Positions 1 to 64,000 of a stretch of 64,000 nt of DNA are shown piece by piece. The notes under the pieces are model-generated. The model saw nothing but the letters and a program-made list of their open reading frames with translations. It was not told the origin of the DNA and ran no database searches. The stretch spans positions 165-64,164 of the forward strand of contig NZ_KB892467.1 in NCBI RefSeq assembly GCF_000373805.1. The letters run 5' to 3'. The position numbers were made by a program, and so were the translations under genes. This stretch comes from Corynebacterium pilosum DSM 20521 = CIP 103422. GTDB lineage: Bacteria > Actinomycetota > Actinomycetes > Mycobacteriales > Mycobacteriaceae. Numbering within the stretch: the stretch's first letter is position 1; each line of letters starts with the position of its first letter.

Positions 1-1
1 G

Positions 2-70
2 ACGAACTGGAAGCAGGCCATCAACCAGATGTCTGTGGCTTACCCTGACCGCTTCGAGCCCTACCTCTAA
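2..70 (+). CDS. C-terminal end of an unidentified protein (partial)
   Basis: Only the last 22 codons of this gene are in the window, read in frame 2 and ending with TAA at 68-70. The visible tail includes the residues AYPDRFEPYL. That is too little to assign a family, and I do not recognise it. The next gene on this strand starts about 320 bases downstream, so this gene probably ends its own transcript. No strong hairpin plus T-run follows. Confidence 0.5.
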   Translation, partial: TNWKQAINQMSVAYPDRFEPYL

Positions 71-390
71 TAATCACGCCCCACACACAAACAACTTGAC
101 ACGCTCTCGGCCAGCAAAGTCATGGCGCTGGTGCCTGCGTCCCGGAGCATGTCGTTAATGGTCATGAACCTGACACTAAAACACCCACACAACCCAAGCG
201 CGGGGGTAGCCGGCACATGTCCGAAACCTGTGGAAAACAACATAGTTATCCACAGAAAAACAGTGGCCCACGCCACAACGGTTGCGCGCGCCACTAGCTT
301 CGGTACCATGTTTCGGCCACGCGATCGTCGTAAAGCAAAAACGCAGGATGTGTAGGGTGGGGGCACAACGCAACCAAAGAAAGGACCCCC
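71..390. other. Intergenic region with a DnaA-box-like pair
   Basis: This 320-base stretch has no convincing gene. The short open frames in it lack a ribosome binding site and have no recognisable composition. It holds an inverted pair of DnaA-box-like sites (228-255), one copy of the dispersed GCTTNNCGACGA motif (325-336, minus orientation) and, at its end, an AAAGGA ribosome binding site for the downstream oxidoreductase. A TTGACA hexamer near 95-100 has no good -10 partner, so I do not call a promoter. Confidence 0.5.
228..255. promoter_or_regulatory. Inverted pair of DnaA-box-like sites
   Basis: TTATCCACA at 246-254 is a perfect match to the strict bacterial DnaA box. It is paired with CTGTGGAAAA at 228-237 in inverted orientation, giving CTGTGGA(14 nt)TCCACAG. 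No dnaA or dnaN gene is nearby, so this is not the replication origin. It could be a DnaA-titrating or DnaA-regulated site, or simply an inverted repeat used by another regulator. Confidence 0.35.
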
Positions 391-1416
391 ATGGCCCGTC
401 TGCCACTGTCCCTCATTGATTTCTGCACGATCTACGAAGGCGAAACCGCCGGCGAATCCATGCAGCGTAGCGTCGAGCTGGCGCAGCGCGCGGAGAAGCT
501 GGGTTATTCGCGGATTTGGTACTCCGAGCACCACAATATGCCGACCATCGCGTCGAGCTCTCCCGCGGTGCTGATTAGCCACATCGGCGCGAAGACCGAG
601 AAGATCCGCCTGGGCGCCGGCGGCGTGATGCTGCCGAACCACTCCCCTTATGTGATCGCGGAGCAGTTCGGCACGCTCGGCGAGCTCTACCCCGACCGCA
701 TCGACCTGGGCCTGGGGCGCGCGCCCGGCACCGACCAGAACACGCTGGGGCGTGCTTTACGACGAGACCCCCGCGCCGCCGAGAACTTCCCGCAGGATGT
801 GGTGGAGCTCCACGGCTACTTCCGCGGGCGCCCGACCGTGCCTGGGGTGACTGCCGTGCCGGGCGTGGGCGTGAAGATGCCGCTGTACATCCTGGGCTCC
901 TCCATGTTTGGCGCGACCCTTGCCGCGAAGCTGGGGCTGCCGTACTCCTTCGCGTCGCACTTCGCGCCGCAGCACTTGGTGCAGGCCACGACGTACTACA
1001 AGGAAAGCTTTGAGCCTTCTGAGGTGCTGGATGAGCCATATGTGATCGCGGCGGTCAACGTCACAGCCGCGCCGACGCGCGAGGAAGCCGAAGAGCAGAC
1101 CGCCGGGGTGCACCGCAACCGCGTGAAGACCATGATGGGGCGCCGCGGCACGGTGCTTAACGACGAGCAGCTCGACCAGGTGGTGAACTCGCACCAGGGC
1201 CAGCAGATCATCGATATGCTGCGCTTCACCGGTGTGGGTACTGGCCCGGAGGTGGTGCAGTACCTGGAGGAGTTTGCGGAGCTGGCGAAGGCCGATGAGC
1301 TGATGATTTCGCTGCAGGGGCGTAATAATGCTGAGGCGATGGCGTCGATGGAGATCCTCGCCGACGCGTGGGGCCTGGATCCGGCCAACATGGTGGGCGA
1401 TCCCGGCAACTTCTAG
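391..1416 (+). CDS. LLM-class flavin-dependent oxidoreductase (luciferase-like monooxygenase)
   Basis: This 341-residue protein has the luciferase-like TIM-barrel fold that uses reduced FMN or F420 to oxidise small organic substrates. Visible family marks are the N-terminal LPLSLIDF strand, the segment GYSRIWYSEHHNMP around residue 40, and DLGLGRAPGTD near residue 110, which is typical of the group related to alkanal monooxygenase alpha subunits. A good ribosome binding site (AAAGGA) lies 7 bases before the ATG. The gene stands alone, converging on an AEC transporter only 12 bases away. The natural substrate cannot be inferred. Two exact copies of the dispersed 12-mer lie inside the gene (754 and 1155). 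Confidence 0.85.
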   Translation: MARLPLSLIDFCTIYEGETAGESMQRSVELAQRAEKLGYSRIWYSEHHNMPTIASSSPAVLISHIGAKTEKIRLGAGGVMLPNHSPYVIAEQFGTLGELYPDRIDLGLGRAPGTDQNTLGRALRRDPRAAENFPQDVVELHGYFRGRPTVPGVTAVPGVGVKMPLYILGSSMFGATLAAKLGLPYSFASHFAPQHLVQATTYYKESFEPSEVLDEPYVIAAVNVTAAPTREEAEEQTAGVHRNRVKTMMGRRGTVLNDEQLDQVVNSHQGQQIIDMLRFTGVGTGPEVVQYLEEFAELAKADELMISLQGRNNAEAMASMEILADAWGLDPANMVGDPGNF

Positions 1417-1428
1417 CGGCGCGACAGA

Positions 1429-2343
1429 TTAGGCCCCGAAGACGAGGCCGATGACGATCAGGACGGGCAGCGACAGCAGCGTTGATGCGACGCCGGTGTC
1501 GCGGGCCAGGTCGGTGGCGGTGCGGAATCGTACGGCGTAGGTGTACACGTTCTGCGCGGTCGGCAGCGCGCCGAGCACGGCGGCGGTGTACAGGGCCTGG
1601 CCCTCCATGCCGAAGAGGAAGTAGGCCAGGGCCACGGCGATGAGCGGGTGCACGATGTTTTTGAACCCAGCGGCCAGCGCCACGCCGCGGGTGAGGCGGA
1701 GTTCGGCACCGTGCAGGCTCATGCCGAAGACCATAAGTGCCAGGGGCACTGAGGCGCCGGCAAGGATGCCGATCGGCTCTGTGATCAGCGCGGGCACGTC
1801 CCAGCCACTGAGTGCCAGTGCAAGGCCGATGACGGCGGCGATGAGCATCGGGTTGCGCAGCGCGACGGCAATGTTGTGGCGCCAGCCGGAATCGGTAGCC
1901 TCGGTGGTTTTGATGTCCAGCAGGGTCAGCATCACGGGCGCGTAGAACGCCACTTGGAACAGGATGACGGGCACGACCACGGCACCATCGCCGAGCAAAT
2001 ACACCGCCAGCGGGATGCCCAGGTTGCCGCCGTTTGCGTAGCTTGCGGCGAGCTGCCCCACCATCGACGAGGGCGTATCCCACCCGCGCAGGCGGAAGGC
2101 GAGAAACGCGAGCAGCCCGACGATCACCGCCGAAGCCGCGACCACCGCAAAGTGCGGCCCAAGAACAACGCGGGGATCCGTGTTAAGCAGTTGGTCGATC
2201 AGCAGCGCCGGGGTGGCCACGTTGTAGACCAATAAAGCCAGCGGGCGCGACCCGCCTTTGCCCAGCACGTTGCCGCGGGCGAGGAAGTAGCCGACGGCGA
2301 TGACGATGATCACTACGCCGAAGCCTTGTAGAACCGCGAACAT
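1429..2343 (-). CDS. AEC family transporter (auxin efflux carrier-like permease)
   Basis: This 304-residue, highly hydrophobic protein has about ten predicted membrane helices and the features of the AEC (auxin efflux carrier) superfamily. These include an N-terminal helix ending in a conserved Asn-Pro-like kink region (NVATPALLI near residue 42) and a second half with GASVPLALMVFGMSL. Bacterial AEC members export or exchange organic acids such as malate or malonate, but the substrate here is unknown. The start is preceded by AAAGGAAAGG on the minus strand, a good ribosome binding site. It converges with the flavin oxidoreductase and is divergent from the GntR regulator, which is separated by about 320 bases. 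Confidence 0.85.
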   Translation of the reverse strand: MFAVLQGFGVVIIVIAVGYFLARGNVLGKGGSRPLALLVYNVATPALLIDQLLNTDPRVVLGPHFAVVAASAVIVGLLAFLAFRLRGWDTPSSMVGQLAASYANGGNLGIPLAVYLLGDGAVVVPVILFQVAFYAPVMLTLLDIKTTEATDSGWRHNIAVALRNPMLIAAVIGLALALSGWDVPALITEPIGILAGASVPLALMVFGMSLHGAELRLTRGVALAAGFKNIVHPLIAVALAYFLFGMEGQALYTAAVLGALPTAQNVYTYAVRFRTATDLARDTGVASTLLSLPVLIVIGLVFGA

Positions 2344-2559
2344 TGCGCCCTTTCCTTTTATTTGGCTCCTAGCTTATCGGCCCACACCCCACTCGGTTTC
2401 GTTAGACATTCCTTATGCCTGCCGACACAGTGGAACAGGTACAGTGGATACCTAAGGTTTCCATGCCCCCGAGTTGGGCGTCGATAAACCCGTGAACAGG
2501 TCAAACGAATGCCACCCTAGTGGGAACTTTGAGAATCTTTGTGCCTCGGGTCATTCCTT

Positions 2560-2588
2560 TTCGCAAGGTGTGGATCCAGAAGTATAAT
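2560..2588 (+). promoter_or_regulatory. Candidate promoter of the GntR/ABC operon
   Basis: A perfect -10 hexamer TATAAT at 2583-2588 follows TTCGCA at 2560-2565 with a 17-base spacer. The -35 is weak, as is usual in corynebacteria. The site lies about 75 bases upstream of the chosen ATG at 2662. Confidence 0.5.
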
Positions 2589-2605
2589 CAAAACGCATTC
2601 GGTGC

Positions 2606-2624
2606 CATGGAAACTGTTTTCATG
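2606..2624 (+). promoter_or_regulatory. Candidate GntR autoregulatory operator
   Basis: CATGGAAACTGTTTTCATG is a 19-base imperfect palindrome between the candidate -10 element and the GntR start codon. The position suits autorepression by the GntR/HutC-type regulator encoded directly downstream. This is inference from position and symmetry only. Confidence 0.4.
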
Positions 2625-2661
2625 TGTTGTGGACCCGCCGAAAAAGAATAGAAGGATAGAG

Positions 2662-3423
2662 ATGTCGAGCCTCAGGCCACCCCAGCAACACGAGGAAATC
2701 GCCGAGTTCATTCGGCAAGAAATTTTCACTGGCCGCTACGCGCCTGGCGATCCCCTGCCCTCCGAGGCGGAGCTGTGCCAGCAATTTGATTCATCGCGCG
2801 GCCCCGTGCGCCAGGCGATGTCCACGCTGCGCGCAGAAGGCCTCATCTCCTCGGGGCGTGGGCGCCGCTCCATCGTGCTGGAAAACATCCCCACCGAATC
2901 TTTCGACTCCGTCTTCTCCGTCACCGCTTGGCTACGCGCCCTAGGCAAGGAACCCGGGCAGAACACGCTGTGGATCGCCCGCCAGCCGGCCAGCGCGGAA
3001 GTCGCCGAGGCACTCGAAATCGCGCCGGAAGAGCAGACGGTCGCCGTCCACCGCGTGCGCACCGCGGACGGCGAACCCATCATGGTTGAAAGGATGCACT
3101 TCCCCGCCGAGATCGGCCGCCACCTGCTCGATTTCGACGCCGACAACGGCTCCATCCACCGCCACCTGCTCCGCATGGGTGTCGATTTCAACAACGTCTC
3201 GCGCACCCTCATCGCCATCCCAGCCTCCGCAGAAGACGCCGAATCCCTCAAGGTCGACGAGGGCTACCCCCTCCTGCGCCTGACCATGCGCTGCTACACA
3301 CACTCCGGCCAGCCGGTCGAGCTCGCCGACTACCGCTATCGCTGCGACAAGATCCAGTTAGGCATGAACAGCGTGCGCGGCGCTTCCTCCCCGCTGTGGG
3401 TAGACATCCCCGACAGCGACTAG
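2662..3423 (+). CDS. GntR family (HutC/FarR type) transcriptional regulator
   Basis: The N-terminal winged helix-turn-helix of GntR regulators is clear: EIFTGRYAPGDPLPSEAEL, then SRGPVRQAMSTLRAEGLI. The C-terminal UTRA ligand-binding domain ends with the typical YPLLRLTMRCYTHSGQPVE and YRCDKIQL segments. With the ATG at 2662 (preceded by GAAGG) the protein is 253 residues, normal for the subfamily. The gene lies 34 bases upstream of an ABC importer operon in the same direction. It therefore probably controls that operon in response to the imported compound or a derivative of it. The ligand is unknown. Confidence 0.88.
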   Translation: MSSLRPPQQHEEIAEFIRQEIFTGRYAPGDPLPSEAELCQQFDSSRGPVRQAMSTLRAEGLISSGRGRRSIVLENIPTESFDSVFSVTAWLRALGKEPGQNTLWIARQPASAEVAEALEIAPEEQTVAVHRVRTADGEPIMVERMHFPAEIGRHLLDFDADNGSIHRHLLRMGVDFNNVSRTLIAIPASAEDAESLKVDEGYPLLRLTMRCYTHSGQPVELADYRYRCDKIQLGMNSVRGASSPLWVDIPDSD

Positions 3424-3457
3424 GTATCCCGCGCCCAAGCTATTAACCTTTTCAGGC

Positions 3458-4960
3458 ATGGCAACGAACAGGGCGACCCGCACCGCCACCCGCGCGGTAG
3501 CCGTGCTGGGCACCGCCGGGCTGCTGGCGTCGTGCTCCGCGGGTTCCACGGCGACGCAGGTCGGCAGGGTCGCGGGCGCGGGAGTGGTCGTCGGCACGTC
3601 CGGCGCACCCGCCAGCCTCGATTTCACCACCACCGGCGGCGCCGCAATCCCTCAAGCGCTCATGTCCAACGTGTACGAAACGCTGGTACGCATCGACGAC
3701 ACCGGCACCCCCGTCCCCCACTTGGCGGAGAGCATTGCGCGTAACGACGATGGCCTGCGCTATACCTTTGAGCTGCGCGAGGGGGTGTTCTTCTCTAATG
3801 GTGACGAGTTCACTGCTGAAACCGCCGCGTTTTCCATCAACTATGTGAAGAATGAATGGACGAACGGGTTGAAGGCGCAGATGGATCCGGTGGAGTCGGT
3901 GGATGTCGTCGATAAGCACACGCTCGTCGTGACGCTGAGTGCTCCGTCGAATCGGTGGTTGTGGTCGATGGGCACGCTGACGGGGGCGATGATGACGCCA
4001 AATGGGGTGGATTCTTTGGCGACGGACCCGGTCGGCACGGGGCCGTACACGGTGGATCGTTTTAATGTGGGCGAGTCGATTACCTTTGCCGCGCGCGAGG
4101 ATTATTGGTCTACGCCGGCGCACCATAATGCGGCGATCCGCTACTTCGCGGACTCTGTGGCCAGCGTCAACGCTTTGCGCGCCGGCGATGTGGACGTGGT
4201 GTGGGCACTCCAGGCGCCTGAGCTTCTGGATTCGCTTCCCGACGATTACCGCGTCCAAGTCGGCTCCACCAATGGCGAGGTGATCTTCTCCATGAACAAT
4301 GACTCAGCCCCCTTCGACGACCCGACCGTGCGCCAGGCCGCCGCCTACGCCATCGACCGCGACGCGCTGAACCAGGTGGTCTACGAGGGCTTGGGCACCA
4401 ACACCGGTGGGGCGCCGGTCCCGCCGAGCGACCCGTGGTACACCGGCCGCGACTACTACCCCTTCGACCCGGCGCGCGCCCGCGAGCTGTTGGCCGGTCG
4501 CACCCCTGAGCTCACAATCTCTGTGCCCAGCCAGCCTTATGCGCAGAAGGCCGCGGAGCTGATTTATTCGCAGCTGACGGAGGTGGGCTTCCGCGTCACG
4601 TTGGAGACCTTGGAGTTTCCTGCGGTGTGGTTGGGGCAGGTGATGAATCAGCACGATTATCAGGCGTCGATCATCGCGCATGTGGAGCCGCGCGATATCC
4701 CCGCGCTGTTTGGCAATCCGGACTATTACCTGCGCTACGACTCCCCAGAAGTGCGCAAGGAGCTGGCGCTTGCCGACGAGGGCGATACCGCACGCCAGGT
4801 CACCCACATGGAGGCCGCGGTGGACCAGATCATGGCGGATGCCGGCGCACTCACACTGGCGAATAGTCCGAATATTGTGCTCACAGCACCTGGGGTGATC
4901 GGCATCGATGCCGATGTGATCACCGATGCCCTTCCGCTGGCGGGGGTGCAGCGCCCATGA
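3458..4960 (+). CDS. ABC transporter substrate-binding lipoprotein, peptide/nickel family (SBP family 5)
   Basis: This 500-residue extracytoplasmic solute-binding protein starts with a basic N-terminus, a short hydrophobic core and a lipobox (LLASC, Cys about residue 27), so it should be lipid-anchored outside the membrane. The body matches family 5 binding proteins (DppA/OppA type): VYETLVRIDDTGTPVPHLAES, TYTFELREGVFFSNGDEFTA-like segments and GTGPYTVDRF. The ribosome binding site is weak (AGGC), perhaps because of coupling to the preceding GntR gene. The stop overlaps the start of the first permease by 4 bases. Likely cargo is an oligopeptide or peptide-like compound, but the specificity is not readable. 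Confidence 0.88.
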   Translation: MATNRATRTATRAVAVLGTAGLLASCSAGSTATQVGRVAGAGVVVGTSGAPASLDFTTTGGAAIPQALMSNVYETLVRIDDTGTPVPHLAESIARNDDGLRYTFELREGVFFSNGDEFTAETAAFSINYVKNEWTNGLKAQMDPVESVDVVDKHTLVVTLSAPSNRWLWSMGTLTGAMMTPNGVDSLATDPVGTGPYTVDRFNVGESITFAAREDYWSTPAHHNAAIRYFADSVASVNALRAGDVDVVWALQAPELLDSLPDDYRVQVGSTNGEVIFSMNNDSAPFDDPTVRQAAAYAIDRDALNQVVYEGLGTNTGGAPVPPSDPWYTGRDYYPFDPARARELLAGRTPELTISVPSQPYAQKAAELIYSQLTEVGFRVTLETLEFPAVWLGQVMNQHDYQASIIAHVEPRDIPALFGNPDYYLRYDSPEVRKELALADEGDTARQVTHMEAAVDQIMADAGALTLANSPNIVLTAPGVIGIDADVITDALPLAGVQRP

Positions 4961-5916
4961 CCTCCAGTGTTGTTTACTTCGCGGGCCGGATGCTCGCCCG
5001 CTTTGTCATCATGTTGTTTCTTGCCAGCGTGATCATCTTCGTGTTGTTGCGCGCCATCCCTGGTGATCCGGCGCGCATCGCGTTGGGGGTCACCGCCACC
5101 GACGAGTCTGTGGCGGAGCTCTCGGCCCGCCTGGGCACGGATCGGCCCCTGATCGCCCAGTATCTGGATTGGATGGCTGGGCTGCTCACCGGCAATTTCG
5201 GAATCTCTTTGGCCAGCCAGCAGGACATCACACCGCTGATGGTAGATCGGGCGCAGGTTTCGCTGATTCTGTGCGGGGCGGCCATGGTGGTCTCCTTGCT
5301 GATCGCGATCCCCACGGGTGTGTATTTGGCCCGGCGCGACCACCGCCCGGATGCGGCGATCGTGTCGGCGGGTACCCAGCTGGGCATCGCGGTGCCCAGT
5401 TTTTTGGTGGGTATCTTGCTGGTGGCGGTCTTTGCCGTGCGGCTGAACTGGTTGCCCGCCAACGGCTGGGTTCCGCCGGGCCAGGACTTCGGGGCGTTCG
5501 TGTCCCACCTGGTGTTGCCGGTGATAGCGCTGTCCTTGGTGCAGGCGACGATTTTGACCCGCTACGTACGCAGCGCGATTGTGGAGGAGTTGCACAAGGA
5601 CTACATCCGGACGGCTCGGGCGGGGGGATCGTCGACAAGCGAAGCCCTCTACCGCCATGCTCTGCGTAACGCGGCGCTGCCTGTGCTGACCGTGACGGGG
5701 CTGCAGCTGACCAGCCTGATTGTGGGCGCGGTGGTAATTGAGCGCGTGTTCGTGATTCCGGGACTGGGGTCGATGCTGATCGATTCGGTGGCCAACCGCG
5801 ATCTGACCACCGTGCAGACGGTGATGATGCTGCTGGTCGTATTCACGCTCACCGTTAATTTGGTCGTGGATGTGGCGTACCGGGTCATCGACCCTCGGCT
5901 GAGGAGTCGCGCATGA
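4957..5916 (+). CDS. ABC transporter permease, DppB/OppB family
   Basis: This 319-residue integral membrane protein has about six helices and the hallmarks of the first permease of peptide importers: an N-terminal helix ending in FVLLRAIPGDPAR, then LGTDRPLIAQYLDW, and the cytoplasmic EAA loop near residues 220-240 (TARAGGSSTSEALYRHALRN) that contacts the ATPase. It overlaps the binding-protein gene and the second permease by ATGA in each case, so the four genes are translationally coupled. A copy of the dispersed 12-mer (5629-5640) falls exactly in the EAA loop, where many homologues have a K-G residue pair. Confidence 0.9.
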   Translation: MTSSVVYFAGRMLARFVIMLFLASVIIFVLLRAIPGDPARIALGVTATDESVAELSARLGTDRPLIAQYLDWMAGLLTGNFGISLASQQDITPLMVDRAQVSLILCGAAMVVSLLIAIPTGVYLARRDHRPDAAIVSAGTQLGIAVPSFLVGILLVAVFAVRLNWLPANGWVPPGQDFGAFVSHLVLPVIALSLVQATILTRYVRSAIVEELHKDYIRTARAGGSSTSEALYRHALRNAALPVLTVTGLQLTSLIVGAVVIERVFVIPGLGSMLIDSVANRDLTTVQTVMMLLVVFTLTVNLVVDVAYRVIDPRLRSRA

Positions 5917-6725
5917 AACTCTCTGGTTGGATTGGGGCGGGCATCGTGGGCCTGGTCGTTATCATGGCGGTGGTCGCTGTGGTGTGGACGCCTTATGACC
6001 CCACGCAGGCGCTTGTCGACGATCGCCTCGCCGCGCCGAGTGCTGCCCACTGGTTGGGCACTGATCAGTTTGGTCGCGATATTCTCTCCCGCATCATGGA
6101 AGGCGCCCAGGTGACCTTGGCGGTGGGGTTGGTCGCGGTGGCGATCTCCGCGCTGGTGGGCGTGCCGCTGGGGATCATGGCCGGGCAGCGGCGTGGCTGG
6201 GCCGAAACCTTGATCATGCGGGGTGCGGACCTGCTGCTGGCTTTTCCGGCGTTGTTGCTGGCCATCGTGTTTACGGCGGTGTTTGGGGCGTCCACGAGCA
6301 TTGTGATGTTGGCGATCGGGATTGCCGGCATCCCAGGCTTTGCGCGCGTGGCCAGGGCCGGCACGCTGCGGGTGATGACGCAAGACTATATCCTCGCCGC
6401 CCGCATCTCCGGGGTGTCCGGGCCGATGATCGCGTGGCGGCATATCCTGCCCAATATTGTGGGCGTGATCATCGTCCAGATGTCCGTCGGCTTTGCCCTG
6501 GCCATCCTTGCGGAGGCGGGCTTGTCCTTCCTAGGCCTGGGCACCCCTGCCCCTTATGCCAGCTGGGGCCGCATGCTGCAGGCTTCCCAGGGCTACCTGG
6601 CCTCCGCCCCGCACTTGGCGATCGCCCCCGGTATAGCCATCGCCGCCACGGTGCTGGGCTTCAACCTGCTCGGCGACGGGCTGGCGGGTAGCCGACGCCT
6701 TGTACCAGGGAAGGAGACGGCATGA
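5913..6725 (+). CDS. ABC transporter permease, DppC/OppC family
   Basis: This 270-residue second permease of the importer begins with one membrane helix followed by the DppC signature HWLGTDQFGRDILSR near residues 45-60. Transmembrane segments follow, then an EAA loop with YILAARISGVSGPMIAWRHILPN. The protein pairs with the preceding DppB-like permease to form the channel. Start and stop both overlap their neighbours by four bases (ATGA). The 270-residue length is normal for the family, though the N-terminus is short. Confidence 0.9.
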   Translation: MKLSGWIGAGIVGLVVIMAVVAVVWTPYDPTQALVDDRLAAPSAAHWLGTDQFGRDILSRIMEGAQVTLAVGLVAVAISALVGVPLGIMAGQRRGWAETLIMRGADLLLAFPALLLAIVFTAVFGASTSIVMLAIGIAGIPGFARVARAGTLRVMTQDYILAARISGVSGPMIAWRHILPNIVGVIIVQMSVGFALAILAEAGLSFLGLGTPAPYASWGRMLQASQGYLASAPHLAIAPGIAIAATVLGFNLLGDGLAGSRRLVPGKETA

Positions 6726-8101
6726 TCAGCGTTCATAACCTTTCGATCCGCAGCGCCTCAGGCGACCAGATCCTGGACGACATCTCCTTTGACCTCGCCC
6801 CCGGCGAGCGCCTGGGCATCATCGGCGAATCCGGCTCCGGCAAATCCATGACGGCCCTAGCATTGATGGGCCTGCTGCCGCGATCCGTGGACGCCTCGGG
6901 CGAGGTGATCGTCGATAAGCACAACATACTCACCGCACCCGCGCGCGTGACCCGCAAGATCCGCGGCCGGAAGATCGGCATGGTTTTCCAGGAACCGATG
7001 ACCGCGCTGGATCCGCTCATGCCCGTGGGCCGGCAGGTCTCGCGCGATGCGGCGCGTGCCGACGAGCTCCTGGCCGACGTCGGTGTCACCCGGCCCGGCG
7101 CCTATCCGCATGAGCTGTCCGGCGGACAGCGCCAACGCGTGCTGATCGCCAAGGCCTTAGCCGGCGAGCCCGACCTGCTGATTTGTGACGAACCCACCAC
7201 CGCCCTGGACACCACCACGCAGGCGCAGGTACTTGACCTGATCGAGCGCCTGGTTGCCGAACGCGGCATGGCGCTGCTGTTCATTTCCCATGACCTGGCG
7301 GTGGTGCGCCGCATGACTGAGCGCGTGCTAATTTTCCAACACGGACGCACCGTCGCCCCGGATTCCGACTACGCCCAAGCCCTCGTGGCTGCCTCGCGCC
7401 CCGGTCCGCCCGCCGCTGCGCGCCCGCTGGGTGAGCCTGTGATCGAGCTGGACCGCGTCAGCCTGCGCCGCGGCGACACCCTCGCCGTCGACGATATGTC
7501 ACTGACCGTCCGCCGCGGCCAACGCCTCGGGCTGGTTGGTGGTTCCGGCTCCGGCAAGACCTCCCTGCTGCGTTTGATCGCCGGTTTGAGTACCCCGGAT
7601 TCGGGCACCGTGCGCGTGGGCGGTCGCCTGCAGATGGTCTTCCAGGACCCGGCCGGCTCCCTGAACCCGCGACTAACCGTCGGCACCTCCATCCGCGAGG
7701 CCGGCGGCCGCGACGCCCCCGTCGACGCTGTGCTGGAGCAGGTCGGGCTGCCCGGGGTGGCCGGCCGCTACCCGCACGAATTCTCCGGCGGCCAGCGCCA
7801 ACGCATCTCGATTGCGCGCGCCGCCAGCCCCCGCCCCGAGATTTTGCTTGCCGACGAACCCGTCTCCGCCCTCGATGTCACAGTGCGCGCCCAGGTGCTT
7901 GACCTGCTGAATTCGCTTGTCGACGACGATGGCCTCACCCTCGTGTTCGTCTCCCACGATCTGTCGGTGGTGCGCACCGTGTGTCCCACCCTCGCCGTTG
8001 TGTATGAAGGCCGCATCGTTGAAGCCGGCGACACCGAGGAAATCTGGGCCAACCCCCAACACGAGTACACCCGGCACCTGCTGGACGCCGTCCCGCGCTG
8101 A
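6722..8101 (+). CDS. Fused double ATP-binding subunit of peptide-type ABC importer (DppD-DppF fusion)
   Basis: The 459-residue protein contains two complete ABC nucleotide-binding domains. The first has Walker A GESGSGKS at residues 35-42, signature LSGGQRQRV and Walker B LLICDEPTTALD. The second has Walker A GGSGSGKT at about 275, signature FSGGQRQRI and Walker B ILLADEPVSALD. Each ends with the switch histidine (FISHDL, FVSHDL). It therefore replaces the separate D and F ATPases of standard dipeptide importers. The usual C-terminal oligopeptide-transporter extension after each domain is trimmed, making the protein shorter than many fusions. It is the last gene of the operon, and a 77-base inverted repeat follows. 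Confidence 0.92.
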   Translation: MISVHNLSIRSASGDQILDDISFDLAPGERLGIIGESGSGKSMTALALMGLLPRSVDASGEVIVDKHNILTAPARVTRKIRGRKIGMVFQEPMTALDPLMPVGRQVSRDAARADELLADVGVTRPGAYPHELSGGQRQRVLIAKALAGEPDLLICDEPTTALDTTTQAQVLDLIERLVAERGMALLFISHDLAVVRRMTERVLIFQHGRTVAPDSDYAQALVAASRPGPPAAARPLGEPVIELDRVSLRRGDTLAVDDMSLTVRRGQRLGLVGGSGSGKTSLLRLIAGLSTPDSGTVRVGGRLQMVFQDPAGSLNPRLTVGTSIREAGGRDAPVDAVLEQVGLPGVAGRYPHEFSGGQRQRISIARAASPRPEILLADEPVSALDVTVRAQVLDLLNSLVDDDGLTLVFVSHDLSVVRTVCPTLAVVYEGRIVEAGDTEEIWANPQHEYTRHLLDAVPR

Positions 8102-8127
8102 CCTCCCCTCCCCTTTTTCGCAAATGC

Positions 8128-8204
8128 ATATAGTCCTCGCTACATAGTGCGACTAGGTTATTGACAACCAGTTGGTGTCACGCACTATGTGCCGAGGACT
8201 ATAT
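8128..8204. repeat. 77-bp element with 24-bp inverted repeats
   Basis: The left arm at 8128-8151 and the right arm at 8181-8204 are reverse complements at 22 of 24 positions, around a 29-base spacer. The element lies between the convergent ABC ATPase and 2'-5' RNA ligase family genes. The arms are long and AT/GC mixed, and no T-run follows on either strand. An ordinary terminator is therefore less likely than a small mobile-element remnant (MITE-like) or a bidirectional transcript-end structure. Confidence 0.6.
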
Positions 8205-8234
8205 CGCTTTAGGTTGTGTGGGTGCCGGATCCCG

Positions 8235-8771
8235 CTAGAGGTGGGTTTCACCAAGCAGTTCGTAACGCGGCCCACCCGAACGGCCCTGGCCCAGGAAGGA
8301 TTCGTAGAGGCCGATCGTCGACACGCGCCACTGCGGTCCGCGGTAGACGCTCAGGGCATGGGTGAGGTCGCCGAGCAGCCACGGGTCCTGGAGTCGGTTG
8401 TGAGCGCGGGCGACGGTCAGGTGTGCGCGCTGCCGGTCGCGCTGGTCGTCGTCGAGGACGCTGCCGGCCGTCAGTCCGCGCAGGCGTGCGGTGTCGCCGC
8501 CAACGCCGATCCACAAGGTGCGCGAAGAAAAGCAGCCGGCCCCGGAGAGGTACAGGTCCAACGGGCCGGTGGACGCGGCGGCGAGGTGGCGCAGCAGCAC
8601 GTCGGGGTCCTCGGCCGTGTCACCGTAAAAGGCGCAGGTGATGTGCCAGTTATCCGGGTCCGTGAAGCGCAGCACACTGCCCTCGCGTTCGCGGATGGGG
8701 CGCAGCGCGGTCACCAGGTGCTCACGCGCCTCATCGGGAATGGATAGCGCGGCGAAAAGTCGGCGGCTCAT
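8235..8771 (-). CDS. thpR: 2'-5' RNA ligase family protein / RNA 2',3'-cyclic phosphodiesterase
   Basis: This 178-residue protein of the 2H phosphoesterase superfamily carries both catalytic histidine motifs in the expected places: HITC in DNWHITCAFYG near residue 45 and HLTV in RAHLTVARAHN near residue 128. The N-terminus RRLFAALSIPDEAREHL is typical of ThpR. Such enzymes hydrolyse 2',3'-cyclic phosphates at RNA ends and can ligate tRNA halves in vitro, while their cellular role is unclear. The start overlaps the stop of the upstream hypothetical gene (ATGA), so the two are translated together. Confidence 0.88.
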   Translation of the reverse strand: MSRRLFAALSIPDEAREHLVTALRPIREREGSVLRFTDPDNWHITCAFYGDTAEDPDVLLRHLAAASTGPLDLYLSGAGCFSSRTLWIGVGGDTARLRGLTAGSVLDDDQRDRQRAHLTVARAHNRLQDPWLLGDLTHALSVYRGPQWRVSTIGLYESFLGQGRSGGPRYELLGETHL

Positions 8772-9223
8772 GTCTCCACCGCCAGGGTGCGGGCCACCGA
8801 ATCGAAAAGGAAGGTCACCCGCCCAGGCCCAGACAACATGGCGGCAACAGGCCCCAGCATCGGTTCGTGAACATAGCTGACCAGGTGAGTTCCAGCCTCA
8901 GAGCGCAGCACCACCCGATCCATCCGCGGCACGCCCAGCACGCTGATCAGGGCGCGGGGCACGCGCAGCGAGGCTTCCGTGTCCTCCACATCCACCGTCC
9001 AGGCCACCACGCCATCACCGCGATCAACCAGGTCAGAACCTTCCACGAACCACGTTTCACCGCGGTAATCGTCGTCAAGCATGACCTGCCCGTCGACGAT
9101 TCTGAAATCGCCAGCCTCGGCCACGGTGCGTAGCGCTGGGCGTGGAAAAGGGGAGGTATCCAGCATGCGTTGCAGGTCGGTGCGGCCGGCGGCCAGCTCG
9201 TCTGCGATCCATTCAGCAATCAT
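8768..9223 (-). CDS. Hypothetical protein, corynebacterial type
   Basis: I do not recognise a named family. With the ATG at 9223 (preceded by AAGG) the product is 151 residues, acidic and without signal peptide or membrane helices. It has repeated beta-strand-like segments (FRIVDGQVMLDDDYRG, VVAWTVDVEDTEASL, RVTFLFDSVA), suggesting a small soluble beta-rich fold. The open frame extends 17 codons upstream, but that part overlaps the 10-base gap to the next gene and has no ribosome binding site. It is the gene before thpR, with a 4-base overlap. Confidence 0.65.
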   Translation of the reverse strand: MIAEWIADELAAGRTDLQRMLDTSPFPRPALRTVAEAGDFRIVDGQVMLDDDYRGETWFVEGSDLVDRGDGVVAWTVDVEDTEASLRVPRALISVLGVPRMDRVVLRSEAGTHLVSYVHEPMLGPVAAMLSGPGRVTFLFDSVARTLAVET

Positions 9224-9233
9224 GCCCCACACC

Positions 9234-9344
9234 TTAACGACGAATATAGAACAACAACGCTGGGTCCAGAACATGCTCCTGATGGACCTCGAAGGCAGCG
9301 GAGAGCTCGTCGATCAGCGCCTGCTCATTACTGGCCTCATTCAT
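9234..9344 (-). CDS. Possible 36-residue small protein
   Basis: A short frame starting at ATG 9344 encodes an acidic, helical-looking peptide: MNEASNEQALIDELSAAFEV, continuing to a C-terminus PALLFYIRR. It fits exactly between the stop of the hydrolase gene (9353) and the start of the next hypothetical gene (9223), in the same direction, as expected for an operon member. The ribosome binding site is poor. Its amino-acid composition looks protein-like rather than random high-GC translation. It could also be a decayed fragment. Confidence 0.35.
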   Translation of the reverse strand: MNEASNEQALIDELSAAFEVHQEHVLDPALLFYIRR

Positions 9345-9352
9345 GGCATCGA

Positions 9353-10618
9353 CTATAGCCTGCGGGCAAGGTGGAAGAGGGTGTCGGCGATCGTGTCCCC
9401 CGCCCGCCGGATGCCGTCGTGCTGGTACTTCGCGGTCTCCCACACGGTCATGTGCGGCAGCAAAGCGGCTGTGTTCAGCGACATCGCGCGCGGGACGAAC
9501 ATGTCGTTGGTGTACACCGCGGCGGCACAGCTGCTCTCCGCTTCGGCCAGCGCGGACGGATCATAGAGCGCCGACCAATCATCCTTGACGGCCAGGCGGT
9601 GGGCGGCCTCGCGCAGGGGCTGCAGGGCCGGGTCCTCGTCGAAAAGAAACGGGAAGATGTGCTCTCCGGTCAGGTAGAAGGGGTCCTCGCCTGTGGGGTC
9701 AGCATCGGGTGCGAAACCCTCAAGCTGCTCAGAGACGCGCTGCGCCGACCACGCCGTGGCCGCGCCGGGCGCCCCGTAAATGGATTCGTGGATGAGGGCA
9801 TACAGCGGGGTGCGCTCGAAACTGACCCGCTGACCCACCTCCGCCAGGAAATCGGGCTGCAGTCGCTTTTCGCCGCGCACTGTATAGAAAGGTGCATCAA
9901 ACAACATGGCCATGTCCGCAATGCCATTGCCACGTCCCAACCCGATACCCACGGTGCGCAGCCGGCGCGAGCTCAAACGCTCCCCGGTGGGCAACGTCTC
10001 ATCCGCGTTGTCCAGGTGGTGGCACACCTCGCGCACGCGCTCCTCCGCCCACGGAACTTGATCGTAGAACTCGCGGTGGCGCAGCTCCATCGTGGCAAAG
10101 GTGGCGCGGTAGACGTCGTCGGCATGCACGCCCACCCCGGGCAGGCCGCCGGTGAAGTACGCGCGCCCCACCGACTCCGGCGCCACCGACAGGTAGTGCG
10201 TGATGCAGAACCCGCCAAAGGACTGCCCCAACACGTCCCACCGCTCCAGCCCCAGCGCCTGGCGCAGCTCCTCGGCGTCGGCCACAATATTGTCGGCGCG
10301 CAGCAGTGGGAGCAGGGAATCGTCGTTAAGCGAATGCCTGTCCACACGCGAGGAACGACCGGTGCCGCGCTGGTCCAGCAACACCACGCGGTAGTGGCGT
10401 AGGGCGGTGGCCAGCCAGCCGTCGATGTCCGTGGGCCGCGGCGCCGGGTTGCCGGGCCCGCCCTGCAGGTAAAGCAAGGTGGGCGCGGCGGGATCGGCGA
10501 CCAGTTCGCGGGCGAAGAGCTGGCAGTTGCCGCGGGTGGGGTCGGTGCGGTCCCACGGCACGGGCAGGGTGTGGTCGTGGATGGTCAGGCCACCGTAGGT
10601 TGCTGAAACTGTTCTCAC
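9353..10618 (-). CDS. Alpha/beta hydrolase, proline iminopeptidase-like
   Basis: This is a serine hydrolase of the alpha/beta fold, peptidase family S33 type. The oxyanion segment LYLQGGPGNPAPRP, the DQRGTGRS strand and the nucleophile elbow GQSFGGF are all present in order. The C-terminal part carries the expected acid and a His-containing segment (AKYQHDGIR). I chose GTG 10618 because it is preceded by TAGGAT and gives 421 residues. The longer frame would begin with an arginine/glycine-rich stretch inside the divergent gene. It is divergent from the mutarotase gene with only 29 bases between starts. It probably removes N-terminal residues from peptides, but could be another hydrolase. Confidence 0.85.
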   Translation of the reverse strand: MRTVSATYGGLTIHDHTLPVPWDRTDPTRGNCQLFARELVADPAAPTLLYLQGGPGNPAPRPTDIDGWLATALRHYRVVLLDQRGTGRSSRVDRHSLNDDSLLPLLRADNIVADAEELRQALGLERWDVLGQSFGGFCITHYLSVAPESVGRAYFTGGLPGVGVHADDVYRATFATMELRHREFYDQVPWAEERVREVCHHLDNADETLPTGERLSSRRLRTVGIGLGRGNGIADMAMLFDAPFYTVRGEKRLQPDFLAEVGQRVSFERTPLYALIHESIYGAPGAATAWSAQRVSEQLEGFAPDADPTGEDPFYLTGEHIFPFLFDEDPALQPLREAAHRLAVKDDWSALYDPSALAEAESSCAAAVYTNDMFVPRAMSLNTAALLPHMTVWETAKYQHDGIRRAGDTIADTLFHLARRL

Positions 10619-10647
10619 GGCCCAGATCCTACCGTTAAGCTGAAGCC

Positions 10648-11370
10648 ATGAAGATCCTCGACTATGGTGCCCACGTCCTCTCCGCCCCCACCCCAACCGG
10701 CGACCTCTTCTTCGTCTCCTCGGACGCCGCCCTCGACGGCAGCGCGCCCGTGCGCGGCGGCCTCCCACTGATCGCCCCCTGGTTCGCAAAATTCTTAGGC
10801 GACCAGCAGCACGGCTGGGCCCGCTCCAGCGTGTGGGAGATCGATGGAACGCAGGGCACGCTTAACGACGATTACCTCGAGCTTCGTTTCGCCGCGCAAG
10901 AGATCGAGAACGGCTGGCGTTTCGAACTCAGCTGCACCAACACCGGCGATACTGTGCGCAAAATCCAGCTGGCGTTCCACCCCTACTTCGCGGTCAGCGC
11001 GGTGGCTGACGTGGTGGTGCGTGGCATCGATGGCGTGAATGTGTGGGACCGCGTCAACCATGACAAGGCGCTGTACAAGGGTGACTTCACCTTCTCTGGT
11101 TTGACGGACCGGATCGCCCTGGCAGCCCCAGAGGTCACGGTGGAGGATGCCAACCGCCGCCTGACCATCACCGCGGAGGGCACTGATTCCACCGTGCTGT
11201 GGAACCCCGGCGCGGAGGGAGGTGCGCGCCTTGGGGATCTCGGCGAGGGCGAATGGGACAACTTCGTGTGCGTCGAACCAGCACTACTGGGCACCAACGC
11301 CGAGGGCGTAGATTTGCCTGGTGGGGAGACCGCGGTAATTGCAATGGAAGTCACCGCCACTATGGTGTGA
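10648..11370 (+). CDS. D-hexose-6-phosphate mutarotase / aldose 1-epimerase family protein
   Basis: This 240-residue protein of the galactose mutarotase-like fold resembles YeaD-type hexose-6-phosphate epimerases that interconvert alpha and beta anomers. Visible marks are RGGLPLIAPWF near residue 36, the presumptive catalytic histidine in LAFHPYFAV near residue 110 and the catalytic glutamate in VCVEPAL near residue 208. The start codon ATG 10648 follows AAGC, a weak ribosome binding site. The stop is followed after three bases by the GTG of the FUSC gene, so the two are probably co-transcribed. Confidence 0.82.
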   Translation: MKILDYGAHVLSAPTPTGDLFFVSSDAALDGSAPVRGGLPLIAPWFAKFLGDQQHGWARSSVWEIDGTQGTLNDDYLELRFAAQEIENGWRFELSCTNTGDTVRKIQLAFHPYFAVSAVADVVVRGIDGVNVWDRVNHDKALYKGDFTFSGLTDRIALAAPEVTVEDANRRLTITAEGTDSTVLWNPGAEGGARLGDLGEGEWDNFVCVEPALLGTNAEGVDLPGGETAVIAMEVTATMV

Positions 11371-11373
11371 CGT

Positions 11374-13089
11374 GTGAATGAAAGAACTGCCCGTGCCGTA
11401 GAACTCGAACCTTTACCGAAACGCCCCAACCCATGGCGGCTGTTTACGGCGTTCAATTCGTCGGAGCCACGTTGGCCCGGCGCGTTGCGCGCCGCCATTG
11501 CCGTGACGGTGCCCGGCATGATCGCCCTGCTCCTGGGACATCCGGACGCGACGGTGCTGATCGCCTCGGGCGGGTTCATCGTGATCTACGGCGAGGGCCA
11601 CCCGTACCGGGCACGCATCCGCATTATGGCGTGGGCGGCGGCGATGTTGGTCGCTGGTGCCACGGTGGGTGCTTTCGTCGGCACGTTTATGTGGGATGAG
11701 TTGCAGGCGGGCGGTTCACACTGGTGGTTGATGCTCTCGGCGGTATACACGGTGATCATCGCCACGGTGGGTACGTATGTGCAGAATGCTTTGCGCCTGC
11801 GGCCGCCGGGCGTCTTTTTCATCGTGATGGTCGCCGGCGGTTCCACGATGATGGTGAAGTCCGGCCTGAACCCGATCGAGGTCGGCGGCTGGGCCATCGT
11901 CGGCGCGCTCTCCGCGATCCTGGTGGGCATGTCCGGTGCGCTGGTTAACCCGCACGGCCCGGAGCGACAGGCCGTGATCACTGCGGACCGCGCAGTCGCC
12001 GTCTTTGAGGCGAAGGATTCTTCTTTGGGCCAGCACCACCGCGCGCAGCAGGCGGTGGCGCAAGCATGGTCCACGCTTGGTGATGCGGGCATCATTTCGG
12101 GCGGCGCGATCGTCGATAAGCACCAATCGCACCTTGTGGAACGCACGATGGACGCGCACCGTCGTCTGGCGCGGCGCGGTGGCGGCAGCCGTTTTGGTAA
12201 CGATTCGGACATGGGCGCACTTTTCGACGAGCAACGCTTGGTGATCCCGCATACTCGGCCGTCGATCATGTACCGGCTGACACGCTCCGCCAACCGCCAT
12301 AGCCACGCCTATATCACCGCGGAGAAGGTGCTGATGGCCACGCTGTTATCGGCGATCGTGGGTATTGCGCTGGGCTTTGACCGTCCGGACTGGGCCGTGG
12401 TGTCCGCCCTGCTGATGATCCAGTGGGGCCCGGACCGCATCCCCGGCCAGGTGCGCGGGCTGCACCGCCTGGTCGGTTCCCTAGTGGGCATTGGCCTCTA
12501 CGGCGTGTTCCACCTGCTGGAAGTCGATGGGCTCACGCTGCTGTTGGCGCTGGCGGTGTGCCAGTTCGGTGCCGAGTTCTTCGTGACGAAGAACTACGCG
12601 TTCACCGTGATTTTCACCACCCCGCTGGCGCTGCTGATGGGTGATTCGCTGCAGCAGCCGCTTGGCGATGTCTTCTGGGCCCGCACCGCCGAGGTAGCCA
12701 TCTCCATCGTCTTTGGCTCGCTCCTGCTGTGGCTGTGGCGCCCGTCCGCGGAGCGCGCCCACCACTACCGCCTGATCATCCGGGTGCGCAAGGCCATGGG
12801 CTCCCTGCTAGGCGCGCTGCTGGTCGGCCCGCCTTCAGGCGCGAAGGAGGAACGACGCGACCTGCAGTACGAACTACTCTCCGAGCGCCGAGCCATCAAC
12901 TCCCTGGCCATGGACCACCCCGACGATGCCCTAGAAAAATGGGCCGACCACGTCGAGGCGCAGACCGCCGGCTACGCGATGCTTGAGTATTGCAACGCGC
13001 GTAACGACGATCGCCTCACCCCGGCCGAGGTCGCAGAGCTTGCGGCCCGGGTTCCTACCCCGCACGGACCTCATTCAGAGCCTGCGTAA
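11374..13089 (+). CDS. FUSC family membrane protein (aromatic acid exporter-like)
   Basis: The 571-residue product begins with a GTG start (MNERTARAV). It has two blocks of hydrophobic helices, roughly residues 35-180 and 320-450, separated and followed by hydrophilic cytoplasmic parts. This is the layout of the fusaric acid resistance/aromatic acid exporter superfamily. The second block contains the conserved RVGGSLVG-like segment (GLHRLVGSLVGIGLYG). Members export aromatic acids or act in cell-envelope transport, and the substrate here is unknown. The last 35 bases overlap the convergent DsbA-like gene. The linker carries a dispersed 12-mer (12110) translated as IVDKH. Confidence 0.8.
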   Translation: MNERTARAVELEPLPKRPNPWRLFTAFNSSEPRWPGALRAAIAVTVPGMIALLLGHPDATVLIASGGFIVIYGEGHPYRARIRIMAWAAAMLVAGATVGAFVGTFMWDELQAGGSHWWLMLSAVYTVIIATVGTYVQNALRLRPPGVFFIVMVAGGSTMMVKSGLNPIEVGGWAIVGALSAILVGMSGALVNPHGPERQAVITADRAVAVFEAKDSSLGQHHRAQQAVAQAWSTLGDAGIISGGAIVDKHQSHLVERTMDAHRRLARRGGGSRFGNDSDMGALFDEQRLVIPHTRPSIMYRLTRSANRHSHAYITAEKVLMATLLSAIVGIALGFDRPDWAVVSALLMIQWGPDRIPGQVRGLHRLVGSLVGIGLYGVFHLLEVDGLTLLLALAVCQFGAEFFVTKNYAFTVIFTTPLALLMGDSLQQPLGDVFWARTAEVAISIVFGSLLLWLWRPSAERAHHYRLIIRVRKAMGSLLGALLVGPPSGAKEERRDLQYELLSERRAINSLAMDHPDDALEKWADHVEAQTAGYAMLEYCNARNDDRLTPAEVAELAARVPTPHGPHSEPA

Positions 13090-13687
13090 AGACCTCCGGC
13101 GGCTGAGCTCCTGAGACTGCGAGCTTGCCGTCAAAGATGAAGAAGGGCACCCCGTTGATCCCCATCTGGCGGGCTGCCTGGATTTCTTCGCTCACGCTGT
13201 CGGCGTACTTCTCAGTAGCGAGGACATCGTCGATAAGCGATGTGTCGAGCCCGACCTGCTCCCCCAGCTCGCGCATTGTCTCTGGGGAGGCCACGTTCTT
13301 GCCCTCGGTGAAATAGGCGTGCTTCAGTGCTGCATCCCACTGGGTGCCCAGGCCGGCCTCGCGGGCGGCGTGGCCGACGCGGTGGGCATCAAAGGTGTTC
13401 GCGATGACCTGACCGCGCCAGTTGAACTCCAAGCCGATCGCCGCGGCGCGCTGGGCAAGCCCGGTGAGCATCTGCTCCACCTGCGCTGGGGCCATGCCCT
13501 TGGACTCGGCCAGCCACTGCGGGCCGGACACGGTGGGCTCCTTCGGCGCGTCGGGGGTCAGCTCGAAGGAACGCCAGATGATTTCCACATCGTCTTTGCC
13601 GTCGAAGTCCTCTAATGCCATGGACAGGTGCTTTTCGCCGATGGTGCAAAACGGGCACACGTAGTCGGACCAAATATCGATTCTCAT
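13055..13687 (-). CDS. DsbA family oxidoreductase, FrnE-like
   Basis: This protein has a thioredoxin fold with a helical insertion. The CPFC active site is at residues 11-14 directly after the first strand (DIWSDYVCPFC), and the cis-proline segment GVPFFIFDGK is near the C-terminus. With ATG 13687 (preceded by GGAAGA at six bases) it is 210 residues, normal for the cytoplasmic FrnE/2-hydroxychromene isomerase-like branch. It lacks a signal peptide, so it likely acts in the cytoplasm as a disulfide reductase or isomerase. Its end overlaps the FUSC gene by 35 bases in antisense. Confidence 0.88.
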   Translation of the reverse strand: MRIDIWSDYVCPFCTIGEKHLSMALEDFDGKDDVEIIWRSFELTPDAPKEPTVSGPQWLAESKGMAPAQVEQMLTGLAQRAAAIGLEFNWRGQVIANTFDAHRVGHAAREAGLGTQWDAALKHAYFTEGKNVASPETMRELGEQVGLDTSLIDDVLATEKYADSVSEEIQAARQMGINGVPFFIFDGKLAVSGAQPPEVFTQALNEVRAG

Positions 13688-13793
13688 GTCATCTTCCAAC
13701 CATGCATTGCGACGAATCATTCCCTTTGTGGTTTACTTAGAGATTCTGTAACCAACCCGGGTGAAGGATTGACCTGCGCCCACGAAGGAATCG

Positions 13794-15767
13794 GTGCCAC
13801 ACAACGTGACCGACAAGACTGACAAGAAGTACGCGGACGAAGATCTTTATCCGCACAAAATCCACCCGGCGTTGGTGCCGGGAATCAGCGTCGATGAGCA
13901 GCGTAACCGCTTCGGCGTCGACAAGATCGTGTTCCTGCTGACCGCCGCCGCCATCCTGGCGTTCATTACGTGGGGCGTGGTGGCGCCGGATTCGGTGGCC
14001 AATACCGCATCGGCGGCGTTCGCGTGGGGCATGAAGAATGCGGGCTGGCTGCTCAATATTGTGATGCTGCTCGGTATCGCGATCATGATCGTCGTGGCGT
14101 TTAGCCGCTTCGGGTCGATCCGCCTGGGCAAGGACAACGAGGAGCCGGAGTTTTCGCGCTTTTCGTGGATCGCCATGATGTTCGGTGCCGGTATCGGCGT
14201 CGGTATCTTCTTCTTCGGACCGTCCGAGCCGCTGTGGATGTTCCTTGACCCGCCACCGGAGACCGTCGAGGCCGGATCGCCGCACGCGATCCACCAGGCC
14301 GTCGCCCAGGCCCACTTCCACTGGGGGCTAGCAGCCTGGGGCCTGTACTCCTTCGTCGGCGCAGCGATCGGCTACTCCATGTACCGCCGCGGCCGTGTTG
14401 CCCTGATCTCCTCCGTGTTCACCCCGCTGCTTGGCCTGGGCAAAACCCAGGGCGTGGTGGGGCGCGTGATCGACATGCTGGCCATCGTGGCCACCTTGTT
14501 CGGTACCGCCGCCACGCTGGGTCTGTCGGCCACGCAGATCGCCACCGGCGCAGAGATCGTCTCTGGCGCGGGCCCGCTGGGCAATTCCGCGCTGTTCATC
14601 ATCATTGGTATCTTGTCGGCCGGATTCATCATCTCTGCAGTCTCTGGTGTTTCGCGCGGCATTCGCTACCTGTCCAACGCGAATATCTCGCTGACGCTGC
14701 TGCTGGTGCTCTTCGTGTTCATCACCGGGCCAACGCTTTTCCTGCTGAACCTGATCCCGTCCGGCACCGTGTACTACCTCTCTGAGTACCTAGACATGGC
14801 CTCGCGCTCTCTGTCCTGGGGCCAGGACACCGTCGACTTCCAGGCTGGATGGACAGCCTTCTACTGGGCGTGGTGGATTGCGTGGACCCCGTTCGTCGGC
14901 ATGTTCATCGCGCGTATCTCCCGCGGCCGCACGCTGCGCGAGTTCACCATAGCCACCATGCTGGTGCCCACCGCGATCCTGATTTTCGCGTTCACCGTCT
15001 TCGGTGGCACCGCCATCACCTTCTCCCAAGAGGGCATCGAAGGTTTCGACGGCACCGCCTCCAGCGAGGAAGTGCTCTTCGCCATGTTCGGGCAACTGCC
15101 TCTGTCTAACATCACCCCCTTCTTGCTGATCCTGGCCCTGGCGGTCTTCTTCATCACCTCCGCCGACTCCGCCTCCGTGGTCATGGGCACGATGAGCTCC
15201 AAGGGCGACCCTGCCCCGAACAAGCTGGTCGTCGTGTTCTGGGGTCTGTGCATGATGGGCATCGCGATCGTCATGCTGCTCTCCGGCGGCGAAGACTCCC
15301 TGTCCGGCCTACAAAACCTCACCATCCTAATTGCCCTGCCGTTCTCCATAGTGTTGCTGGGCATGATGGTCTCCTTCATCAAAGACCTCTCCACCGACCC
15401 GATTGCGATCCGCCGCACCTACGCCCGCACCGCAGTCGAAAACGCCGTGGTGCGCGGCCTGGAGGAACACGGCGACGACTTCGAGCTCACCATTTCCCAA
15501 GCCCCCGAAGGCCGCGGCGCGGGCGAAAAGTTCGACTCCACCGATGAGTCCCTCACCGACTGGTACCAGCGCACCGACGAAGAAGGCCGCAAGGTCGACT
15601 ACGACTACCGCACCGGCGAGTGGGCCGACGGCTACGTCGACGAAGAGGCCGAGGCCGCTCGTCGTGAAGCCGAAGCGAAGGAAGCCGCGGAGAAGGCCGA
15701 GTTGAAGCGTCGCGACGACGAACGCCGCGCAGCCCTGGCCTCCGAGGAGAAGGACAAGGACGCTTAA
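13794..15767 (+). CDS. BCCT family betaine/carnitine/choline-type transporter
   Basis: This 657-residue sodium-coupled carrier of the BCCT family has an N-terminal hydrophilic tail of about 40 residues and twelve helices. It carries the family signature tryptophan-rich helix (FYWAWWIAWTPFVGMFIARI, residues about 360-380). A long charged C-terminal tail rich in Glu, Lys and Ala follows. Corynebacterial BCCT carriers such as BetP, EctP and LcoP take up glycine betaine, ectoine or proline and sense osmotic stress through such tails. Which of these this is cannot be decided. The GTG start at 13794 follows GAAGGAA. The stop codon is part of a copy of the dispersed 12-mer (15762-15773). Confidence 0.88.
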   Translation: MPHNVTDKTDKKYADEDLYPHKIHPALVPGISVDEQRNRFGVDKIVFLLTAAAILAFITWGVVAPDSVANTASAAFAWGMKNAGWLLNIVMLLGIAIMIVVAFSRFGSIRLGKDNEEPEFSRFSWIAMMFGAGIGVGIFFFGPSEPLWMFLDPPPETVEAGSPHAIHQAVAQAHFHWGLAAWGLYSFVGAAIGYSMYRRGRVALISSVFTPLLGLGKTQGVVGRVIDMLAIVATLFGTAATLGLSATQIATGAEIVSGAGPLGNSALFIIIGILSAGFIISAVSGVSRGIRYLSNANISLTLLLVLFVFITGPTLFLLNLIPSGTVYYLSEYLDMASRSLSWGQDTVDFQAGWTAFYWAWWIAWTPFVGMFIARISRGRTLREFTIATMLVPTAILIFAFTVFGGTAITFSQEGIEGFDGTASSEEVLFAMFGQLPLSNITPFLLILALAVFFITSADSASVVMGTMSSKGDPAPNKLVVVFWGLCMMGIAIVMLLSGGEDSLSGLQNLTILIALPFSIVLLGMMVSFIKDLSTDPIAIRRTYARTAVENAVVRGLEEHGDDFELTISQAPEGRGAGEKFDSTDESLTDWYQRTDEEGRKVDYDYRTGEWADGYVDEEAEAARREAEAKEAAEKAELKRRDDERRAALASEEKDKDA

Positions 15768-15814
15768 CGACGAGGCCATCGCTTTAATACGGGTTCTCCC
15801 GTAGTATTTGGGGT

Positions 15815-16549
15815 ATGTACGTCACAAACGCCTACCGCATGGACCGTAAAGATGCGCTCATGCTTGCCGACCAGGTGGGCATGGGCCAGTTCATCACCAC
15901 CAACGATCACGCCGGCATAGAGGCCACGCTGCTGCCCTTTGTGCTCAAGCGCGAAGGGGACCGAGTGGTCGTCGAAACGCATTTCTCCCGCGTGAACACG
16001 CAATGGGAGGACGAGGACGTGCTGATCGTGGTGCAGGGCCCGACCACGTATATCTCCGGGGTGGACCTGCCACCCGAGCCGGCCGATGCCCGCGTCCCGC
16101 GCGTACCGTCCGTGGATTATCTCACCGTGCACATGAAGGGGCGCATGCGGCATCGGCAGGGTGATGTTGCGTTTAGCACCGCGCATCTCGACGAGCTGGT
16201 GGAGAAGTTTGATGATCAGTGGCGCGTCGAGACACACTCCGATCCGCGCCTGGTGGAAGACATTCTGCCCGCCTTGGTTGCGGTGGAGATTGAGGTTGAA
16301 GAGGTCGTCGGCAAGTGGAAACTACACCAGGGACTGGCGCCCGACGAGATCGAATACACCATCGCCAAGCTGCGTGACCGCGGTACCCCGGACGCGTTGG
16401 CAGTTGCCGACGAGATGGAAACCCGAGCGTTGCCCTGGGCCCGTGCGCGTGCGGAGCGTGACCGCCAGACCGCGCAGCTGCCCGTGCCCAAGCCGAGCCG
16501 GCCCCGCCCGCCACGCGTGTACAAGTACGAGCGCGAGGGCCGCGCCTAA
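15815..16549 (+). CDS. FMN-binding PaiB-like protein
   Basis: This 244-residue protein of the FMN-binding split-barrel family is annotated in other bacteria as PaiB, a negative regulator of sporulation and protease genes. The conserved start MYVTNAYRMDRKD, the LPFVL segment and the flavin-contact region near QGPTTYISG support the family. The usual HWKLSQN-like segment appears as GKWKLHQG near residue 168. It is more likely a small flavoenzyme than a DNA-binding regulator. A short hairpin (AATACGGG...CCCGTAGTATT, about 15787-15810) precedes the start. It may end the transporter transcript or form part of the promoter. Confidence 0.75.
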   Translation: MYVTNAYRMDRKDALMLADQVGMGQFITTNDHAGIEATLLPFVLKREGDRVVVETHFSRVNTQWEDEDVLIVVQGPTTYISGVDLPPEPADARVPRVPSVDYLTVHMKGRMRHRQGDVAFSTAHLDELVEKFDDQWRVETHSDPRLVEDILPALVAVEIEVEEVVGKWKLHQGLAPDEIEYTIAKLRDRGTPDALAVADEMETRALPWARARAERDRQTAQLPVPKPSRPRPPRVYKYEREGRA

Positions 16550-16599
16550 GCCCGCCTAACCTGGTCCGCGGCACTGACGCGTCGCCTATACTGCGGTAT

Positions 16600-17295
16600 G
16601 TGTCTGCTGTAAGTCATACCCCACGCCAACTGGCGGCCGGCACCGGTTTTGCTTTTGTTGCTGGGTTCGTCGATGCCCTCGCCTTCATGTTTTTAGGTGG
16701 GGTGTTTTTGTCGTTCATGTCGGGCAACGTGACCCGCATCGCGGCCTCGTCCGCCACCGGCGATTGGGCAACGGTCCAGCTCGCCGCCACGTGTGTGGTG
16801 CTGTTTCTGCTCGGGGTGATGGAGGGTGCTCTTGTGCGCCGCCTTGCGGCCCGGCGGATCCCCATCGCGTTTGTGAAAAATGTCGTGGTCATCAACATGG
16901 CGCTGCTCTTCACCATTGCCTGCGTTTTCCTCGCGGCAGGAATGCCCCACATCGCGGTGGGCTTTGTCTCGCTGGGCATCGGGTCAATGAACAGCATCTT
17001 TGAGCGCAAAGGCGAGGTGTCCTTGGCGCTGACCTACATGACCGGAACGATGGTGAAGATGGGCCAGCGCCTCGTCGATACGCTTTTCGGCGGATCACAC
17101 GCGGCCTGGCTGCAGCACTTTCTCATCGCGTCCGCGCTTGGATCGGGCGCGCTGGTTGGCGGATTCAGCTACAAGTGGTGGGGCCTGAACTCGCTGTATA
17201 TCGCCACGGGACTGGTCTACGCCATGACGATTTTCACCGTCACGTGGCGCCTGCGCGACCACGTGCGGGTGATTTCGCGGCAGGCGCCGCGGTAG
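16600..17295 (+). CDS. DUF1275 (YoaK-like) membrane protein
   Basis: This 231-residue protein has six predicted membrane helices. It carries the DUF1275 pattern: GFVDALAFMFLGGVFLSFMS, then GNVTRIA near residue 45, and a second region with IGSMNSIFERKGEVSLALTY and TGTMVKMGQRL. The family has no established function, and some members are annotated as YoaK. The GTG start at 16600 is preceded only by a weak GCGG site. It converges on lepA, 13 bases apart, with no obvious terminator in between. Confidence 0.85.
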   Translation: MSAVSHTPRQLAAGTGFAFVAGFVDALAFMFLGGVFLSFMSGNVTRIAASSATGDWATVQLAATCVVLFLLGVMEGALVRRLAARRIPIAFVKNVVVINMALLFTIACVFLAAGMPHIAVGFVSLGIGSMNSIFERKGEVSLALTYMTGTMVKMGQRLVDTLFGGSHAAWLQHFLIASALGSGALVGGFSYKWWGLNSLYIATGLVYAMTIFTVTWRLRDHVRVISRQAPR

Positions 17296-17308
17296 GCACG
17301 GTAGGCGC

Positions 17309-19165
17309 CTACTCCTCGTCGGTGGACAGCGCCGCCACGAACGCTTCCTGCGGAACGGTGACCGAACCGATGGACTTCATGCGCTTCTTACCGGCCTTCT
17401 GCTTCTCCAGCAGCTTGCGCTTACGGGAAATATCGCCGCCGTAGCACTTGGACAGGACGTCCTTGCGCAGTGCGCGGATATTTTCACGGGCGATGATCTT
17501 GGAGCCGATCGCCGCCTGGACGGGCACCTCGAACTGCTGGCGCGGGATGAGCTCCTTGAGCTTCTTCGTCATCTTGTTGCCGTACCACTGGGCGTTGTCG
17601 CGGTGCACGATCGCGGAGAACGCATCCACCGGATCGCCCTGCAGCAGAATATCCACCTTGACCAAGTCTGCTTCCTGCTCGCCGGCCTCCTCGTAGTTCA
17701 GAGAGGCGTAGCCCTTGGTGCGGGACTTCAACATGTCGAAGAAGTCGAAGATGATCTCGCCGAGCGGCATGATGTAGCGCAGCTCCACGCGGTCTTCGGA
17801 CAGGTAATCCATGTTTTTCATCTGGCCGCGCTTGGTCTGGCACAGCTCCATGGTGGGTCCGACGAATTCGGACGGCACGATGATGGTCATGTTGACGATC
17901 GGCTCGTACACCGCCTGCATCTTCCCCTCCGGCCAGTCCGAAGGGTTGTGCACCAGCTGCTCCGAACCGTCTTCGGCCACCACTCGGTAGGTCACCGATG
18001 GCGCGGTCGAGATCAGGTCCAGGTCAAATTCGCGCTCGAGGCGGTCGCGCGTGATTTCCATGTGCAGCAGGCCTAGGAAACCACAGCGGAAACCGAACCC
18101 AAGCGCGACGGAAGTTTCGGGCTCCCAGGTCAACGAGGCGTCGTTAAGCTGCAGTTTTTCTAGCGATTCGCGCAGCGCCGGGAAATCCTCCTGGCTGACT
18201 GGGAAGAGGCCGGAGTACACCATGGGCTTGACGTCCTCGTAGCCCTGCAGTGGTTCGTCGGCACCTTTGGCGTCGCTGGTGACGGTATCGCCGACCTTGG
18301 TCTCGCGGACGTCCTTCACTCCGGTGATTAGGTAGCCCACCTCGCCGGGGCCTAGCCCGTCGACGGGGGTGGCCGTGGGTGAGACGACGCCGATTTCCAG
18401 CAGCTCCAGGGTGGTGCCGGTGTTCATCATGCGCAGTTTCTGGCCCTTGCGCAGCTGGCCGTCGACCATACGGATATAGGTGACTACGCCGCGGTAGGTG
18501 TCATAGACAGAGTCGAAGATCATGGCACGCGCCGGTGCGTCCTCGCCATTGATGGATTCCGGCGGCGGGATCATCTCCACGACGGTGTCCAGCAACGCTT
18601 CCACGCCTTCGCCGGTCTTGCCGGACACGCGCAGCACGTCCTCGGGTTCGCAGCCGATAATGTTCGCGATCTCAAAGGCGTACTTCTCCGGGTCCGCAGC
18701 CGGCAGGTCGATCTTGTTGAGCACCGGAATGATTTCCAGGCCCTTGTCGATCGCCATGTACAGGTTCGCCAGCGTCTGCGCCTCGATGCCCTGAGCTGCG
18801 TCGACAAGCAAAATAGCGCCTTCACACGCCTCCAGCGCACGCGAGACTTCGTAGGAGAAGTCAACGTGCCCAGGCGTGTCGATCATCTGCAGCACGATTT
18901 CTTCACCGGCGTGCTCACCGGTCGTCGGCACCCACGGCAGGCGCACGTTCTGCGCCTTGATGGTGATGCCGCGTTCGCGCTCGATGTCCATGTTGTCCAG
19001 GTACTGGTCGCGCATGTCGCGCGCCTCTACCACGTTGGACAGCTGCAAAATACGATCGGCCAGGGTGGATTTACCGTGGTCGATGTGCGCAATAATGCAG
19101 AAGTTTCGGATCCGCGCAGGATCCGTAAAGGTGGACTGGGCGAAATTTGTTGATTTCTTTGCCAT
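17309..19165 (-). CDS. lepA: Elongation factor 4 (back-translocating GTPase LepA)
   Basis: This 618-residue translational GTPase binds the ribosome and helps initiation or recovery of stalled complexes. Motifs are visible in order: G1 AHIDHGKST near residue 31, the switch segment [11 protein letters not shown]3 DTPGHVDF, G4 NKIDLP, and the LepA-specific C-terminal domain ([20 protein letters not shown] and [20 protein letters not shown]). It lies next to rpsT and holA as in other actinobacteria. The start is divergent from the MazF-like gene across a 181-base region that contains one dispersed 12-mer (19218). Confidence 0.97.
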
Positions 19166-19346
19166 TGGCCGTAACGGGTCCCTTCTTGTTCAATCGCACC
19201 CACTCTACCCTGTCCACGCTTTACGACGATCACCCGTACCCGGCCACCCCTATATTGGGCAGTGCAACTTTCTACTGGTTGTGACGCGTGTGACCTAAAC
19301 GTTACAGTTGGTCTCGTAACCGCCCATCGTTTCGGGACTGATCACC

Positions 19347-19952
19347 ATGAACATTTTGCGCCCACGCCAATCGAGTAAAGCCAGCGAAACTGGCAACTCC
19401 GATGTGGGTGACACCGGCGCCACACGTCTTGCCGCGCGCCTTTCCCGTCGTCGTGAAGAGCGCCGTGAGGCTCGTCGTGAACGCGTCGAGGACCTCGATC
19501 TTGGTCTGGAGAAATTGAATCAACGCCTAGGGCGCGCCAAAGTTGCCACCCGCCCCCGAGTCGCCAGGTCTTTGCGCGTGGAACCGACCGCTCGCCTCGC
19601 GCGCTCCATTTACTATTCCTCCGACTTGGACGGGCATGCCGAACCAGGCGAGGTCGTCTGGGCGACCGTGCCCTCACACCCACCGCAAGAGCGATCCATG
19701 CTGGTCATTGGACGACAGCAACACAAAGTTCTGGGCTTGCTCATTTCCTCGAATTCGCAGCACGCGGCTGATTCCAGCTGGCTTGAGATCGGCAACGGCG
19801 AGTGGGACGAGGACGGCGCGCAATGTTGGCTGCGCCTGGACAAGACGATGATCGTGCCTGAAATTGAGGTTCTACGCCGCGGCATCCTGTTCCCGCAGCG
19901 CCGCTTCAACATTGTGGCCAACCGTTTGCGCAGCATGTTCAACTGGTCGTGA
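19347..19952 (+). CDS. PemK/MazF-like protein without partner antitoxin
   Basis: The 201-residue product has a strongly basic, arginine/glutamate-rich helix at residues 25-60 (RLSRRREERREARRERV). It is followed by a C-terminal MazF/PemK-like domain: HAEPGEVVWATVP near residue 90, RSMLVIGR, and RRFNIVANRLRSMF at the end. Canonical MazF toxins are ribosome-independent mRNA endonucleases of about 110 residues with an adjacent antitoxin. Here there is no antitoxin reading frame on either side, and the gene sits in a conserved spot beside lepA. It is thus likely a domesticated housekeeping relative. The start is assumed at ATG 19347, although the ribosome binding site is unclear. Confidence 0.7.
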   Translation: MNILRPRQSSKASETGNSDVGDTGATRLAARLSRRREERREARRERVEDLDLGLEKLNQRLGRAKVATRPRVARSLRVEPTARLARSIYYSSDLDGHAEPGEVVWATVPSHPPQERSMLVIGRQQHKVLGLLISSNSQHAADSSWLEIGNGEWDEDGAQCWLRLDKTMIVPEIEVLRRGILFPQRRFNIVANRLRSMFNWS

Positions 19953-19976
19953 GCTGGCACTGTGCAGCTGCGCGAT

Positions 19977-20006
19977 TTGGTCGTCGTAAAGCGTGCCTGC
20001 TAAAGT
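19977..20006 (+). promoter_or_regulatory. Candidate rpsT promoter
   Basis: TTGGTC at 19977-19982 and TAAAGT at 20001-20006 are separated by 18 bases. They would give an rpsT leader of about 135 bases. A copy of the dispersed 12-mer (19981-19992) overlaps the -35 and spacer. The leader itself is GC-rich and could fold, but I recognise no known leader motif. Confidence 0.35.
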
Positions 20007-20146
20007 CGCGGTGTTGTTCACGCCCGTTCTCTGGGTGAGCCGGCAACGCGGTCACGTACCTTGGGTCCGCGTCTTCAATGCCGGTTCTGCAGTCCCTTCG
20101 CGGGTGGATCGACTGGTATAGAAACATCGATTCCTAAGAGGTAAAA

Positions 20147-20410
20147 ATGGCAAACATCAAGCAGCAGCAGAAGCGCGTTATCACCAACGAGAAGCGCCGT
20201 CAGCGCAACAAGGCGATCCGCTCCGCAGTGCGCACCGAGATCCGCAAGTTCCGCGAGGCTGTAGAGTCCGGCAACAAGGAAAACGCACAGGCACAGCTGC
20301 GCGTTGCATCCCGCAAGCTGGACAAGGCTGTGACCAAGGGCGTGTTCCACCGCAACAACGCGGCAAACAAGAAGTCCAACATGGCTAAGGCCCTCAACAA
20401 GATGGATTAA
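20147..20410 (+). CDS. rpsT: 30S ribosomal protein S20
   Basis: This 87-residue basic protein matches S20 throughout: MANIKQQQKRVITNEKRRQR at the start, KAIRSAVRTEIRKF, then KGVFHRNNAANKKSNMAKAL at the end. S20 binds 16S rRNA early in assembly of the small subunit. A good AGAGG site lies seven bases before the ATG. The gene is monocistronic, with its own promoter candidate upstream and a strong terminator 25 bases after the stop. Confidence 0.98.
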   Translation: MANIKQQQKRVITNEKRRQRNKAIRSAVRTEIRKFREAVESGNKENAQAQLRVASRKLDKAVTKGVFHRNNAANKKSNMAKALNKMD

Positions 20411-20434
20411 TTTCCTCTTGGCTTGAGGCTTGAG

Positions 20435-20465
20435 CCCGCTATTCCACTTGGGATAGCGGGTTTTT
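20435..20465 (+). terminator. Rho-independent terminator of rpsT
   Basis: The hairpin CCCGCTATTCC / GGATAGCGGG has a five-base loop and is followed directly by TTTTT. It starts 25 bases after the rpsT stop codon. Confidence 0.9.
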
Positions 20466-20472
20466 GCGTTGG

Positions 20473-20604
20473 GGCAATCTTGCACCAGGTGGGGTACGCG
20501 ATGACCTGCGGTTTCTAAACGCAGGGGTGCAGGATGGCGCCATCCTGCACCTCTGCAATCTAAAAGCCCTGGTCACAGGGGGTGGGACCTGGTGCAGGAT
20601 TGCC
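20473..20604. repeat. Nested inverted-repeat element of about 130 bp
   Basis: Outer arms 20473-20490 and 20587-20604 are reverse complements at 17 of 18 positions. Centred between them, 20521-20556 is a 36-base palindrome with one mismatch, including the perfect core GTGCAGGATGGCGCCATCCTGCAC. The nonamer GTGCAGGAT or its near-identical complement therefore appears four times. The element lies between the rpsT terminator and the end of the LysE-type gene and holds no reading frame. It may be a small mobile repeat, a structured RNA or a multi-site operator. Confidence 0.6.
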
Positions 20605-20617
20605 ACGCGAGCTAGCC

Positions 20618-21265
20618 CTACCCCAACAACCCAGTAGCCCCGCGCACGATGAGCACCACCGCGGCGACAACGAAGAACACGCCTGCACCGATGTCGATAT
20701 ACGGCCCAGCCCGCAGCAACTTATTGCGCACCGCGTGGGTAGACACCAAGGTGGCCAGGGCCGCCTGGAAGATCCAGGACGGGATCCACAGGGCAGCAAT
20801 CACGATCAGTGCAACACTCAGCGAGGGGTTCGGTGGCAGCAACGGGGCCACCAGCGCTGCGAGGAACAGCACGATCTTAGGGTTCGAGAGGTTCGTCGTT
20901 AAGCCCTTGGCAAAAGAATGCCGCAGCCTGCCTAGACGCGATTCGGCCTCGGTGGTGTCGCTTGGCGGGTTGTGGCGTTCGGCCAGGCCACCGCGGATGG
21001 AGCTCACACCCAGGTAGATCAGCCAGGCGCCGCCGATGATCTGGACGAATTCCAACACCCACGGAAAAGCCGTGAGCAAGGCGGCGGCGCCGAGCACGGT
21101 GAGCGTGCACCACATCAGCACGCCAACTTGGATACCGGCGACGGTTGCCAGTGCGTGTCGACGAGAGCGTGTGGCGGTCCGGGTGATTAAAACAATGTCG
21201 GGGCCAGGTGATGCCGCACCTACAAGGTTGACGACAATGATGGCCCCTAGGTCTGCAAGGTTCAC
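20618..21265 (-). CDS. LysE/RhtB family exporter
   Basis: This 215-residue membrane protein has six helices and the LysE family N-terminal signature (GAASPGPDIVLITRTATRSR near residues 16-36). Members export amino acids such as lysine, threonine or homoserine, or other small metabolites. The loop after helix three is charged (RGGLAERHNPPSDTTEAESR). The start ATG overlaps the stop of the ankyrin gene by four bases, so the two genes form an operon. The direct substrate is not inferable. Confidence 0.88.
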   Translation of the reverse strand: MNLADLGAIIVVNLVGAASPGPDIVLITRTATRSRRHALATVAGIQVGVLMWCTLTVLGAAALLTAFPWVLEFVQIIGGAWLIYLGVSSIRGGLAERHNPPSDTTEAESRLGRLRHSFAKGLTTNLSNPKIVLFLAALVAPLLPPNPSLSVALIVIAALWIPSWIFQAALATLVSTHAVRNKLLRAGPYIDIGAGVFFVVAAVVLIVRGATGLLG

Positions 21266-21648
21266 TTCGTGAACTTTTCTACCAGGTCCTCTCGCCCAAA
21301 CATGCGGGCGGTCTCGATAGAATCAGGTGAGCCCGCACGCGGGTCGGCACCAGCGGCAAGCAGGTCGTCGATAATTGCGTCTTCTTTCTTGAAGATCACG
21401 CCTGCCAGCGGTGTTTGGCCGCGGTTATTGGTCTTGTTCACGTCCGCGCCTGCCTCGATCAGCTGCTTGACTAGCTCGCCGTGGCCGGAGTAGGACGCCA
21501 GCATCACAAAGGTGTTGCCGTCCTGGTTGGTCAGGTCGACGTTGACGCCTTGCTTGATGTAATCGATCAGCTGGGTGTCGCCGGTGCGGGCAAAGTTGAA
21601 CAGTTTCGCTGCAAATTCTTGTACGTCGTTGGGAACTTCGTTGCTCAT
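21262..21648 (-). CDS. Ankyrin repeat protein
   Basis: With ATG 21648 the product is 128 residues and consists mainly of three ankyrin repeats: GDTQLIDYIKQGVNVDLTN, then DGNTFVMLASYSGHGELVKQ, then a third with GQTPLAGVIFKKEDAIIDDL. Bacterial ankyrin proteins of this size are cytoplasmic protein-binding adaptors, sometimes linked to catalase or stress. The 32 extra codons further upstream overlap the holA end and look like noncoding arginine-rich translation, so I excluded them. It is translationally coupled to the LysE-type exporter. Confidence 0.85.
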   Translation of the reverse strand: MSNEVPNDVQEFAAKLFNFARTGDTQLIDYIKQGVNVDLTNQDGNTFVMLASYSGHGELVKQLIEAGADVNKTNNRGQTPLAGVIFKKEDAIIDDLLAAGADPRAGSPDSIETARMFGREDLVEKFTK

Positions 21649-21661
21649 GGAGATAACGCTA

Positions 21662-22594
21662 TCACGCGGCCAGCTTCGCGATCCTGCGTACCGCGTTCTC
21701 CACGGCGTACTTCGGGTCCCCACCCCGCCCCTTGACCTCTGCATCGAGGTCGGCCACCAGGATCACGGCTTCGCTAACCGCCTCGCCGGACCAGTTGCGG
21801 GCGACTTGCATTGTCTTCTTCGCAACGAACGGGTGCATGCCCAGGTTCCGCGCGACTTGGTCGGGTTTACCGCGTGTTTGGTACAGGCGGGCGATATCGC
21901 CGACCTTGCTTGCCAGCGCCGCAGCGATGGCCACCGGGCTGATCCCCAGTTGTAGGGCCCGGCGCGTCGAGCCAAGCGCCAGCGACAACTTGCCCGCTAC
22001 CGCGGCGTCGGCGATATCGAAACCGGAGACCTCAGCCACGCCGGTGTAGTAGGCGCGCACATTGGCCACGGTGATTTCGCCGTCGACATCCTCCACCAGC
22101 TGCTCCACAGCACTAGCCAGTTCGCGTAGGTCTGATCCCACGGATTCCTGCAGCGCGCTGACCACATCGGGGGTGGGGCGCAGCCCGTGGCGGCGGAACT
22201 CTGCCGTGATCCACTGTGAGAGTTGGTTGGCATACCTTGGCGCGGTCGCATCATGCACCTGCGCGACCTTCTTGAACTTGGCCACATAGCTTTTGTTGCG
22301 CCCGCCACCAGAGTGGTTGATGATCAGTGTCATGCCCGGCGCCGGGTCAACCGCGGCTTGCAGCAACAGTTCGGTCGGCTCTTTGCCGGCCAGGTCAGTG
22401 CCGGTGAAGATGACAGCGCGTTCCTCGGCAAAAAGCGACGGGCTGGTGGCTTGCAGCAGCTCGCTTTCGGTGACTTCGCCAGCTTTGAAGTGCTGTACCT
22501 CCACGGTGGGCGGTAGCGTATCGACGATCGCTTCGGTGACGCGTTCTTGGAGGAAGGTGTCGTCGCCAAGCACTAGGTGTACGGCTGAGTCCAT
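21662..22594 (-). CDS. holA: DNA polymerase III subunit delta
   Basis: The 310-residue product matches the delta clamp-loader subunit. The N-terminal domain begins VHLVLGDDTFLQERVTEAIV, followed by LLQATSPSLFAEERAVIFTG and the loop KVAQVHDATAPRYANQLSQW. The C-terminal collar domain has ALQLGISPVAIAAALASKVG and HPFVAKKTMQVARNWSGEAV. Delta opens the sliding clamp during replication. It lies just downstream of comEC on the same strand (24 bases), a common arrangement in actinobacteria, and upstream of the ankyrin/LysE pair. Confidence 0.93.
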   Translation of the reverse strand: MDSAVHLVLGDDTFLQERVTEAIVDTLPPTVEVQHFKAGEVTESELLQATSPSLFAEERAVIFTGTDLAGKEPTELLLQAAVDPAPGMTLIINHSGGGRNKSYVAKFKKVAQVHDATAPRYANQLSQWITAEFRRHGLRPTPDVVSALQESVGSDLRELASAVEQLVEDVDGEITVANVRAYYTGVAEVSGFDIADAAVAGKLSLALGSTRRALQLGISPVAIAAALASKVGDIARLYQTRGKPDQVARNLGMHPFVAKKTMQVARNWSGEAVSEAVILVADLDAEVKGRGGDPKYAVENAVRRIAKLAA

Positions 22595-22618
22595 GAAGGT
22601 CAGTCTAGCCCTTCGCGC

Positions 22619-24007
22619 CTAGAGCAGGTACAGGCAGTAGGCACCGCAACAGGCAACAAGCGTGAGTCGGGGCCGCCGCAACAGGAGCCCCGCGATGACC
22701 CAACCGTAGCCCAGCAGCGCGTAGTAGGGAGTGGTCTCGACGGTGGCCAGCGGCAGCCCCGCCAGGCCGGTACCGACGGTGTTGATCCACCAGGTCAGCG
22801 GAGTGATCACAAGGTACAGAACCTGCTCTAGCCCGCCGGGCAGCACGCTCAGCCCCACTGCCACTAGCCCCAGCACGGTCACGGGAGCGGTGGCGGGCGC
22901 GACCAGCAGATTGGCTGCCACAGAGACAAGAGAGACCTCGCCGGCCATCAGGGCGATGATGGGCATAGTCACAAGATCCGCGGCGATCGCCACCCCCAAG
23001 GCGCGCACGACAATATCGGGCCAGCCGGTAGGTGCCAGCGCGCGGTACAGGAAGGGCTGCAGCACGATGATGCCTGCGGTCGCCGCGACCGACAACGCGA
23101 AGCCATAGCTTGCAGCCATGTCCGAATCAATCAGCACCAGAGCAATCACGGCGAGGCACAGCGCGTGGATGGGTTCGCTTTTCGACGAGGCCAGCACCGC
23201 CACCAGCCCCACCGCACCGGTGATGGCTGCGCGCAGAACACTGGGCTCAGTGCCGACCAAGCCAACGAACACCGCCAAAGCAACGGCCGATGCCGCGATC
23301 TGGAAGCGGAGCCCCAGCCCGCACAGCCGGGCGAGAATCGCGGCCGCGGTGGTAACAATTGCCACGTTCGCCCCCGATACCGCGGACAAGTGCGATAACC
23401 CCGTGGCGATATAGGCGTCTTGCTCCGCGGCCGACTGCATCGACGTATCACCCAGCACCATGCCCGGGAGCAAGCCCTGAGAGTGCTCGGGCACGAAGGT
23501 GGCAACAGTTTCGGCGAAGGTGGCGCGCACGTGGGCGGCCCAGGCGTCGAAACCTGTCGGCGGGGCCACCAGTTCCACGCTGCCGCTGACAATGTGCCCG
23601 GCGATACTTGGCCGGTCCGATTCAGACCACGACCCCGTTACCTGCACCACTGCCCCACTAGCCAGGCCCTCCGGGGCATCCTTGGCGAAGACGGTGACGG
23701 TACCCGGGTGGTCGTCGATACGCACCGTGAGCAGCCACCTGCCAGAGTCGAGGTGCCGTGGTGCGCTGGTCAAGCGGGCGAGGAACTCGTCGTCACGCGC
23801 CGGGCGTGCAGCCAGCCGCAGCGAGGTGACCGTCCAGGCGCTGGCGGCGGCCGTGGCGGTGACGATTGCCTGGCCGGGCTGGCGGCACACCGCGAAGCCG
23901 AGCACCACTGCTATCACGGCGAGGCCCACCTGGGGCACACCCAGCAGCAGCCCGAGCGTGACCGCCCACGCGGCGACGGCGGCCGGCACCAGCCGGAGTT
24001 CTGTCAC
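22619..24007 (-). CDS. comEC: ComEC/Rec2-type DNA-uptake channel protein, short form
   Basis: This 462-residue membrane protein carries the competence domain: an N-terminal hydrophobic part, an OB-like extracellular segment, then the family signature GLLPGMVLGDTS followed by GLSHLSAVSGANVAIVTTAA near residues 200-240, and several C-terminal helices. In transformable bacteria ComEC conducts single-stranded DNA across the membrane. The protein ends in the membrane (LRRPRLTLVACCGAYCLYLL) and lacks the C-terminal metallo-beta-lactamase-like nuclease domain of full-length (about 750-residue) ComEC. It lies upstream of holA and two genes downstream of comEA, which has its own start. One dispersed 12-mer (23177) is inside. 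Confidence 0.87.
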   Translation of the reverse strand: MTELRLVPAAVAAWAVTLGLLLGVPQVGLAVIAVVLGFAVCRQPGQAIVTATAAASAWTVTSLRLAARPARDDEFLARLTSAPRHLDSGRWLLTVRIDDHPGTVTVFAKDAPEGLASGAVVQVTGSWSESDRPSIAGHIVSGSVELVAPPTGFDAWAAHVRATFAETVATFVPEHSQGLLPGMVLGDTSMQSAAEQDAYIATGLSHLSAVSGANVAIVTTAAAILARLCGLGLRFQIAASAVALAVFVGLVGTEPSVLRAAITGAVGLVAVLASSKSEPIHALCLAVIALVLIDSDMAASYGFALSVAATAGIIVLQPFLYRALAPTGWPDIVVRALGVAIAADLVTMPIIALMAGEVSLVSVAANLLVAPATAPVTVLGLVAVGLSVLPGGLEQVLYLVITPLTWWINTVGTGLAGLPLATVETTPYYALLGYGWVIAGLLLRRPRLTLVACCGAYCLYLL

Positions 24008-24083
24008 AATCTTTCACCCCCGATTGCGAACCGCGCTATATTAGACGCAGTTTTTCGTTCCCCAACACGCAAAGGATGCACCC

Positions 24084-24179
24084 ATGCCTAGGTTTGGCGA
24101 TTTCGCTCTCACCGACATCATCTCCGTCGTCGTGGCCATCGGCTCCCTGGTCTTCGCGCTGATCACCGCGCTTCCTTAG
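24084..24179 (+). CDS. Possible 31-residue single-span membrane peptide
   Basis: An ATG at 24084 with AAAGGA eight bases upstream opens a 31-codon frame ending in TAG. The peptide begins MPRFGDFALTDIIS and then has one hydrophobic helix of about 17 residues (SVVVAIGSLVFALITAL). A hairpin with a short T-run follows at 24239-24262. The gene lies between the divergently placed ends of comEC and comEA, and comEC starts only 76 bases away in the opposite direction. The size recalls corynebacterial PorA/PorH-type small envelope proteins, but I see no specific match. Confidence 0.55.
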   Translation: MPRFGDFALTDIISVVVAIGSLVFALITALP

Positions 24180-24238
24180 GACATCAGCTCTAACGGCTCC
24201 TCCAGCATGGCAACGACTCTGCCTGCTGACACTCCAGT

Positions 24239-24262
24239 CCCAGAGAACTAAGCTCTGGGTTT
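24239..24262 (+). terminator. Candidate terminator after the small membrane-peptide gene
   Basis: The arms CCCAGAG and CTCTGGG flank a seven-base loop and are followed by TTTC. The hairpin is moderate and the T-run short. It lies 60 bases after the small gene and directly before the comEA stop on the other strand. Confidence 0.45.
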
Positions 24263-24265
24263 CTG

Positions 24266-24964
24266 CTAGAGCACGACCTCTCCCTGCAGCTTGGCGAACT
24301 TCGCCGGGCCGATCCCGCTGACGTCCTGTAGTTGGGCTATGTCGCTAAACCCTCCGATCTCTTCGCGGTGGGAAATAATCGCCGCCGCTGTGGCCTCGCC
24401 TACCCCGGGCAATTCCATCAGTTCGGCTGCAGAGGCACTGTTCAGCGATACGCCCTGCGTGCCTGATCCCCCGCCCGGTGGTGGTGCTGGCGGAGCCTCC
24501 CCGATGCGCGTAACGACGATCTGCTGACCATCCATCAGCACTTGCGCCAGGTTCAGGGCCATCATGTCCGCCTCCGGCTGGGCCCCGGCCGAATCCAGGG
24601 CGTCGGCCACCCGTGCGCCTGGGGCAAGCGTGACCAAACCCGGATGATCCACCGCGCCCACCACGGACACGACCACTGACTCTGGTGCTGCTGCTGGCGC
24701 CCCTGTGTGGTTAGCTGCGGTCGCCCAAGCCGGGTCTGCTAGCGCGAGCTGGCTCTGTGAATCGGGCGGGCCCTGCCCGCCTGGCGGGCCGGTCTGATTC
24801 GGTCCGAGGATCACCCAACTGACCAGGCCCACCACCGCTACGAGCGCCGCGATAACGGCGTGTTTTGTGCTGATTTCGACACGGGACTTCGGGTAGTTCA
24901 CGTTAAGAAGGTCTTCTTCGCCCGTCGGTCGGGTGAGTTCGGATATGCGTTGTGTGATGTCCAT
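24266..24964 (-). CDS. comEA: ComEA-like DNA-binding protein (SLBB plus helix-hairpin-helix)
   Basis: With ATG 24964 the product is 232 residues. A cytoplasmic N-terminus is followed by one membrane helix (VIAALVAVVGLVSWVILG, about residues 36-53), a Gly/Pro/Ala-rich linker, and an SLBB domain (VVSVVGAVDHPGLVTLAPGA). A C-terminal tandem helix-hairpin-helix DNA-binding domain completes it (LPGVGEATAAAIISHREE and SGIGPAKFAKL). This is the ComEA receptor layout. ComEA binds incoming double-stranded DNA outside the membrane and hands it to ComEC. The start has no strong ribosome binding site. Upstream lies degV, with DnaA-like boxes in the junction. Confidence 0.88.
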   Translation of the reverse strand: MDITQRISELTRPTGEEDLLNVNYPKSRVEISTKHAVIAALVAVVGLVSWVILGPNQTGPPGGQGPPDSQSQLALADPAWATAANHTGAPAAAPESVVVSVVGAVDHPGLVTLAPGARVADALDSAGAQPEADMMALNLAQVLMDGQQIVVTRIGEAPPAPPPGGGSGTQGVSLNSASAAELMELPGVGEATAAAIISHREEIGGFSDIAQLQDVSGIGPAKFAKLQGEVVL

Positions 24965-25016
24965 ACCCGTGACGCTAAACCAGCTGCGCCGACCCCGCTG
25001 AGTGCGTCCAAAAATC

Positions 25017-25073
25017 TGTGGATAACCGTGTTGACACGGCCCCAAACGCTACTTTTTCGCCGACTTATCCACA
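25017..25073. promoter_or_regulatory. Inverted pair of perfect DnaA boxes between comEA and degV
   Basis: TGTGGATAA at 25017-25025 and TTATCCACA at 25065-25073 are both perfect 9-mers in inverted orientation, 39 bases apart. The first lies in the comEA-degV junction, upstream of comEA, and the second inside the 3' end of degV. A role in DnaA-dependent control of comEA is possible but unproven. Confidence 0.4.
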
Positions 25074-25864
25074 GGCGCAGGCTCCGCGAACACCGCCGAC
25101 AGGCCAATCGCTCCCTCACCGGTGTGCACGCGCAGCACATCCGTCAGTTCCGTCACCATCACGGTGGAGCCCTCCGGCAGCACTTCATTGAGCATGTCTT
25201 CGAGCAGCTCGGCGGATTCGTCGGCCCCCGCGTGTTGCACGGCAACGAACGCCGGCTTCCCTTCGGCTTCTTCCTGGACGAACTCCACCAGCTTCGTAAA
25301 CGCCTTGGTTTGGGTGCGCGTCTTACCTGCTAGTTCCAGTTTTCCTTCGCGCACGTGCATGATCGGCTTCGTTGCCAGCAACGCGGCCGAAAGCATGGCG
25401 GTGGTCGTCGATAAGCGACCCGATTTCCGCAGCTCATCCAGCTGGTGCAGGTAAATCCAGGTCTGCGAACGCGCCAAAGTGTCTTCCGCGACACGCTCGC
25501 ATTCGTCCAAGTCCGCGCCCTCGTTGGCCACGGTGACGGCAGCCATCGCGGCCGCGCCCACCGCCATGCCGACCTCGTCGGAATCGACCACGCGCACCGC
25601 ACCATCAAACACGGCAGCAGCGGCCACAGCCGAGGACCACGTCGAGGACAGCGCCTTCGACAGGTGCAGCGCCACCACCCCGTCATCGCCGCCGCGCTCC
25701 AGCTGGCGCGCATAAGCGGCGGCCAACTCCAGCGCGGACAAACCAGAGGTGGACTGCTCTCCCTCTTCCTCCATCACGTGCAGGTCAACAACCGTAATGT
25801 CCAGCTCATTAATGATGTGCTGCGGCAGCCCGGAGGAAGAATCAGTCACGATGCGAACAGTCAT
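25049..25864 (-). CDS. DegV family fatty-acid-binding protein
   Basis: With ATG 25864 the product is 271 residues and starts with the DegV family signature: MTVRIVTDSSSGLPQHI, then ITVVDLHVM. It also has STSGLSALELAAAYA near residue 40 and the second-domain segment GRLSTTTAMLSAALLATKPI near residue 160. DegV proteins bind a fatty acid and, in some Gram-positive bacteria, act as the FakB partner of a fatty acid kinase. No kinase gene is visible here. It is followed by comEA and preceded by gpmB with a one-base gap, so it belongs to the rsfS-gpmB-degV operon. Confidence 0.9.
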   Translation of the reverse strand: MTVRIVTDSSSGLPQHIINELDITVVDLHVMEEEGEQSTSGLSALELAAAYARQLERGGDDGVVALHLSKALSSTWSSAVAAAAVFDGAVRVVDSDEVGMAVGAAAMAAVTVANEGADLDECERVAEDTLARSQTWIYLHQLDELRKSGRLSTTTAMLSAALLATKPIMHVREGKLELAGKTRTQTKAFTKLVEFVQEEAEGKPAFVAVQHAGADESAELLEDMLNEVLPEGSTVMVTELTDVLRVHTGEGAIGLSAVFAEPAPVDKSAKK

Positions 25865-25865
25865 G

Positions 25866-26534
25866 CTAGCCCCCAAGTCCTTGATTCCAGGCGTCCAAAT
25901 ACCACTGGACATCGCCAACCGTCTCAGGCGTGAAATCCAGCGCCGGCGCCTCCGGGTTAAACCGCGGCCGCGCCGTCAGCACCGAAAAATTCGTGTTTTT
26001 CAACCCCGAAAGCAACGGATATTGGTGCGCCTCCAAACCTAGAAGATGGCAGGTCACAGCGGCGATCGCGCCACCGTGAGCAACCAGTAGCACCGTCTGA
26101 TTTTCCCAGCCCTCAAAAGAGTGCATCAGCTCGTCGATAAGCGAACGCACCCGGGCCGCAACCTCCAGCCGCGATTCCCCACCCGGCGGAGCCCAGTCCG
26201 GCCGATGCCTCCACGCAGCACGCTTGCCGACGAAGGCCTGGTCCACCTCTTCGTGTGTCATGCCCTGCCACTGGCCCAAATGGGTCTCACGCAGGCGCGC
26301 ATCCACCTCAACAGGCAGGTCGAGGGAGGCGGCGACGATCTCCGCGGTATCTTTCGCACGCATCAAGTCCGACGAAATCACGCGCACCACGCCCAAATCT
26401 TTCACCTGAAGCGCAGCGGCGCGCGCCTGGTCCACACCGACCGCGGACAGGTGGGTGTCTAGCTGGCCCTGCATCCGCTTCGTGGCGTTGTACTCGGTTT
26501 GGCCGTGGCGCAACATGACTAGTCGACGGGACAT
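25866..26534 (-). CDS. Histidine phosphatase family protein (phosphoglycerate mutase-like)
   Basis: This 222-residue protein has the catalytic RHG motif at the N-terminus (LVMLRHGQTEYNATKRMQG), the partner segment LRETHLGQWQGMTHEEVD and the second catalytic histidine in VLLVAHGGAIAAV. The length and context (next to rsfS and nadD) match proteins annotated as GpmB or glucosyl-3-phosphoglycerate phosphatase-type enzymes in actinobacteria. The true substrate is uncertain. The stop of rsfS and this start are separated by two bases, indicating translational coupling. Confidence 0.88.
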   Translation of the reverse strand: MSRRLVMLRHGQTEYNATKRMQGQLDTHLSAVGVDQARAAALQVKDLGVVRVISSDLMRAKDTAEIVAASLDLPVEVDARLRETHLGQWQGMTHEEVDQAFVGKRAAWRHRPDWAPPGGESRLEVAARVRSLIDELMHSFEGWENQTVLLVAHGGAIAAVTCHLLGLEAHQYPLLSGLKNTNFSVLTARPRFNPEAPALDFTPETVGDVQWYLDAWNQGLGG

Positions 26535-26536
26535 GA

Positions 26537-27013
26537 TTAGTAGTAGCTTTCGTCCTCGTCGGTCGGTTCTTCACCAGCCAAGGGCAGGTCTTCGATGTCC
26601 TCGATCTCGCGCACATTGCTATCGTCGGCCCACTTGCCGGGGGCCGGGGCGGTCTCGACGCCTTCGACTTCGATGCGTGGGCAGTCCGCGTAGAGGCGGT
26701 CCAAGCCGTAGAAATCACGCTCGTTGGTGCGCTGCACGTGGACGACAACGAGGCCATAATCAAGCAGCACCCAACGGAATTCGCGGTTGCCTTCGCGGCG
26801 CTTCGGCTCAAAGCCTGCGTCGGACATCTTTTCGTCGATCTCGTCGACAATCGCGCGCACCTGGCGCTCATTCTCGCCGGATACGACGACGAAAATGTCA
26901 GCGATCGCCATCACGTCGCTGACGTCGATGACGGCGATATCCTTGCCAAGCTTCTCATCGGCCGCCTGTGCGGCGATGATCGCTTTGTTGCGGGACTCTT
27001 CAGTAGCAGTCAA
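26537..27013 (-). CDS. rsfS: Ribosome silencing factor RsfS
   Basis: This 158-residue protein contains the RsfS/Iojap domain: SRNKAIIAAQAADEKLGKDI, DVSDVMAIADIFVVVSGENE, REFRWVLLDYGLVVVHV and FYGLDRLYADCPRI. RsfS binds ribosomal protein L14 and blocks subunit joining under starvation. The start codon is TTG at 27013, supported by AAAGGAA ten bases upstream. The C-terminal tail of about 40 acidic residues, ending in SYY, is an extension beyond the domain. It heads the rsfS-gpmB-degV operon, and nadD ends upstream about 96 bases away. Confidence 0.93.
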   Translation of the reverse strand: MTATEESRNKAIIAAQAADEKLGKDIAVIDVSDVMAIADIFVVVSGENERQVRAIVDEIDEKMSDAGFEPKRREGNREFRWVLLDYGLVVVHVQRTNERDFYGLDRLYADCPRIEVEGVETAPAPGKWADDSNVREIEDIEDLPLAGEEPTDEDESYY

Positions 27014-27109
27014 ATGGGCACGTTCCTTTACTTTTGCAATTCATGTGCTTGAGATAATTAGATTCTAGTCTCCCACGATAGCGCCACTTTTTGCTACTCA
27101 TGCCTCAAC

Positions 27110-27778
27110 TTATGCCTCTCCGAGGCATGCCTGTGGCGCGTAGAGCTTATGCTTGGCGATGAACTGCACCACCCCATCCGGCACCAGGTACCACACGGGG
27201 CGGCCTGTGGCGGAGCGCTCGCGGCAGTCGGTCGAGGAGATCGCCATCGCCGGCACATCGATCAGGTGCACTTTGTCCTGGTGGACATCCGGCAACATGT
27301 CTTCGGTTAGCTCGTAGCCGGGCCGGGTCACGCCGACGAATTCCGCCACGTCAAACATCTGTTGCCAGTCCCGCCACGACAGGATCGAGGCCAACGCGTC
27401 AGCCCCGGTGATAAAGAAAAGTTTGTCGTCAGGATAAATTTTGGCAAGATCCCGCAGCGTATCGATGGTGTAGGTGGGCCCCGGCCTATCAATATCCACC
27501 CGCGAGACGGTGAAACGCGGGTTTGACGCGGTGGCGATCACCGTCATCAGGTAGCGGGCCTCAGAGTCCGACACCTTCCGGTCCGCTTTCTGCCACGGCT
27601 CGCCCGTCGGCACGAAAACCACTTCGTCGAGGGCGAAACGATCCGCCACCTCACTAGCCGCGACGAGGTGCCCGTGGTGGATCGGATCGAACGTTCCGCC
27701 CATCACCCCAATGCGGCGGCCGTCCGATGATGACTGTGTTGGATCGCTGCACGGCGCCTGGGATTCGGGTGTCGTCAT
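27110..27778 (-). CDS. nadD: Nicotinate-nucleotide adenylyltransferase
   Basis: This 222-residue enzyme of NAD synthesis transfers AMP from ATP to nicotinate mononucleotide. The nucleotidyltransferase T/HxGH motif is in [18 protein letters not shown] near residue 24. [12 protein letters not shown] and the C-terminal [20 protein letters not shown] (the ISSTxIR equivalent) complete the family pattern. The ATG at 27778 gives a 20-residue tail before the domain and has no good ribosome binding site, so a later start is possible. It neighbours rsfS, the usual arrangement. Confidence 0.93.
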
Positions 27779-27803
27779 GGGTTCACAGTCTAGCGTCGCG
27801 CAG

Positions 27804-28199
27804 CTAGATTAGCGGAACCACATCGATGCTCCACGCCGGAACCAAGAAATTCAGCACGGCCACGAGCATGGCCACCGCGCCGAGCACACCAGCGACTGGA
27901 ATTACCCACGCTGGGACCTCAGAGGACGATTCCGCAGCGGCCAAGGTGCTGCTTGTCGACGACTGACCCGCGTTTTGCATGCTGCCCCACGCATCGGCCA
28001 GGGCCTGAGATGCCTTGCGAGTCTTGGTGTTTTCACGCACCAGGGTGCGGTCACCGTTTTCGTCAATCTGGTACTCGGAGCTGGTGACCGACGACCCGAA
28101 TGGGTTGTCAGCCTGGTCTGCCGAAGCTACAGAGACACCGGACAGAGCAATGGTTGCGGCGGTTGCGGCAGCGAGGGAAACACGAGTGATCTTAAGCAT
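27804..28199 (-). CDS. Small secreted or membrane-anchored protein of unknown function
   Basis: I chose ATG 28199 because it is preceded by GAAGAAGAG. The 131-residue product has a typical Sec signal peptide (basic MLKITR, hydrophobic core, cleavage expected after VSVASA near residue 27). A short hydrophilic Ser/Thr/Gln-rich region of about 70 residues follows, and then one C-terminal membrane helix ([20 protein letters not shown]). It is probably anchored by its C-terminus with the middle outside. I do not recognise a domain. It lies between proA and nadD on the same strand and carries a dispersed 12-mer (27951). Confidence 0.75.
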
Positions 28200-28279
28200 G
28201 TGGGCTCTTCTTCTTAGTCGGTATGTAATTTCCTTAAGGATAGCTGATACGACAGCAAACCGACAGTGTTTTCCACCAC

Positions 28280-29569
28280 TTAGGGACGTGTCTGTCCGGT
28301 CCCCTCCAGAATCCACTTTGTACTGGTCAACTCTGGAAGCGCCATCGGCCCACGCGCATGCAGCTTTTGGGTGGAGATGCCAATTTCCGCACCCATGCCA
28401 TACTGTTCACCATCGGTAAATGCTGTGGACGCATTAAGCATCACAGCAGCCGAATCCACCTCATTAGCAAACTTCTGCAGGGTATAAGCATTCAGCGAGG
28501 CAATGGCGTCGGTATGCCCAGAGCTCCACCACGCGATGTGCGCGATAGCCCCGTCTACCCCATCGACCACGGCCGCCGCGATATCCATCGACAGATATTC
28601 ATCCGCCCAGTCAGCCTCCTCGGCCTGCACGATATCGCCCACACCCAGCGCCTCTAGCTCAGCCTTCTCACCATGGACGGTCACGCCAGCCTCCTGGAGC
28701 GCGTTCAGCACACGGGCCTTGTCTTCGTCGGCAAGCGCCTTGTCCAGCAGCACGGTCTCGGTGGCGTTGCACACGCTGACCCGGCGCGTCTTCCCGTTGA
28801 CCAGCATCTCAATCGCCTGATCCAGGCCCGCGTCCTTGTCCACGAAGAAGTGGCAGTTGCCGGTGCCGGTCTCAATGGTGGGTACGGTAGCCCCGGTGAC
28901 CACGGCGTTGATCAGGCGCGCAGAGCCGCGGGGAATCACCACGTCCACAAGTCCGCGTGCGGTGATCAGATCCTGCACGGAATCGTGCGACTCACAGGGC
29001 AGCAGCTGCACGATCTCGCGTGGCAGATCGTGGCGCTGCGCGACTTCCTGCAGGATTTGCACTAGCTTCGCGTTCGAGTGCTCAGCTGTCGACGAGCCAC
29101 GCAGCAAGGCCACGTTGCCGGACTTGATCGCCAGGCCGAACGCGTCCACCGTGACGTTGGGGCGGGCCTCATAGACCATGCCCATCACGCCGAGTGGCAC
29201 GCGCACCTGCTTCATCTGGATGCCGTTGGCCATCACCCCGCCTTGCAGGACCACGCCCACCGGGTCTTTGAGGTCCGCGACCTGGCGCAAACCACCAGCG
29301 ATGCCCTCAATACGGCCCGCATCCAGCGCTAAGCGATCGATGAGAGACTCCGCCATCCCGTTGGCCCGGCCGGCATCAATATCGTCCTGGTTAGCGGCCA
29401 GGATGTCGTCGGCACGCGCGATCAACTCGTCGGCGGCATCACGCAACAGGGCGTCCTTTGCGCTGGTCGGCAGGGTGGCGAGGAGTGGTGCTACCTGCTT
29501 TGCTGCGCGGGCTTTGGACAGGACCTGGTCGCGCTCGGCAGCGCGGGCTTGTTCAGTCTGGGTGCTCAT
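28280..29569 (-). CDS. proA: Gamma-glutamyl phosphate reductase
   Basis: The 429-residue product is the second enzyme of proline synthesis. It reduces glutamate 5-phosphate to the semialdehyde with NADPH. Visible signatures are [20 protein letters not shown] near residue 125, LIRGSS-like ([14 protein letters not shown]), and the catalytic cysteine region [15 protein letters not shown] near residue 268. The C-terminal [20 protein letters not shown] matches too. In other corynebacteria proA is followed by unkdh, proB and obg. Here a helicase/nuclease cassette lies between proA and those genes, transcribed away from proA. Confidence 0.96.
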
Positions 29570-29660
29570 GGCACTTCATCCTAGCGCGTTCCCGCTGCTT
29601 ATACACCTGTTCGAAGCGTTCCCCGGACGGGTGTCCGGTTCATGTTTTATGGTGTGTCAC

Positions 29661-32465
29661 ATGACAGTGCACACACCTGCCCTTTCCCTCCAGGCCGCCA
29701 TTGCGCAAGCGCGTGCCGACGATGCCTCGCTCCCAGTCACCGTGCTGTGTGGGCCCCACGCACGCAACGATGTTGTGATCGCCCTTGCTGAAACCGGCCC
29801 CTATGTGGATGTCAATGTGGTGACCCTCGATGGGTACATCCGTGAGGCCGCCCGCGCGTTGGCTCCGCGTAGCCCGCTGCCCCGGCGCCGGATCATGACG
29901 GAGGTGACACGCATTCTTCTCGACGAGGATTCAGCCTTCCGCGGCCATGGGATTCATACGGAAACGGCGACGCGGTCGTCGTTAAGCACCATCGTGGGGC
30001 GCTTGCTGCGTTTACAACCAAAGGCTCGCGCCCAAGCGGGGACCGGAGAATTACCCCGGGAGGCTGCACGCATCGCGGAGCTGGTGGAGCAGCGTACCCG
30101 TGACGATCACTACACCTGGGCCGAGGCTTTTGAAGTGGCCGCACGTGCAGGCCAGGAGCGCGCATTTATCAGCGCGGGCGTGATCCCGGCGGACCCGCAG
30201 GAAGAAGCACTTTTTAAGGCGCTGTCTCCCGTCCCCGCCGATGTCACTGTGTGTGCGCAGCCGATTCCAAAAACGATGACATACCTGGACCCGCAAGAGG
30301 AGATCGAAGCGACACTGTCCAAGATCGCCGCGCACGCGCTTGACGACGAGACCTTAACGGCCAGCGATATAGCCGTGGTGACCCCGTCAGCCGATTACCT
30401 TCCAGAGCTAGTACGAATGAGCCAATACGCAGTTTTTCCCGCCCGCGTGCCTGCGGTGAACACGTGGGCTCAGGACCCGGCTGTGCGAACCGTCTTGCGT
30501 TTAGTGTCGCTGGATGCGCACACGACCCCGCGGCGTGCGCTGTCTGAGCTGCTAGAAAGCGGGCTCATGGCGAACTCGCCCTCGGCGTTTTCTTTCAACC
30601 GATTTACCCGTGACCGCGATATGCCCATCGATTCGGGTGGGGACTGGGATATTGAACTTGCCGACGAGGATGACGCGACCGTTCTGCAGTGGCGCAACGA
30701 ACTGCAGGCCGGACTGCGCGGGGTGTGGAGCGCGCGCACGTGGACCGATGTGGCGACGCGTTTACGCGCTCTGGTGATGAAATATTTGAAGTTGGATAAG
30801 GCGGTGAGCGCAGACCTCATTCTGGACACCGTAGACTCCTTGGCCACCTTCGACGGCGAGCTTCCCGCTCCAACCCAGGCGATGGTCGTGGAACTGCTGA
30901 CAGATACGTGGACGTCCCCACAGGAGGTCACGAAGCAGGGAGAGATGATCGTCGGCAGCCTCGAGGACATTGTCGGAAAGAAGTTGCGCTACCTCTACAT
31001 TATTGGCGCCTCGGATGCGGCGCTGCCGGGTTCCTTCTCTTTTGATCCGGCGATCACCGAACAGCAGTCTGGTCGCGACGCCACTTGGTACAACGAACAC
31101 ACCCGCACCCTGTGGGAGGCGGCACTGCGCTCGGCGGACACCGTGGAGATCTCCTTTGCCCGCAGCGCGATCGACGGGTCACTCACGGGTGAACCTTCCG
31201 GTTGGATCCTGCCTTACCTTCCCGATGAGAAAAAACTTTATCCCCGGTTCGATAGCAGTACACTGGTGCCACTGACCGAGCAAGCGCTGGGGCGCATCAC
31301 CAATGCCACGATGCGTCCAGAGACTGACTTCGTCAAAGTCAGCCAGGCCCGCAAGGAAGGTGATCGCAACGAGTGGAACGGGTTTATTGACAGCACGCTT
31401 GCCGCAAAGTGGTTTGATCAACCGGTCTCAGCCTCAGCGCTGGAGCTGTACACCGAGGACCCGCAGCTGTTCCTCTTCCGCTACCTGCTGCGCTCCCCCA
31501 TGTTGGAGGACCCAGCACCCGCCACCCAGGTCTCGCCGCTCGAGCGCGGCACAATCTACCACCGCATCTTTGAGGACTGGACTAATGAGGTGCGGCTGGG
31601 CGACAAGATCGGCACGATCCCCGATCAGGAAGAGGCACGTGCGGTACTTGATCGGATCGTCGATACGCACCTAGGTACCCGCGACGAACGCTACTCTGCC
31701 ACCACGTGGGAGTCCTTTACTCAAGACGTTCGGGCCAATGTTGCGCGCTGGTTCGATCGCGAAATGGCCGATATCGCCGATGGCTGGATCGCGGTAGGCG
31801 CGGAAACCGTCTTCGGCGCCAGCGATGATGCCGGAGCCTCCCATCCCCCAGTACGTGTGGCAATTTCGCCTGAACATGGCGCGCACAGCGAGGTTCAGCT
31901 CCGCGGCGCGATCGACCGCGTGGACGTACGTGTCGACGAAGCAGGTGGTGTCCACTTGCGTGTTACCGACTATAAGTCTGGCAAGGGCGAGAACTTCGCT
32001 GACAAACTTAAAAACAGCCCGGTCGGAGAACCAAAAGACCATGAAAAGGGCGAGGGTGGCTACGCGATCCAGCTGGCCATCTACGGCGCAGCAGCGCAAA
32101 CGTCCATCGAGGACAGCGACAAGGCACCGCTCTCAGGGCTGGCTGAGATCCTCGCCAAGTTCGCCACTCCCGGCGCGCCAGTAACCGTGACATCGAGGTA
32201 CTGGATGTTCCGGGACAATGAAAACCCCGAAGTATCGATACGCAACGACGACGCCACTACTGAAGAGCTGCGTAACTTCCTGCAGAAGACGTACACCAGC
32301 ATCGTGCAGGGCCACTTCCCGCCGACCTTCGCGAAGGAAAAGTACCTCTTCGGTTTCGAGGACACAACCCTTCTTCGTGGACCTCACGGCACGAACACGA
32401 CCGCTCTCGCCGTAGCCCACAGCGGCGCTGATCAGCTCGACTCGGACATCCAGGAGGACAACTAA
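29661..32465 (+). CDS. AddB-like PD-(D/E)XK nuclease protein with degenerate ATP site
   Basis: The 934-residue product has an AddB/RecC-like scaffold: YLDPQEEIEATLSKIAAHAL and DIAVVTPSADYLPELV around residues 210-260. It ends in a RecB-family nuclease domain, GTIYHRIFEDW near 629, AIDRVDVR, the catalytic VTDYKSGKGENF near 768 and IQLAIYGAA near 804. Where active AddB has a Walker A loop, this one reads VLCGPHARNDVV, so it is unlikely to bind ATP. The iron-sulfur cysteines of AddB are absent (LELYTEDPQLFLFRYLL in place of the usual CPF). ATG 29661 is assumed, and ATG 29649 is equally possible. It overlaps the helicase gene by one base (TAATG), so the two subunits are made together and probably form a DNA end-resection or anti-phage nuclease complex. 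Confidence 0.85.
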   Translation: MTVHTPALSLQAAIAQARADDASLPVTVLCGPHARNDVVIALAETGPYVDVNVVTLDGYIREAARALAPRSPLPRRRIMTEVTRILLDEDSAFRGHGIHTETATRSSLSTIVGRLLRLQPKARAQAGTGELPREAARIAELVEQRTRDDHYTWAEAFEVAARAGQERAFISAGVIPADPQEEALFKALSPVPADVTVCAQPIPKTMTYLDPQEEIEATLSKIAAHALDDETLTASDIAVVTPSADYLPELVRMSQYAVFPARVPAVNTWAQDPAVRTVLRLVSLDAHTTPRRALSELLESGLMANSPSAFSFNRFTRDRDMPIDSGGDWDIELADEDDATVLQWRNELQAGLRGVWSARTWTDVATRLRALVMKYLKLDKAVSADLILDTVDSLATFDGELPAPTQAMVVELLTDTWTSPQEVTKQGEMIVGSLEDIVGKKLRYLYIIGASDAALPGSFSFDPAITEQQSGRDATWYNEHTRTLWEAALRSADTVEISFARSAIDGSLTGEPSGWILPYLPDEKKLYPRFDSSTLVPLTEQALGRITNATMRPETDFVKVSQARKEGDRNEWNGFIDSTLAAKWFDQPVSASALELYTEDPQLFLFRYLLRSPMLEDPAPATQVSPLERGTIYHRIFEDWTNEVRLGDKIGTIPDQEEARAVLDRIVDTHLGTRDERYSATTWESFTQDVRANVARWFDREMADIADGWIAVGAETVFGASDDAGASHPPVRVAISPEHGAHSEVQLRGAIDRVDVRVDEAGGVHLRVTDYKSGKGENFADKLKNSPVGEPKDHEKGEGGYAIQLAIYGAAAQTSIEDSDKAPLSGLAEILAKFATPGAPVTVTSRYWMFRDNENPEVSIRNDDATTEELRNFLQKTYTSIVQGHFPPTFAKEKYLFGFEDTTLLRGPHGTNTTALAVAHSGADQLDSDIQEDN

Positions 32466-35400
32466 TGACTATCCCTGCAGACCAAGCTCTCCGCGACAAG
32501 ATCACCTATGACACCGACACCTCCTACTTCGTCGAAGCTGGCGCGGGCTCAGGCAAGACTTTCCTGCTGGTACAGCGTTTGATTACTTTGCTGATCGACG
32601 AAGACGTTCCTCTGAGCCAGTTGGCTGCCATCACGTTCACGGAGAAAGCCGCGGAAGAGCTTGTCAACCGTTTGCGCGCGGCCCTGACCGAGGTGGAACA
32701 GACCGGGCAGTTAAAGGTCCACGAAGAAATTCGTGAATTCGAAGCAGCAGATGCTAGGGAGCGTGCTAGGCGTGCCCTCGGTGACTTGCCGGGAGCAGCA
32801 ATTGAGACGCTGCACTCATTCTGCTTGCGGTTGATCTCCATGTACCCGCTGGAAGTAGGTGTGCCGCCCACGGTGCGGAAGTCGAGCGACCTTGCTGCAT
32901 CCTTTAATGCTGTGCTGCGTGCCGAATCTACCCTGACATTTATTGACCAGGTGGTGACTGACCCGGAGGGCATGGCAGAGGAGATCCGCGCCCTTAATAT
33001 CGGCGTGGAGCCCACCGTGGTGGCCGAAGCCATCGACGGACTCTTGGCAGCAGGGATGAGCACCAAAAATATTGAAGATATCGCCCTGTTCATGGACGAG
33101 CACTGGGGTGAACTATCCACTGACGCAAGTAATCCTGCATCCGGTGGTGCCCTGCCTGAAAAGCAGGTGTTGGATAAGGCGTACGTCCACGAGGTGCTCA
33201 CGGATCTGCGCGCAATCGCGGCGCAGTGCACCAACGAATCGGACAGGTGGTACCAGGAAAAACTATCGCCTGCGATCGACTACGTTGAAAGCCTGACTCG
33301 TCGCGCTGAAGAGACCATCGTGGACGCAGACGCGAACTACTTTTCGAAGCCCGGCAACGTCGGTTCCAAGGGCAATTGGCACAACAAGCCCATGAAGGAC
33401 ATCAGGGGCCTCTTCACCGCGCACGATAAGCAGTGGTCCCAGCGGGCCCGTGGGCCCCTGTCCTACTACGCTGCGGTGCTCCGCCGCCTGATCGCTGCAC
33501 TGACCCTGCGTGATGCGGACAAGCGGCGCCGCTCGGGCGAGCTGGAATACCACGACATGATTTACTTGGCAGCTCGCCTCGTCGAAAAGCCTGAGGTATG
33601 CGGCGCCCTGTCAAAGCATTTCCGCATGGTCGCGATCGACGAGTTCCAGGACACGGACCCAGCCCAGCTGGAGATCGTCGACAAGATCGTCGCCGATCAG
33701 CCCGGCCACCTCTTCACTGTCGGTGACCCGAAGCAGTCGATCTACCGCTTCCGTCGCGCTGACCTAGACACGTATCTCAGCGCACGCGAAAAGGCAGAAG
33801 ATGCGGGCAACGTTTTGAAGCTCACGGCAAATTTCCGGTCCCGCCACGACGTCGTTGGTGCGATCAACTCCCTGTTTGCCGGCATGTTCGACAACCTCCC
33901 AGAACCAAACCCTGCACAAGCGGAGCCGAAGGCTGTCCCTTATGTCACAATGGACGCCTTCTCGGAGAATCCAGGCCATGTCGAGTTCCTGTGCAGGCCG
34001 CACGATGAGACCGACCACGGTCTGGACACCGCCGACTTCAAAAAGGCTGAGCTCAACGATATCGCTGCCGCGGTGCGTCGCGCTCACGGCGGACGGCTCA
34101 CCGGCGAGCCTGTGGCCTTGAATGACATTGCCGTCCTTGTACCAACCCACGCTGATGCATTGGCCGTGGCGGAAAAACTCACTAAGGACGAGATCCCGGC
34201 GAGGACGGAGACCTCTCAGAAGGTCTACGCCGCTCCAGAGATTGAGAACCTCACCTCGATCCTGCGCGCTATCGCCGACCCCGCCAACCGCATGGCCACC
34301 ACCGTGGCATTGCGTACTCCTTCGTTTGGTCTGAGCGACCAGAACCTCGCCGAGGCTGCTCAGGCCCGTTTCGAGGGCATTACGCTTGCCGACGACCACC
34401 CGTACACTACCGCTATCGACAAACTCCGGTCGCTGCAGAATGGGGCGAAGCGGGCGGATGTGGCTACCACCGTACGCAATGTGGTGGACACGCTGGGTGT
34501 GATTCCGGATCTGGCTGCCACTGGTGATGAGATGGGGATTCGTCGCGTCCAGCGCGTCATCCACGATGCCGAGGTATTCTCAGAGGAAACCAACGCTGGG
34601 CTTAATGCTTTCCTGCGCTGGACACTGGAACAGGCTTCTGACCGCGACGGCGCAGCCGATCCCGTGCTCGACGACGGCTCCGACGCTGTGCGTGTGATGA
34701 CTGTCCACGCTTCCAAGGGCCGTGAATTCCCGGTAGTCATTCTTGGTGGTCTCGCGGGCGACGACAGGGCGAGGGCGGGTGCGCTGGGCTTCCACCCGGT
34801 AACCCGCGCTGTCGAATTCAAGTTCAAAGAAATCTTTACCCCTGGTTATGAAGATTTTGAACACTACGACAAACTCGCCGACGAAGCCGAAGCAGTCCGC
34901 CGCCACTATGTTGCGGCAACACGTGCCGAACACGCGCTGGTGGTGCCACTCGAGCTGAAGCGACTCAAGTCTGGCAAGGCGTACGCGAAAGCCAAGGGGA
35001 AGCCATTCGCCGATGTAGTAGCCCCACTGGACCCCGACGGTTCAATCTTGCCGCCGGAATCGGACTACCTCAACGTGACCACTCCTGCCGAGTTCGGAGA
35101 CGCCGAAGTAACGATCCAGCACGCAGAGGGTACGACGCCGGATCTCGAAGCCATCGAGAAGAAATTCAACGAACGCGAGAAGCTACGTTCACGCGTCCGC
35201 ACCGCCGGAGGGAAACTCACGGCCACCGCGATCGCTCATGCGGACCAAGACAACGAAACCGCAACAGCGCTGCGTACTCTGGCCACCGACAACGGCTGGC
35301 TGCGCGCCGCGAACCAGCCCGGCCTAGACGTGGTCGGTGACAACAGCGGATATGGTTCCGTCTTCGGTACCGTCGTGCACGATCTGATGGACACCTACAC

Positions 35401-35809
35401 CGACGATGCACAGGTGGACTCCGAGGCAGCCAACTTGGCTGGGATCCATGATCTGGACCAGGAGTTGGTCCCCATCGCTGCCCGCGCAGCCCGGGCCTTG
35501 GCTGCCCACCCGATAGTCCAGGGCGCGTTTGCAGGCAGGCACCACCGCGAGATCCCTGTGATCTCCAAGGTGGGCTCCGTTGCCGTCGATGGCATCATCG
35601 ACCTGCTTTACTTCGATGAGGACGCCGACGGCTGGGTGATCGCCGACTACAAGACCGACGCCTACGCGTCCGCGCAGCTTGTCGACGAGTACTTCACCCA
35701 GTTGCAGCTCTACGCCCACCTGCTGGGCAGCCAGTGGAAGATTGAGCGCCTCGAGCTGCTCTTTGTCCGCGGCGACCAGGTGGAGGTGCGCACGCTCCAG
35801 CTCGCCTAG
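32465..35809 (+). CDS. AddA-like UvrD/Rep-family helicase-nuclease
   Basis: This 1114-residue superfamily 1A helicase is fused to a RecB-like nuclease, the AddA layout. Helicase motifs in order are: Walker A EAGAGSGKT (residues 24-32), Ia ITFTEKAAEELVNRLR, TLHSFCLRL, motif II VAIDEFQDTDPAQ (about 390), III GDPKQSIYRFRRAD, IV TANFRSRHDVV, V MTVHASKGREFPVV, and VI YVAATRAEHALVV. The nuclease follows: GTVVHDLMDTY near 965, DGIIDLLYFD, DYKTD near 1060, and QLQLYAHLLG. All catalytic residues look intact. The stop overlaps the convergent unkdh stop by four bases. It is distinct in layout from the AdnAB pair known in mycobacteria. Confidence 0.9.
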   Translation: MTIPADQALRDKITYDTDTSYFVEAGAGSGKTFLLVQRLITLLIDEDVPLSQLAAITFTEKAAEELVNRLRAALTEVEQTGQLKVHEEIREFEAADARERARRALGDLPGAAIETLHSFCLRLISMYPLEVGVPPTVRKSSDLAASFNAVLRAESTLTFIDQVVTDPEGMAEEIRALNIGVEPTVVAEAIDGLLAAGMSTKNIEDIALFMDEHWGELSTDASNPASGGALPEKQVLDKAYVHEVLTDLRAIAAQCTNESDRWYQEKLSPAIDYVESLTRRAEETIVDADANYFSKPGNVGSKGNWHNKPMKDIRGLFTAHDKQWSQRARGPLSYYAAVLRRLIAALTLRDADKRRRSGELEYHDMIYLAARLVEKPEVCGALSKHFRMVAIDEFQDTDPAQLEIVDKIVADQPGHLFTVGDPKQSIYRFRRADLDTYLSAREKAEDAGNVLKLTANFRSRHDVVGAINSLFAGMFDNLPEPNPAQAEPKAVPYVTMDAFSENPGHVEFLCRPHDETDHGLDTADFKKAELNDIAAAVRRAHGGRLTGEPVALNDIAVLVPTHADALAVAEKLTKDEIPARTETSQKVYAAPEIENLTSILRAIADPANRMATTVALRTPSFGLSDQNLAEAAQARFEGITLADDHPYTTAIDKLRSLQNGAKRADVATTVRNVVDTLGVIPDLAATGDEMGIRRVQRVIHDAEVFSEETNAGLNAFLRWTLEQASDRDGAADPVLDDGSDAVRVMTVHASKGREFPVVILGGLAGDDRARAGALGFHPVTRAVEFKFKEIFTPGYEDFEHYDKLADEAEAVRRHYVAATRAEHALVVPLELKRLKSGKAYAKAKGKPFADVVAPLDPDGSILPPESDYLNVTTPAEFGDAEVTIQHAEGTTPDLEAIEKKFNEREKLRSRVRTAGGKLTATAIAHADQDNETATALRTLATDNGWLRAANQPGLDVVGDNSGYGSVFGTVVHDLMDTYTDDAQVDSEAANLAGIHDLDQELVPIAARAARALAAHPIVQGAFAGRHHREIPVISKVGSVAVDGIIDLLYFDEDADGWVIADYKTDAYASAQLVDEYFTQLQLYAHLLGSQWKIERLELLFVRGDQVEVRTLQLA

Positions 35810-36714
35810 TAGCCCGCGTCGGTGTCCACCTCGGTGGGCATCGTCTCACCGGCTTCGAAAGCGTTGGCGTTGGCGATGATGCACGGTGCGATGAACTTCG
35901 GTGCCGTCGTCCACGTCGTCGCAATATGCGGCGTGATCTGGCAGTTCGGCATGGACCACAGCGGGTGATCATCGGGCAGCGGCTCTGGATCGGTCACGTC
36001 CAAACCTGCCCCCGCAATCACGCCGTTTTGTAGTGCCCACACCAGGTCATCAGTATTCACCACTGGCCCGCGGCCCACGTTCACCACGATGGCATTGTCG
36101 GGCATGGTTTCAAACGCCTGCTTATCGACGAGCCCCCTAGTCTGCTCTGTCAGAGGAAGCAGGTTCACCACCACGTCGGCATCAGGCCACACCTCGTCGA
36201 GCTGCTCCGTAGTCACCACGCGATCCGCGCCCTCCACCGGATTGCCGGAACGGTTCACAGCAACCACATTCGCGTTGAACCCGCGCAGCATTTCAATCAA
36301 GCGCGTCCCGATTCCACCCGCGCCCAAAATGACCACGGTGGTCTCGTCGTCGGCAAGCAACTGCGTCCGCGCGTCTAGCTCGGCGCGTACCTGGAACGTC
36401 GGGTACATGGTGGCGGCCTTATGCTGGTGCATCACAGACAACATCAGGGCCAGCGCAGCCTCCGCGACTGGAGCGGCATAGACGCCGGCAGCGTTAGCCC
36501 AGCGCACACCGCTTTTCTTAATCTTGGGCAGGATGCCATCCACACCGGAGTAGATGAACTGCACCCACTTGATATTCTCGGGCAGCTCGGGCAGCCGCCC
36601 GCCGGGGTAGACCAAGAATTCGGCTTCTGACAGGTCCTCAACGTAGGTGTGGCCGGCGGCCTCCACCTCGTCTACTACGTTCTTCCATGGGTCACCAAGA
36701 AAAGTAAATTTCAT
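35806..36714 (-). CDS. D-isomer specific 2-hydroxyacid dehydrogenase
   Basis: This 302-residue NAD(P)-dependent dehydrogenase has the nucleotide-binding loop VVILGAGGIGTRLIEMLRG near residue 130, the catalytic arginine region NVGRGPVVNTDDLVWAL near 228, GLDVTDPEPLPDDHPLW and a late histidine in ITPHIATTW. In C. glutamicum the gene in this position, between proA and proB, is called unkdh. Its substrate is unknown. It lies 17 bases downstream of proB and ends in a four-base overlap with the opposing helicase gene. Confidence 0.9.
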   Translation of the reverse strand: MKFTFLGDPWKNVVDEVEAAGHTYVEDLSEAEFLVYPGGRLPELPENIKWVQFIYSGVDGILPKIKKSGVRWANAAGVYAAPVAEAALALMLSVMHQHKAATMYPTFQVRAELDARTQLLADDETTVVILGAGGIGTRLIEMLRGFNANVVAVNRSGNPVEGADRVVTTEQLDEVWPDADVVVNLLPLTEQTRGLVDKQAFETMPDNAIVVNVGRGPVVNTDDLVWALQNGVIAGAGLDVTDPEPLPDDHPLWSMPNCQITPHIATTWTTAPKFIAPCIIANANAFEAGETMPTEVDTDAGY

Positions 36715-36731
36715 GTACCCCAGCCTAGCGA

Positions 36732-37853
36732 CTACAGGCGTGTGGCGTAGTTGGAAAGGTAATCCGCGTGTACTACTGGGCGGCGCTGCCCGTCCGGCAA
36801 CTCGTCGGTGTGTTTACCCAGCATATCCACCAAGACGTGTGCGCTATAGGCGACTTCGCCGCGGCCCACGTTCTGGCCTTCTGGGCCCAGGATTTCTACG
36901 ATGTCTCCCGCCTGGAAATCGCCCTCGATAGCGGTGATCCCCACAGCCAGCAGGCTGGTCCCGCCGCGGGTCACGGCTTTCACCGCGCCCTCGTCGAGAC
37001 GCAACACGCCCTCCGCATCGGCGGCGTAGAGCGCCCAAAATTTCCAAGCACTCAAACGCTTATCCGGGCGGGTGTGGAAAACGGTGCCCACGGAAGCGTC
37101 GACAAGCGCCTGCTCAATCTGTTCCGCTGAGGCAAGCAGCACCGGCACCCCACCGCGCGCAGCAAGCCTAGCCGCCGATACCTTTGAAGCCATCCCGCCG
37201 GTGCCCAATCGCCCGCCATCGCCGGCGGCGACATCGGCAAGGTCGTGCCCGGTGCGCACCTCGTCGATGAAACGGGCACCCGGTTCGGACGGGTTGCGGT
37301 CATACAATCCGTCCACATCCGATAGCAGCACCAGGGCGTCGGCTGCGGTGAGCGTCGCGACGATCGCGCTGAGGCGGTCATTATCGCCAAACCGCATCTC
37401 AGACGTAGCCACTGTGTCGTTCTCGTTGACGATGGGCACCGTGCCCAACTGACGCAACCTATCGATCGTGCGCTGAGCGTTGCGGGCCCGATCACGCCGG
37501 CCAGCATCCGCCGCGGTCAACAACACCTGCCCGGTGGTGCGCCCGTAGCGGGCGAAAGAACTCCCCCACTGCTGGGCCAAGTGCACCTGCCCCACCGCGG
37601 CGGCGGCCTGCTTCGTCGCTAAGTCCTGCGGGCGCGTCTTCAGCCCCAGCGGCTCCATACCCGCGGCGATCGCGCCCGAGGACACCACCATCACATCGGA
37701 CCCGCGCTTCATGCGGGCCTCGAGGGCGTCGACGATGCGGTCGATTTTCTCGCCGCTCACCGTCGAATCCGGGTTCACTAGCGAAGAGCTACCGAGTTTC
37801 ACCACCACGCGCTTTGCTGTGGCGAGGTGGTCACGAAGCTGCTGGCTGGTCAT
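36732..37853 (-). CDS. proB: Glutamate 5-kinase
   Basis: This 373-residue enzyme phosphorylates glutamate for proline synthesis. The amino-acid kinase domain shows [13 protein letters not shown] at the start, [36 protein letters not shown] and [16 protein letters not shown]. The C-terminal PUA domain starts at about residue 275 ([20 protein letters not shown]). Proline normally feeds back on this enzyme. The gene is 23 bases downstream of obg and upstream of unkdh. Its partner gene proA is now separated by the inserted cassette. Confidence 0.96.
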
Positions 37854-37876
37854 AGCTTCTTATCCTATAAGACTGC

Positions 37877-39397
37877 TTAGCCCTGCCAACGTTCGCGGTC
37901 GGCCTCCTCGCCCTGGCCGTAGTCGTATTCGTCGATCAGACCGCGACGTGCCTGGGACGCGCGCTTGCGCTCCTCCGCAGAGGCACGGGTGGTGGTCTCC
38001 AAGCGGGCGTCTCGGCCACGTCCGGCCAAGGTCGGATCGCCTGCCAGGGACGGCTCCCAGTCAAAGGAAATCTCCCCGATGGTCACCGTCGCGCCCTCAC
38101 GCGCGCGGAGTTTGCGCAGCTTGTCCTCCACGCCGGCGCGGTTGAGACGGTCGGACAGGTAACCAATTGCCTCGTCGTTTTCGAAGTCGGTCTGCTGAAT
38201 CCAGCGCAGCGCCTTCTTGCCTGTGACGATGAATGCGCCTGGCTGCTCCGGATCCTCCATGACGTCGATGCCACCACCGTGGCGATTATCCACGGCCTGT
38301 GGGCGCAGCACCGTGGCCGCATCAGTTGCAGCCCCCGGTGCCTTCTCCTGCTTCGGACGCGCGCGACGCGCCTTCTTCACGATCTCCCACAGAGCCCACT
38401 TCAACTCATCCAGGCCCTCGCGGGTAGCGGTGGAAATGATGTGGACCGGCCAGCCGAACTGCTGCTCTAGGTCCTCGAGGACAAATTCAGCCAGCTCCTT
38501 GGCCTCGGGAACGTCGGCCTTATTCAGCACAATGACGCGTGGTCGCTGTCGCAGATCGCCCAGGCCGGTGTCATGTTCGAGGTCTTCGGCGTAGGCGTCA
38601 AGTTCTGCCTCGAGCGCCTCAATATCGGACTGCGGGTCACGCCCCGGCTCGATCGAGGCAGTATCCACAACGTGCACGAGCACGGCGGTGCGCTCGATGT
38701 GGCGCAGGAAGTCCAAGCCCAGCCCGCGGCCATCGCTCGCGCCTGGGATAAGGCCGGGCACGTCCGCGATAGTAAAGGTGTCATCCCCCACGTTGACCAC
38801 ACCAAGGTTCGGTTCCAGGGTGGTAAACGGGTAGTCAGCAATCTTCGGCTTAGCGGCCGAGAGCACTGAAATCAGTGAGGACTTGCCCGCGGACGGGAAG
38901 CCCACCAGGCCTACGTCGGCCATGGACTTCAGTTCCAGAATGAGGTCGAGTGTTTCGCCGAGCTCACCCTGGAGTGCGAAGCCTGGGGCCTTGCGCTGCG
39001 CGTTGGCTAGCGCTGCGTTGCCCAGGCCGCCGTAGCCACCTTCGGCCGCGAGGAATCGTGTGCCCGGAACGGTGAGGTCTGCCAGGGTGTCGCCCTGTTC
39101 TGTTTTCACCACGGTTCCCACGGGCACCTGGAGGACGAGGTCCTCCCCGCGGGCGCCGTTGCGGTGGTCGCCGGCACCGTTACCGCCGCGTGGGGCGCGC
39201 AGGTGGGGGCGCCACTGGAAGTCGAGCAGCGTGTGGACCTGCGGGGACACCTCCAGGATGATGTCGCCACCATGGCCGCCGTTGCCGCCGTCGGGGCCGC
39301 CGAGAGGCTTGAATTTTTCGCGGTGGACGGATACACAGCCGTGTCCACCGTCTCCCGCCTGCAGGTGGAGGACTGCGCGGTCAACAAATTGCGCCAT
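37877..39397 (-). CDS. obg: Obg family GTPase
   Basis: This essential GTPase takes part in 50S ribosome assembly and stress signalling. With ATG 39397 (AAAGG upstream) it is 506 residues. The glycine-rich Obg domain begins at residue 5 ([20 protein letters not shown]). It is followed by the GTPase domain with [14 protein letters not shown] near 167, [16 protein letters not shown] and the G4 motif [11 protein letters not shown]-terminal OCT domain is typical of actinobacteria, with a disordered tail rich in Arg/Ala/Glu. The longer frame upstream overlaps the rpmA terminator and is excluded. Confidence 0.96.
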
Positions 39398-39471
39398 GTG
39401 TCTGCCTTTCTTACTGGTAAATCTTGCCTGATAGTAGCAGGTCAGCCGCCCGGTGAAAACCGAGCGGCCGC

Positions 39472-39510
39472 AATAAAAATCGCCCACCCTCAGCAAGGAG
39501 GATGGGCGAT
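39472..39510 (-). terminator. Rho-independent terminator after rpmA
   Basis: Read on the minus strand, ATCGCCCATCCTCC pairs with GAGGGTGGGCGAT around a short loop and is followed by TTTTATT. It lies 18 bases after the rpmA stop and should separate rplU-rpmA from obg. Confidence 0.88.
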
Positions 39511-39528
39511 GAAGCCTTCAGCTCGCGC

Positions 39529-39807
39529 TTAAGCAGTAGCAGCAGCGGCCTGCTCTTCAGCAGGAACGATGTTGACGATACGCTTGTTGCGCTTGATGCC
39601 GAACTGGACGGAGCCAGCTGCCAGTGCGAACAGGGTGTCGTCGCCGCCACGGCCAACGTTCTCACCTGGGTGGAACTTGGTGCCGCGCTGGCGGACGAGG
39701 ATCTCGCCTGCCTTCACCTGCTGGCCGCCGAAACGCTTGACGCCAAGACGCTTTGCCTCGGAGTCACGACCGTTCTGAGTGGACGATGCGCCCTTCTTCG
39801 TTGCCAT
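39529..39807 (-). CDS. rpmA: 50S ribosomal protein L27
   Basis: The 92-residue protein begins [20 protein letters not shown] and contains [20 protein letters not shown] and [20 protein letters not shown], the full L27 pattern. L27 reaches into the peptidyl transferase centre. The Ala-rich C-terminal tail (EEQAAAATA) is usual in this genus. It lies 31 bases downstream of rplU and is followed by a strong terminator. Confidence 0.98.
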
Positions 39808-39838
39808 GTTTTTTCTCCTTTGAGATTACGTTCTCGGC

Positions 39839-40144
39839 TTACTTGATGCCGGTGATCTTCAGAACAGTCAGTGGCTGACGGTGGCCGATGCGGCGCTTGT
39901 AGCCAGTCTTGTTCTTGTACTTCATGATGTCGATCTTACGGCCCTTGCCGTGCTCGACGATCTCTGCAGCGACGTTGGCCTTAGCCAGGTCGTCTGCCTT
40001 GGTGGTGACGTTGGCGCCGTCGACAAGCAGAACCGGGGTGAGAGCCACGGCATCGCCTGGCTCACCCTCGATCTTCTCGACCTTGACGAGGTCGCCTTCG
40101 GCAACCTTGTACTGCTTGCCGCCGGTCTTGACGATCGCGTACAT
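39839..40144 (-). CDS. rplU: 50S ribosomal protein L21
   Basis: The 101-residue L21 starts [20 protein letters not shown] and ends with [20 protein letters not shown] followed by VLKITGIK, covering the full family. It binds 23S rRNA. It is the first gene of rplU-rpmA. The upstream 171 bases separate it from the end of rne and contain a TTGACA promoter candidate. Confidence 0.98.
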
Positions 40145-40239
40145 AGAGGGTTACCCCTTATCTATACTCGTGAGATCCCCGCCACGCATTCTTTAGCAGG
40201 TATCCCCTTTTGGACAATGATATAAACGTGTTTCGCGGG

Positions 40240-40269
40240 CAGAATGCGCCTCAAAACAGTGACTGTCAA
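40240..40269 (-). promoter_or_regulatory. Candidate rplU promoter
   Basis: On the minus strand a perfect TTGACA (40269-40264) is followed after 17 bases by CATTCT, a weak -10. The leader to rplU would be close to 95 bases. The -35 is stronger than usual for corynebacteria. The -10 choice is uncertain. Confidence 0.35.
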
Positions 40270-40315
40270 AGACTACACCGTCAAGGGACCAAACTCCAAA
40301 CCGCCATCACCACAG

Positions 40316-43300
40316 CTACGCCCGCGTGCTGCGTCGCGTCGCCCGGCGGCGCCCACGTCCCCGCGAGGAGGACTTCTTCTGGGTGTCCTGCTTCGGCGCG
40401 GACTCCTTCTTTTTCTCAGCCGACGGCGTGGACTGCTTCGGCTGATTCGACTGACTAGCCTGGCCCGCCTGCCCCGACGTCCGTGCCCGGCGCACCGCAC
40501 GTCGGCGTCCACGGCGCGAACGGCTTGGCTTATCATCTGATCGCTTATCGACGATCACCTCAACCGGCTTGTCCTCCTGGTCTGGTTGAGCTGGCTCAGA
40601 CTTTTCGTAGTCTTCGCGGCGTGGGCGATGGTCCGAACGGGAGTTGCCGCGGGTACGCCGCTTGCGTCGTGGCGACTTCTCGAACTCAGCAACAGCCTCT
40701 TCGAAAGTCTTCTCGCCCTCGCCGACGGTCCCTGCAGAGTCATCGTGGTCTTCAGAGCCCTCGTGACCGTCAGGATCGCTCACGCGATCCTGTTGACGTC
40801 CTCGACCCCTACCCCGTCCACGGCGTCCGCGACGGCGGGAGGAACGGCGTTCGTTGTCCTCGCGCTCCTCGGTGTCATTGCTGGTCTCTTCCTCGTCGGA
40901 GACGGTTCCGATCACAGAGTCAGCAATCTCCTCAAGCTCGCGGTCATCGCGTTTCTTCGTGGACTTAGGTGCGGAGGAGTCCTCGTCGTCACGCCCACGA
41001 ATCGCCTTCGCTGCTGGGTGGTCCTCTGGTTTTTGTGCAGGCTTACGACGACGGCGTGGCGCCTCGTCGTGTGTGTGCTCCACTGGATCGTCGGACAGGA
41101 TGTAGCCGCGGCCACCGCAGGTCTCACATTCGTGGGAGAACGTCTCTAGGAGACCGGTGCCTAGGCGCTTGCGTGTCATCTGCACCAAGCCCAGGGAGGT
41201 GACCTCGGAGACTTGGTGGCGGGTGCGGTCGCGACCCAGTGCTTCCTTCAGGCGGCGCAGAACCAGTTCTTGGTTTTCGGGCAGGATCATGTCGATGAAG
41301 TCGACGATGATCATGCCGCCGATGTCGCGCAGGCGCATCTGGCGCACGATCTCTTCGGCCGCCTCCAAGTTGTTGGCGGTCACGGTTTCTTCCAAGGAAC
41401 CGCCAGAGCCGGTGAACTTGCCGGTGTTCACGTCGATCACCGTCATTGCTTCGGTGCGATCAATGATCAGGGAACCACCCGAGGGCAGCCACACCTTGCG
41501 CCCCAGCGCCTTCTGCAGTTGTTCGTCGACGCGGTGCTCCGCAAAAGCATCGGCGCCGTCATGCTCGTCGCGGTCAAACTTGACCAGGCGGTCTTCGAGA
41601 TCTGGCGCGACCTTGGAGACGTAGTTGTAGACGATGTTCCAGGACCGCTCACCATCGACAACCAGTTCAGTAAAGTCTTCATTGAACAGGTCACGCACAA
41701 CCTTGACCAGCAGGTTTGGCTCTTCATACAGGGTGACAGGCTTGGCACCCTTGGAAGACTTCTCCTTCGCCGCCTGCTCCTGGATAGCTTCCCACTGCGT
41801 GTGCAGTCGGTTCACATCTGCAGCGATCGCTTCCTCGGGGACGCCTTCGGCCGCGGTGCGGATGATCGCCCCGCCCTTGCCTGGGACGACGTTGTTCAAG
41901 ATCTCCTTCAAACGCTTGCGCTCAGGGGCAGGCAGCTTGCGCGAAATACCTGCGCTGCGCCCACCTGGCACGTAGACGAGATAGCGGCCAGCCAGGGAAA
42001 TCTGAGTGGTCAAACGGGCACCCTTGTGCCCGATCGGGTCCTTCGACACCTGCACTAGCACTTGGTCGCCAGACTTGAGAGCGTTCTCGATGCGGCGCGC
42101 ACGCCCGCCCAGTCCTGCTGCCTTCCAGTCCACTTCACCTGCGTAGAGCACGCCGTTGCGGCCTTGGCCGATGTCAATGAATGCGGCTTCCATACTGGGC
42201 AGCACGTTCTGGACGCGGCCGAGATAAATGTTTCCGATCATCGAGGTATTTTCCTCGCTGGTGACGAAATGCTCCACCAGCAGGCCATCTTCCAGCACGC
42301 CTACCTGGGTGATCCGACCATGGTGGTCGTGGCGCTCGCGCTCACGCACGATCATGGTGCGCTCGACAGACTCGCGGCGCGCCAAGAACTCCGCCTGGCT
42401 GACGATCCGCGACTGCTTGCGACCCTCCGCGCGCTTTTCGCTGCGGCGGCGGCGCTGGGCTTCAAGGCGCGAGGATCCCTTGATCGCTACCGGCTCTTCA
42501 ATGACGTCAGCTTCTTGCTCTTGTTCAGGGGCCTCGACGCCGGCATCGTCGTGACGCTTGTTCTGCTTCTTCGACGGCTGCGCATCCTCGTTGGCTGCGG
42601 AGCTGGAGCTGGTGCGGCGCGCGCGACGACGATCAGAGCGCGACGGAGCCTTGAAAATCGGGGCGTGCGCCTCCACGGCGGTCTCCTCCGCAGGCGCTGG
42701 CGTGATCTCCGGGGTCACTTCAACTAGCGGCTCGTCTTCCGACTCCTGCGCGTCCGCAGAATCTTCCTGCTCTTCCTGCTCTTCGCGTTCCGACGAGGCC
42801 AGGTCCGCGTCCACCTTGTCTTCGATCTGGCTGATCTCGTTGGCCACGTCCTTGCGCACGCGGTCACGGATCTTCTCATCGGCTTCCGCCGCCACGTCCT
42901 CGGGCACTGGGGTGCTGACAGAAGGATCTGTCGCCGCGCCCTGCAGCACGTCCAGGACTTGCTCGGCCTCAGCGCGCGTCAGCGAGGACTGAGCCACCTT
43001 GACAAGGCCCATCCCGTTGAGCGCGATGACTAGGTCCTTGGACGGCAGGCCGAGCTGCTTCGCCAGCGTGAACACGCGAGTTTTGTCACGAAGCTGGGAG
43101 CGATCAAAGTTCTGGATGGCGCTGGATTCTGCTGCGGCTGGCTGATCGGTTTCTTTGCCAGAGGCCATCTCAGCATTTTTAGTGTTCTTAGTGTTTTTGC
43201 TGTTTCGGTTTTCAGCGCGTTTCGCCGATTTCTCCGCGGTAGAGGCCTTTCGGGTGGCTTTGCGCCCCTTCTTCGTGGCCTTCCGTGTCGGTTTCTTTTC

Positions 43301-43366
43301 TGCAGTCGCTGCCTCGTTGGCGTTGGACTTATCGTTTTGTTCGGTATTTTCGCTGTTGTCAGCCAC
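40316..43366 (-). CDS. rne: Ribonuclease E/G family endoribonuclease
   Basis: The 1016-residue product starts at GTG 43366 (AGGAG upstream). The N-terminal 300 residues are low-complexity, Lys/Ala/Glu-rich, with an IF2N-like helix (FTLAKQLGLPSKDLVIALNG). The catalytic core follows: S1 domain with NVLPSMEAAFIDIGQGRNGV, the DNase I-like domain with VIDVNTGKFTGSGG and GGMIIVDFIDM (metal-binding aspartates), and the zinc-link CETCGGRG near residue 760. A long Arg/Asp/Glu-rich C-terminal tail of over 200 residues should be disordered and bind RNA or partners. This is the main mRNA decay and rRNA processing enzyme. No dispersed 12-mer lies in its body except one near the 3' end (40543). Confidence 0.95.
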   Translation of the reverse strand: MADNSENTEQNDKSNANEAATAEKKPTRKATKKGRKATRKASTAEKSAKRAENRNSKNTKNTKNAEMASGKETDQPAAAESSAIQNFDRSQLRDKTRVFTLAKQLGLPSKDLVIALNGMGLVKVAQSSLTRAEAEQVLDVLQGAATDPSVSTPVPEDVAAEADEKIRDRVRKDVANEISQIEDKVDADLASSEREEQEEQEDSADAQESEDEPLVEVTPEITPAPAEETAVEAHAPIFKAPSRSDRRRARRTSSSSAANEDAQPSKKQNKRHDDAGVEAPEQEQEADVIEEPVAIKGSSRLEAQRRRRSEKRAEGRKQSRIVSQAEFLARRESVERTMIVRERERHDHHGRITQVGVLEDGLLVEHFVTSEENTSMIGNIYLGRVQNVLPSMEAAFIDIGQGRNGVLYAGEVDWKAAGLGGRARRIENALKSGDQVLVQVSKDPIGHKGARLTTQISLAGRYLVYVPGGRSAGISRKLPAPERKRLKEILNNVVPGKGGAIIRTAAEGVPEEAIAADVNRLHTQWEAIQEQAAKEKSSKGAKPVTLYEEPNLLVKVVRDLFNEDFTELVVDGERSWNIVYNYVSKVAPDLEDRLVKFDRDEHDGADAFAEHRVDEQLQKALGRKVWLPSGGSLIIDRTEAMTVIDVNTGKFTGSGGSLEETVTANNLEAAEEIVRQMRLRDIGGMIIVDFIDMILPENQELVLRRLKEALGRDRTRHQVSEVTSLGLVQMTRKRLGTGLLETFSHECETCGGRGYILSDDPVEHTHDEAPRRRRKPAQKPEDHPAAKAIRGRDDEDSSAPKSTKKRDDRELEEIADSVIGTVSDEEETSNDTEEREDNERRSSRRRGRRGRGRGRGRQQDRVSDPDGHEGSEDHDDSAGTVGEGEKTFEEAVAEFEKSPRRKRRTRGNSRSDHRPRREDYEKSEPAQPDQEDKPVEVIVDKRSDDKPSRSRRGRRRAVRRARTSGQAGQASQSNQPKQSTPSAEKKKESAPKQDTQKKSSSRGRGRRRATRRSTRA

Positions 43367-43600
43367 GACCGATCTCCTATTATTATCAAGCCGCGACGTG
43401 CGCCTACCGGGCGCTGGCGTTCAACAGCTTGTCGTCGCTGTTCGCCGCCGCCACACAGTTCGCGCACCTCACGGTACGTATGCGGGTATCAAAGCTTATC
43501 CTCGCGCCCAGCCTCGGCCACCGTGTCGTGGCACGTTCTCACACTCGGCGCGCTGCTCCCCATTGTGGCACACCCCGCGATAAATAGTTGATCGGACCCG

Positions 43601-44173
43601 CTAGCGGTGCCGGGCGATCACAGCCGCAACGGTCTCGACAATCGACGGATGTTGCTCATCTTTCTCCAGCTGAGCACGAATAACGGAGCCGACCACAGCA
43701 TCAACCACTTCATTGACAGCGTCGAGGGCCACGTTGGAAGCCTTGAGAATTTTCTCGGCCTCTACAACGGAGTCCGCATAAAGCTCAGTCACTAGGCCAA
43801 ATAGGGTGCCGGGCTCACGCAAGCCGTCAATCAGCGCGCCGATCAGGCCCGGAAGGTCTTTCCTGCTGCCGAGCGTCAGGCTTTCGACGAGGCGCCAGGC
43901 CACCAGGTCGTCACTATCGGTAGACGTCGCCAACCCCAATTGTTCCTCGGCGATCATCGTGCGCACCTTCGCCAGTTCGGTAAAGCACGTTTCTAGGAGC
44001 TTTTCTCGACTGACGTAATAGTATCCAATGGAGCCGACGGGCACGCCAGCCCGAGCAGCGACTTGGCGGTGCGTTACCTCTCGCAGACCTTCGTTCAACA
44101 AGATCTCGATTGCTGCCCGCAGAATTACCTCACGCTTCTGAATGGCGCGTGATTGCTCGGCGCGCTGTGCCAC
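43601..44173 (-). CDS. TetR family transcriptional regulator
   Basis: I chose GTG 44173, which has an excellent AAGGAGG eight bases upstream, giving 190 residues. The DNA-binding helix-turn-helix covers REVILRAAIEILLNEGLREV, then THRQVAARAGVPVGSIGYYY and VSREKLLETCF. The C-terminal ligand domain carries no recognisable specificity. The gene has no partner directly downstream (rne lies 235 bases away). Upstream, a strongly palindromic stretch at 44205-44264 is its likely autoregulatory operator. The target gene is not evident, and the divergent acetyltransferase gene is a candidate. Confidence 0.88.
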   Translation of the reverse strand: MAQRAEQSRAIQKREVILRAAIEILLNEGLREVTHRQVAARAGVPVGSIGYYYVSREKLLETCFTELAKVRTMIAEEQLGLATSTDSDDLVAWRLVESLTLGSRKDLPGLIGALIDGLREPGTLFGLVTELYADSVVEAEKILKASNVALDAVNEVVDAVVGSVIRAQLEKDEQHPSIVETVAAVIARHR

Positions 44174-44204
44174 TTGCCCCACCTCCTTCTCATACAGGCA
44201 ATAC

Positions 44205-44264
44205 CTTTTATGCAATCAAACTTATATCTTTTCCCGCGGAAAATCGAATTGATTGCATTAAAAG
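44205..44264. promoter_or_regulatory. Palindromic operator candidate upstream of TetR
   Basis: CTTTTATGCAATCAA at 44205-44219 is repeated in inverted form as TTGATTGCATTAAAAG at 44249-44264, with one inserted base. The spacer itself contains a near-palindrome TTTTCCCGCGGAAAA. The right-hand -10-like TATAAG on the minus strand lies in the middle. The layout suits dimeric or tetrameric TetR binding over its own promoter. Confidence 0.5.
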
Positions 44265-44447
44265 ATTTTTAGACTACTCACGTGCGCCAGAAACATGGAT
44301 TTAGCTGCAGTTTCACAGCTGTACGTTTGCTTTATGTTCCCTGTGTAGCGTCGCTACTGTCAGACCGAACGGTTCAGCAACAGTGAAACGAATCTTTCAG
44401 TGATTCATAGACCTATAGTGGAGCCACACGACGAAAGGAAAAATACT

Positions 44448-44774
44448 ATGGCTACCGAGCACACTGAACACACCGATAAATCACAACGCCCCGTCCACGT
44501 CGCGCACAACGAGGACGCGCATCGTTACACCATCACCTATGACGGTGACAGCTCCCCCGTCGGCTACCTGGAGTACGTCGACGAAGGTTCTGAGCGCAAT
44601 TTCAAACACACCGTGGTGAAGAAAGAATTCAACGGCCGCGGACTGGCCGGCATCCTAGTCAAGGTCGCTGCTGAAGACAGCGCATCCCGCGGATGGCCCA
44701 TCATCGCAGAATGCCCCTACGTTTCTTCATGGATGGAGAAGAACGATTTCCAGGGTGAGTGGCGTACGCCCTAA
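44448..44774 (+). CDS. GNAT-like N-acetyltransferase (YidJ/GtrA-type small form)
   Basis: With ATG 44448 (AAAGGA nine bases upstream) the product is 108 residues. It matches the small GNAT family of the YjdJ/Gtf type: YTITYDGDSSPVGYLEYVDE, FKHTVVKKEFNGRGLAGILV (acetyl-CoA loop with GRGLAG), and IIAECPYVSSWMEKNDF at the C-terminus. Such proteins carry a short acetyl-CoA-binding fold with unknown substrate. The 230-base upstream region has a weak TGATTC/TATAGT promoter pair (44401-44429) and a 13-base palindrome GTAGCGTCGCTAC at 44345-44357. Transcription converges on ndk. Confidence 0.82.
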   Translation: MATEHTEHTDKSQRPVHVAHNEDAHRYTITYDGDSSPVGYLEYVDEGSERNFKHTVVKKEFNGRGLAGILVKVAAEDSASRGWPIIAECPYVSSWMEKNDFQGEWRTP

Positions 44775-44792
44775 CTAAAGCCAGAAAAGATC

Positions 44793-44835
44793 AAAGCTCC
44801 TCCAACAGCCATAATCATGGCTGCGGAGGAGCTTT
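44793..44835. terminator. Bidirectional terminator between the GNAT gene and ndk
   Basis: A long two-part stem, AAAGCTCCTCC with GGAGGAGCTTT and inner CAGCCAT with ATGGCTG, surrounds a four-base loop. The A-run on one side and T-run on the other let it act in both directions for the convergent genes. Confidence 0.9.
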
Positions 44836-44847
44836 CACCACGTTGAA

Positions 44848-45258
44848 CTACTTGTTCGGGAACCAGATTGCGATCTCGCGCTCTGCGGACTCAAGCGAGT
44901 CGGAACCGTGAACAACGTTCTCACCAACGGTCAGAGCGAAGTCACCACGGATGGTGCCTGGGGTGGCCTTGGACACTGGGTCGGTGCCACCAGCCAGCTG
45001 GCGCCATGCCTCGATGGCGCGCTCGCCCTCGACGATGCCCGCGACCAGCGGTGCGGAGGTGATGAACTCAACGAGCTCGCCGAAGAATGGCTTGTCCTTG
45101 TGCTCTTCGTAGTGCTTCTCAGCGGTCTCGCGGTCTGCGGTACGCAGGTCCATCTCGACGAGCTTCAGGCCCTTGCGCTCAATGCGGGAGATGATTTCGC
45201 CGACGTGGCCATTAGCGACGCCGTCTGGCTTAATAAGAATCAGTGTACGTTCAGTCAT
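44848..45258 (-). CDS. ndk: Nucleoside diphosphate kinase
   Basis: This 136-residue enzyme exchanges the terminal phosphate between nucleotides. The family is clear: [40 protein letters not shown], and the catalytic histidine in [17 protein letters not shown]. The gene sits between the small membrane protein gene and a strong bidirectional terminator. A 62-base gap upstream may hold its own promoter, but I see no clear hexamers. Confidence 0.97.
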
Positions 45259-45320
45259 GCCGAATACCCTACCGAACTACTTGCAGGCGCGCAGACTTTG
45301 GACCGCCATTCAGCGTCCCA

Positions 45321-45629
45321 TCAGTCCAGTTCCCTCACGATGCGCTGGGCATCTTCGTTGCTGGCGTAACGATCCCACAGCATCAGCTGCCTGATCGCCC
45401 CGGATTCATTGCCCTCAGCCTTCAGACCCCGCAGGGTCTCTTTCTGCTCGTCGCTAAGCACGAATTCCCTCGGCGGCTTCTCCTCGGCCATTTTCATAAA
45501 CCCCAGGATGAGGAAAATCGCAGCCAGAATCAGCGACACCCACAGCATCCACCCCGGACCACCAAACCAGTTGGCGCCCAGTGCGATCAGGGTGAACAAG
45601 GTAGCAAGGATGAAATAGAGCACGCGCAT
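45321..45629 (-). CDS. Small membrane protein with two helices and a charged tail
   Basis: With ATG 45629 the product is 102 residues: two hydrophobic helices (VLYFILATLFTLIALGANWF and MLWVSLILAAIFLILGFMKM) followed by a charged cytoplasmic tail. The tail contains VLSDEQKETLRGLKAEGNES and ends near DAQRIVRELD. The tail resembles a short helical domain that may be conserved in corynebacteria. I do not recognise a name. It starts ten bases after the second ATP-grasp gene on the same strand, so it likely belongs to that operon. The upstream ATG at 45656 is an alternative that would overlap that gene. Confidence 0.65.
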   Translation of the reverse strand: MRVLYFILATLFTLIALGANWFGGPGWMLWVSLILAAIFLILGFMKMAEEKPPREFVLSDEQKETLRGLKAEGNESGAIRQLMLWDRYASNEDAQRIVRELD

Positions 45630-45639
45630 AGCCACAACC

Positions 45640-46434
45640 CTAATGAAAGGGGCCACCTTCTGCGAGGTAACGCAGGTGCTTATCGACGAGATCCAGCTGC
45701 GTCAGCGAATACACCATCCGCATGCCGACGACATCCTCGACCTCGTTAAGCACCCAACCGTCTTGGTGCCTGATGAAATCCACCCCGCATAACCCCTGGG
45801 TAAGAATCGGCGCGACCTTGATCAGCTCACCCAATCGAGCCAGTTCATCGTCGTGAAGCGAATATGTGCGCGCGGAACCGCCAAGCGAATAGTTGGATTT
45901 GAAGCTGGTGGTGGAGGTGCGTAGCATCGCGGCCTGCACCTGCCCTCCCAGCAGGTAGACGCGCAGGTCCACCCCTGGGCTGTCGGCGAGTTCCTGCACG
46001 ATGAGGCTGTCGTCGTCGACATTGGTCGCGCGGGTCACGCGTTCGACCCCTTCTCCACCGTGTCCGCCGCGAGGCTTCACGACGAAGGGTGGCGCCATGG
46101 TGTGACCAGGCGCCAATTGAGTGCGCATCACCGGCACACCGCGGGCGTGGAAGTACTGGTAGGTGGCCCATTTATCGTTGGCCACGCGCGCAAGTTCCGT
46201 CCCGTTGTGCACCGCTACGCCGCAATCCTCAAGACGCGCGCGCAGCTGCGGGGCGACGCAGCGAAACAGGGCGAGATCAGGCAGGCTGCTGGGCAGCCTG
46301 CCTGCTAAGGGTTCGTCGGCAAGCACCAGTGTTGCCTGCAGTCCATAACGTGTGGCGGTGGTGAGATATTGCTTGATCATCCACTGGTTGCGGGCGGCGC
46401 GCGGGCCGTCGTAGACCAGCCACATGCTACGCAT
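45640..46434 (-). CDS. ATP-grasp domain protein, RimK-like (second of a tandem pair)
   Basis: The 264-residue product has an ATP-grasp fold. The central ATP-lysine segment is PPFVVKPRGGHGGEGVERVT near residue 115, followed by LIVQELADSPGVDLRVYLLG, GGQVQAAMLR and a C-terminal catalytic segment with GVDFIRHQDGWVLNEVEDVV. The last of these normally reads E-V-N in RimK and LysX enzymes, but here Asn is replaced by Glu/Asp, so metal binding may differ. Such ligases join an amine to a carboxylate by acyl phosphate. It overlaps the upstream ATP-grasp gene by eight bases and is only weakly similar to it. The substrate is unknown. Confidence 0.8.
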   Translation of the reverse strand: MRSMWLVYDGPRAARNQWMIKQYLTTATRYGLQATLVLADEPLAGRLPSSLPDLALFRCVAPQLRARLEDCGVAVHNGTELARVANDKWATYQYFHARGVPVMRTQLAPGHTMAPPFVVKPRGGHGGEGVERVTRATNVDDDSLIVQELADSPGVDLRVYLLGGQVQAAMLRTSTTSFKSNYSLGGSARTYSLHDDELARLGELIKVAPILTQGLCGVDFIRHQDGWVLNEVEDVVGMRMVYSLTQLDLVDKHLRYLAEGGPFH

Positions 46435-47275
46435 CGCGAACGTACTCCATGATCAACCGGCCAATGTCGATGCCGGTCGTACGCGACATGTTCACGAAAT
46501 GGGCGTTGGAATTGACCTCGCACACCACGGGGCCGTCCGGACCGTCCAGCAGGTCCACGCCGGCGAAACCGGCCCCCACCGCGCGGGTCGCGGCGATCGC
46601 CAAACGTTCCTGCTCTAGCGTGGCCTGGACCTGGCGGGCCTGACCACCATGGGTCAGGTTGGCGCGAAACTCCCCTGGCTGGGCGGTGCGCTCGATGGTC
46701 GCCACGACTTCATCGCCAATCACCTGGAGGCGATAGTCCCGCCCTGCGGACTCAGTAACGAACTCCTGGACGATGCCGTCGCGCGCGCCCAGCTGACCCA
46801 ACCACGTGACAAGATCCTCGCGCGTGCGGGCCAAATGCACCTGCGCGCCGAAGGAACCGAAAGATTCTTTGACCACCACCGGCAGCCCGAAGTGCTCGAT
46901 AGCCTCGTCCACGAAGGGCTGCTCCTGCCACGCGACTGGCTGGAAACGCAGGGGCACCACCATCGTGTCCGGCTGGGCGATGCCTGCTTCCAGCAAACAG
47001 GTGTAGGTGCGAAACTTATCGTCACAGGCCTCGATCGCCGCCGCCGAGTTAAAACAGCGCACACCGCGGGCCTCCAGCCAGCGCCCCACAGCGACATCCT
47101 TGTCCCACAGCACCACCCAGTCGGGGCGTTCGCGTTCCAGCTGCGCTTGAACCTGCGCGTTGGTGACAAACTGCGCCTTCAGGCCTGCCTGGTCGGCCGC
47201 GCGCAGCAACCACTCGTGCAGCTCAGCGAACTTGGCAGAGTGGTAGAAGTGGTTGACGACGATCCAACCGGCCAT
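46427..47275 (-). CDS. ATP-grasp domain protein, RimK/LysX-like (first of a tandem pair)
   Basis: The 282-residue product has the RimK-type layout: an N-terminal domain (GWIVVNHFYHSAKFAELHEW and VLWDKDVAVGRWLEARGVRC), the ATP-lysine region LPVVVKESFGSFGAQVHLAR near residue 130, YRLQVIGDEVVATIER, and the canonical metal-binding CEVNSNAHF near residue 258. It is close in layout to ligases that add glutamate, lysine or related amino acids to a carrier or cofactor. No carrier peptide gene is visible beside it. It starts four bases after the DUF4233 gene, in the folC operon. Confidence 0.82.
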   Translation of the reverse strand: MAGWIVVNHFYHSAKFAELHEWLLRAADQAGLKAQFVTNAQVQAQLERERPDWVVLWDKDVAVGRWLEARGVRCFNSAAAIEACDDKFRTYTCLLEAGIAQPDTMVVPLRFQPVAWQEQPFVDEAIEHFGLPVVVKESFGSFGAQVHLARTREDLVTWLGQLGARDGIVQEFVTESAGRDYRLQVIGDEVVATIERTAQPGEFRANLTHGGQARQVQATLEQERLAIAATRAVGAGFAGVDLLDGPDGPVVCEVNSNAHFVNMSRTTGIDIGRLIMEYVRDA

Positions 47276-47279
47276 CGCA

Positions 47280-47696
47280 TTAACCCAGGTGCTGGGTGGT
47301 GAGCAGGCCGCGCTTCATGCGCTCGATCATGTTGCGGCGCAGCGTCAGAACGAACCACCACACCACCGCGAACATCACGCCGATGGCAAAGACCGACCAG
47401 TGAATGAAGATGCCGGCGAGCAAGAACACCTGCAAGATAACCGCCACGGGCAGCGCCCACTTAAAACGCGTGAGGAAGGCCAGCACAGTGTGCGCCACAC
47501 CAAGCGCGGTGATATACCCCCAGTTGAAGGTGGTCCACAGCTGACCATCGTCGATCTTCAAGATCACGGTCAGCGACAGGAAAATGGTGATGGCCTCGAG
47601 AAAGAGCACTCCGGCGACCACCCCGTTGAGGCCTTTCATCGGGTCCTTGGCAGGCTCGTGGCCCTTGCCTAGTGGGCCGTAGTTCTCGTCGCTCAT
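47280..47696 (-). CDS. DUF4233 membrane protein
   Basis: This 138-residue protein has four predicted helices and the actinobacterial DUF4233 pattern: PMKGLNGVVAGVLFLEAITI, LWTTFNWGYITALGVAHTVL, VFLLAGIFIHWSVFAIGVMF and a basic C-terminal end LRRNMIERMKRGLL. Its role is unknown. It nearly always lies directly after folC in this genus. Here its ATG abuts the folC stop (TAG-ATG), so it is translated by coupling. Confidence 0.88.
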   Translation of the reverse strand: MSDENYGPLGKGHEPAKDPMKGLNGVVAGVLFLEAITIFLSLTVILKIDDGQLWTTFNWGYITALGVAHTVLAFLTRFKWALPVAVILQVFLLAGIFIHWSVFAIGVMFAVVWWFVLTLRRNMIERMKRGLLTTQHLG

Positions 47697-49307
47697 CTAC
47701 TCCGCATCCTTTGCAAACAGTGGGTGTGCTTGTGCCACGACCTGCCCAGAGCCGGTCAGCACAATACCAGTGCCTGATTGTGCCTCATCGCCACCCATTT
47801 CCTCAAGCGCCAGCTCACGGGCCGTCGCGTACGCACCGGCCAACGTGTCGTCGACAAATACTCGGTCATCGCCGAAGATCTCTCGCGCAAGCTCCGCCAA
47901 CTCATAAGGGTCCATGGCGCGTGACGACGACAAGCCCGCCACCACAACTACTGACAGCACAGGTTCCAGTGCGCGCAAAATACCGGCCGCGTCCTTATCC
48001 TCAAGCACTCCCACCACACCGATCAGGGTGGTGAAATTAAAGTCGCGCTCGAAGGCGGCCGCCAGCGCCTGGGCACCGGCCGGGTTGTGAGTGGCGTCCA
48101 CGAATGTTGTGGGGGTGGTGTCCATGCGTTGCAGCCGGCCCGGCACCTCCACGGCCGCGAAACCGCGGCGAATCGTGTCCTGGTCCAACTGGTGGCCCGA
48201 ATGCGCACCAAAGAAGGCTTCCACCGCTGCGAGGGCAACAGCCGCGTTCTCCGCCTGGTGGGCGCCCGATAAGGGAACGAAGACGTCGTCGTAAAGCCCG
48301 CCCAAGCCACGCAGCTGCACGGTCTGCCCGCCCACAGCAATGGCAGAATCCGCCACGGTGAACTCGCTGCCGTAGCGGGCTACAGCAGCATCGACCTCCA
48401 CGGCGCGCGCGAGGATCGGCTCCAGCGCCTCCCCCGGTTGTGCCGCGATGACGGCCACAGCATCGGGGTTGCGGATGATCCCGGCCTTGTTCGCGGCGAT
48501 CTCCGCGATGGTCTCGCCTAAGTAGTCGGTGTGGTCCAGGCCGATCGGGGTGATCACGTTGACATCCGCGTCGGCCACATTGGTGGAATCCCACAGCCCA
48601 CCCATGCCGGCCTCAATGACGGCGACATCCACCGGCGCATCCGCGAATGCGGCAAAAGCGATGGCGGTAAGCACCTCAAACTTCGACAGTGGAATATCGA
48701 AACGGGCATCCACCATCTCCACAAAAGGCGCGATCTCTTCATAGATGCGCACGAAGTCCGCCGGGTGCATGTCCTGGCCATCGATGCTGATCATGTCATT
48801 GACGGCGTTGATCTGCGGGCTGACAAAGAAGCCCACGCGGCGGTGAAAAGCCTCCAGCAGCGTTGCGATCATCCGCACCGTGGACGTTTTCCCGTTCGTG
48901 CCAGCCACGTGGATCACCTTGTAGCTCTGCTGCGGGGTACCCAGGAAATCAAGCAGCAGCGAGATCTTCTCGGTCGACGGTTCGATCTCCCGCTCGTTCG
49001 CCCGCTGCCCCAGCTTCTCGGTCACCCGCGCTAGTGCTGCGCGGTCGTCGTCGGTGATGGGCCGCTGGATCGGTTCGACCGTCTCGGTCTCCAAACCCTC
49101 GACCTCAACGGGGTCTTCGCCCACCACCGGCGCTCCGCCCAGGTTGAGGGTGCGGCCGGCGTCGGTGGTCTCCACGTCGAAGGCGGGCTGCTCAGGCAGG
49201 TCCGCCTCATCGGTCAGGTCAGCATCACCGTCGTCGATGCTGGCATCGATGGCCTCGAGAATGCGCTTGATCTGTTCGTCGTCAGAATGTGGGCGATGAC
49301 CCGTCAT
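47697..49307 (-). CDS. folC: Folylpolyglutamate synthase / dihydrofolate synthase
   Basis: The 536-residue Mur-ligase-like enzyme adds glutamates to folates and makes dihydrofolate. The ATP loop is VIHVAGTNGKTSTVRMIATL near residue 135. QDMHPADFVRIYEEI, AVIEAGMGGLWDSTNV, VITPIGLDHTDYLG and GRLQRMDTTPTTFVDATHNP follow in the expected order. About 85 acidic residues at the N-terminus precede the usual start (rich in Asp and Thr). They are an extension not needed for the fold and may reflect a later true start. The stop and start abut valS and DUF4233 directly. Confidence 0.93.
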   Translation of the reverse strand: MTGHRPHSDDEQIKRILEAIDASIDDGDADLTDEADLPEQPAFDVETTDAGRTLNLGGAPVVGEDPVEVEGLETETVEPIQRPITDDDRAALARVTEKLGQRANEREIEPSTEKISLLLDFLGTPQQSYKVIHVAGTNGKTSTVRMIATLLEAFHRRVGFFVSPQINAVNDMISIDGQDMHPADFVRIYEEIAPFVEMVDARFDIPLSKFEVLTAIAFAAFADAPVDVAVIEAGMGGLWDSTNVADADVNVITPIGLDHTDYLGETIAEIAANKAGIIRNPDAVAVIAAQPGEALEPILARAVEVDAAVARYGSEFTVADSAIAVGGQTVQLRGLGGLYDDVFVPLSGAHQAENAAVALAAVEAFFGAHSGHQLDQDTIRRGFAAVEVPGRLQRMDTTPTTFVDATHNPAGAQALAAAFERDFNFTTLIGVVGVLEDKDAAGILRALEPVLSVVVVAGLSSSRAMDPYELAELAREIFGDDRVFVDDTLAGAYATARELALEEMGGDEAQSGTGIVLTGSGQVVAQAHPLFAKDAE

Positions 49308-52034
49308 CTATTTCAAGTTCTCCAATCGCGCGCTGATGCGCGCTTGCTCTTCGGTTGCTATCTGCTGGCGGTCGCGGATCTTCTGCACCACGGCCTCCGG
49401 CGCGTTCGCCAGGAACTGCTCATTGTTCAGCTGTTTCGCGGTGGTCTCCAGTTCCTTCTCTGCGGCAGCAAGCTCCTTTTCCAGGCGCTTGCGTTCCGCA
49501 GCCACGTCCACTGTGCCGGAGGTATCCAGCTCCACGTCCAGGGTGGTCTGGCTCAGGCGCATTTCAATGCTTGCCGACGATGCAAAGTCCGCACCCGGCG
49601 CCTCCACGCGCGCAATATCGCGCACCATGGCTTCCTGGTCCTCCAGGTCAGCCGCGGCGAAGTCCAGCTTGCCCGGAACCTTCTGCGAAGGCTTCACACC
49701 TTGGTCGGCGCGGAAACGGCGCAGTTCAGTGATCAGCTTGATGGAATCCTGAATCCTTCGCGCCGCTACCTCATCGGTAGCTGCCCCACCGTTGGTGTCC
49801 TCAGACGATGGCCATGGGGCCTGGGTGACGGACTCCTCTTCGGTCAGCGCGGTCCACAACATCTCCGTGATGAACGGCATGGTGGGGTGCAACAGGCGCA
49901 GTACAACATCAAGCGCGCGACCCAGCACGATCTGGGTGGACCGGGTGCGGGCCTTCTCCTCCTCCGTCGCCTGGTCAAGATCACGAGAAATCTGAGTTTT
50001 GGAAATCTCCAGGTACCAGTCACACAGCTCATCCCACACGAAGTGGTAGAGGTCCTCGTTGGCTTTCGCGAACTGGTAGTCATCTAGGCGCTCGTCGACA
50101 AGCGCACGGACCTCCTCCAAGCGGTCGAGGATCCAGCGGTCAGCATCCGTGAGCGTCTCGCGGACAGGCAGTTCGCTCACCGCAGCACCATTCATCAGCG
50201 CGAACTTGGTGGCGTTGTACAGCTTGGTGGCAAAGTTGCGGGCGGCCTGGGCGTTGTCCTCGCCGATCGGCAGGTCTACACCGGGGTTCGCGCCACGAGC
50301 CAGGGCGAAGCGCAGTGCGTCCGCGCCATATTCCTCCACCCAGTCCATCGGGTCGATGCCGTTGCCCAGGGACTTCGACATCTTGCGACCCTTTTCATCG
50401 CGCACCAGGCCGTGCAGGTAGAGATCCGTAAAAGGCACCTGCGGGCGGCCGTCGATGCCTTCGCCCAAGACCTCCGGGGTTTCCTTGCCGGCAAAGGTGC
50501 CGAACATCATCATGCGCGCCACCCAGAAAAACAGGATGTCATAGGCGGTGACCAGCACGGATGTTGGGTAGAACTTTTCTAGGTCCGCAGTCTTTTCCGG
50601 CCAGCCCATCGTGGAGAAAGGCCACAGTGCAGAGCTGAACCAGGTGTCCAGCACGTCAGGGTCCTGCTCATAGCCTGCTGGCGGTTCTTCGTCCGGGCCC
50701 ACGCAGACCACGTCGCGGGTCCCGTCGCTTTGCTCGGGCCCGTACCAGATCGGGATCCGGTGGCCCCACCACAGCTGGCGCGAAATCGTCCAGTCATGCA
50801 TGTTGTCCACCCAGTCGAAGTAGCGCTTCTCCAACGCTGGTGGGTGAATCTTCGTGTCGCCTTCGCGCACCGCGTCGCCGGCCATCTTCGCCAGCTCCTC
50901 GACCTTGACGAACCACTGCAAGCTCAGGCGCGGCTCAATCGCTTCCTTGGAACGCTCCGAGTGTCCAACCGAGTGCACGTACGGGCGGACCTCCTTGACG
51001 ATGCGGCCTTGTTCCGCCAGTGCCTCGCGCACCTTAACGCGGGCTTCCTCGCGGGTCAGGCCATCGAACTGGGTACCGGTATCTGCGATGTGGCCGGTCT
51101 TATCCATGATGATCGGCATGTCCAGATCGTGGCGCAGGCCCATCTCATAGTCATTCGGATCGTGGGCAGGGGTGATCTTCACCGCGCCGGTGCCGAATTC
51201 CATATCCACGTAGTCGTCGGCAATGACCTTCAGCTTGAGGTCATCACGGAACGGGTGATCAAACTCGGTACCGACCAAAGCGGCGTAGCGCTCGTCGTCG
51301 GGATGCACGGCAATAGCCACGTCGCCCAGCATCGTTTCCACACGCGTGGTGGCCACGATCAGGTGGGGTTCGTCGTCGTTTAGCGAACCGTAACGGATGG
51401 AGACCAGCTCGCCCTCGACGTCCTCGTAAATCACCTCAATATCAGACACGGCGGTCTCCAGCACGGGTGACCAGTTCACCAGGCGGTAATCCTGGTAGAT
51501 CATGCCCTTGTCGTACATCATCTTGAAGATGGTCTGCACCGCGCGCGAGAGGTTCTCATCCATGGTGAAGGAATCACGGGACCAGTCCACCGAATCACCG
51601 ATGGCACGCATCTGCGACTGGATGGTGCCACCGTACTTTTCCTTCCAGTCCCACACGTGCTGGATGAATTCTTCGCGGCCGTAATCGTAGCGGTCCTTGC
51701 CCTCAGTTTCCTTGAGCAAAGCCTCCACCTTGGTTTGGGTGGCGATGCCCGCGTGGTCCATCCCCGGCAGCCACAACACCTCATAACCCTGCATGCGCTT
51801 CCGACGTACCATCACATCAATCAGCGTGTGGTCGAGCGCATGGCCCATGTGCAGCTGGCCCGTCACATTCGGTGGCGGCAGCACAATAGAGTAGGCAGGC
51901 TTATCACTTTCCGCATCGGCGGTGAAATAGCCCTTATCTACCCACCCCTGGTACAGCTCCGCCTCCAGGGATTGAGGCTCCCAATTCTTCGGGAGGTTGT
52001 CTGCTCGGTTCTTGCCCACGTTTGCTTCAGTCAC
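49308..52034 (-). CDS. valS: Valyl-tRNA synthetase
   Basis: This class I aminoacyl-tRNA synthetase charges tRNA-Val. The HIGH-type signature is in [15 protein letters not shown] near residue 45 and KMSKS in [14 protein letters not shown] near 530. The editing domain is between them, and a C-terminal coiled coil ([20 protein letters not shown]) is present. GTG 52034 is preferred because the sequence there begins VTEANVGKN, giving 908 residues. The alternative GTG at 52064 adds ten residues. It heads valS-folC-DUF4233, with the Hsp70-like gene 42 bases upstream. Confidence 0.95.
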
Positions 52035-52076
52035 GCGCACCAGTCTAGCCGGTACAGGCAGCACAGATTAGATGAC

Positions 52077-53531
52077 CTAGCTAAGTTCTGGCGCGGCGGT
52101 CGCGGTGACCGTGTAGCCGTCATCCAATTCGATCGTGATCGTTGCCACGCCGTTGTCATCCACGCTGAGCGTTTCGACGACAGCGGGACCAAAATCGCTG
52201 CGCTGCACATCTACCTCGCTGAGGTCCGAGCAGTACCGCAGGTTGTGGTCAAAGGGAACGTAGACCTCCGCCAGAACGGTGAAGTCGCCCGGGGTGTCGT
52301 CGTCAAGCGAGGAATACTCGATATAGCGAAACACGCCGATATTGTGGGCGGCCCGGTATCGCCTAGTCACCGTGGTGGTGGGATCTTCTGGCCCCACCAG
52401 TTCGTCGAAGGAGATTTGGCTGCCCTCGTGCGCCTCGCGGAACACCCCGATCCGTCGCGCGAGGCGGTCGGTGAGGTGGAAATCAGACTCCGGGTCCGCC
52501 GCGATCGCAAGCCCAATCGCCGTCGACGCAGTGGGCAGCTGCGAACGGTGCACGCGCCTTCCGTAGCGTTCCCGCAAGACCCGCGAGACCAGAGGCAACG
52601 CAGACGCCCCGCCGACCAAGTAAATGCCGGCGATCTCCGTATCGCGCAGGCTGTTTTGCTCCCCCAGCAACGGCACGATGGCCTCCATCGTGCGCTCCAC
52701 AAGAGGTGTGGCGGCCTCATAAAAATCGGCGACAGGAACGGTGACTGCTCCGCCAGGCAGGTCGATCAGCACCCGGCGGGTTTGCGGCTTAATCGCCTCT
52801 TTTGCTTCGCGGATCCTGTCCATCACGGCAGGGGGCACACCATCGGCCAGCACCTTCGGCGGCAGGGCAAGACCGGCCAAGACATCGTCGAAATCATCGC
52901 CGCCCAAACGCGCAATACCCGTGGATCGTTCCACCACATGGTCCAACCCATCGATGCGCAGCAAGGTCGCATCAAAAGTGCCGCCACCCAGGTCAAACAC
53001 GATGATCGAGGTACGCTTCGTGTTCAGAGTGCGCGCGTAGCGGTGGGTGTATTCGAAACCGGCAGCACTTGGCTCATTGATCAGGCCAATCACGGTGGCG
53101 CCGGCTCGTCGAAAAGCATCCATGGTGAGCAGGCGCTGGGTCGACCCTGCGTTGGCCGGGACACCAAGCACGATCTCCACCGGCTCGTCGGCAGGCTGCT
53201 GGGCTCGGAGCTGGTCGATGATATAGCGTGCGAAGGTTGCGAGCACTTCGGGGATCGTCGATACGCGATCACCGACCGTGACCTCAGTGTGCGGGCCGAT
53301 ATCCGGCGCAGACAAGAGACGCTTGAACGAGCGCGTGACGACGACGCCCTGGTCTACCGCAGCCATCGCGTCCCAGCCGGCGCGGATGTTTCCCTCGACC
53401 AACCCAACGACGGTGGGAACATACTCGTGGAGGTCGCCCTGCGGGTCTGGGATATTCACCACAGGGTAGTTCCCGCGATCAACAGCGGCGATCACTGTCC
53501 TTGTGGTGCCAAAATCAATACCGTAACGCAT
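52077..53531 (-). CDS. Hsp70 family protein (truncated DnaK-like)
   Basis: This 484-residue actin-fold ATPase of the Hsp70 superfamily shows phosphate-1 [15 protein letters not shown] at the N-terminus, [20 protein letters not shown], phosphate-2 [14 protein letters not shown] near residue 195 and the adenosine segment [15 protein letters not shown] near 305. The C-terminal 110 residues are not a normal peptide-binding domain: they are short and lack the lid, so this is not a full DnaK chaperone. The gene is on the valS strand, 42 bases downstream of mdh and upstream of valS. It is conserved in that position in corynebacteria as I recall, with unknown function. Confidence 0.88.
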
Positions 53532-53573
53532 GATTCCACACCCTAGACTGTGTCGCCGCTTTTCGTTGGTCTC

Positions 53574-54912
<1,339 letters not shown>

Positions 54913-55704
54913 ATGTCTTCGAATTCGCAACCACAGGACCAAGGTCCGGTGGAAGATTCCGTGAACGAGCACAATGCACCCGACGATGCTAGCGACACCA
55001 GCGACAACACCACCGTGCACGATGTCATCGATATCGCGCTGACCGGTTTTGCCAAAAATGGATTTAGCGGTACCAAATTAGACGCAATCGCCAAGAAGTC
55101 AGGCATGTCCAAGCGTATGATCCATTACCATTTTGGCGATAAAAAAGGTCTATACCAGCAGGCGTTGGCTACCGCGGTGTCTCGCTTGCACCCGCCAGAG
55201 GATCTCCTTAACCGCTCCTATGCTGTCCCCGTCGAGGGCGTACGCCGGTTTGTTGATGCACTCTTCTATCGCATGGTGGAACAGGAGGATTCTCTGCGCT
55301 TACTTCAGCGTGAAAACATGGATCCTGTGCTCAAACTCACAGAAATCTCCGCCATTGCGGAAGCATCCGAGCTCACCTTGCACCTGGAGCGGCTGCTCAT
55401 GATGGGCCAAGACGCCGGCGCTTTCCGCCCCGGAATTTCCGCAGAGGATCTCTTGGCGCTCATTGTGTCGCTGGGCAGTTACCGGATCGGTGGCCGTGCC
55501 CTGTCCATTAATCTCTTTCAGATCGACCCGACCAGCCGAGAGAACACCGAAGGAATGCGTCGCTTCGTGATCGACGCGGTGCTGGCATTCCTGACGTCTA
55601 ATATCCCCGACTCGGGCTACGATTCCTACCTCAGCGCCACACCTGCGATCCCTAAGGCCCCTGCCGCCGGAGAAATTTATGAGCTAGGCGACGACATCTA
55701 CTAA
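54913..55704 (+). CDS. TetR family transcriptional regulator
   Basis: With ATG 54913 (AAAGG seven bases upstream) the product is 263 residues. The first 40 residues are acidic and Gln/Asp/Thr-rich. The DNA-binding domain follows at about 45-95: IDIALTGFAKNGFSGTKLDA and KKSGMSKRMIHYHFGDKKGL. The C-terminal ligand domain is of the type seen in regulators of aromatic acid or carbon metabolism. In C. glutamicum a TetR gene in this position sits beside vanABK. Here those genes are absent, and clpX converges 18 bases downstream. Confidence 0.87.
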   Translation: MSSNSQPQDQGPVEDSVNEHNAPDDASDTSDNTTVHDVIDIALTGFAKNGFSGTKLDAIAKKSGMSKRMIHYHFGDKKGLYQQALATAVSRLHPPEDLLNRSYAVPVEGVRRFVDALFYRMVEQEDSLRLLQRENMDPVLKLTEISAIAEASELTLHLERLLMMGQDAGAFRPGISAEDLLALIVSLGSYRIGGRALSINLFQIDPTSRENTEGMRRFVIDAVLAFLTSNIPDSGYDSYLSATPAIPKAPAAGEIYELGDDIY

Positions 55705-55722
55705 CGCCGCCCTGCTACTGGA

Positions 55723-57000
55723 CTAGGCGGACTTTTCTTCGTCGGCAAGCACGAAGGTTGGCTCGCCCTCGCCGCGGACAACGGCATCGGAAATGATGAC
55801 TTCGTCGATGTCTTCGCGATCAGGCAGGTCGTACATGATCGGCACCAAGACTTCTTCCATGATGGCGCGCAGGCCACGGGCACCGGTTCCCCGTTCTGCG
55901 GCCTTGTCCGCGATTTCACCAAGGGCTTCCTCGGTGAACGTCAAGGTGGCATCATCCATGGAGAACAGGCGCTCATACTGCTTTACCAGGGAGTTTTTCG
56001 GCTCAGTAAGGACCTTGATCAGGGATTCGCGGTCCAGGTTGTCCACCGTAGCCACGATCGGCAGGCGCCCGATGAACTCCGGGATCAGGCCGAACTTCAC
56101 CAGGTCTTCAGGCTGCACCTTCTTCAGGATCTGCTGCTCTTCGCGCTCTTTCTCCGACTCAATTTCTGCGCCGAAGCCAATGCCCTTCTTGCCCACGCGC
56201 TCCGCGATGACCTTCTCTAGGCCCGCGAACGCACCGGCAACGATGAACAGAACGTTGGTGGTGTCCAGCTGAATGAATTCCTGGTTCGGGTGCTTCCGCC
56301 CGCCCTGTGGCGGCACGGATGCGACGGTGCCCTCCAAGATCTTCAGCAGCGCCTGCTGCACGCCCTCGCCCGAAACGTCGCGGGTGATCGAGGGGTTTTC
56401 AGACTTACGCGAAATCTTGTCCACCTCATCGACGTAGATGATGCCGCGCTGCGCACGCGCCACGTCGAAGTCAGCGGCTTGCAGCAGTTTCAGCAGGATA
56501 TTTTCTACGTCCTCACCGACATAGCCAGCCTCAGTCAGGCTGGTGGCATCGGCGATGGCGAAAGGCACGTCGAGCATGCGCGCCAAGGTCTGCGCTAGGT
56601 ACGTCTTGCCGGAGCCGGTGGGGCCCAGCAGCAAGATATTGGACTTGGCGATCTCTACCGCGTCATCACGCTTCTTCCTCGTGGACGCTGCCTCTTCTGC
56701 GCGAATGCGCTTGTAGTGGTTGTATACAGCCACCGACAGGGTGCGCTTGGCCTCATCTTGGCCGATGACATAATCGTCGAGGAACGCGGAGATCTCCGAA
56801 GGCCGCGGCAGACGCTGCCTCTTCGAATCTTCCTCGGCCTGGGCGCCTTGGAGTTCCTCTTCGATAATCTCATTACACAACTCAATGCACTCATCGCAGA
56901 TGTACACTCCGCCACCCGCGATGAGTTTCTTCACCTGCTTTTGGCTCTTTCCGCAGAAAGAGCACTTCAGCAGGTCGGAGCTATCTTGAGTCACTGACAT
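55723..57000 (-). CDS. clpX: ATP-dependent Clp protease ATP-binding subunit ClpX
   Basis: The 425-residue unfoldase feeds ClpP. The N-terminal zinc-binding domain has [20 protein letters not shown] and [10 protein letters not shown] (two C-x2-C pairs). The AAA+ domain has Walker [17 protein letters not shown] near residue 120, Walker [15 protein letters not shown] near 185, the pore-loop [11 protein letters not shown] and C-terminal sensor regions. The length is normal. Upstream 218 bases separate it from the start region of benE. The far end carries a dispersed 12-mer at 55739. Confidence 0.97.
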
Positions 57001-57199
57001 GAGGTTTAAACGCTCGCTTTTCCGTTCGCTTGTACTTCCAGCCTGCAGGGTAGCCCGATTGTAGCGAGTTCCCCACAGATTGTCCCACCCAGCTTAGTAG
57101 CAAGCGCGCTTAACGACGATTCCCCCGTCTGCGCGTCGCGATTAGCGCCACTGCCCGGCAATTGTGGACTCGAGAGGTTCAACCAAAAGTAGGCTAAAA

Positions 57200-57213
57200 G
57201 TGTTCTGGAACAC
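57200..57213 (+). promoter_or_regulatory. Operator-like palindrome before benE
   Basis: GTGTTC-TG-GAACAC is a 6+6 inverted repeat with a two-base centre, 32 bases upstream of the benE start. It lies where a regulator of the benE-benR-benK unit could bind. BenR (LuxR type) is the natural candidate, unproven. Confidence 0.4.
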
Positions 57214-57245
57214 ATTAATTGTCGCGCTGCGGTAGTGTCGCCCGC

Positions 57246-58472
57246 ATGACCAAGCTCCTCGGTGCGATTGAACGCCCCCAGCTCCCACGCCCCACCTTCC
57301 GCGAGTTCCTCCGCGATGCAGGCCCCACCGAGATCGGCAACGGCCTGGTCGCGTTTATCTTTTCCGCTTCCGGCCCGGTTGCTGTGATTCTCGCGGCGAC
57401 CGCCGCAGGAAATTTTTCACCAGAGCAGACATCTTCCTGGATCTTGGGCGCGTTCTTGGGCAACGGCATCATCACCTTATTGATGACGTACCTCTACCGC
57501 TCCCCCATGGCCTTTTATTGGACGATCCCGGGCACAGTGTTGGTCGGCGATGCGCTGAGACACTACACGCTCAATGAAGTCGTCGGCGCCTATATCGTTA
57601 CCGGCCTATTTGTCTTCGTGCTGGGATGGACTGGCCTCATCCAAAGGATTATGGCCTTGATCCCCTCCACCATCGTCATGGCCATGGTGGCGGGCGTCTT
57701 TTTACGCTTCGGCACTGACTTAATCGGCGCGCTTGTCGACGATCCCGTGATGGCCGTCCCGATGACAGTATTATTCGTCATTCTCACCATGATCCCAGCC
57801 GCCGGTAAATGGCTGCCCCCAGTTGCCACCGCGGCGGTACTGGGAACCATTATCGCCTTGGCTGCGGGAAGGTTCGAAGGCGACCTTGCAGCCAATGGAA
57901 TTTTCGCCACTCCGCAGCTTGTTGCACCTGTGTTTTCTTGGGGCGCAATGGTGGAGCTGGTCATTCCTCTAGCAATTACCGTCGTCTTTGTGCAGAACGG
58001 CCAAGGGCTCGCGGTGCTGCGTGCCGCCGGCCACAACCAGGGCACGAACCTCTCCTCCGCGATCTCGGGCCTGTGGTCGCTTCCCGTCGGGCTGTTGGGG
58101 TGCGCGTCGACATGCTTAACGGGCCCGACGAACGCCCTGCTGGTCTCCAGCAAGGATTCTTCCCGCCACTACGCAGCCGCAATCGTCAACGCCATTGCCG
58201 CGATTTTGGTGGGCTTTGTCGCCCCGGTGTTTGTGGCATTCATGCTTGGTATGCCCGCTTCATTCATCGCAGCGCTAGCCGGGTTGGCCATGCTCACCCC
58301 ACTCAAGAATGCGTTTGTCGCCGGTTTCTCCGGCCCATTTTCCACCGGTGCTTTGGCGTGCTTCCTGGTCACCATCGCAGAAGTTACGTTCCTAGGCCTG
58401 TCCGCCCCGTTTTGGGGACTGGTTGCCGGGGTAATCGTCGGTAAGCTTCTAGATAAAGAAGTAAAGGCGTGA
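57246..58472 (+). CDS. benE: Benzoate/H+ symporter family protein BenE
   Basis: The 408-residue membrane protein belongs to the BenE family with about eleven helices. Its N-terminal segment FREFLRDAGPTEIGNGLVAF and ASGPVAVILAATAAGNFSPE is typical. A central hydrophilic part includes VQNGQGLAVLRAAGHNQGTN and an aromatic-acid-transport region CASTCLTGPTNALLVSSKDS. It imports benzoate with protons. ATG 57246 is chosen over the frame's earlier start, which would overlap the operator palindrome. The gene heads benE-benR, with benR starting three bases after its stop. Confidence 0.9.
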   Translation: MTKLLGAIERPQLPRPTFREFLRDAGPTEIGNGLVAFIFSASGPVAVILAATAAGNFSPEQTSSWILGAFLGNGIITLLMTYLYRSPMAFYWTIPGTVLVGDALRHYTLNEVVGAYIVTGLFVFVLGWTGLIQRIMALIPSTIVMAMVAGVFLRFGTDLIGALVDDPVMAVPMTVLFVILTMIPAAGKWLPPVATAAVLGTIIALAAGRFEGDLAANGIFATPQLVAPVFSWGAMVELVIPLAITVVFVQNGQGLAVLRAAGHNQGTNLSSAISGLWSLPVGLLGCASTCLTGPTNALLVSSKDSSRHYAAAIVNAIAAILVGFVAPVFVAFMLGMPASFIAALAGLAMLTPLKNAFVAGFSGPFSTGALACFLVTIAEVTFLGLSAPFWGLVAGVIVGKLLDKEVKA

Positions 58473-58475
58473 TGC

Positions 58476-60737
58476 ATGGCCCAGCAAGCTGATCAATTTC
58501 TGCGTAGGCGTTTGGTTGAGAGAGTCGTCGGCATTGTGCATGCCCACACGCAACGGCTCATCATCATTCCTGCCGCCGAGGGTTTGGGGGCGCGCCGCTT
58601 TCTTGACGGTCTCGCTTCCCACTTCCCTAAAGAGAAAACGCAGGTGGTCAACGTTCTGCCCTGGGATTTGAGCTACCCCGGCGCGTTGCTCACCCAGCTC
58701 AAGGACCGCCCCGATGATGCCATCGTGTTCATTCACGATTTCGACAAAGCCGACGACACCTCGTTTCGTGAGCTGGTCACCGCCGCTAAACGTCACGGGG
58801 TTCGCATTGTGACCACGGTGTCGTCGGAACGCTTGAATGTGCTTGCCGACGACATCATCAGCTTGACCCCCTTCACGCTCCCAGAGACGGATCAGTTTGC
58901 TCGCGCATTGACTGGGCATAAACTTCCGGCGCTGCTGATCGAAGACTTGTATTTCGCTACTCGGGGCCGGCCGGATTATGTGGCTGAGATGCTGGATGTG
59001 GCCCCGCGGGACTACTGGTCGCAGGCCAATACGGCGATCACGATCCCGGACTCTTGGCACTTAGAGTTCAACAAGTCCATCAAGGGGCTTCGCCCGGAGA
59101 CAATTGAGGCCTTATATGCCCGGCCCCTTGTGGCGGAGGATCTGAAGGAGGCGATCGCCGCGGGGATTATTGAGCTCCGCTCAACAGAGCTGGGGCAGGA
59201 AACGTTTTTCCGCGATCCTCGTTTTAATGCCATCACCCAAGCTGCTACCCCAAGTCCGCCGCGTGCCACCAATGCCATCTCGCGGGAGAAGTTGTTGCTG
59301 TCCAAAGCTCAGGCGCACGCCGATGACCTTGGCCTGGGGTCTGCCCAGTTGTTCCTGCAGGACTGTACCGGGGTGGTCAACGCGGAGCACCGCGACACCC
59401 TCACCGGCTATATCGCTTTGTATAGGGGCAACCGCGCCCAGGCGCAGACCTACCTGGAGCCAGTGACGAAGTCTCTGGAGCAGTCCGCCGCCGGATCGAT
59501 GTATGAGCTTGCCAACTGGAATCCGCGCGGGCTGGCGATGCGGGCACAGCACACCATGAGTTTGGCTAGCCCCGGTTCCGTACGTTACGAGGAAGCCCAC
59601 ATTCACCGCGCCTTCGCGTACCTGTTGGCCAATCGCACGCCCCCAGGTCAGCCACCAGAATTCCATCACGCGGTGTCGCGCGAACGCTATAACTTGTTCG
59701 GCGGGTGGGCGGCACTTGCCGACGATGATCCCATCTCTGCCCGCGAGCGCCTCCGCCCCGTGCCCGGCGGCGCCCTGTCTGTGGGGATGTGGCGCGATGC
59801 TCTCTTCGCCCGAACCCTATTCATCCTGGGCCAATGGAACGATGCCAAAGTGGTCGTCGAACGTGGCCTGTCTGCCTGCGAACTGCACGAGGTGGGCCTG
59901 CTTGAGCCGTTCCTGCTGTGGACCGGCGCGCTGATCGCGTCGATGGAGGGTGACCAATCCCTGGCACGGTCCTACGTGAACCGCGCCGGAGCCGGCAGCG
60001 ATTCCTTTGCACTGCAGCAGATCCCCGCGGCGATGGCCCGCCTGCTTGTCTCCGCCAACTTGTGGGATCTACATTCCACGGTCAGCGCCGCTGATGACCT
60101 CGCAGCCGCCGCCAAGCGCGCCGGTCCGCACCAGCCCGGCTTCTGGCCGTGGGAGGATATTTATGTCCAGACCTTGTTGCGTGCCGGGCGTGTCGATGAA
60201 GCCGAAGAGGCCCTCTCCGCGGCCGAGCAGCGCGCCAGCGGCGTGGACCTGCCCTCCTGGTTTGCTCGCCTGGCCGTCCCGCGCGCCACGATCATGCTGC
60301 AGCGCGGGGACACGGAACGGGCTTTATCGCTTTTCGACGATGCCGTCGACGCCGTCGAGCACTCCCCCATGCCGGTCTACGCCACCCGTGTGCTCTTTGA
60401 ATACGGCATCACGTTGCGCCGGATTGGGCGCCGGCAGCGTGCCGACGATATCTTCCGTCGCGCCTCCACCCTCTTTGAGGAGATGGGGGCGTATGCCATG
60501 GTGGAACGCTGCAACAAGGAACGCCAGCTCAGTGGCGTCGGTGGGCGCGTTCATTCACGCCTGGGCCTGACCGCCCAAGAGGAGCAGGTCGCACGCCTCG
60601 CTGCCGGTGGCACCACCAATCGGGAGATCGCTCTGCAGCTGACTGTGTCATTGAAGACCGTCGAGTTTCACCTCACCAATATCTACAAGAAGCTGGGCAT
60701 TCGCGGGCGGGCCGACTTGGCCGCCGCACTGGGATGA
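58476..60737 (+). CDS. benR: LuxR-type (LAL-like) regulator of benzoate genes, BenR
   Basis: The 753-residue protein has a C-terminal LuxR helix-turn-helix: LGLTAQEEQVARLAAGGTTN and REIALQLTVSLKTVEFHLTN. A long middle part of helical repeats (TPR/MalT-like) covers residues about 300-650. The N-terminal region reads RLIIIPAAEGLGARRFLDGL where LAL proteins have a P-loop, so the ATP site looks degenerate. In C. glutamicum the large LuxR regulator in this cluster is BenR, which activates ben genes. The gene is three bases after benE. One dispersed 12-mer each lies at 58841 and 60329. Confidence 0.87.
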   Translation: MAQQADQFLRRRLVERVVGIVHAHTQRLIIIPAAEGLGARRFLDGLASHFPKEKTQVVNVLPWDLSYPGALLTQLKDRPDDAIVFIHDFDKADDTSFRELVTAAKRHGVRIVTTVSSERLNVLADDIISLTPFTLPETDQFARALTGHKLPALLIEDLYFATRGRPDYVAEMLDVAPRDYWSQANTAITIPDSWHLEFNKSIKGLRPETIEALYARPLVAEDLKEAIAAGIIELRSTELGQETFFRDPRFNAITQAATPSPPRATNAISREKLLLSKAQAHADDLGLGSAQLFLQDCTGVVNAEHRDTLTGYIALYRGNRAQAQTYLEPVTKSLEQSAAGSMYELANWNPRGLAMRAQHTMSLASPGSVRYEEAHIHRAFAYLLANRTPPGQPPEFHHAVSRERYNLFGGWAALADDDPISARERLRPVPGGALSVGMWRDALFARTLFILGQWNDAKVVVERGLSACELHEVGLLEPFLLWTGALIASMEGDQSLARSYVNRAGAGSDSFALQQIPAAMARLLVSANLWDLHSTVSAADDLAAAAKRAGPHQPGFWPWEDIYVQTLLRAGRVDEAEEALSAAEQRASGVDLPSWFARLAVPRATIMLQRGDTERALSLFDDAVDAVEHSPMPVYATRVLFEYGITLRRIGRRQRADDIFRRASTLFEEMGAYAMVERCNKERQLSGVGGRVHSRLGLTAQEEQVARLAAGGTTNREIALQLTVSLKTVEFHLTNIYKKLGIRGRADLAAALG

Positions 60738-60891
60738 ATATAATTGGTTTGTTTTTGAGGTCGAATGCGCTAAATTTTCTTTTCAGAAAAATTGCACAGT
60801 CCGTGACGCCGAGAGCCCTTGTGCCGAGCGGAAGCTACCCCGCCACCATTGTCGGGAGTAGTTCCCCTACGACACCACAAGGATACCCCGC
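60738..60891. other. Short intergenic region upstream of benK
   Basis: These 154 bases lie between benR and benK. An AT-rich tract follows the benR stop, and an AAGGA ribosome binding site precedes the benK ATG. There is a weak inverted repeat TGTCGGGAGTAG/CCCCTACGACA at 60849-60875. I see no clear promoter hexamers, so benK may be read through from benR or have its own regulated start here. Confidence 0.4.
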
Positions 60892-62226
60892 ATGGACATT
60901 CGTACCCGCATTGATTCATCCCGTATGACCGCCTACCAGTGGCTGATCATTGCCCTGGTCACCTACCTCAACGCTCTCGACGGCTATGACTTGGTCGCCA
61001 TCGCGTATTCTTCGACCGTCATCACCGAGCAGTTCAGCATTGGGCCGGCCGCCCTGGGCTGGTTGCTTTCCTCCGCTCTGCTGGGCATGGGCGTCGGTGC
61101 TCTACTCCTGGGGCCCCTGGCTGATAAGTTCGGTCGCCGCAAGATGATCATCGCCTCCATTCTGATCAACCTGGTGGGCTTGGTGATGACGGGCTTCGCC
61201 ACCACTTTCGGTGGCCTGTTGACCTGGCGTATCGTCACCGGCATCGGCGTCGGTGGCATCCTCGCCACCATCACCGTGGTGACCAGTGAATTCTCAAACC
61301 GCAAGTTCCGTGGTCTGGCCATGGCGATCTACGCCTCCGGCTACGGTCTCGGCGCCACGTTGTGCGGCACACTGGCAGCCCAGTTCATTCCGACGATCGG
61401 CTGGGAATGGATCTTCTTCACTGGCGCGATCCTGACCATTGTCGGTTTGCTCGGCGTTCTATTCGTACTTCCCGAGTCCACCGATTACCTGTCCAACCGC
61501 CGTGACCTCGATGGCGTCCGCAGCGTCTCCGCACGCATCGGGCATGGCACCGATGTGGAGCTCAACCCCGTCGTCCGCACAGAGAAAGCACCGCTGCGTG
61601 AGCTTGTCTCCGGCGATTTTCTTGGAGTCACGATTCGCCTCTGGATCGCATTCTCCTTGGTGAATTTCGGATTTAACTTCGCGAACTCTTGGACCCCGAA
61701 GCTGCTCACCGAAACCGGCATGACTGCCCAACAGGGCATCCTCGGTGGCATCATGCTCTCCTTCGGCGGCACGATCGGATCCCTCATCTTTGGCGTACTG
61801 ACCACCAAGATCTCGGCGCGTACCGTGTTGATTTCCTTCTCAATTTTGGGTGCCGGCACGCTCATCGCCTTCATCTACTCCACCGGCATCCCCACCCTTG
61901 CCTTCGCGCTTGGTGTTCTGGTGGGCATGCTGCTCAATGGCTGTGTCACCGGCATGTACACCGTCACCCCAGCCGCTTATCCTTCGCACCTGCGCGGGAC
62001 CGGCGTGGGAGCAGCCCTTGCGGCCGGCCGTGTTGGCGCGGTGTGTGGCCCACTTTTGATCGGCTACCTGGCCGAAGCCGGATGGTCCCCAGAAGCTTTG
62101 TACATCACGGTGGCCGCGGTGTTCGTATTCACGGCAGTGGCACTCTTTGGGTTGCGCTCCCCGGGAACCGCGGTGGTGTCGTCGGAAAGCGAAAAGCTGC
62201 CTATCACCGCTGCCTCAGCGCAGTAA
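60892..62226 (+). CDS. benK: Benzoate transporter BenK (MFS, aromatic acid:H+ symporter family)
   Basis: The 444-residue MFS carrier has twelve helices. Its start YQWLIIALVTYLNALDGYDL with an Asp in helix 1, the loop LGPLADKFGRRKMIIASILI and MAIYASGYGLGATLCGTLAA match the aromatic acid:H+ symporter (AAHS) group. The second half has GVGAALAAGRVGAVCGPLLI. It takes up benzoate or a related aromatic acid. Its start is preceded by AAGGA. The last 23 bases overlap the catC stop in antisense, so the ben and cat units converge at this point. Confidence 0.9.
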   Translation: MDIRTRIDSSRMTAYQWLIIALVTYLNALDGYDLVAIAYSSTVITEQFSIGPAALGWLLSSALLGMGVGALLLGPLADKFGRRKMIIASILINLVGLVMTGFATTFGGLLTWRIVTGIGVGGILATITVVTSEFSNRKFRGLAMAIYASGYGLGATLCGTLAAQFIPTIGWEWIFFTGAILTIVGLLGVLFVLPESTDYLSNRRDLDGVRSVSARIGHGTDVELNPVVRTEKAPLRELVSGDFLGVTIRLWIAFSLVNFGFNFANSWTPKLLTETGMTAQQGILGGIMLSFGGTIGSLIFGVLTTKISARTVLISFSILGAGTLIAFIYSTGIPTLAFALGVLVGMLLNGCVTGMYTVTPAAYPSHLRGTGVGAALAAGRVGAVCGPLLIGYLAEAGWSPEALYITVAAVFVFTAVALFGLRSPGTAVVSSESEKLPITAASAQ

Positions 62227-62440
62227 CCTCCACCTCGGCCCACGGTGCAAGTGGGAGCTGCGCAACCCAAGCGTCGATGTCCTCGGTCTCGAGGATGCCA
62301 GCCACAGATCGCTGCCCCACCACCTGGTAGAACCCGGCGGGCAGCATATCGCGGGTGCGCTGCAGCAGGTCCGCGCGTACCTCTGGGTCCATATCATCGG
62401 GTGTGGTCGCGCGAATGATCACCAAATAGGGATTCGACAT
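62204..62440 (-). CDS. catC: Muconolactone isomerase-like protein, short form
   Basis: The 78-residue product is the likely muconolactone delta-isomerase, which converts muconolactone to beta-ketoadipate enol-lactone. It carries the family end pattern (DMDPEVRADLLQ, then VAQLPLAPWAEVEVTAL). Known CatC proteins are usually over 90 residues. Here about ten residues are missing in the middle, between RTRDML and VAGILETEDIDAW. The fold could still form, but catalytic residues may be lost, or it may be a related dimeric alpha/beta-barrel protein. The position after catB supports CatC. It overlaps benK by 23 bases in antisense. Confidence 0.7.
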   Translation of the reverse strand: MSNPYLVIIRATTPDDMDPEVRADLLQRTRDMLPAGFYQVVGQRSVAGILETEDIDAWVAQLPLAPWAEVEVTALRQR

Positions 62441-62466
62441 GGACCCAGTGTATCTAGCGCCGCCGC

Positions 62467-63588
62467 TTAATCTCGGGCGAAGGCCTTGACCTTGTCCCAG
62501 TCAGGTTCCAGCCCAAGGCCCGGCCCCTCAGGCAGATGAACCACACCGTTTTCGTAGACGAGGTCTTCGGTGGTGTAGCTTTCGCGCAGAAGCATGGGAC
62601 CGAAAAGCTCCGAACCGTAGGTCACCGCAGGTGTTGCGCACGCGAAATGCAGGGAGGCTGCGGTTCCGAAGGGCCCCTCCAGGGATGTCGCGCCGTGGCA
62701 CGCAAGACCTGCCGCCTCCGCGATGGCGGCGACCTTCTTCGATTCCTGCAGCCCGCCCAGCTTGGTCGTCTTCAGCGCGATCACGTCCGCGGCTTGGGTG
62801 CGCACAACTGCTAGCGCGTCAGCTGGGGAGCACACCGATTCATCCGCCATCACAGGCACGCCGATGCGGGTGGTGATTTCTCTGAGCGTTTCTAGATCAT
62901 GGGCTGGTGTGGGCTGTTCGAAAAGTTCCACCCCGGCCTGGGCGAGACGCGGCAGATACTTCAGGGCTGTCAGACGATCCCAGCGCGCGTTGACATCGAT
63001 CCGCAAGCCAACCTTGCCGTCGAGAGCTTCCGCGAGCTGCTCAATGCGCGACGTATCCACTGCGGGATCGCCTGATCCCATCTTCAGCTTGAAAGACTGG
63101 TGCCCGTATTGAGCGATGCGCTCCTCAATCTCAGCGACTGCTTCGTCGAGAGGCAACACGCCGAGGGCCCAGGTCACGTCGAGCTCGTCGCGGTAACGCC
63201 CGCCCAGCAGGTCCCTGACCTGAACCCCGAGTGCGCGTGCCCATGCGTCGTGCATTGCGACGTCGACTGCGGCCTTTGCGAAACGCATGTTGGCCACAGA
63301 ACCTTCGAAATCCGCAAGGATTCCTGCGAGCTCGTTGACCTCGCGGCCGATCATGATCGGTGCAAGGTGACCGTCAATGATCACCTTCATTGTTTCGGCA
63401 GACTCGCCGCCCCACCAAGGGCCGCCAGGGACAACTCCTTCGCCATAGCCGCTGATGCCCCCTTCAAGGAAAACTTCGACCAGGAGGATGGGTTGCGCTG
63501 TCGCAGTGTAGGTGGCAAAGCCGTGCGGCCGGATGAGAGGCACGTCCAAAAGAGTGGTATTTACTTGTGCAATTGTCAGATCAGACAT
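62467..63588 (-). CDS. catB: Muconate cycloisomerase
   Basis: The 373-residue enolase-superfamily enzyme converts cis,cis-muconate to muconolactone. The conserved KLKMG motif (SFKLKMGSGDPAVDTSRIEQ near residue 165), metal-binding LRIDVNARWDRL, LFEQPTPAHDLETLREI and PVMADESVCSPADALAV are intact. The active-site lid segment LIRPHGFATYTATAQPI at the N-terminus is typical. It lies between catC and catA on the same strand. A GC-rich hairpin separates it from catA. Confidence 0.95.
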   Translation of the reverse strand: MSDLTIAQVNTTLLDVPLIRPHGFATYTATAQPILLVEVFLEGGISGYGEGVVPGGPWWGGESAETMKVIIDGHLAPIMIGREVNELAGILADFEGSVANMRFAKAAVDVAMHDAWARALGVQVRDLLGGRYRDELDVTWALGVLPLDEAVAEIEERIAQYGHQSFKLKMGSGDPAVDTSRIEQLAEALDGKVGLRIDVNARWDRLTALKYLPRLAQAGVELFEQPTPAHDLETLREITTRIGVPVMADESVCSPADALAVVRTQAADVIALKTTKLGGLQESKKVAAIAEAAGLACHGATSLEGPFGTAASLHFACATPAVTYGSELFGPMLLRESYTTEDLVYENGVVHLPEGPGLGLEPDWDKVKAFARD

Positions 63589-63653
63589 CAGGGGAACTCC
63601 TCAAGCGTGGGGCTGTTGTGTGGTTTTGGATTAGATAGTAAATGAACAGGCAG

Positions 63654-63688
63654 AGGTCCCGGCGCCTAGGTGAACGGCGCCGGGACCT
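63654..63688 (-). terminator. GC-rich hairpin between catA and catB
   Basis: AGGTCCCGGCGCC at 63654-63666 and GGCGCCGGGACCT at 63676-63688 form a perfect 13-base stem with a nine-base loop. No T-run follows on the minus strand, so it may stabilise or process the catA transcript or lower catB expression rather than end transcription fully. Confidence 0.6.
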
Positions 63689-63741
63689 TAGTGTGGTTCA
63701 AGCCTGTCGTGGATCGGTGATGCGGTCACCGCAGCCGACGT

Positions 63742-64000
<259 letters not shown>

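Follow-up and report, generated by a model that had tools for sequence, protein, structure and literature searches.

The asymmetric, gapped word GCTT-NN-CGA(C/T)G is probably a DNA uptake sequence of Corynebacterium, that is, a putative self-mark for natural transformation that comes in dialects. This reading, which is drawn from genome sequences, is favoured over the alternatives because the word has dialects, lacks replication polarity and is scarce in mobile elements, and because competence genes are present. The same observations favour the likeness to uptake sequences that a preliminary description of this DNA had put forward.

In the window (the whole 64-kb stretch of DNA analysed here), a pattern search of both strands found 53 exact copies of GCTTNNCGACGA, 25 on the plus strand and 28 on the minus strand, whereas 100 dinucleotide-preserving shuffles averaged 0.25 copies and never gave more than 2. 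The enormous over-representation of GCTT-NN-CGACGA initially reported is thus larger than first stated. The earlier count of 52 was right for the 25 plus-strand copies and overlooked one minus-strand copy (27 instead of 28), and the estimate of about forty copies with one mismatch was too low, as 60 were counted. The exact copies, all located by pattern search and complemented where indicated, and the genes discussed below are as follows.

325..336, minus strand, exact motif copy
754..765, plus strand, exact motif copy
1155..1166, plus strand, exact motif copy
3906..3917, minus strand, exact motif copy
4234..4245, plus strand, exact motif copy
4768..4779, plus strand, exact motif copy
5629..5640, minus strand, exact motif copy
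6011..6022, plus strand, exact motif copy
6909..6920, minus strand, exact motif copy, reads IVDKH in a gene (also printed sequence)
7846..7857, plus strand, exact motif copy
7915..7926, plus strand, exact motif copy
9069..9080, minus strand, exact motif copy
10320..10331, minus strand, exact motif copy
10860..10871, plus strand, exact motif copy
12110..12121, minus strand, exact motif copy, reads IVDKH in the FUSC gene (also printed sequence)
13227..13238, minus strand, exact motif copy
15659..15670, minus strand, exact motif copy
15762..15773, plus strand, exact motif copy, overlaps a gene end (also gene calls)
19218..19229, plus strand, exact motif copy, intergenic (also gene calls)
19981..19992, minus strand, exact motif copy, intergenic (also gene calls)
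20893..20904, minus strand, exact motif copy
22560..22571, minus strand, exact motif copy
23177..23188, plus strand, exact motif copy, within comEC (also gene match)
25405..25416, minus strand, exact motif copy
26131..26142, minus strand, exact motif copy
26222..26233, plus strand, exact motif copy
27951..27962, plus strand, exact motif copy
28725..28736, minus strand, exact motif copy
29976..29987, minus strand, exact motif copy
30338..30349, plus strand, exact motif copy
33579..33590, minus strand, exact motif copy
34384..34395, plus strand, exact motif copy
35677..35688, plus strand, exact motif copy
36120..36131, plus strand, exact motif copy
36347..36358, minus strand, exact motif copy
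40543..40554, plus strand, exact motif copy
45448..45459, minus strand, exact motif copy
45678..45689, plus strand, exact motif copy
45848..45859, minus strand, exact motif copy
46074..46085, plus strand, exact motif copy
46313..46324, minus strand, exact motif copy
48286..48297, minus strand, exact motif copy
49569..49580, plus strand, exact motif copy
50092..50103, minus strand, exact motif copy
52297..52308, minus strand, exact motif copy
53106..53117, minus strand, exact motif copy
55739..55750, minus strand, exact motif copy
57108..57119, plus strand, exact motif copy, intergenic (also gene calls)
57731..57742, plus strand, exact motif copy
58435..58446, minus strand, exact motif copy
58841..58852, plus strand, exact motif copy
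60329..60340, plus strand, exact motif copy
62179..62190, minus strand, exact motif copy
22619..24007, minus strand, comEC, putative DNA translocation channel of 462 aa (PF03772, E 2.7e-43), with a presumed role in the system
24266..25045, minus strand, comEA, putative membrane DNA receptor with SLBB and C-terminal helix-hairpin-helix (PF12836, E 8.1e-21; PF10531, E 4.9e-7), with a presumed role in the system
29178-35809, AdnA and AdnB genes (AdnAB), adjoining comEA

As described before, the NN gap varies (13 distinct dinucleotides in the window) between fixed flanks. The length of the spacer is itself constant, with 53 copies at two bases versus 0 to 3 for each of the spacers 0, 1 and 3 to 7. 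The variant GCGTNNCGACGA alone accounts for 27 of the 60 one-mismatch copies, and the CGACGA half is nearly intolerant of change, its 18 single variants totalling nine copies in the window. Forty-eight exact copies lie within called genes and five are not wholly genic; the genic copies occupy all six strand/frame classes, most of them in a single sense frame (25) or a single antisense frame (12), in line with the earlier observation of copies in several frames, in both orientations and in noncoding DNA. The IVDKH insertion previously noted at two genes is readable from the sequence itself at copies 6909 and 12110. Synonymous codon shuffling within the window genes, which had been named beforehand as a possible refutation, failed to refute the selection, since it gave a mean of 2.5 and a maximum of 6 copies (100 runs) compared to the 48 observed. 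A peptide motif as the cause is ruled out by this null, by the six strand/frame classes and by the copies between genes. Recognition of the motif at the DNA level is supported, all computations being in agreement, and the original proposal of selection for DNA recognition rather than for a peptide is upheld.

The bipartite and asymmetric form resembles the recognition sites of modification enzymes, and the motif could accordingly label DNA as self for a modification or defence system (methylation, restriction, BREX-like). However, modification and restriction sites are normally avoided or neutral in genomes, whereas the motif is enriched 50-fold. Moreover, type I restriction-modification sites have a spacer of about 5-8 bases between their half-sites, and the motif in the window has a spacer of 2 only, which is shorter. 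We regard this explanation as highly improbable.

The whole-genome count called for by the preliminary description gave 1,593 copies of GCTTNNCGACGA in the 2.53-Mb genome and 29 of the reversed-pattern control. Counts were then made with a 9-base core, and reversed-pattern controls, in 151 Corynebacterium genomes. The core common to the genus is GCTT-NN-CGA(C/T)G, so that the ten fixed bases hold locally but not genus-wide, where the final A is no longer strict and T may replace the C that precedes the final G. Dialect 1 (GCTT-NN-CGACG) is carried by 103 of the 151 genomes, with 280 to 1,891 copies and a median of 1,090, the reversed-pattern controls for this dialect ranging from 22 to 106. 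Motif-rich species include the non-pathogenic C. lubricantis and C. halotolerans. Dialect 2 (GCTT-NN-CGATG), which was discovered de novo in a genome seemingly devoid of the motif and then located, is carried by 10 genomes with 213 to 1,337 copies. The other 38 genomes are without either dialect (at most 134 copies of dialect 1 and 159 of dialect 2), and a gap in copy number separates them from the carriers. Among carriers, copy number varies continuously. Some motif-less genomes, such as G014, G132 and G083, are placed inside clades rich in the motif. In G014, the matches to CGACGA come almost all from one repeat at one locus. No other dense asymmetric word was found by de novo search in 12 of the 38 motif-less genomes, using samples of 40-100 kb each in which sparse words would be missed. 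Outside the genus, no comparable enrichment was found in 199 genomes from 60 other genera of the order, where the maximum was about 1.7 times the control.

The two dialects have an inner core in common. Their distribution agrees with phylogeny, and two sister groups may carry different ones. They are clustered on a helicase tree (11 changes compared to 28.5 after shuffling, 99 rows), on which a dialect-2 group, C. macginleyi with three relatives, has the dialect-1 group of C. tuberculostearicum/C. kefirresidentii as its sister. Fossil copies were also detected: the dialect-2 genome G142 retains 352 dialect-1 copies, and several dialect-1 genomes inside this clade have 93 to 159 dialect-2 copies, the median for dialect-1 genomes being 52. 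These data bear on the possibility that the motif binds an undescribed protein of the nucleoid or of chromosome organisation, for instance a condensin loader or a domain-forming factor, needed densely along the chromosome. Such a site would fit copies that are evenly spread, on both strands, restricted to the chromosome and maintained under selection, and also the outcome of our search for a receptor among Tad pilins, ComEA and ComEC, which gave no clear candidate. However, an essential site should neither be wholly absent from 38 of the 151 Corynebacterium genomes nor switch dialect between sister groups, and the motif is non-palindromic whereas the known organisers ParB and MatP read palindromes. 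We consider an organiser site unlikely.

Replication polarity is absent from the complete genome G088: 98 copies are leading and 99 lagging in 18 of 20 stretches sampled, a count that omits two stretches near the origin (12 copies) and in which a polar region near the terminus might be missed. A Chi-like signal that controls a helicase-nuclease of recombination, for example AdnAB, whose genes lie next to comEA in the window (29178-35809), would likewise be a short, asymmetric and over-represented word. No leading-strand bias was seen in G088, and strong AdnB matches were found in only 19 of 151 genomes (15 with dialect 1, four motif-less and none of the 10 with dialect 2), the motif-rich G088, G016 and G085 being without one. 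The Chi/AdnAB candidate was rejected on these two grounds, in a test of the helicase-nucleases that covered AdnB; the Chi reading is already largely refuted and appears hardly plausible. The abundance and the chromosome-only distribution of the motif would agree with a polar guide that directs the FtsK translocase (KOPS), or with some other architecture-imparting sequence. The even strand count in G088 does not, and this candidate was rejected on it unless a polar region near the terminus was missed. In C. aurimucosum, octamers of the GGGGGA type are reported as architecture-imparting sequences (856 leading, 61 lagging; PMC2830990), and the role is therefore served by another signal. A polar guide has scarcely any probability.

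The motif is also enriched well above codon expectation in G088, where a 400-kb sample holds 170 genic copies (110 sense, 60 antisense) compared to 9.4 under the synonymous-codon null. Ninety-seven of 123 aligned sites were kept versus 48.9 expected, whereas control patterns were kept at 17 of 39 aligned sites versus 16.7 expected; for dialect 2, the values are 12 of 23 versus 6.0. Of 15 sites compared between the window and G141 (77% identity), 13 were kept, but only one of nine sites aligned with G088, which is more distant, versus 0.56 expected. Copies could also have spread as a side effect of biased gene conversion, or in the manner of a selfish word, and have no use today; motif-less genomes live well, and copy number is continuous among carriers. 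Against this stand the retention of sites at 77% identity and the genome-wide switches of dialect, for which a reader is needed. Spread of this kind is very unlikely.

Inverted close pairs are a hallmark of DNA uptake sequences, and between genes they can serve as terminators. Opposite pairs were frequent in the samples with dialect 1 and not in the one with dialect 2: pairs of copies less than 60 bp apart are 10 in opposite and 2 in the same direction in G088, 17 and 1 in named loci, and 3 and 6 for dialect 2. Hairpins are formed by three of the close pairs of G088.

The motif is scarce in the ten plasmid and phage records examined. Six plasmids (231.8 kb) hold 10 copies compared to about 137 expected from the density of their hosts, and five of these 10 lie in a chromosome-like block of plasmid pTP10. 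Four phages (163 kb) hold nine copies; the two that infect C. xerosis (80 kb) hold eight compared to about 65 expected, with a reversed control of 1.

The ComEC family and DprA are encoded in 151 of 151 genomes of the genus and Tad T2SSF in 143, the T2SSF match being absent from the dialect-1 genomes G070 and G074 (good completeness) and from the dialect-2 genome G072. Because all 38 motif-less genomes also carry comEC and dprA, gene presence is no predictor of the motif; the Tad locus was found in all five of those inspected. As comEC, dprA and tad are universal or nearly so, the idea that having or lacking one of them decides whether a genome carries the motif was rejected. The search for a receptor compared alignment columns between motif-plus and motif-minus genomes for TadE, the TadE-like pilin and Flp, considered net charge, and looked for association with dialect inside the mixed clade in seven Tad-locus proteins (including the flanking helicase) and in ComEA, ComEC, HolA and DegV. 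Among the Tad pilins, ComEA and ComEC, no clear set of residues tracked motif or dialect beyond what neighbouring proteins did. Two columns were the most suggestive: an arginine of the TadE-like pilin is present in 12 of 12 dialect-1 rows and 1 of 12 dialect-2 rows (that of the mixed genome G142), and a lysine or arginine of TadE in 12 of 12 and 1 of 12, respectively. Since the non-candidate proteins Hel, HolA, DegV and TadZ also have dialect-associated columns, we do not claim these pilin columns as a receptor signal.

Transformation of Micrococcus luteus, an actinobacterium, is described as requiring Tad genes (PMC4322843). The literature matches listed include no report of natural transformation in Corynebacterium and, among those under open licence, no paper on an uptake sequence in this genus; these matches agree with the earlier remark that a motif like this is not known to be described in corynebacteria. 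For three Corynebacterium, the accessible part of a survey of spaced motifs in many genomes reports only CRISPR pairs (PMC5217627).

If the motif is an uptake sequence, a predicted surface receptor would read it on extracellular DNA, a Tad/Flp-type competence pilus would bind this DNA, ComEA and ComEC would import it, and its recombination would fall to DprA and RecA. DNA bearing the motif would be imported and recombined more often, and copies would spread and be restored through biased recombination, in the way suggested for Neisseria and Haemophilus. On a change of receptor, a new dialect would supplant the previous one (from CGACG to CGATG, with an apparent reversal too), a replacement that would limit exchange between lineages. 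It may well be that uptake-sequence self-recognition was invented here for a third independent time, the first beyond two known Gram-negative families, that GCTT-NN-CGACG or GCTT-NN-CGATG is read extracellularly via the Tad/Flp competence pilus, and that, among corynebacteria of the skin and the environment, a change of dialect between sister species works as a mating barrier.

According to one source, DNA uptake that is sequence-specific is known from no families but Neisseriaceae and Pasteurellaceae (PMC12616744). An unrelated third instance, in a Gram-positive genus rich in human commensals, would show that self-recognition in bacterial sex evolves repeatedly. Many Corynebacterium species would then be predicted to be naturally transformable, and the correct dialect on DNA may help to transform strains that resist genetic work. 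The repeated switches between sister species would offer a natural experiment on the origin of such barriers and on the receptor residues that set them. The motif also provides a simple genomic marker to tell chromosome-derived from foreign DNA, as exemplified by the pTP10 block.

The motif resembles the DNA uptake sequences (DUS) of Neisseriaceae, read by the minor pilin ComP, which are described as short asymmetric words with hundreds to thousands of copies on both strands, genic and intergenic, with dialects that track phylogeny around a common inner core, relatives without the word, high conservation and rarity in acquired DNA (PMC3630211, PMC2397512). It differs from them by its unrelated sequence and internal two-base gap, and its hosts differ in being Actinomycetota with a mycolic-acid envelope and Tad/Flp pilus genes. 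The uptake signal sequences (USS) of Pasteurellaceae are likewise reported at about one per 1.5 kb, with two dialect types and one orientation favoured in reading frames (PMC2346458), but have a AAGTGCGGT-type core and belong to Gram-negative hosts with another type of competence genes; their receptor is so far only predicted, according to a source that modelled ComN in complex with DNA by AlphaFold 3 (PMC12616744). Chi sequences share the short, asymmetric and over-represented form, but have a polarity and a matching enzyme that are both missing for the motif (G088; AdnB). The corynebacterial KOPS and architecture-imparting sequences are also abundant chromosomal words of the same genus, but are described as G-rich and strongly polar (PMC2830990), whereas the motif is neither.

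The over-representation of the 12-mer GCTT-NN-CGACGA claimed in the preliminary description was upheld by counts in the window and beyond it. GCTTNNCGACGA is present in 53 copies, on both strands, in the 64-kb window compared to 0.25 in dinucleotide-preserving shuffles, and the whole C. pilosum genome contains 1,593 copies of the motif as against 29 of a reversed control pattern. Within the called genes of the window, 48 copies were found versus 2.5 under a synonymous-codon null, and the genes in 400 kb of a complete genome of the genus (G088) carry 170 versus 9.4 under such a null. Comparison of spacer variants in the window showed that the spacer is exactly two bases long; there, GCGT for GCTT is the sole variant tolerated in number (27 copies) and the CGACGA half shows almost no variation.

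A first count in the 150 other genomes of the genus gave 1 to 1,515 copies of the 12-mer per genome. De novo search of G143, a genome apparently devoid of the 12-mer, recovered GCTTGNCGATG at 32 copies per 100 kb, 0.67 being expected. When the three bases 3' of GCTT-NN-CGA were read in samples of many genomes, the base directly after CGA was C or T, depending on the genome, and the final A of the motif was specific in some lineages only. The 151 genomes were classified by counts of the 9-base cores GCTTNNCGACG and GCTTNNCGATG: 103 use dialect 1 (C form, GCTT-NN-CGACG; 280 to 1,891 copies each, median 1,090), 10 use dialect 2 (T form, GCTT-NN-CGATG; 213 to 1,337 copies each) and 38 use neither. 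The split is clean, as none of the 151 has a dialect-1 count between 134 and 280. Outside the genus, no comparable enrichment was found of the 12-mer in 57 genomes from 30 genera of the family, nor of the 9-mer in 199 genomes from 60 genera of the order, where the top ratio to control was about 1.7. Other over-represented words are the palindromes TAGAC-N6-GTCTA, counted 8 times per 80 kb in both G147 (records L037-L040) and G065 (L045-L048), two genomes without the motif, and ATGCA-NN-TGCAT, with 8 counts per 100 kb in G132 (L027-L031).

Alignment of the window with G141 (77% identity) shows 13 of the 15 aligned sites retained, compared to 1.7 for random blocks; with the more distant G088, one of nine is kept (0.56 expected). 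Across 13 locus pairs (an earlier set of 15 minus five, plus three new), 97 of 123 sites are kept where 48.9 are expected; all 15 pairs of the earlier set gave 101 of 141. Control words of the same make-up were kept at 17 of 39 (16.7 expected), and three dialect-2 pairs gave 12 of 23 (6.0 expected). Mutation bias alone would not produce this retention. The motif is held by selection or drive.

In the 18 G088 stretches whose GC skew is clear, 98 copies are oriented along the leading strand and 99 along the lagging one, a split that excludes a polar chromosome signal; corynebacteria have a separate polar octamer (PMC2830990). The 103 dialect-1 genomes pooled carry 55,403 copies on one strand and 55,233 on the other. 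In a G088 sample, 13% of which is non-coding, 39 of the 209 copies lie partly or entirely outside genes. The gene-borne copies of G088 prefer one reading orientation (110 to 60), and in this the motif resembles known uptake sequences, for which PMC2346458 also reports one preferred orientation in reading frames. Close inverted pairs occur, three of which fold as hairpins; the dialect-2 sample showed no excess of such pairs. An intergenic region of G088 (L129:18040-18330) holds a tandem array of four copies at 93-base intervals.

The window contains comEA and the following genes:

22619-24007, minus strand: comEC
29178-35809, plus strand: AdnA and AdnB helicase-nuclease genes, near comEA

Strong AdnB matches were obtained in only 19 of the 151 genomes. 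AdnAB is thus patchy within the genus and, together with the absent polarity, this excludes a Chi signal. All 151 genomes have members of the ComEC and DprA families; T2SSF, the Tad membrane protein family, was matched in 143 of them. The open frames around the ComEC match vary in length, with about 320 aa (in a frame at a contig end) as the minimum and 888 aa as the maximum; many are far below 700 aa. The C. pilosum genome also has a Tad locus, whose genes, named from position and similarity, are tadZ, tadA, tadB, tadC, flp, tadE and one resembling tadE; transformation of Micrococcus luteus depends on Tad genes (PMC4322843). Since motif-less genomes carry the machinery too, the motif would reflect receptor specificity and not competence as such.

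The dialects were placed on a tree of the helicase adjoining the Tad locus (99 rows, 20 from the genome set and 79 named or MAG rows, the named ones classed from about 22 kb each). On this quick tree, with one support value and several long branches, the three classes require 11 changes versus 28.5 when shuffled, and dialect 2 at least four, counting well-supported branches. A dialect-2 group of C. macginleyi with three relatives forms the sister lineage of a dialect-1 group that comprises C. tuberculostearicum, C. kefirresidentii and relatives, and the dialects are interleaved in the same way on the ComEC tree. L177, a record titled Mycobacteriaceae bacterium, is placed within Corynebacterium by the helicase tree. 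Some genomes still carry traces of the second dialect: G142 combines 1,337 dialect-2 copies with 352 of dialect 1, and 93 to 159 dialect-2 copies remain in several dialect-1 genomes (dialect-1 median 52), some of these genomes falling in the mixed C. macginleyi/C. tuberculostearicum clade of the ComEC tree. The signal is mixed or faded in G142, G083 (159 dialect-2 copies, control 10), G128 and G131 (115 and 116 dialect-1 copies, controls 27 and 42) and G061; such genomes may be recent dialect switches or losses.

In six plasmid records from motif-rich hosts, 231.8 kb in total, 10 dialect-1 cores were counted, against about 137 predicted from the density in the hosts. Of these 10 cores, seven are on pTP10, two in its tetAB genes and five in one block:

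L218:8609-13582: chromosome-type genes of pTP10, dihydroorotate dehydrogenase to histidine-pathway phosphatase

For this block, the motif serves as a tracer of chromosomal origin. A second C. striatum plasmid has two cores, at aminoglycoside acetyltransferase and histidine kinase genes. Two C. xerosis phages carry 8 cores in 80 kb (about 65 predicted), and two phages of C. glutamicum-type hosts, which may belong to any class, carry one in 82.9 kb.

A 2025 paper states that DNA discrimination of this kind is known only in Neisseriaceae and Pasteurellaceae (PMC12616744), and no report of a Corynebacterium uptake sequence was found among the matches listed in the open-licence literature, subscription journals and preprints lying mostly outside it. 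The main rival explanation is that the motif is the site of a chromosome-organising protein. We consider it probable, by analogy, that the motif is instead a DNA uptake sequence, because its hosts carry the full set of transformation genes and because it behaves as uptake sequences do in Neisseria and Haemophilus, resembling these in being short, asymmetric, dense, unpolar and chromosome-bound, and in having dialects, here switching between sister species.
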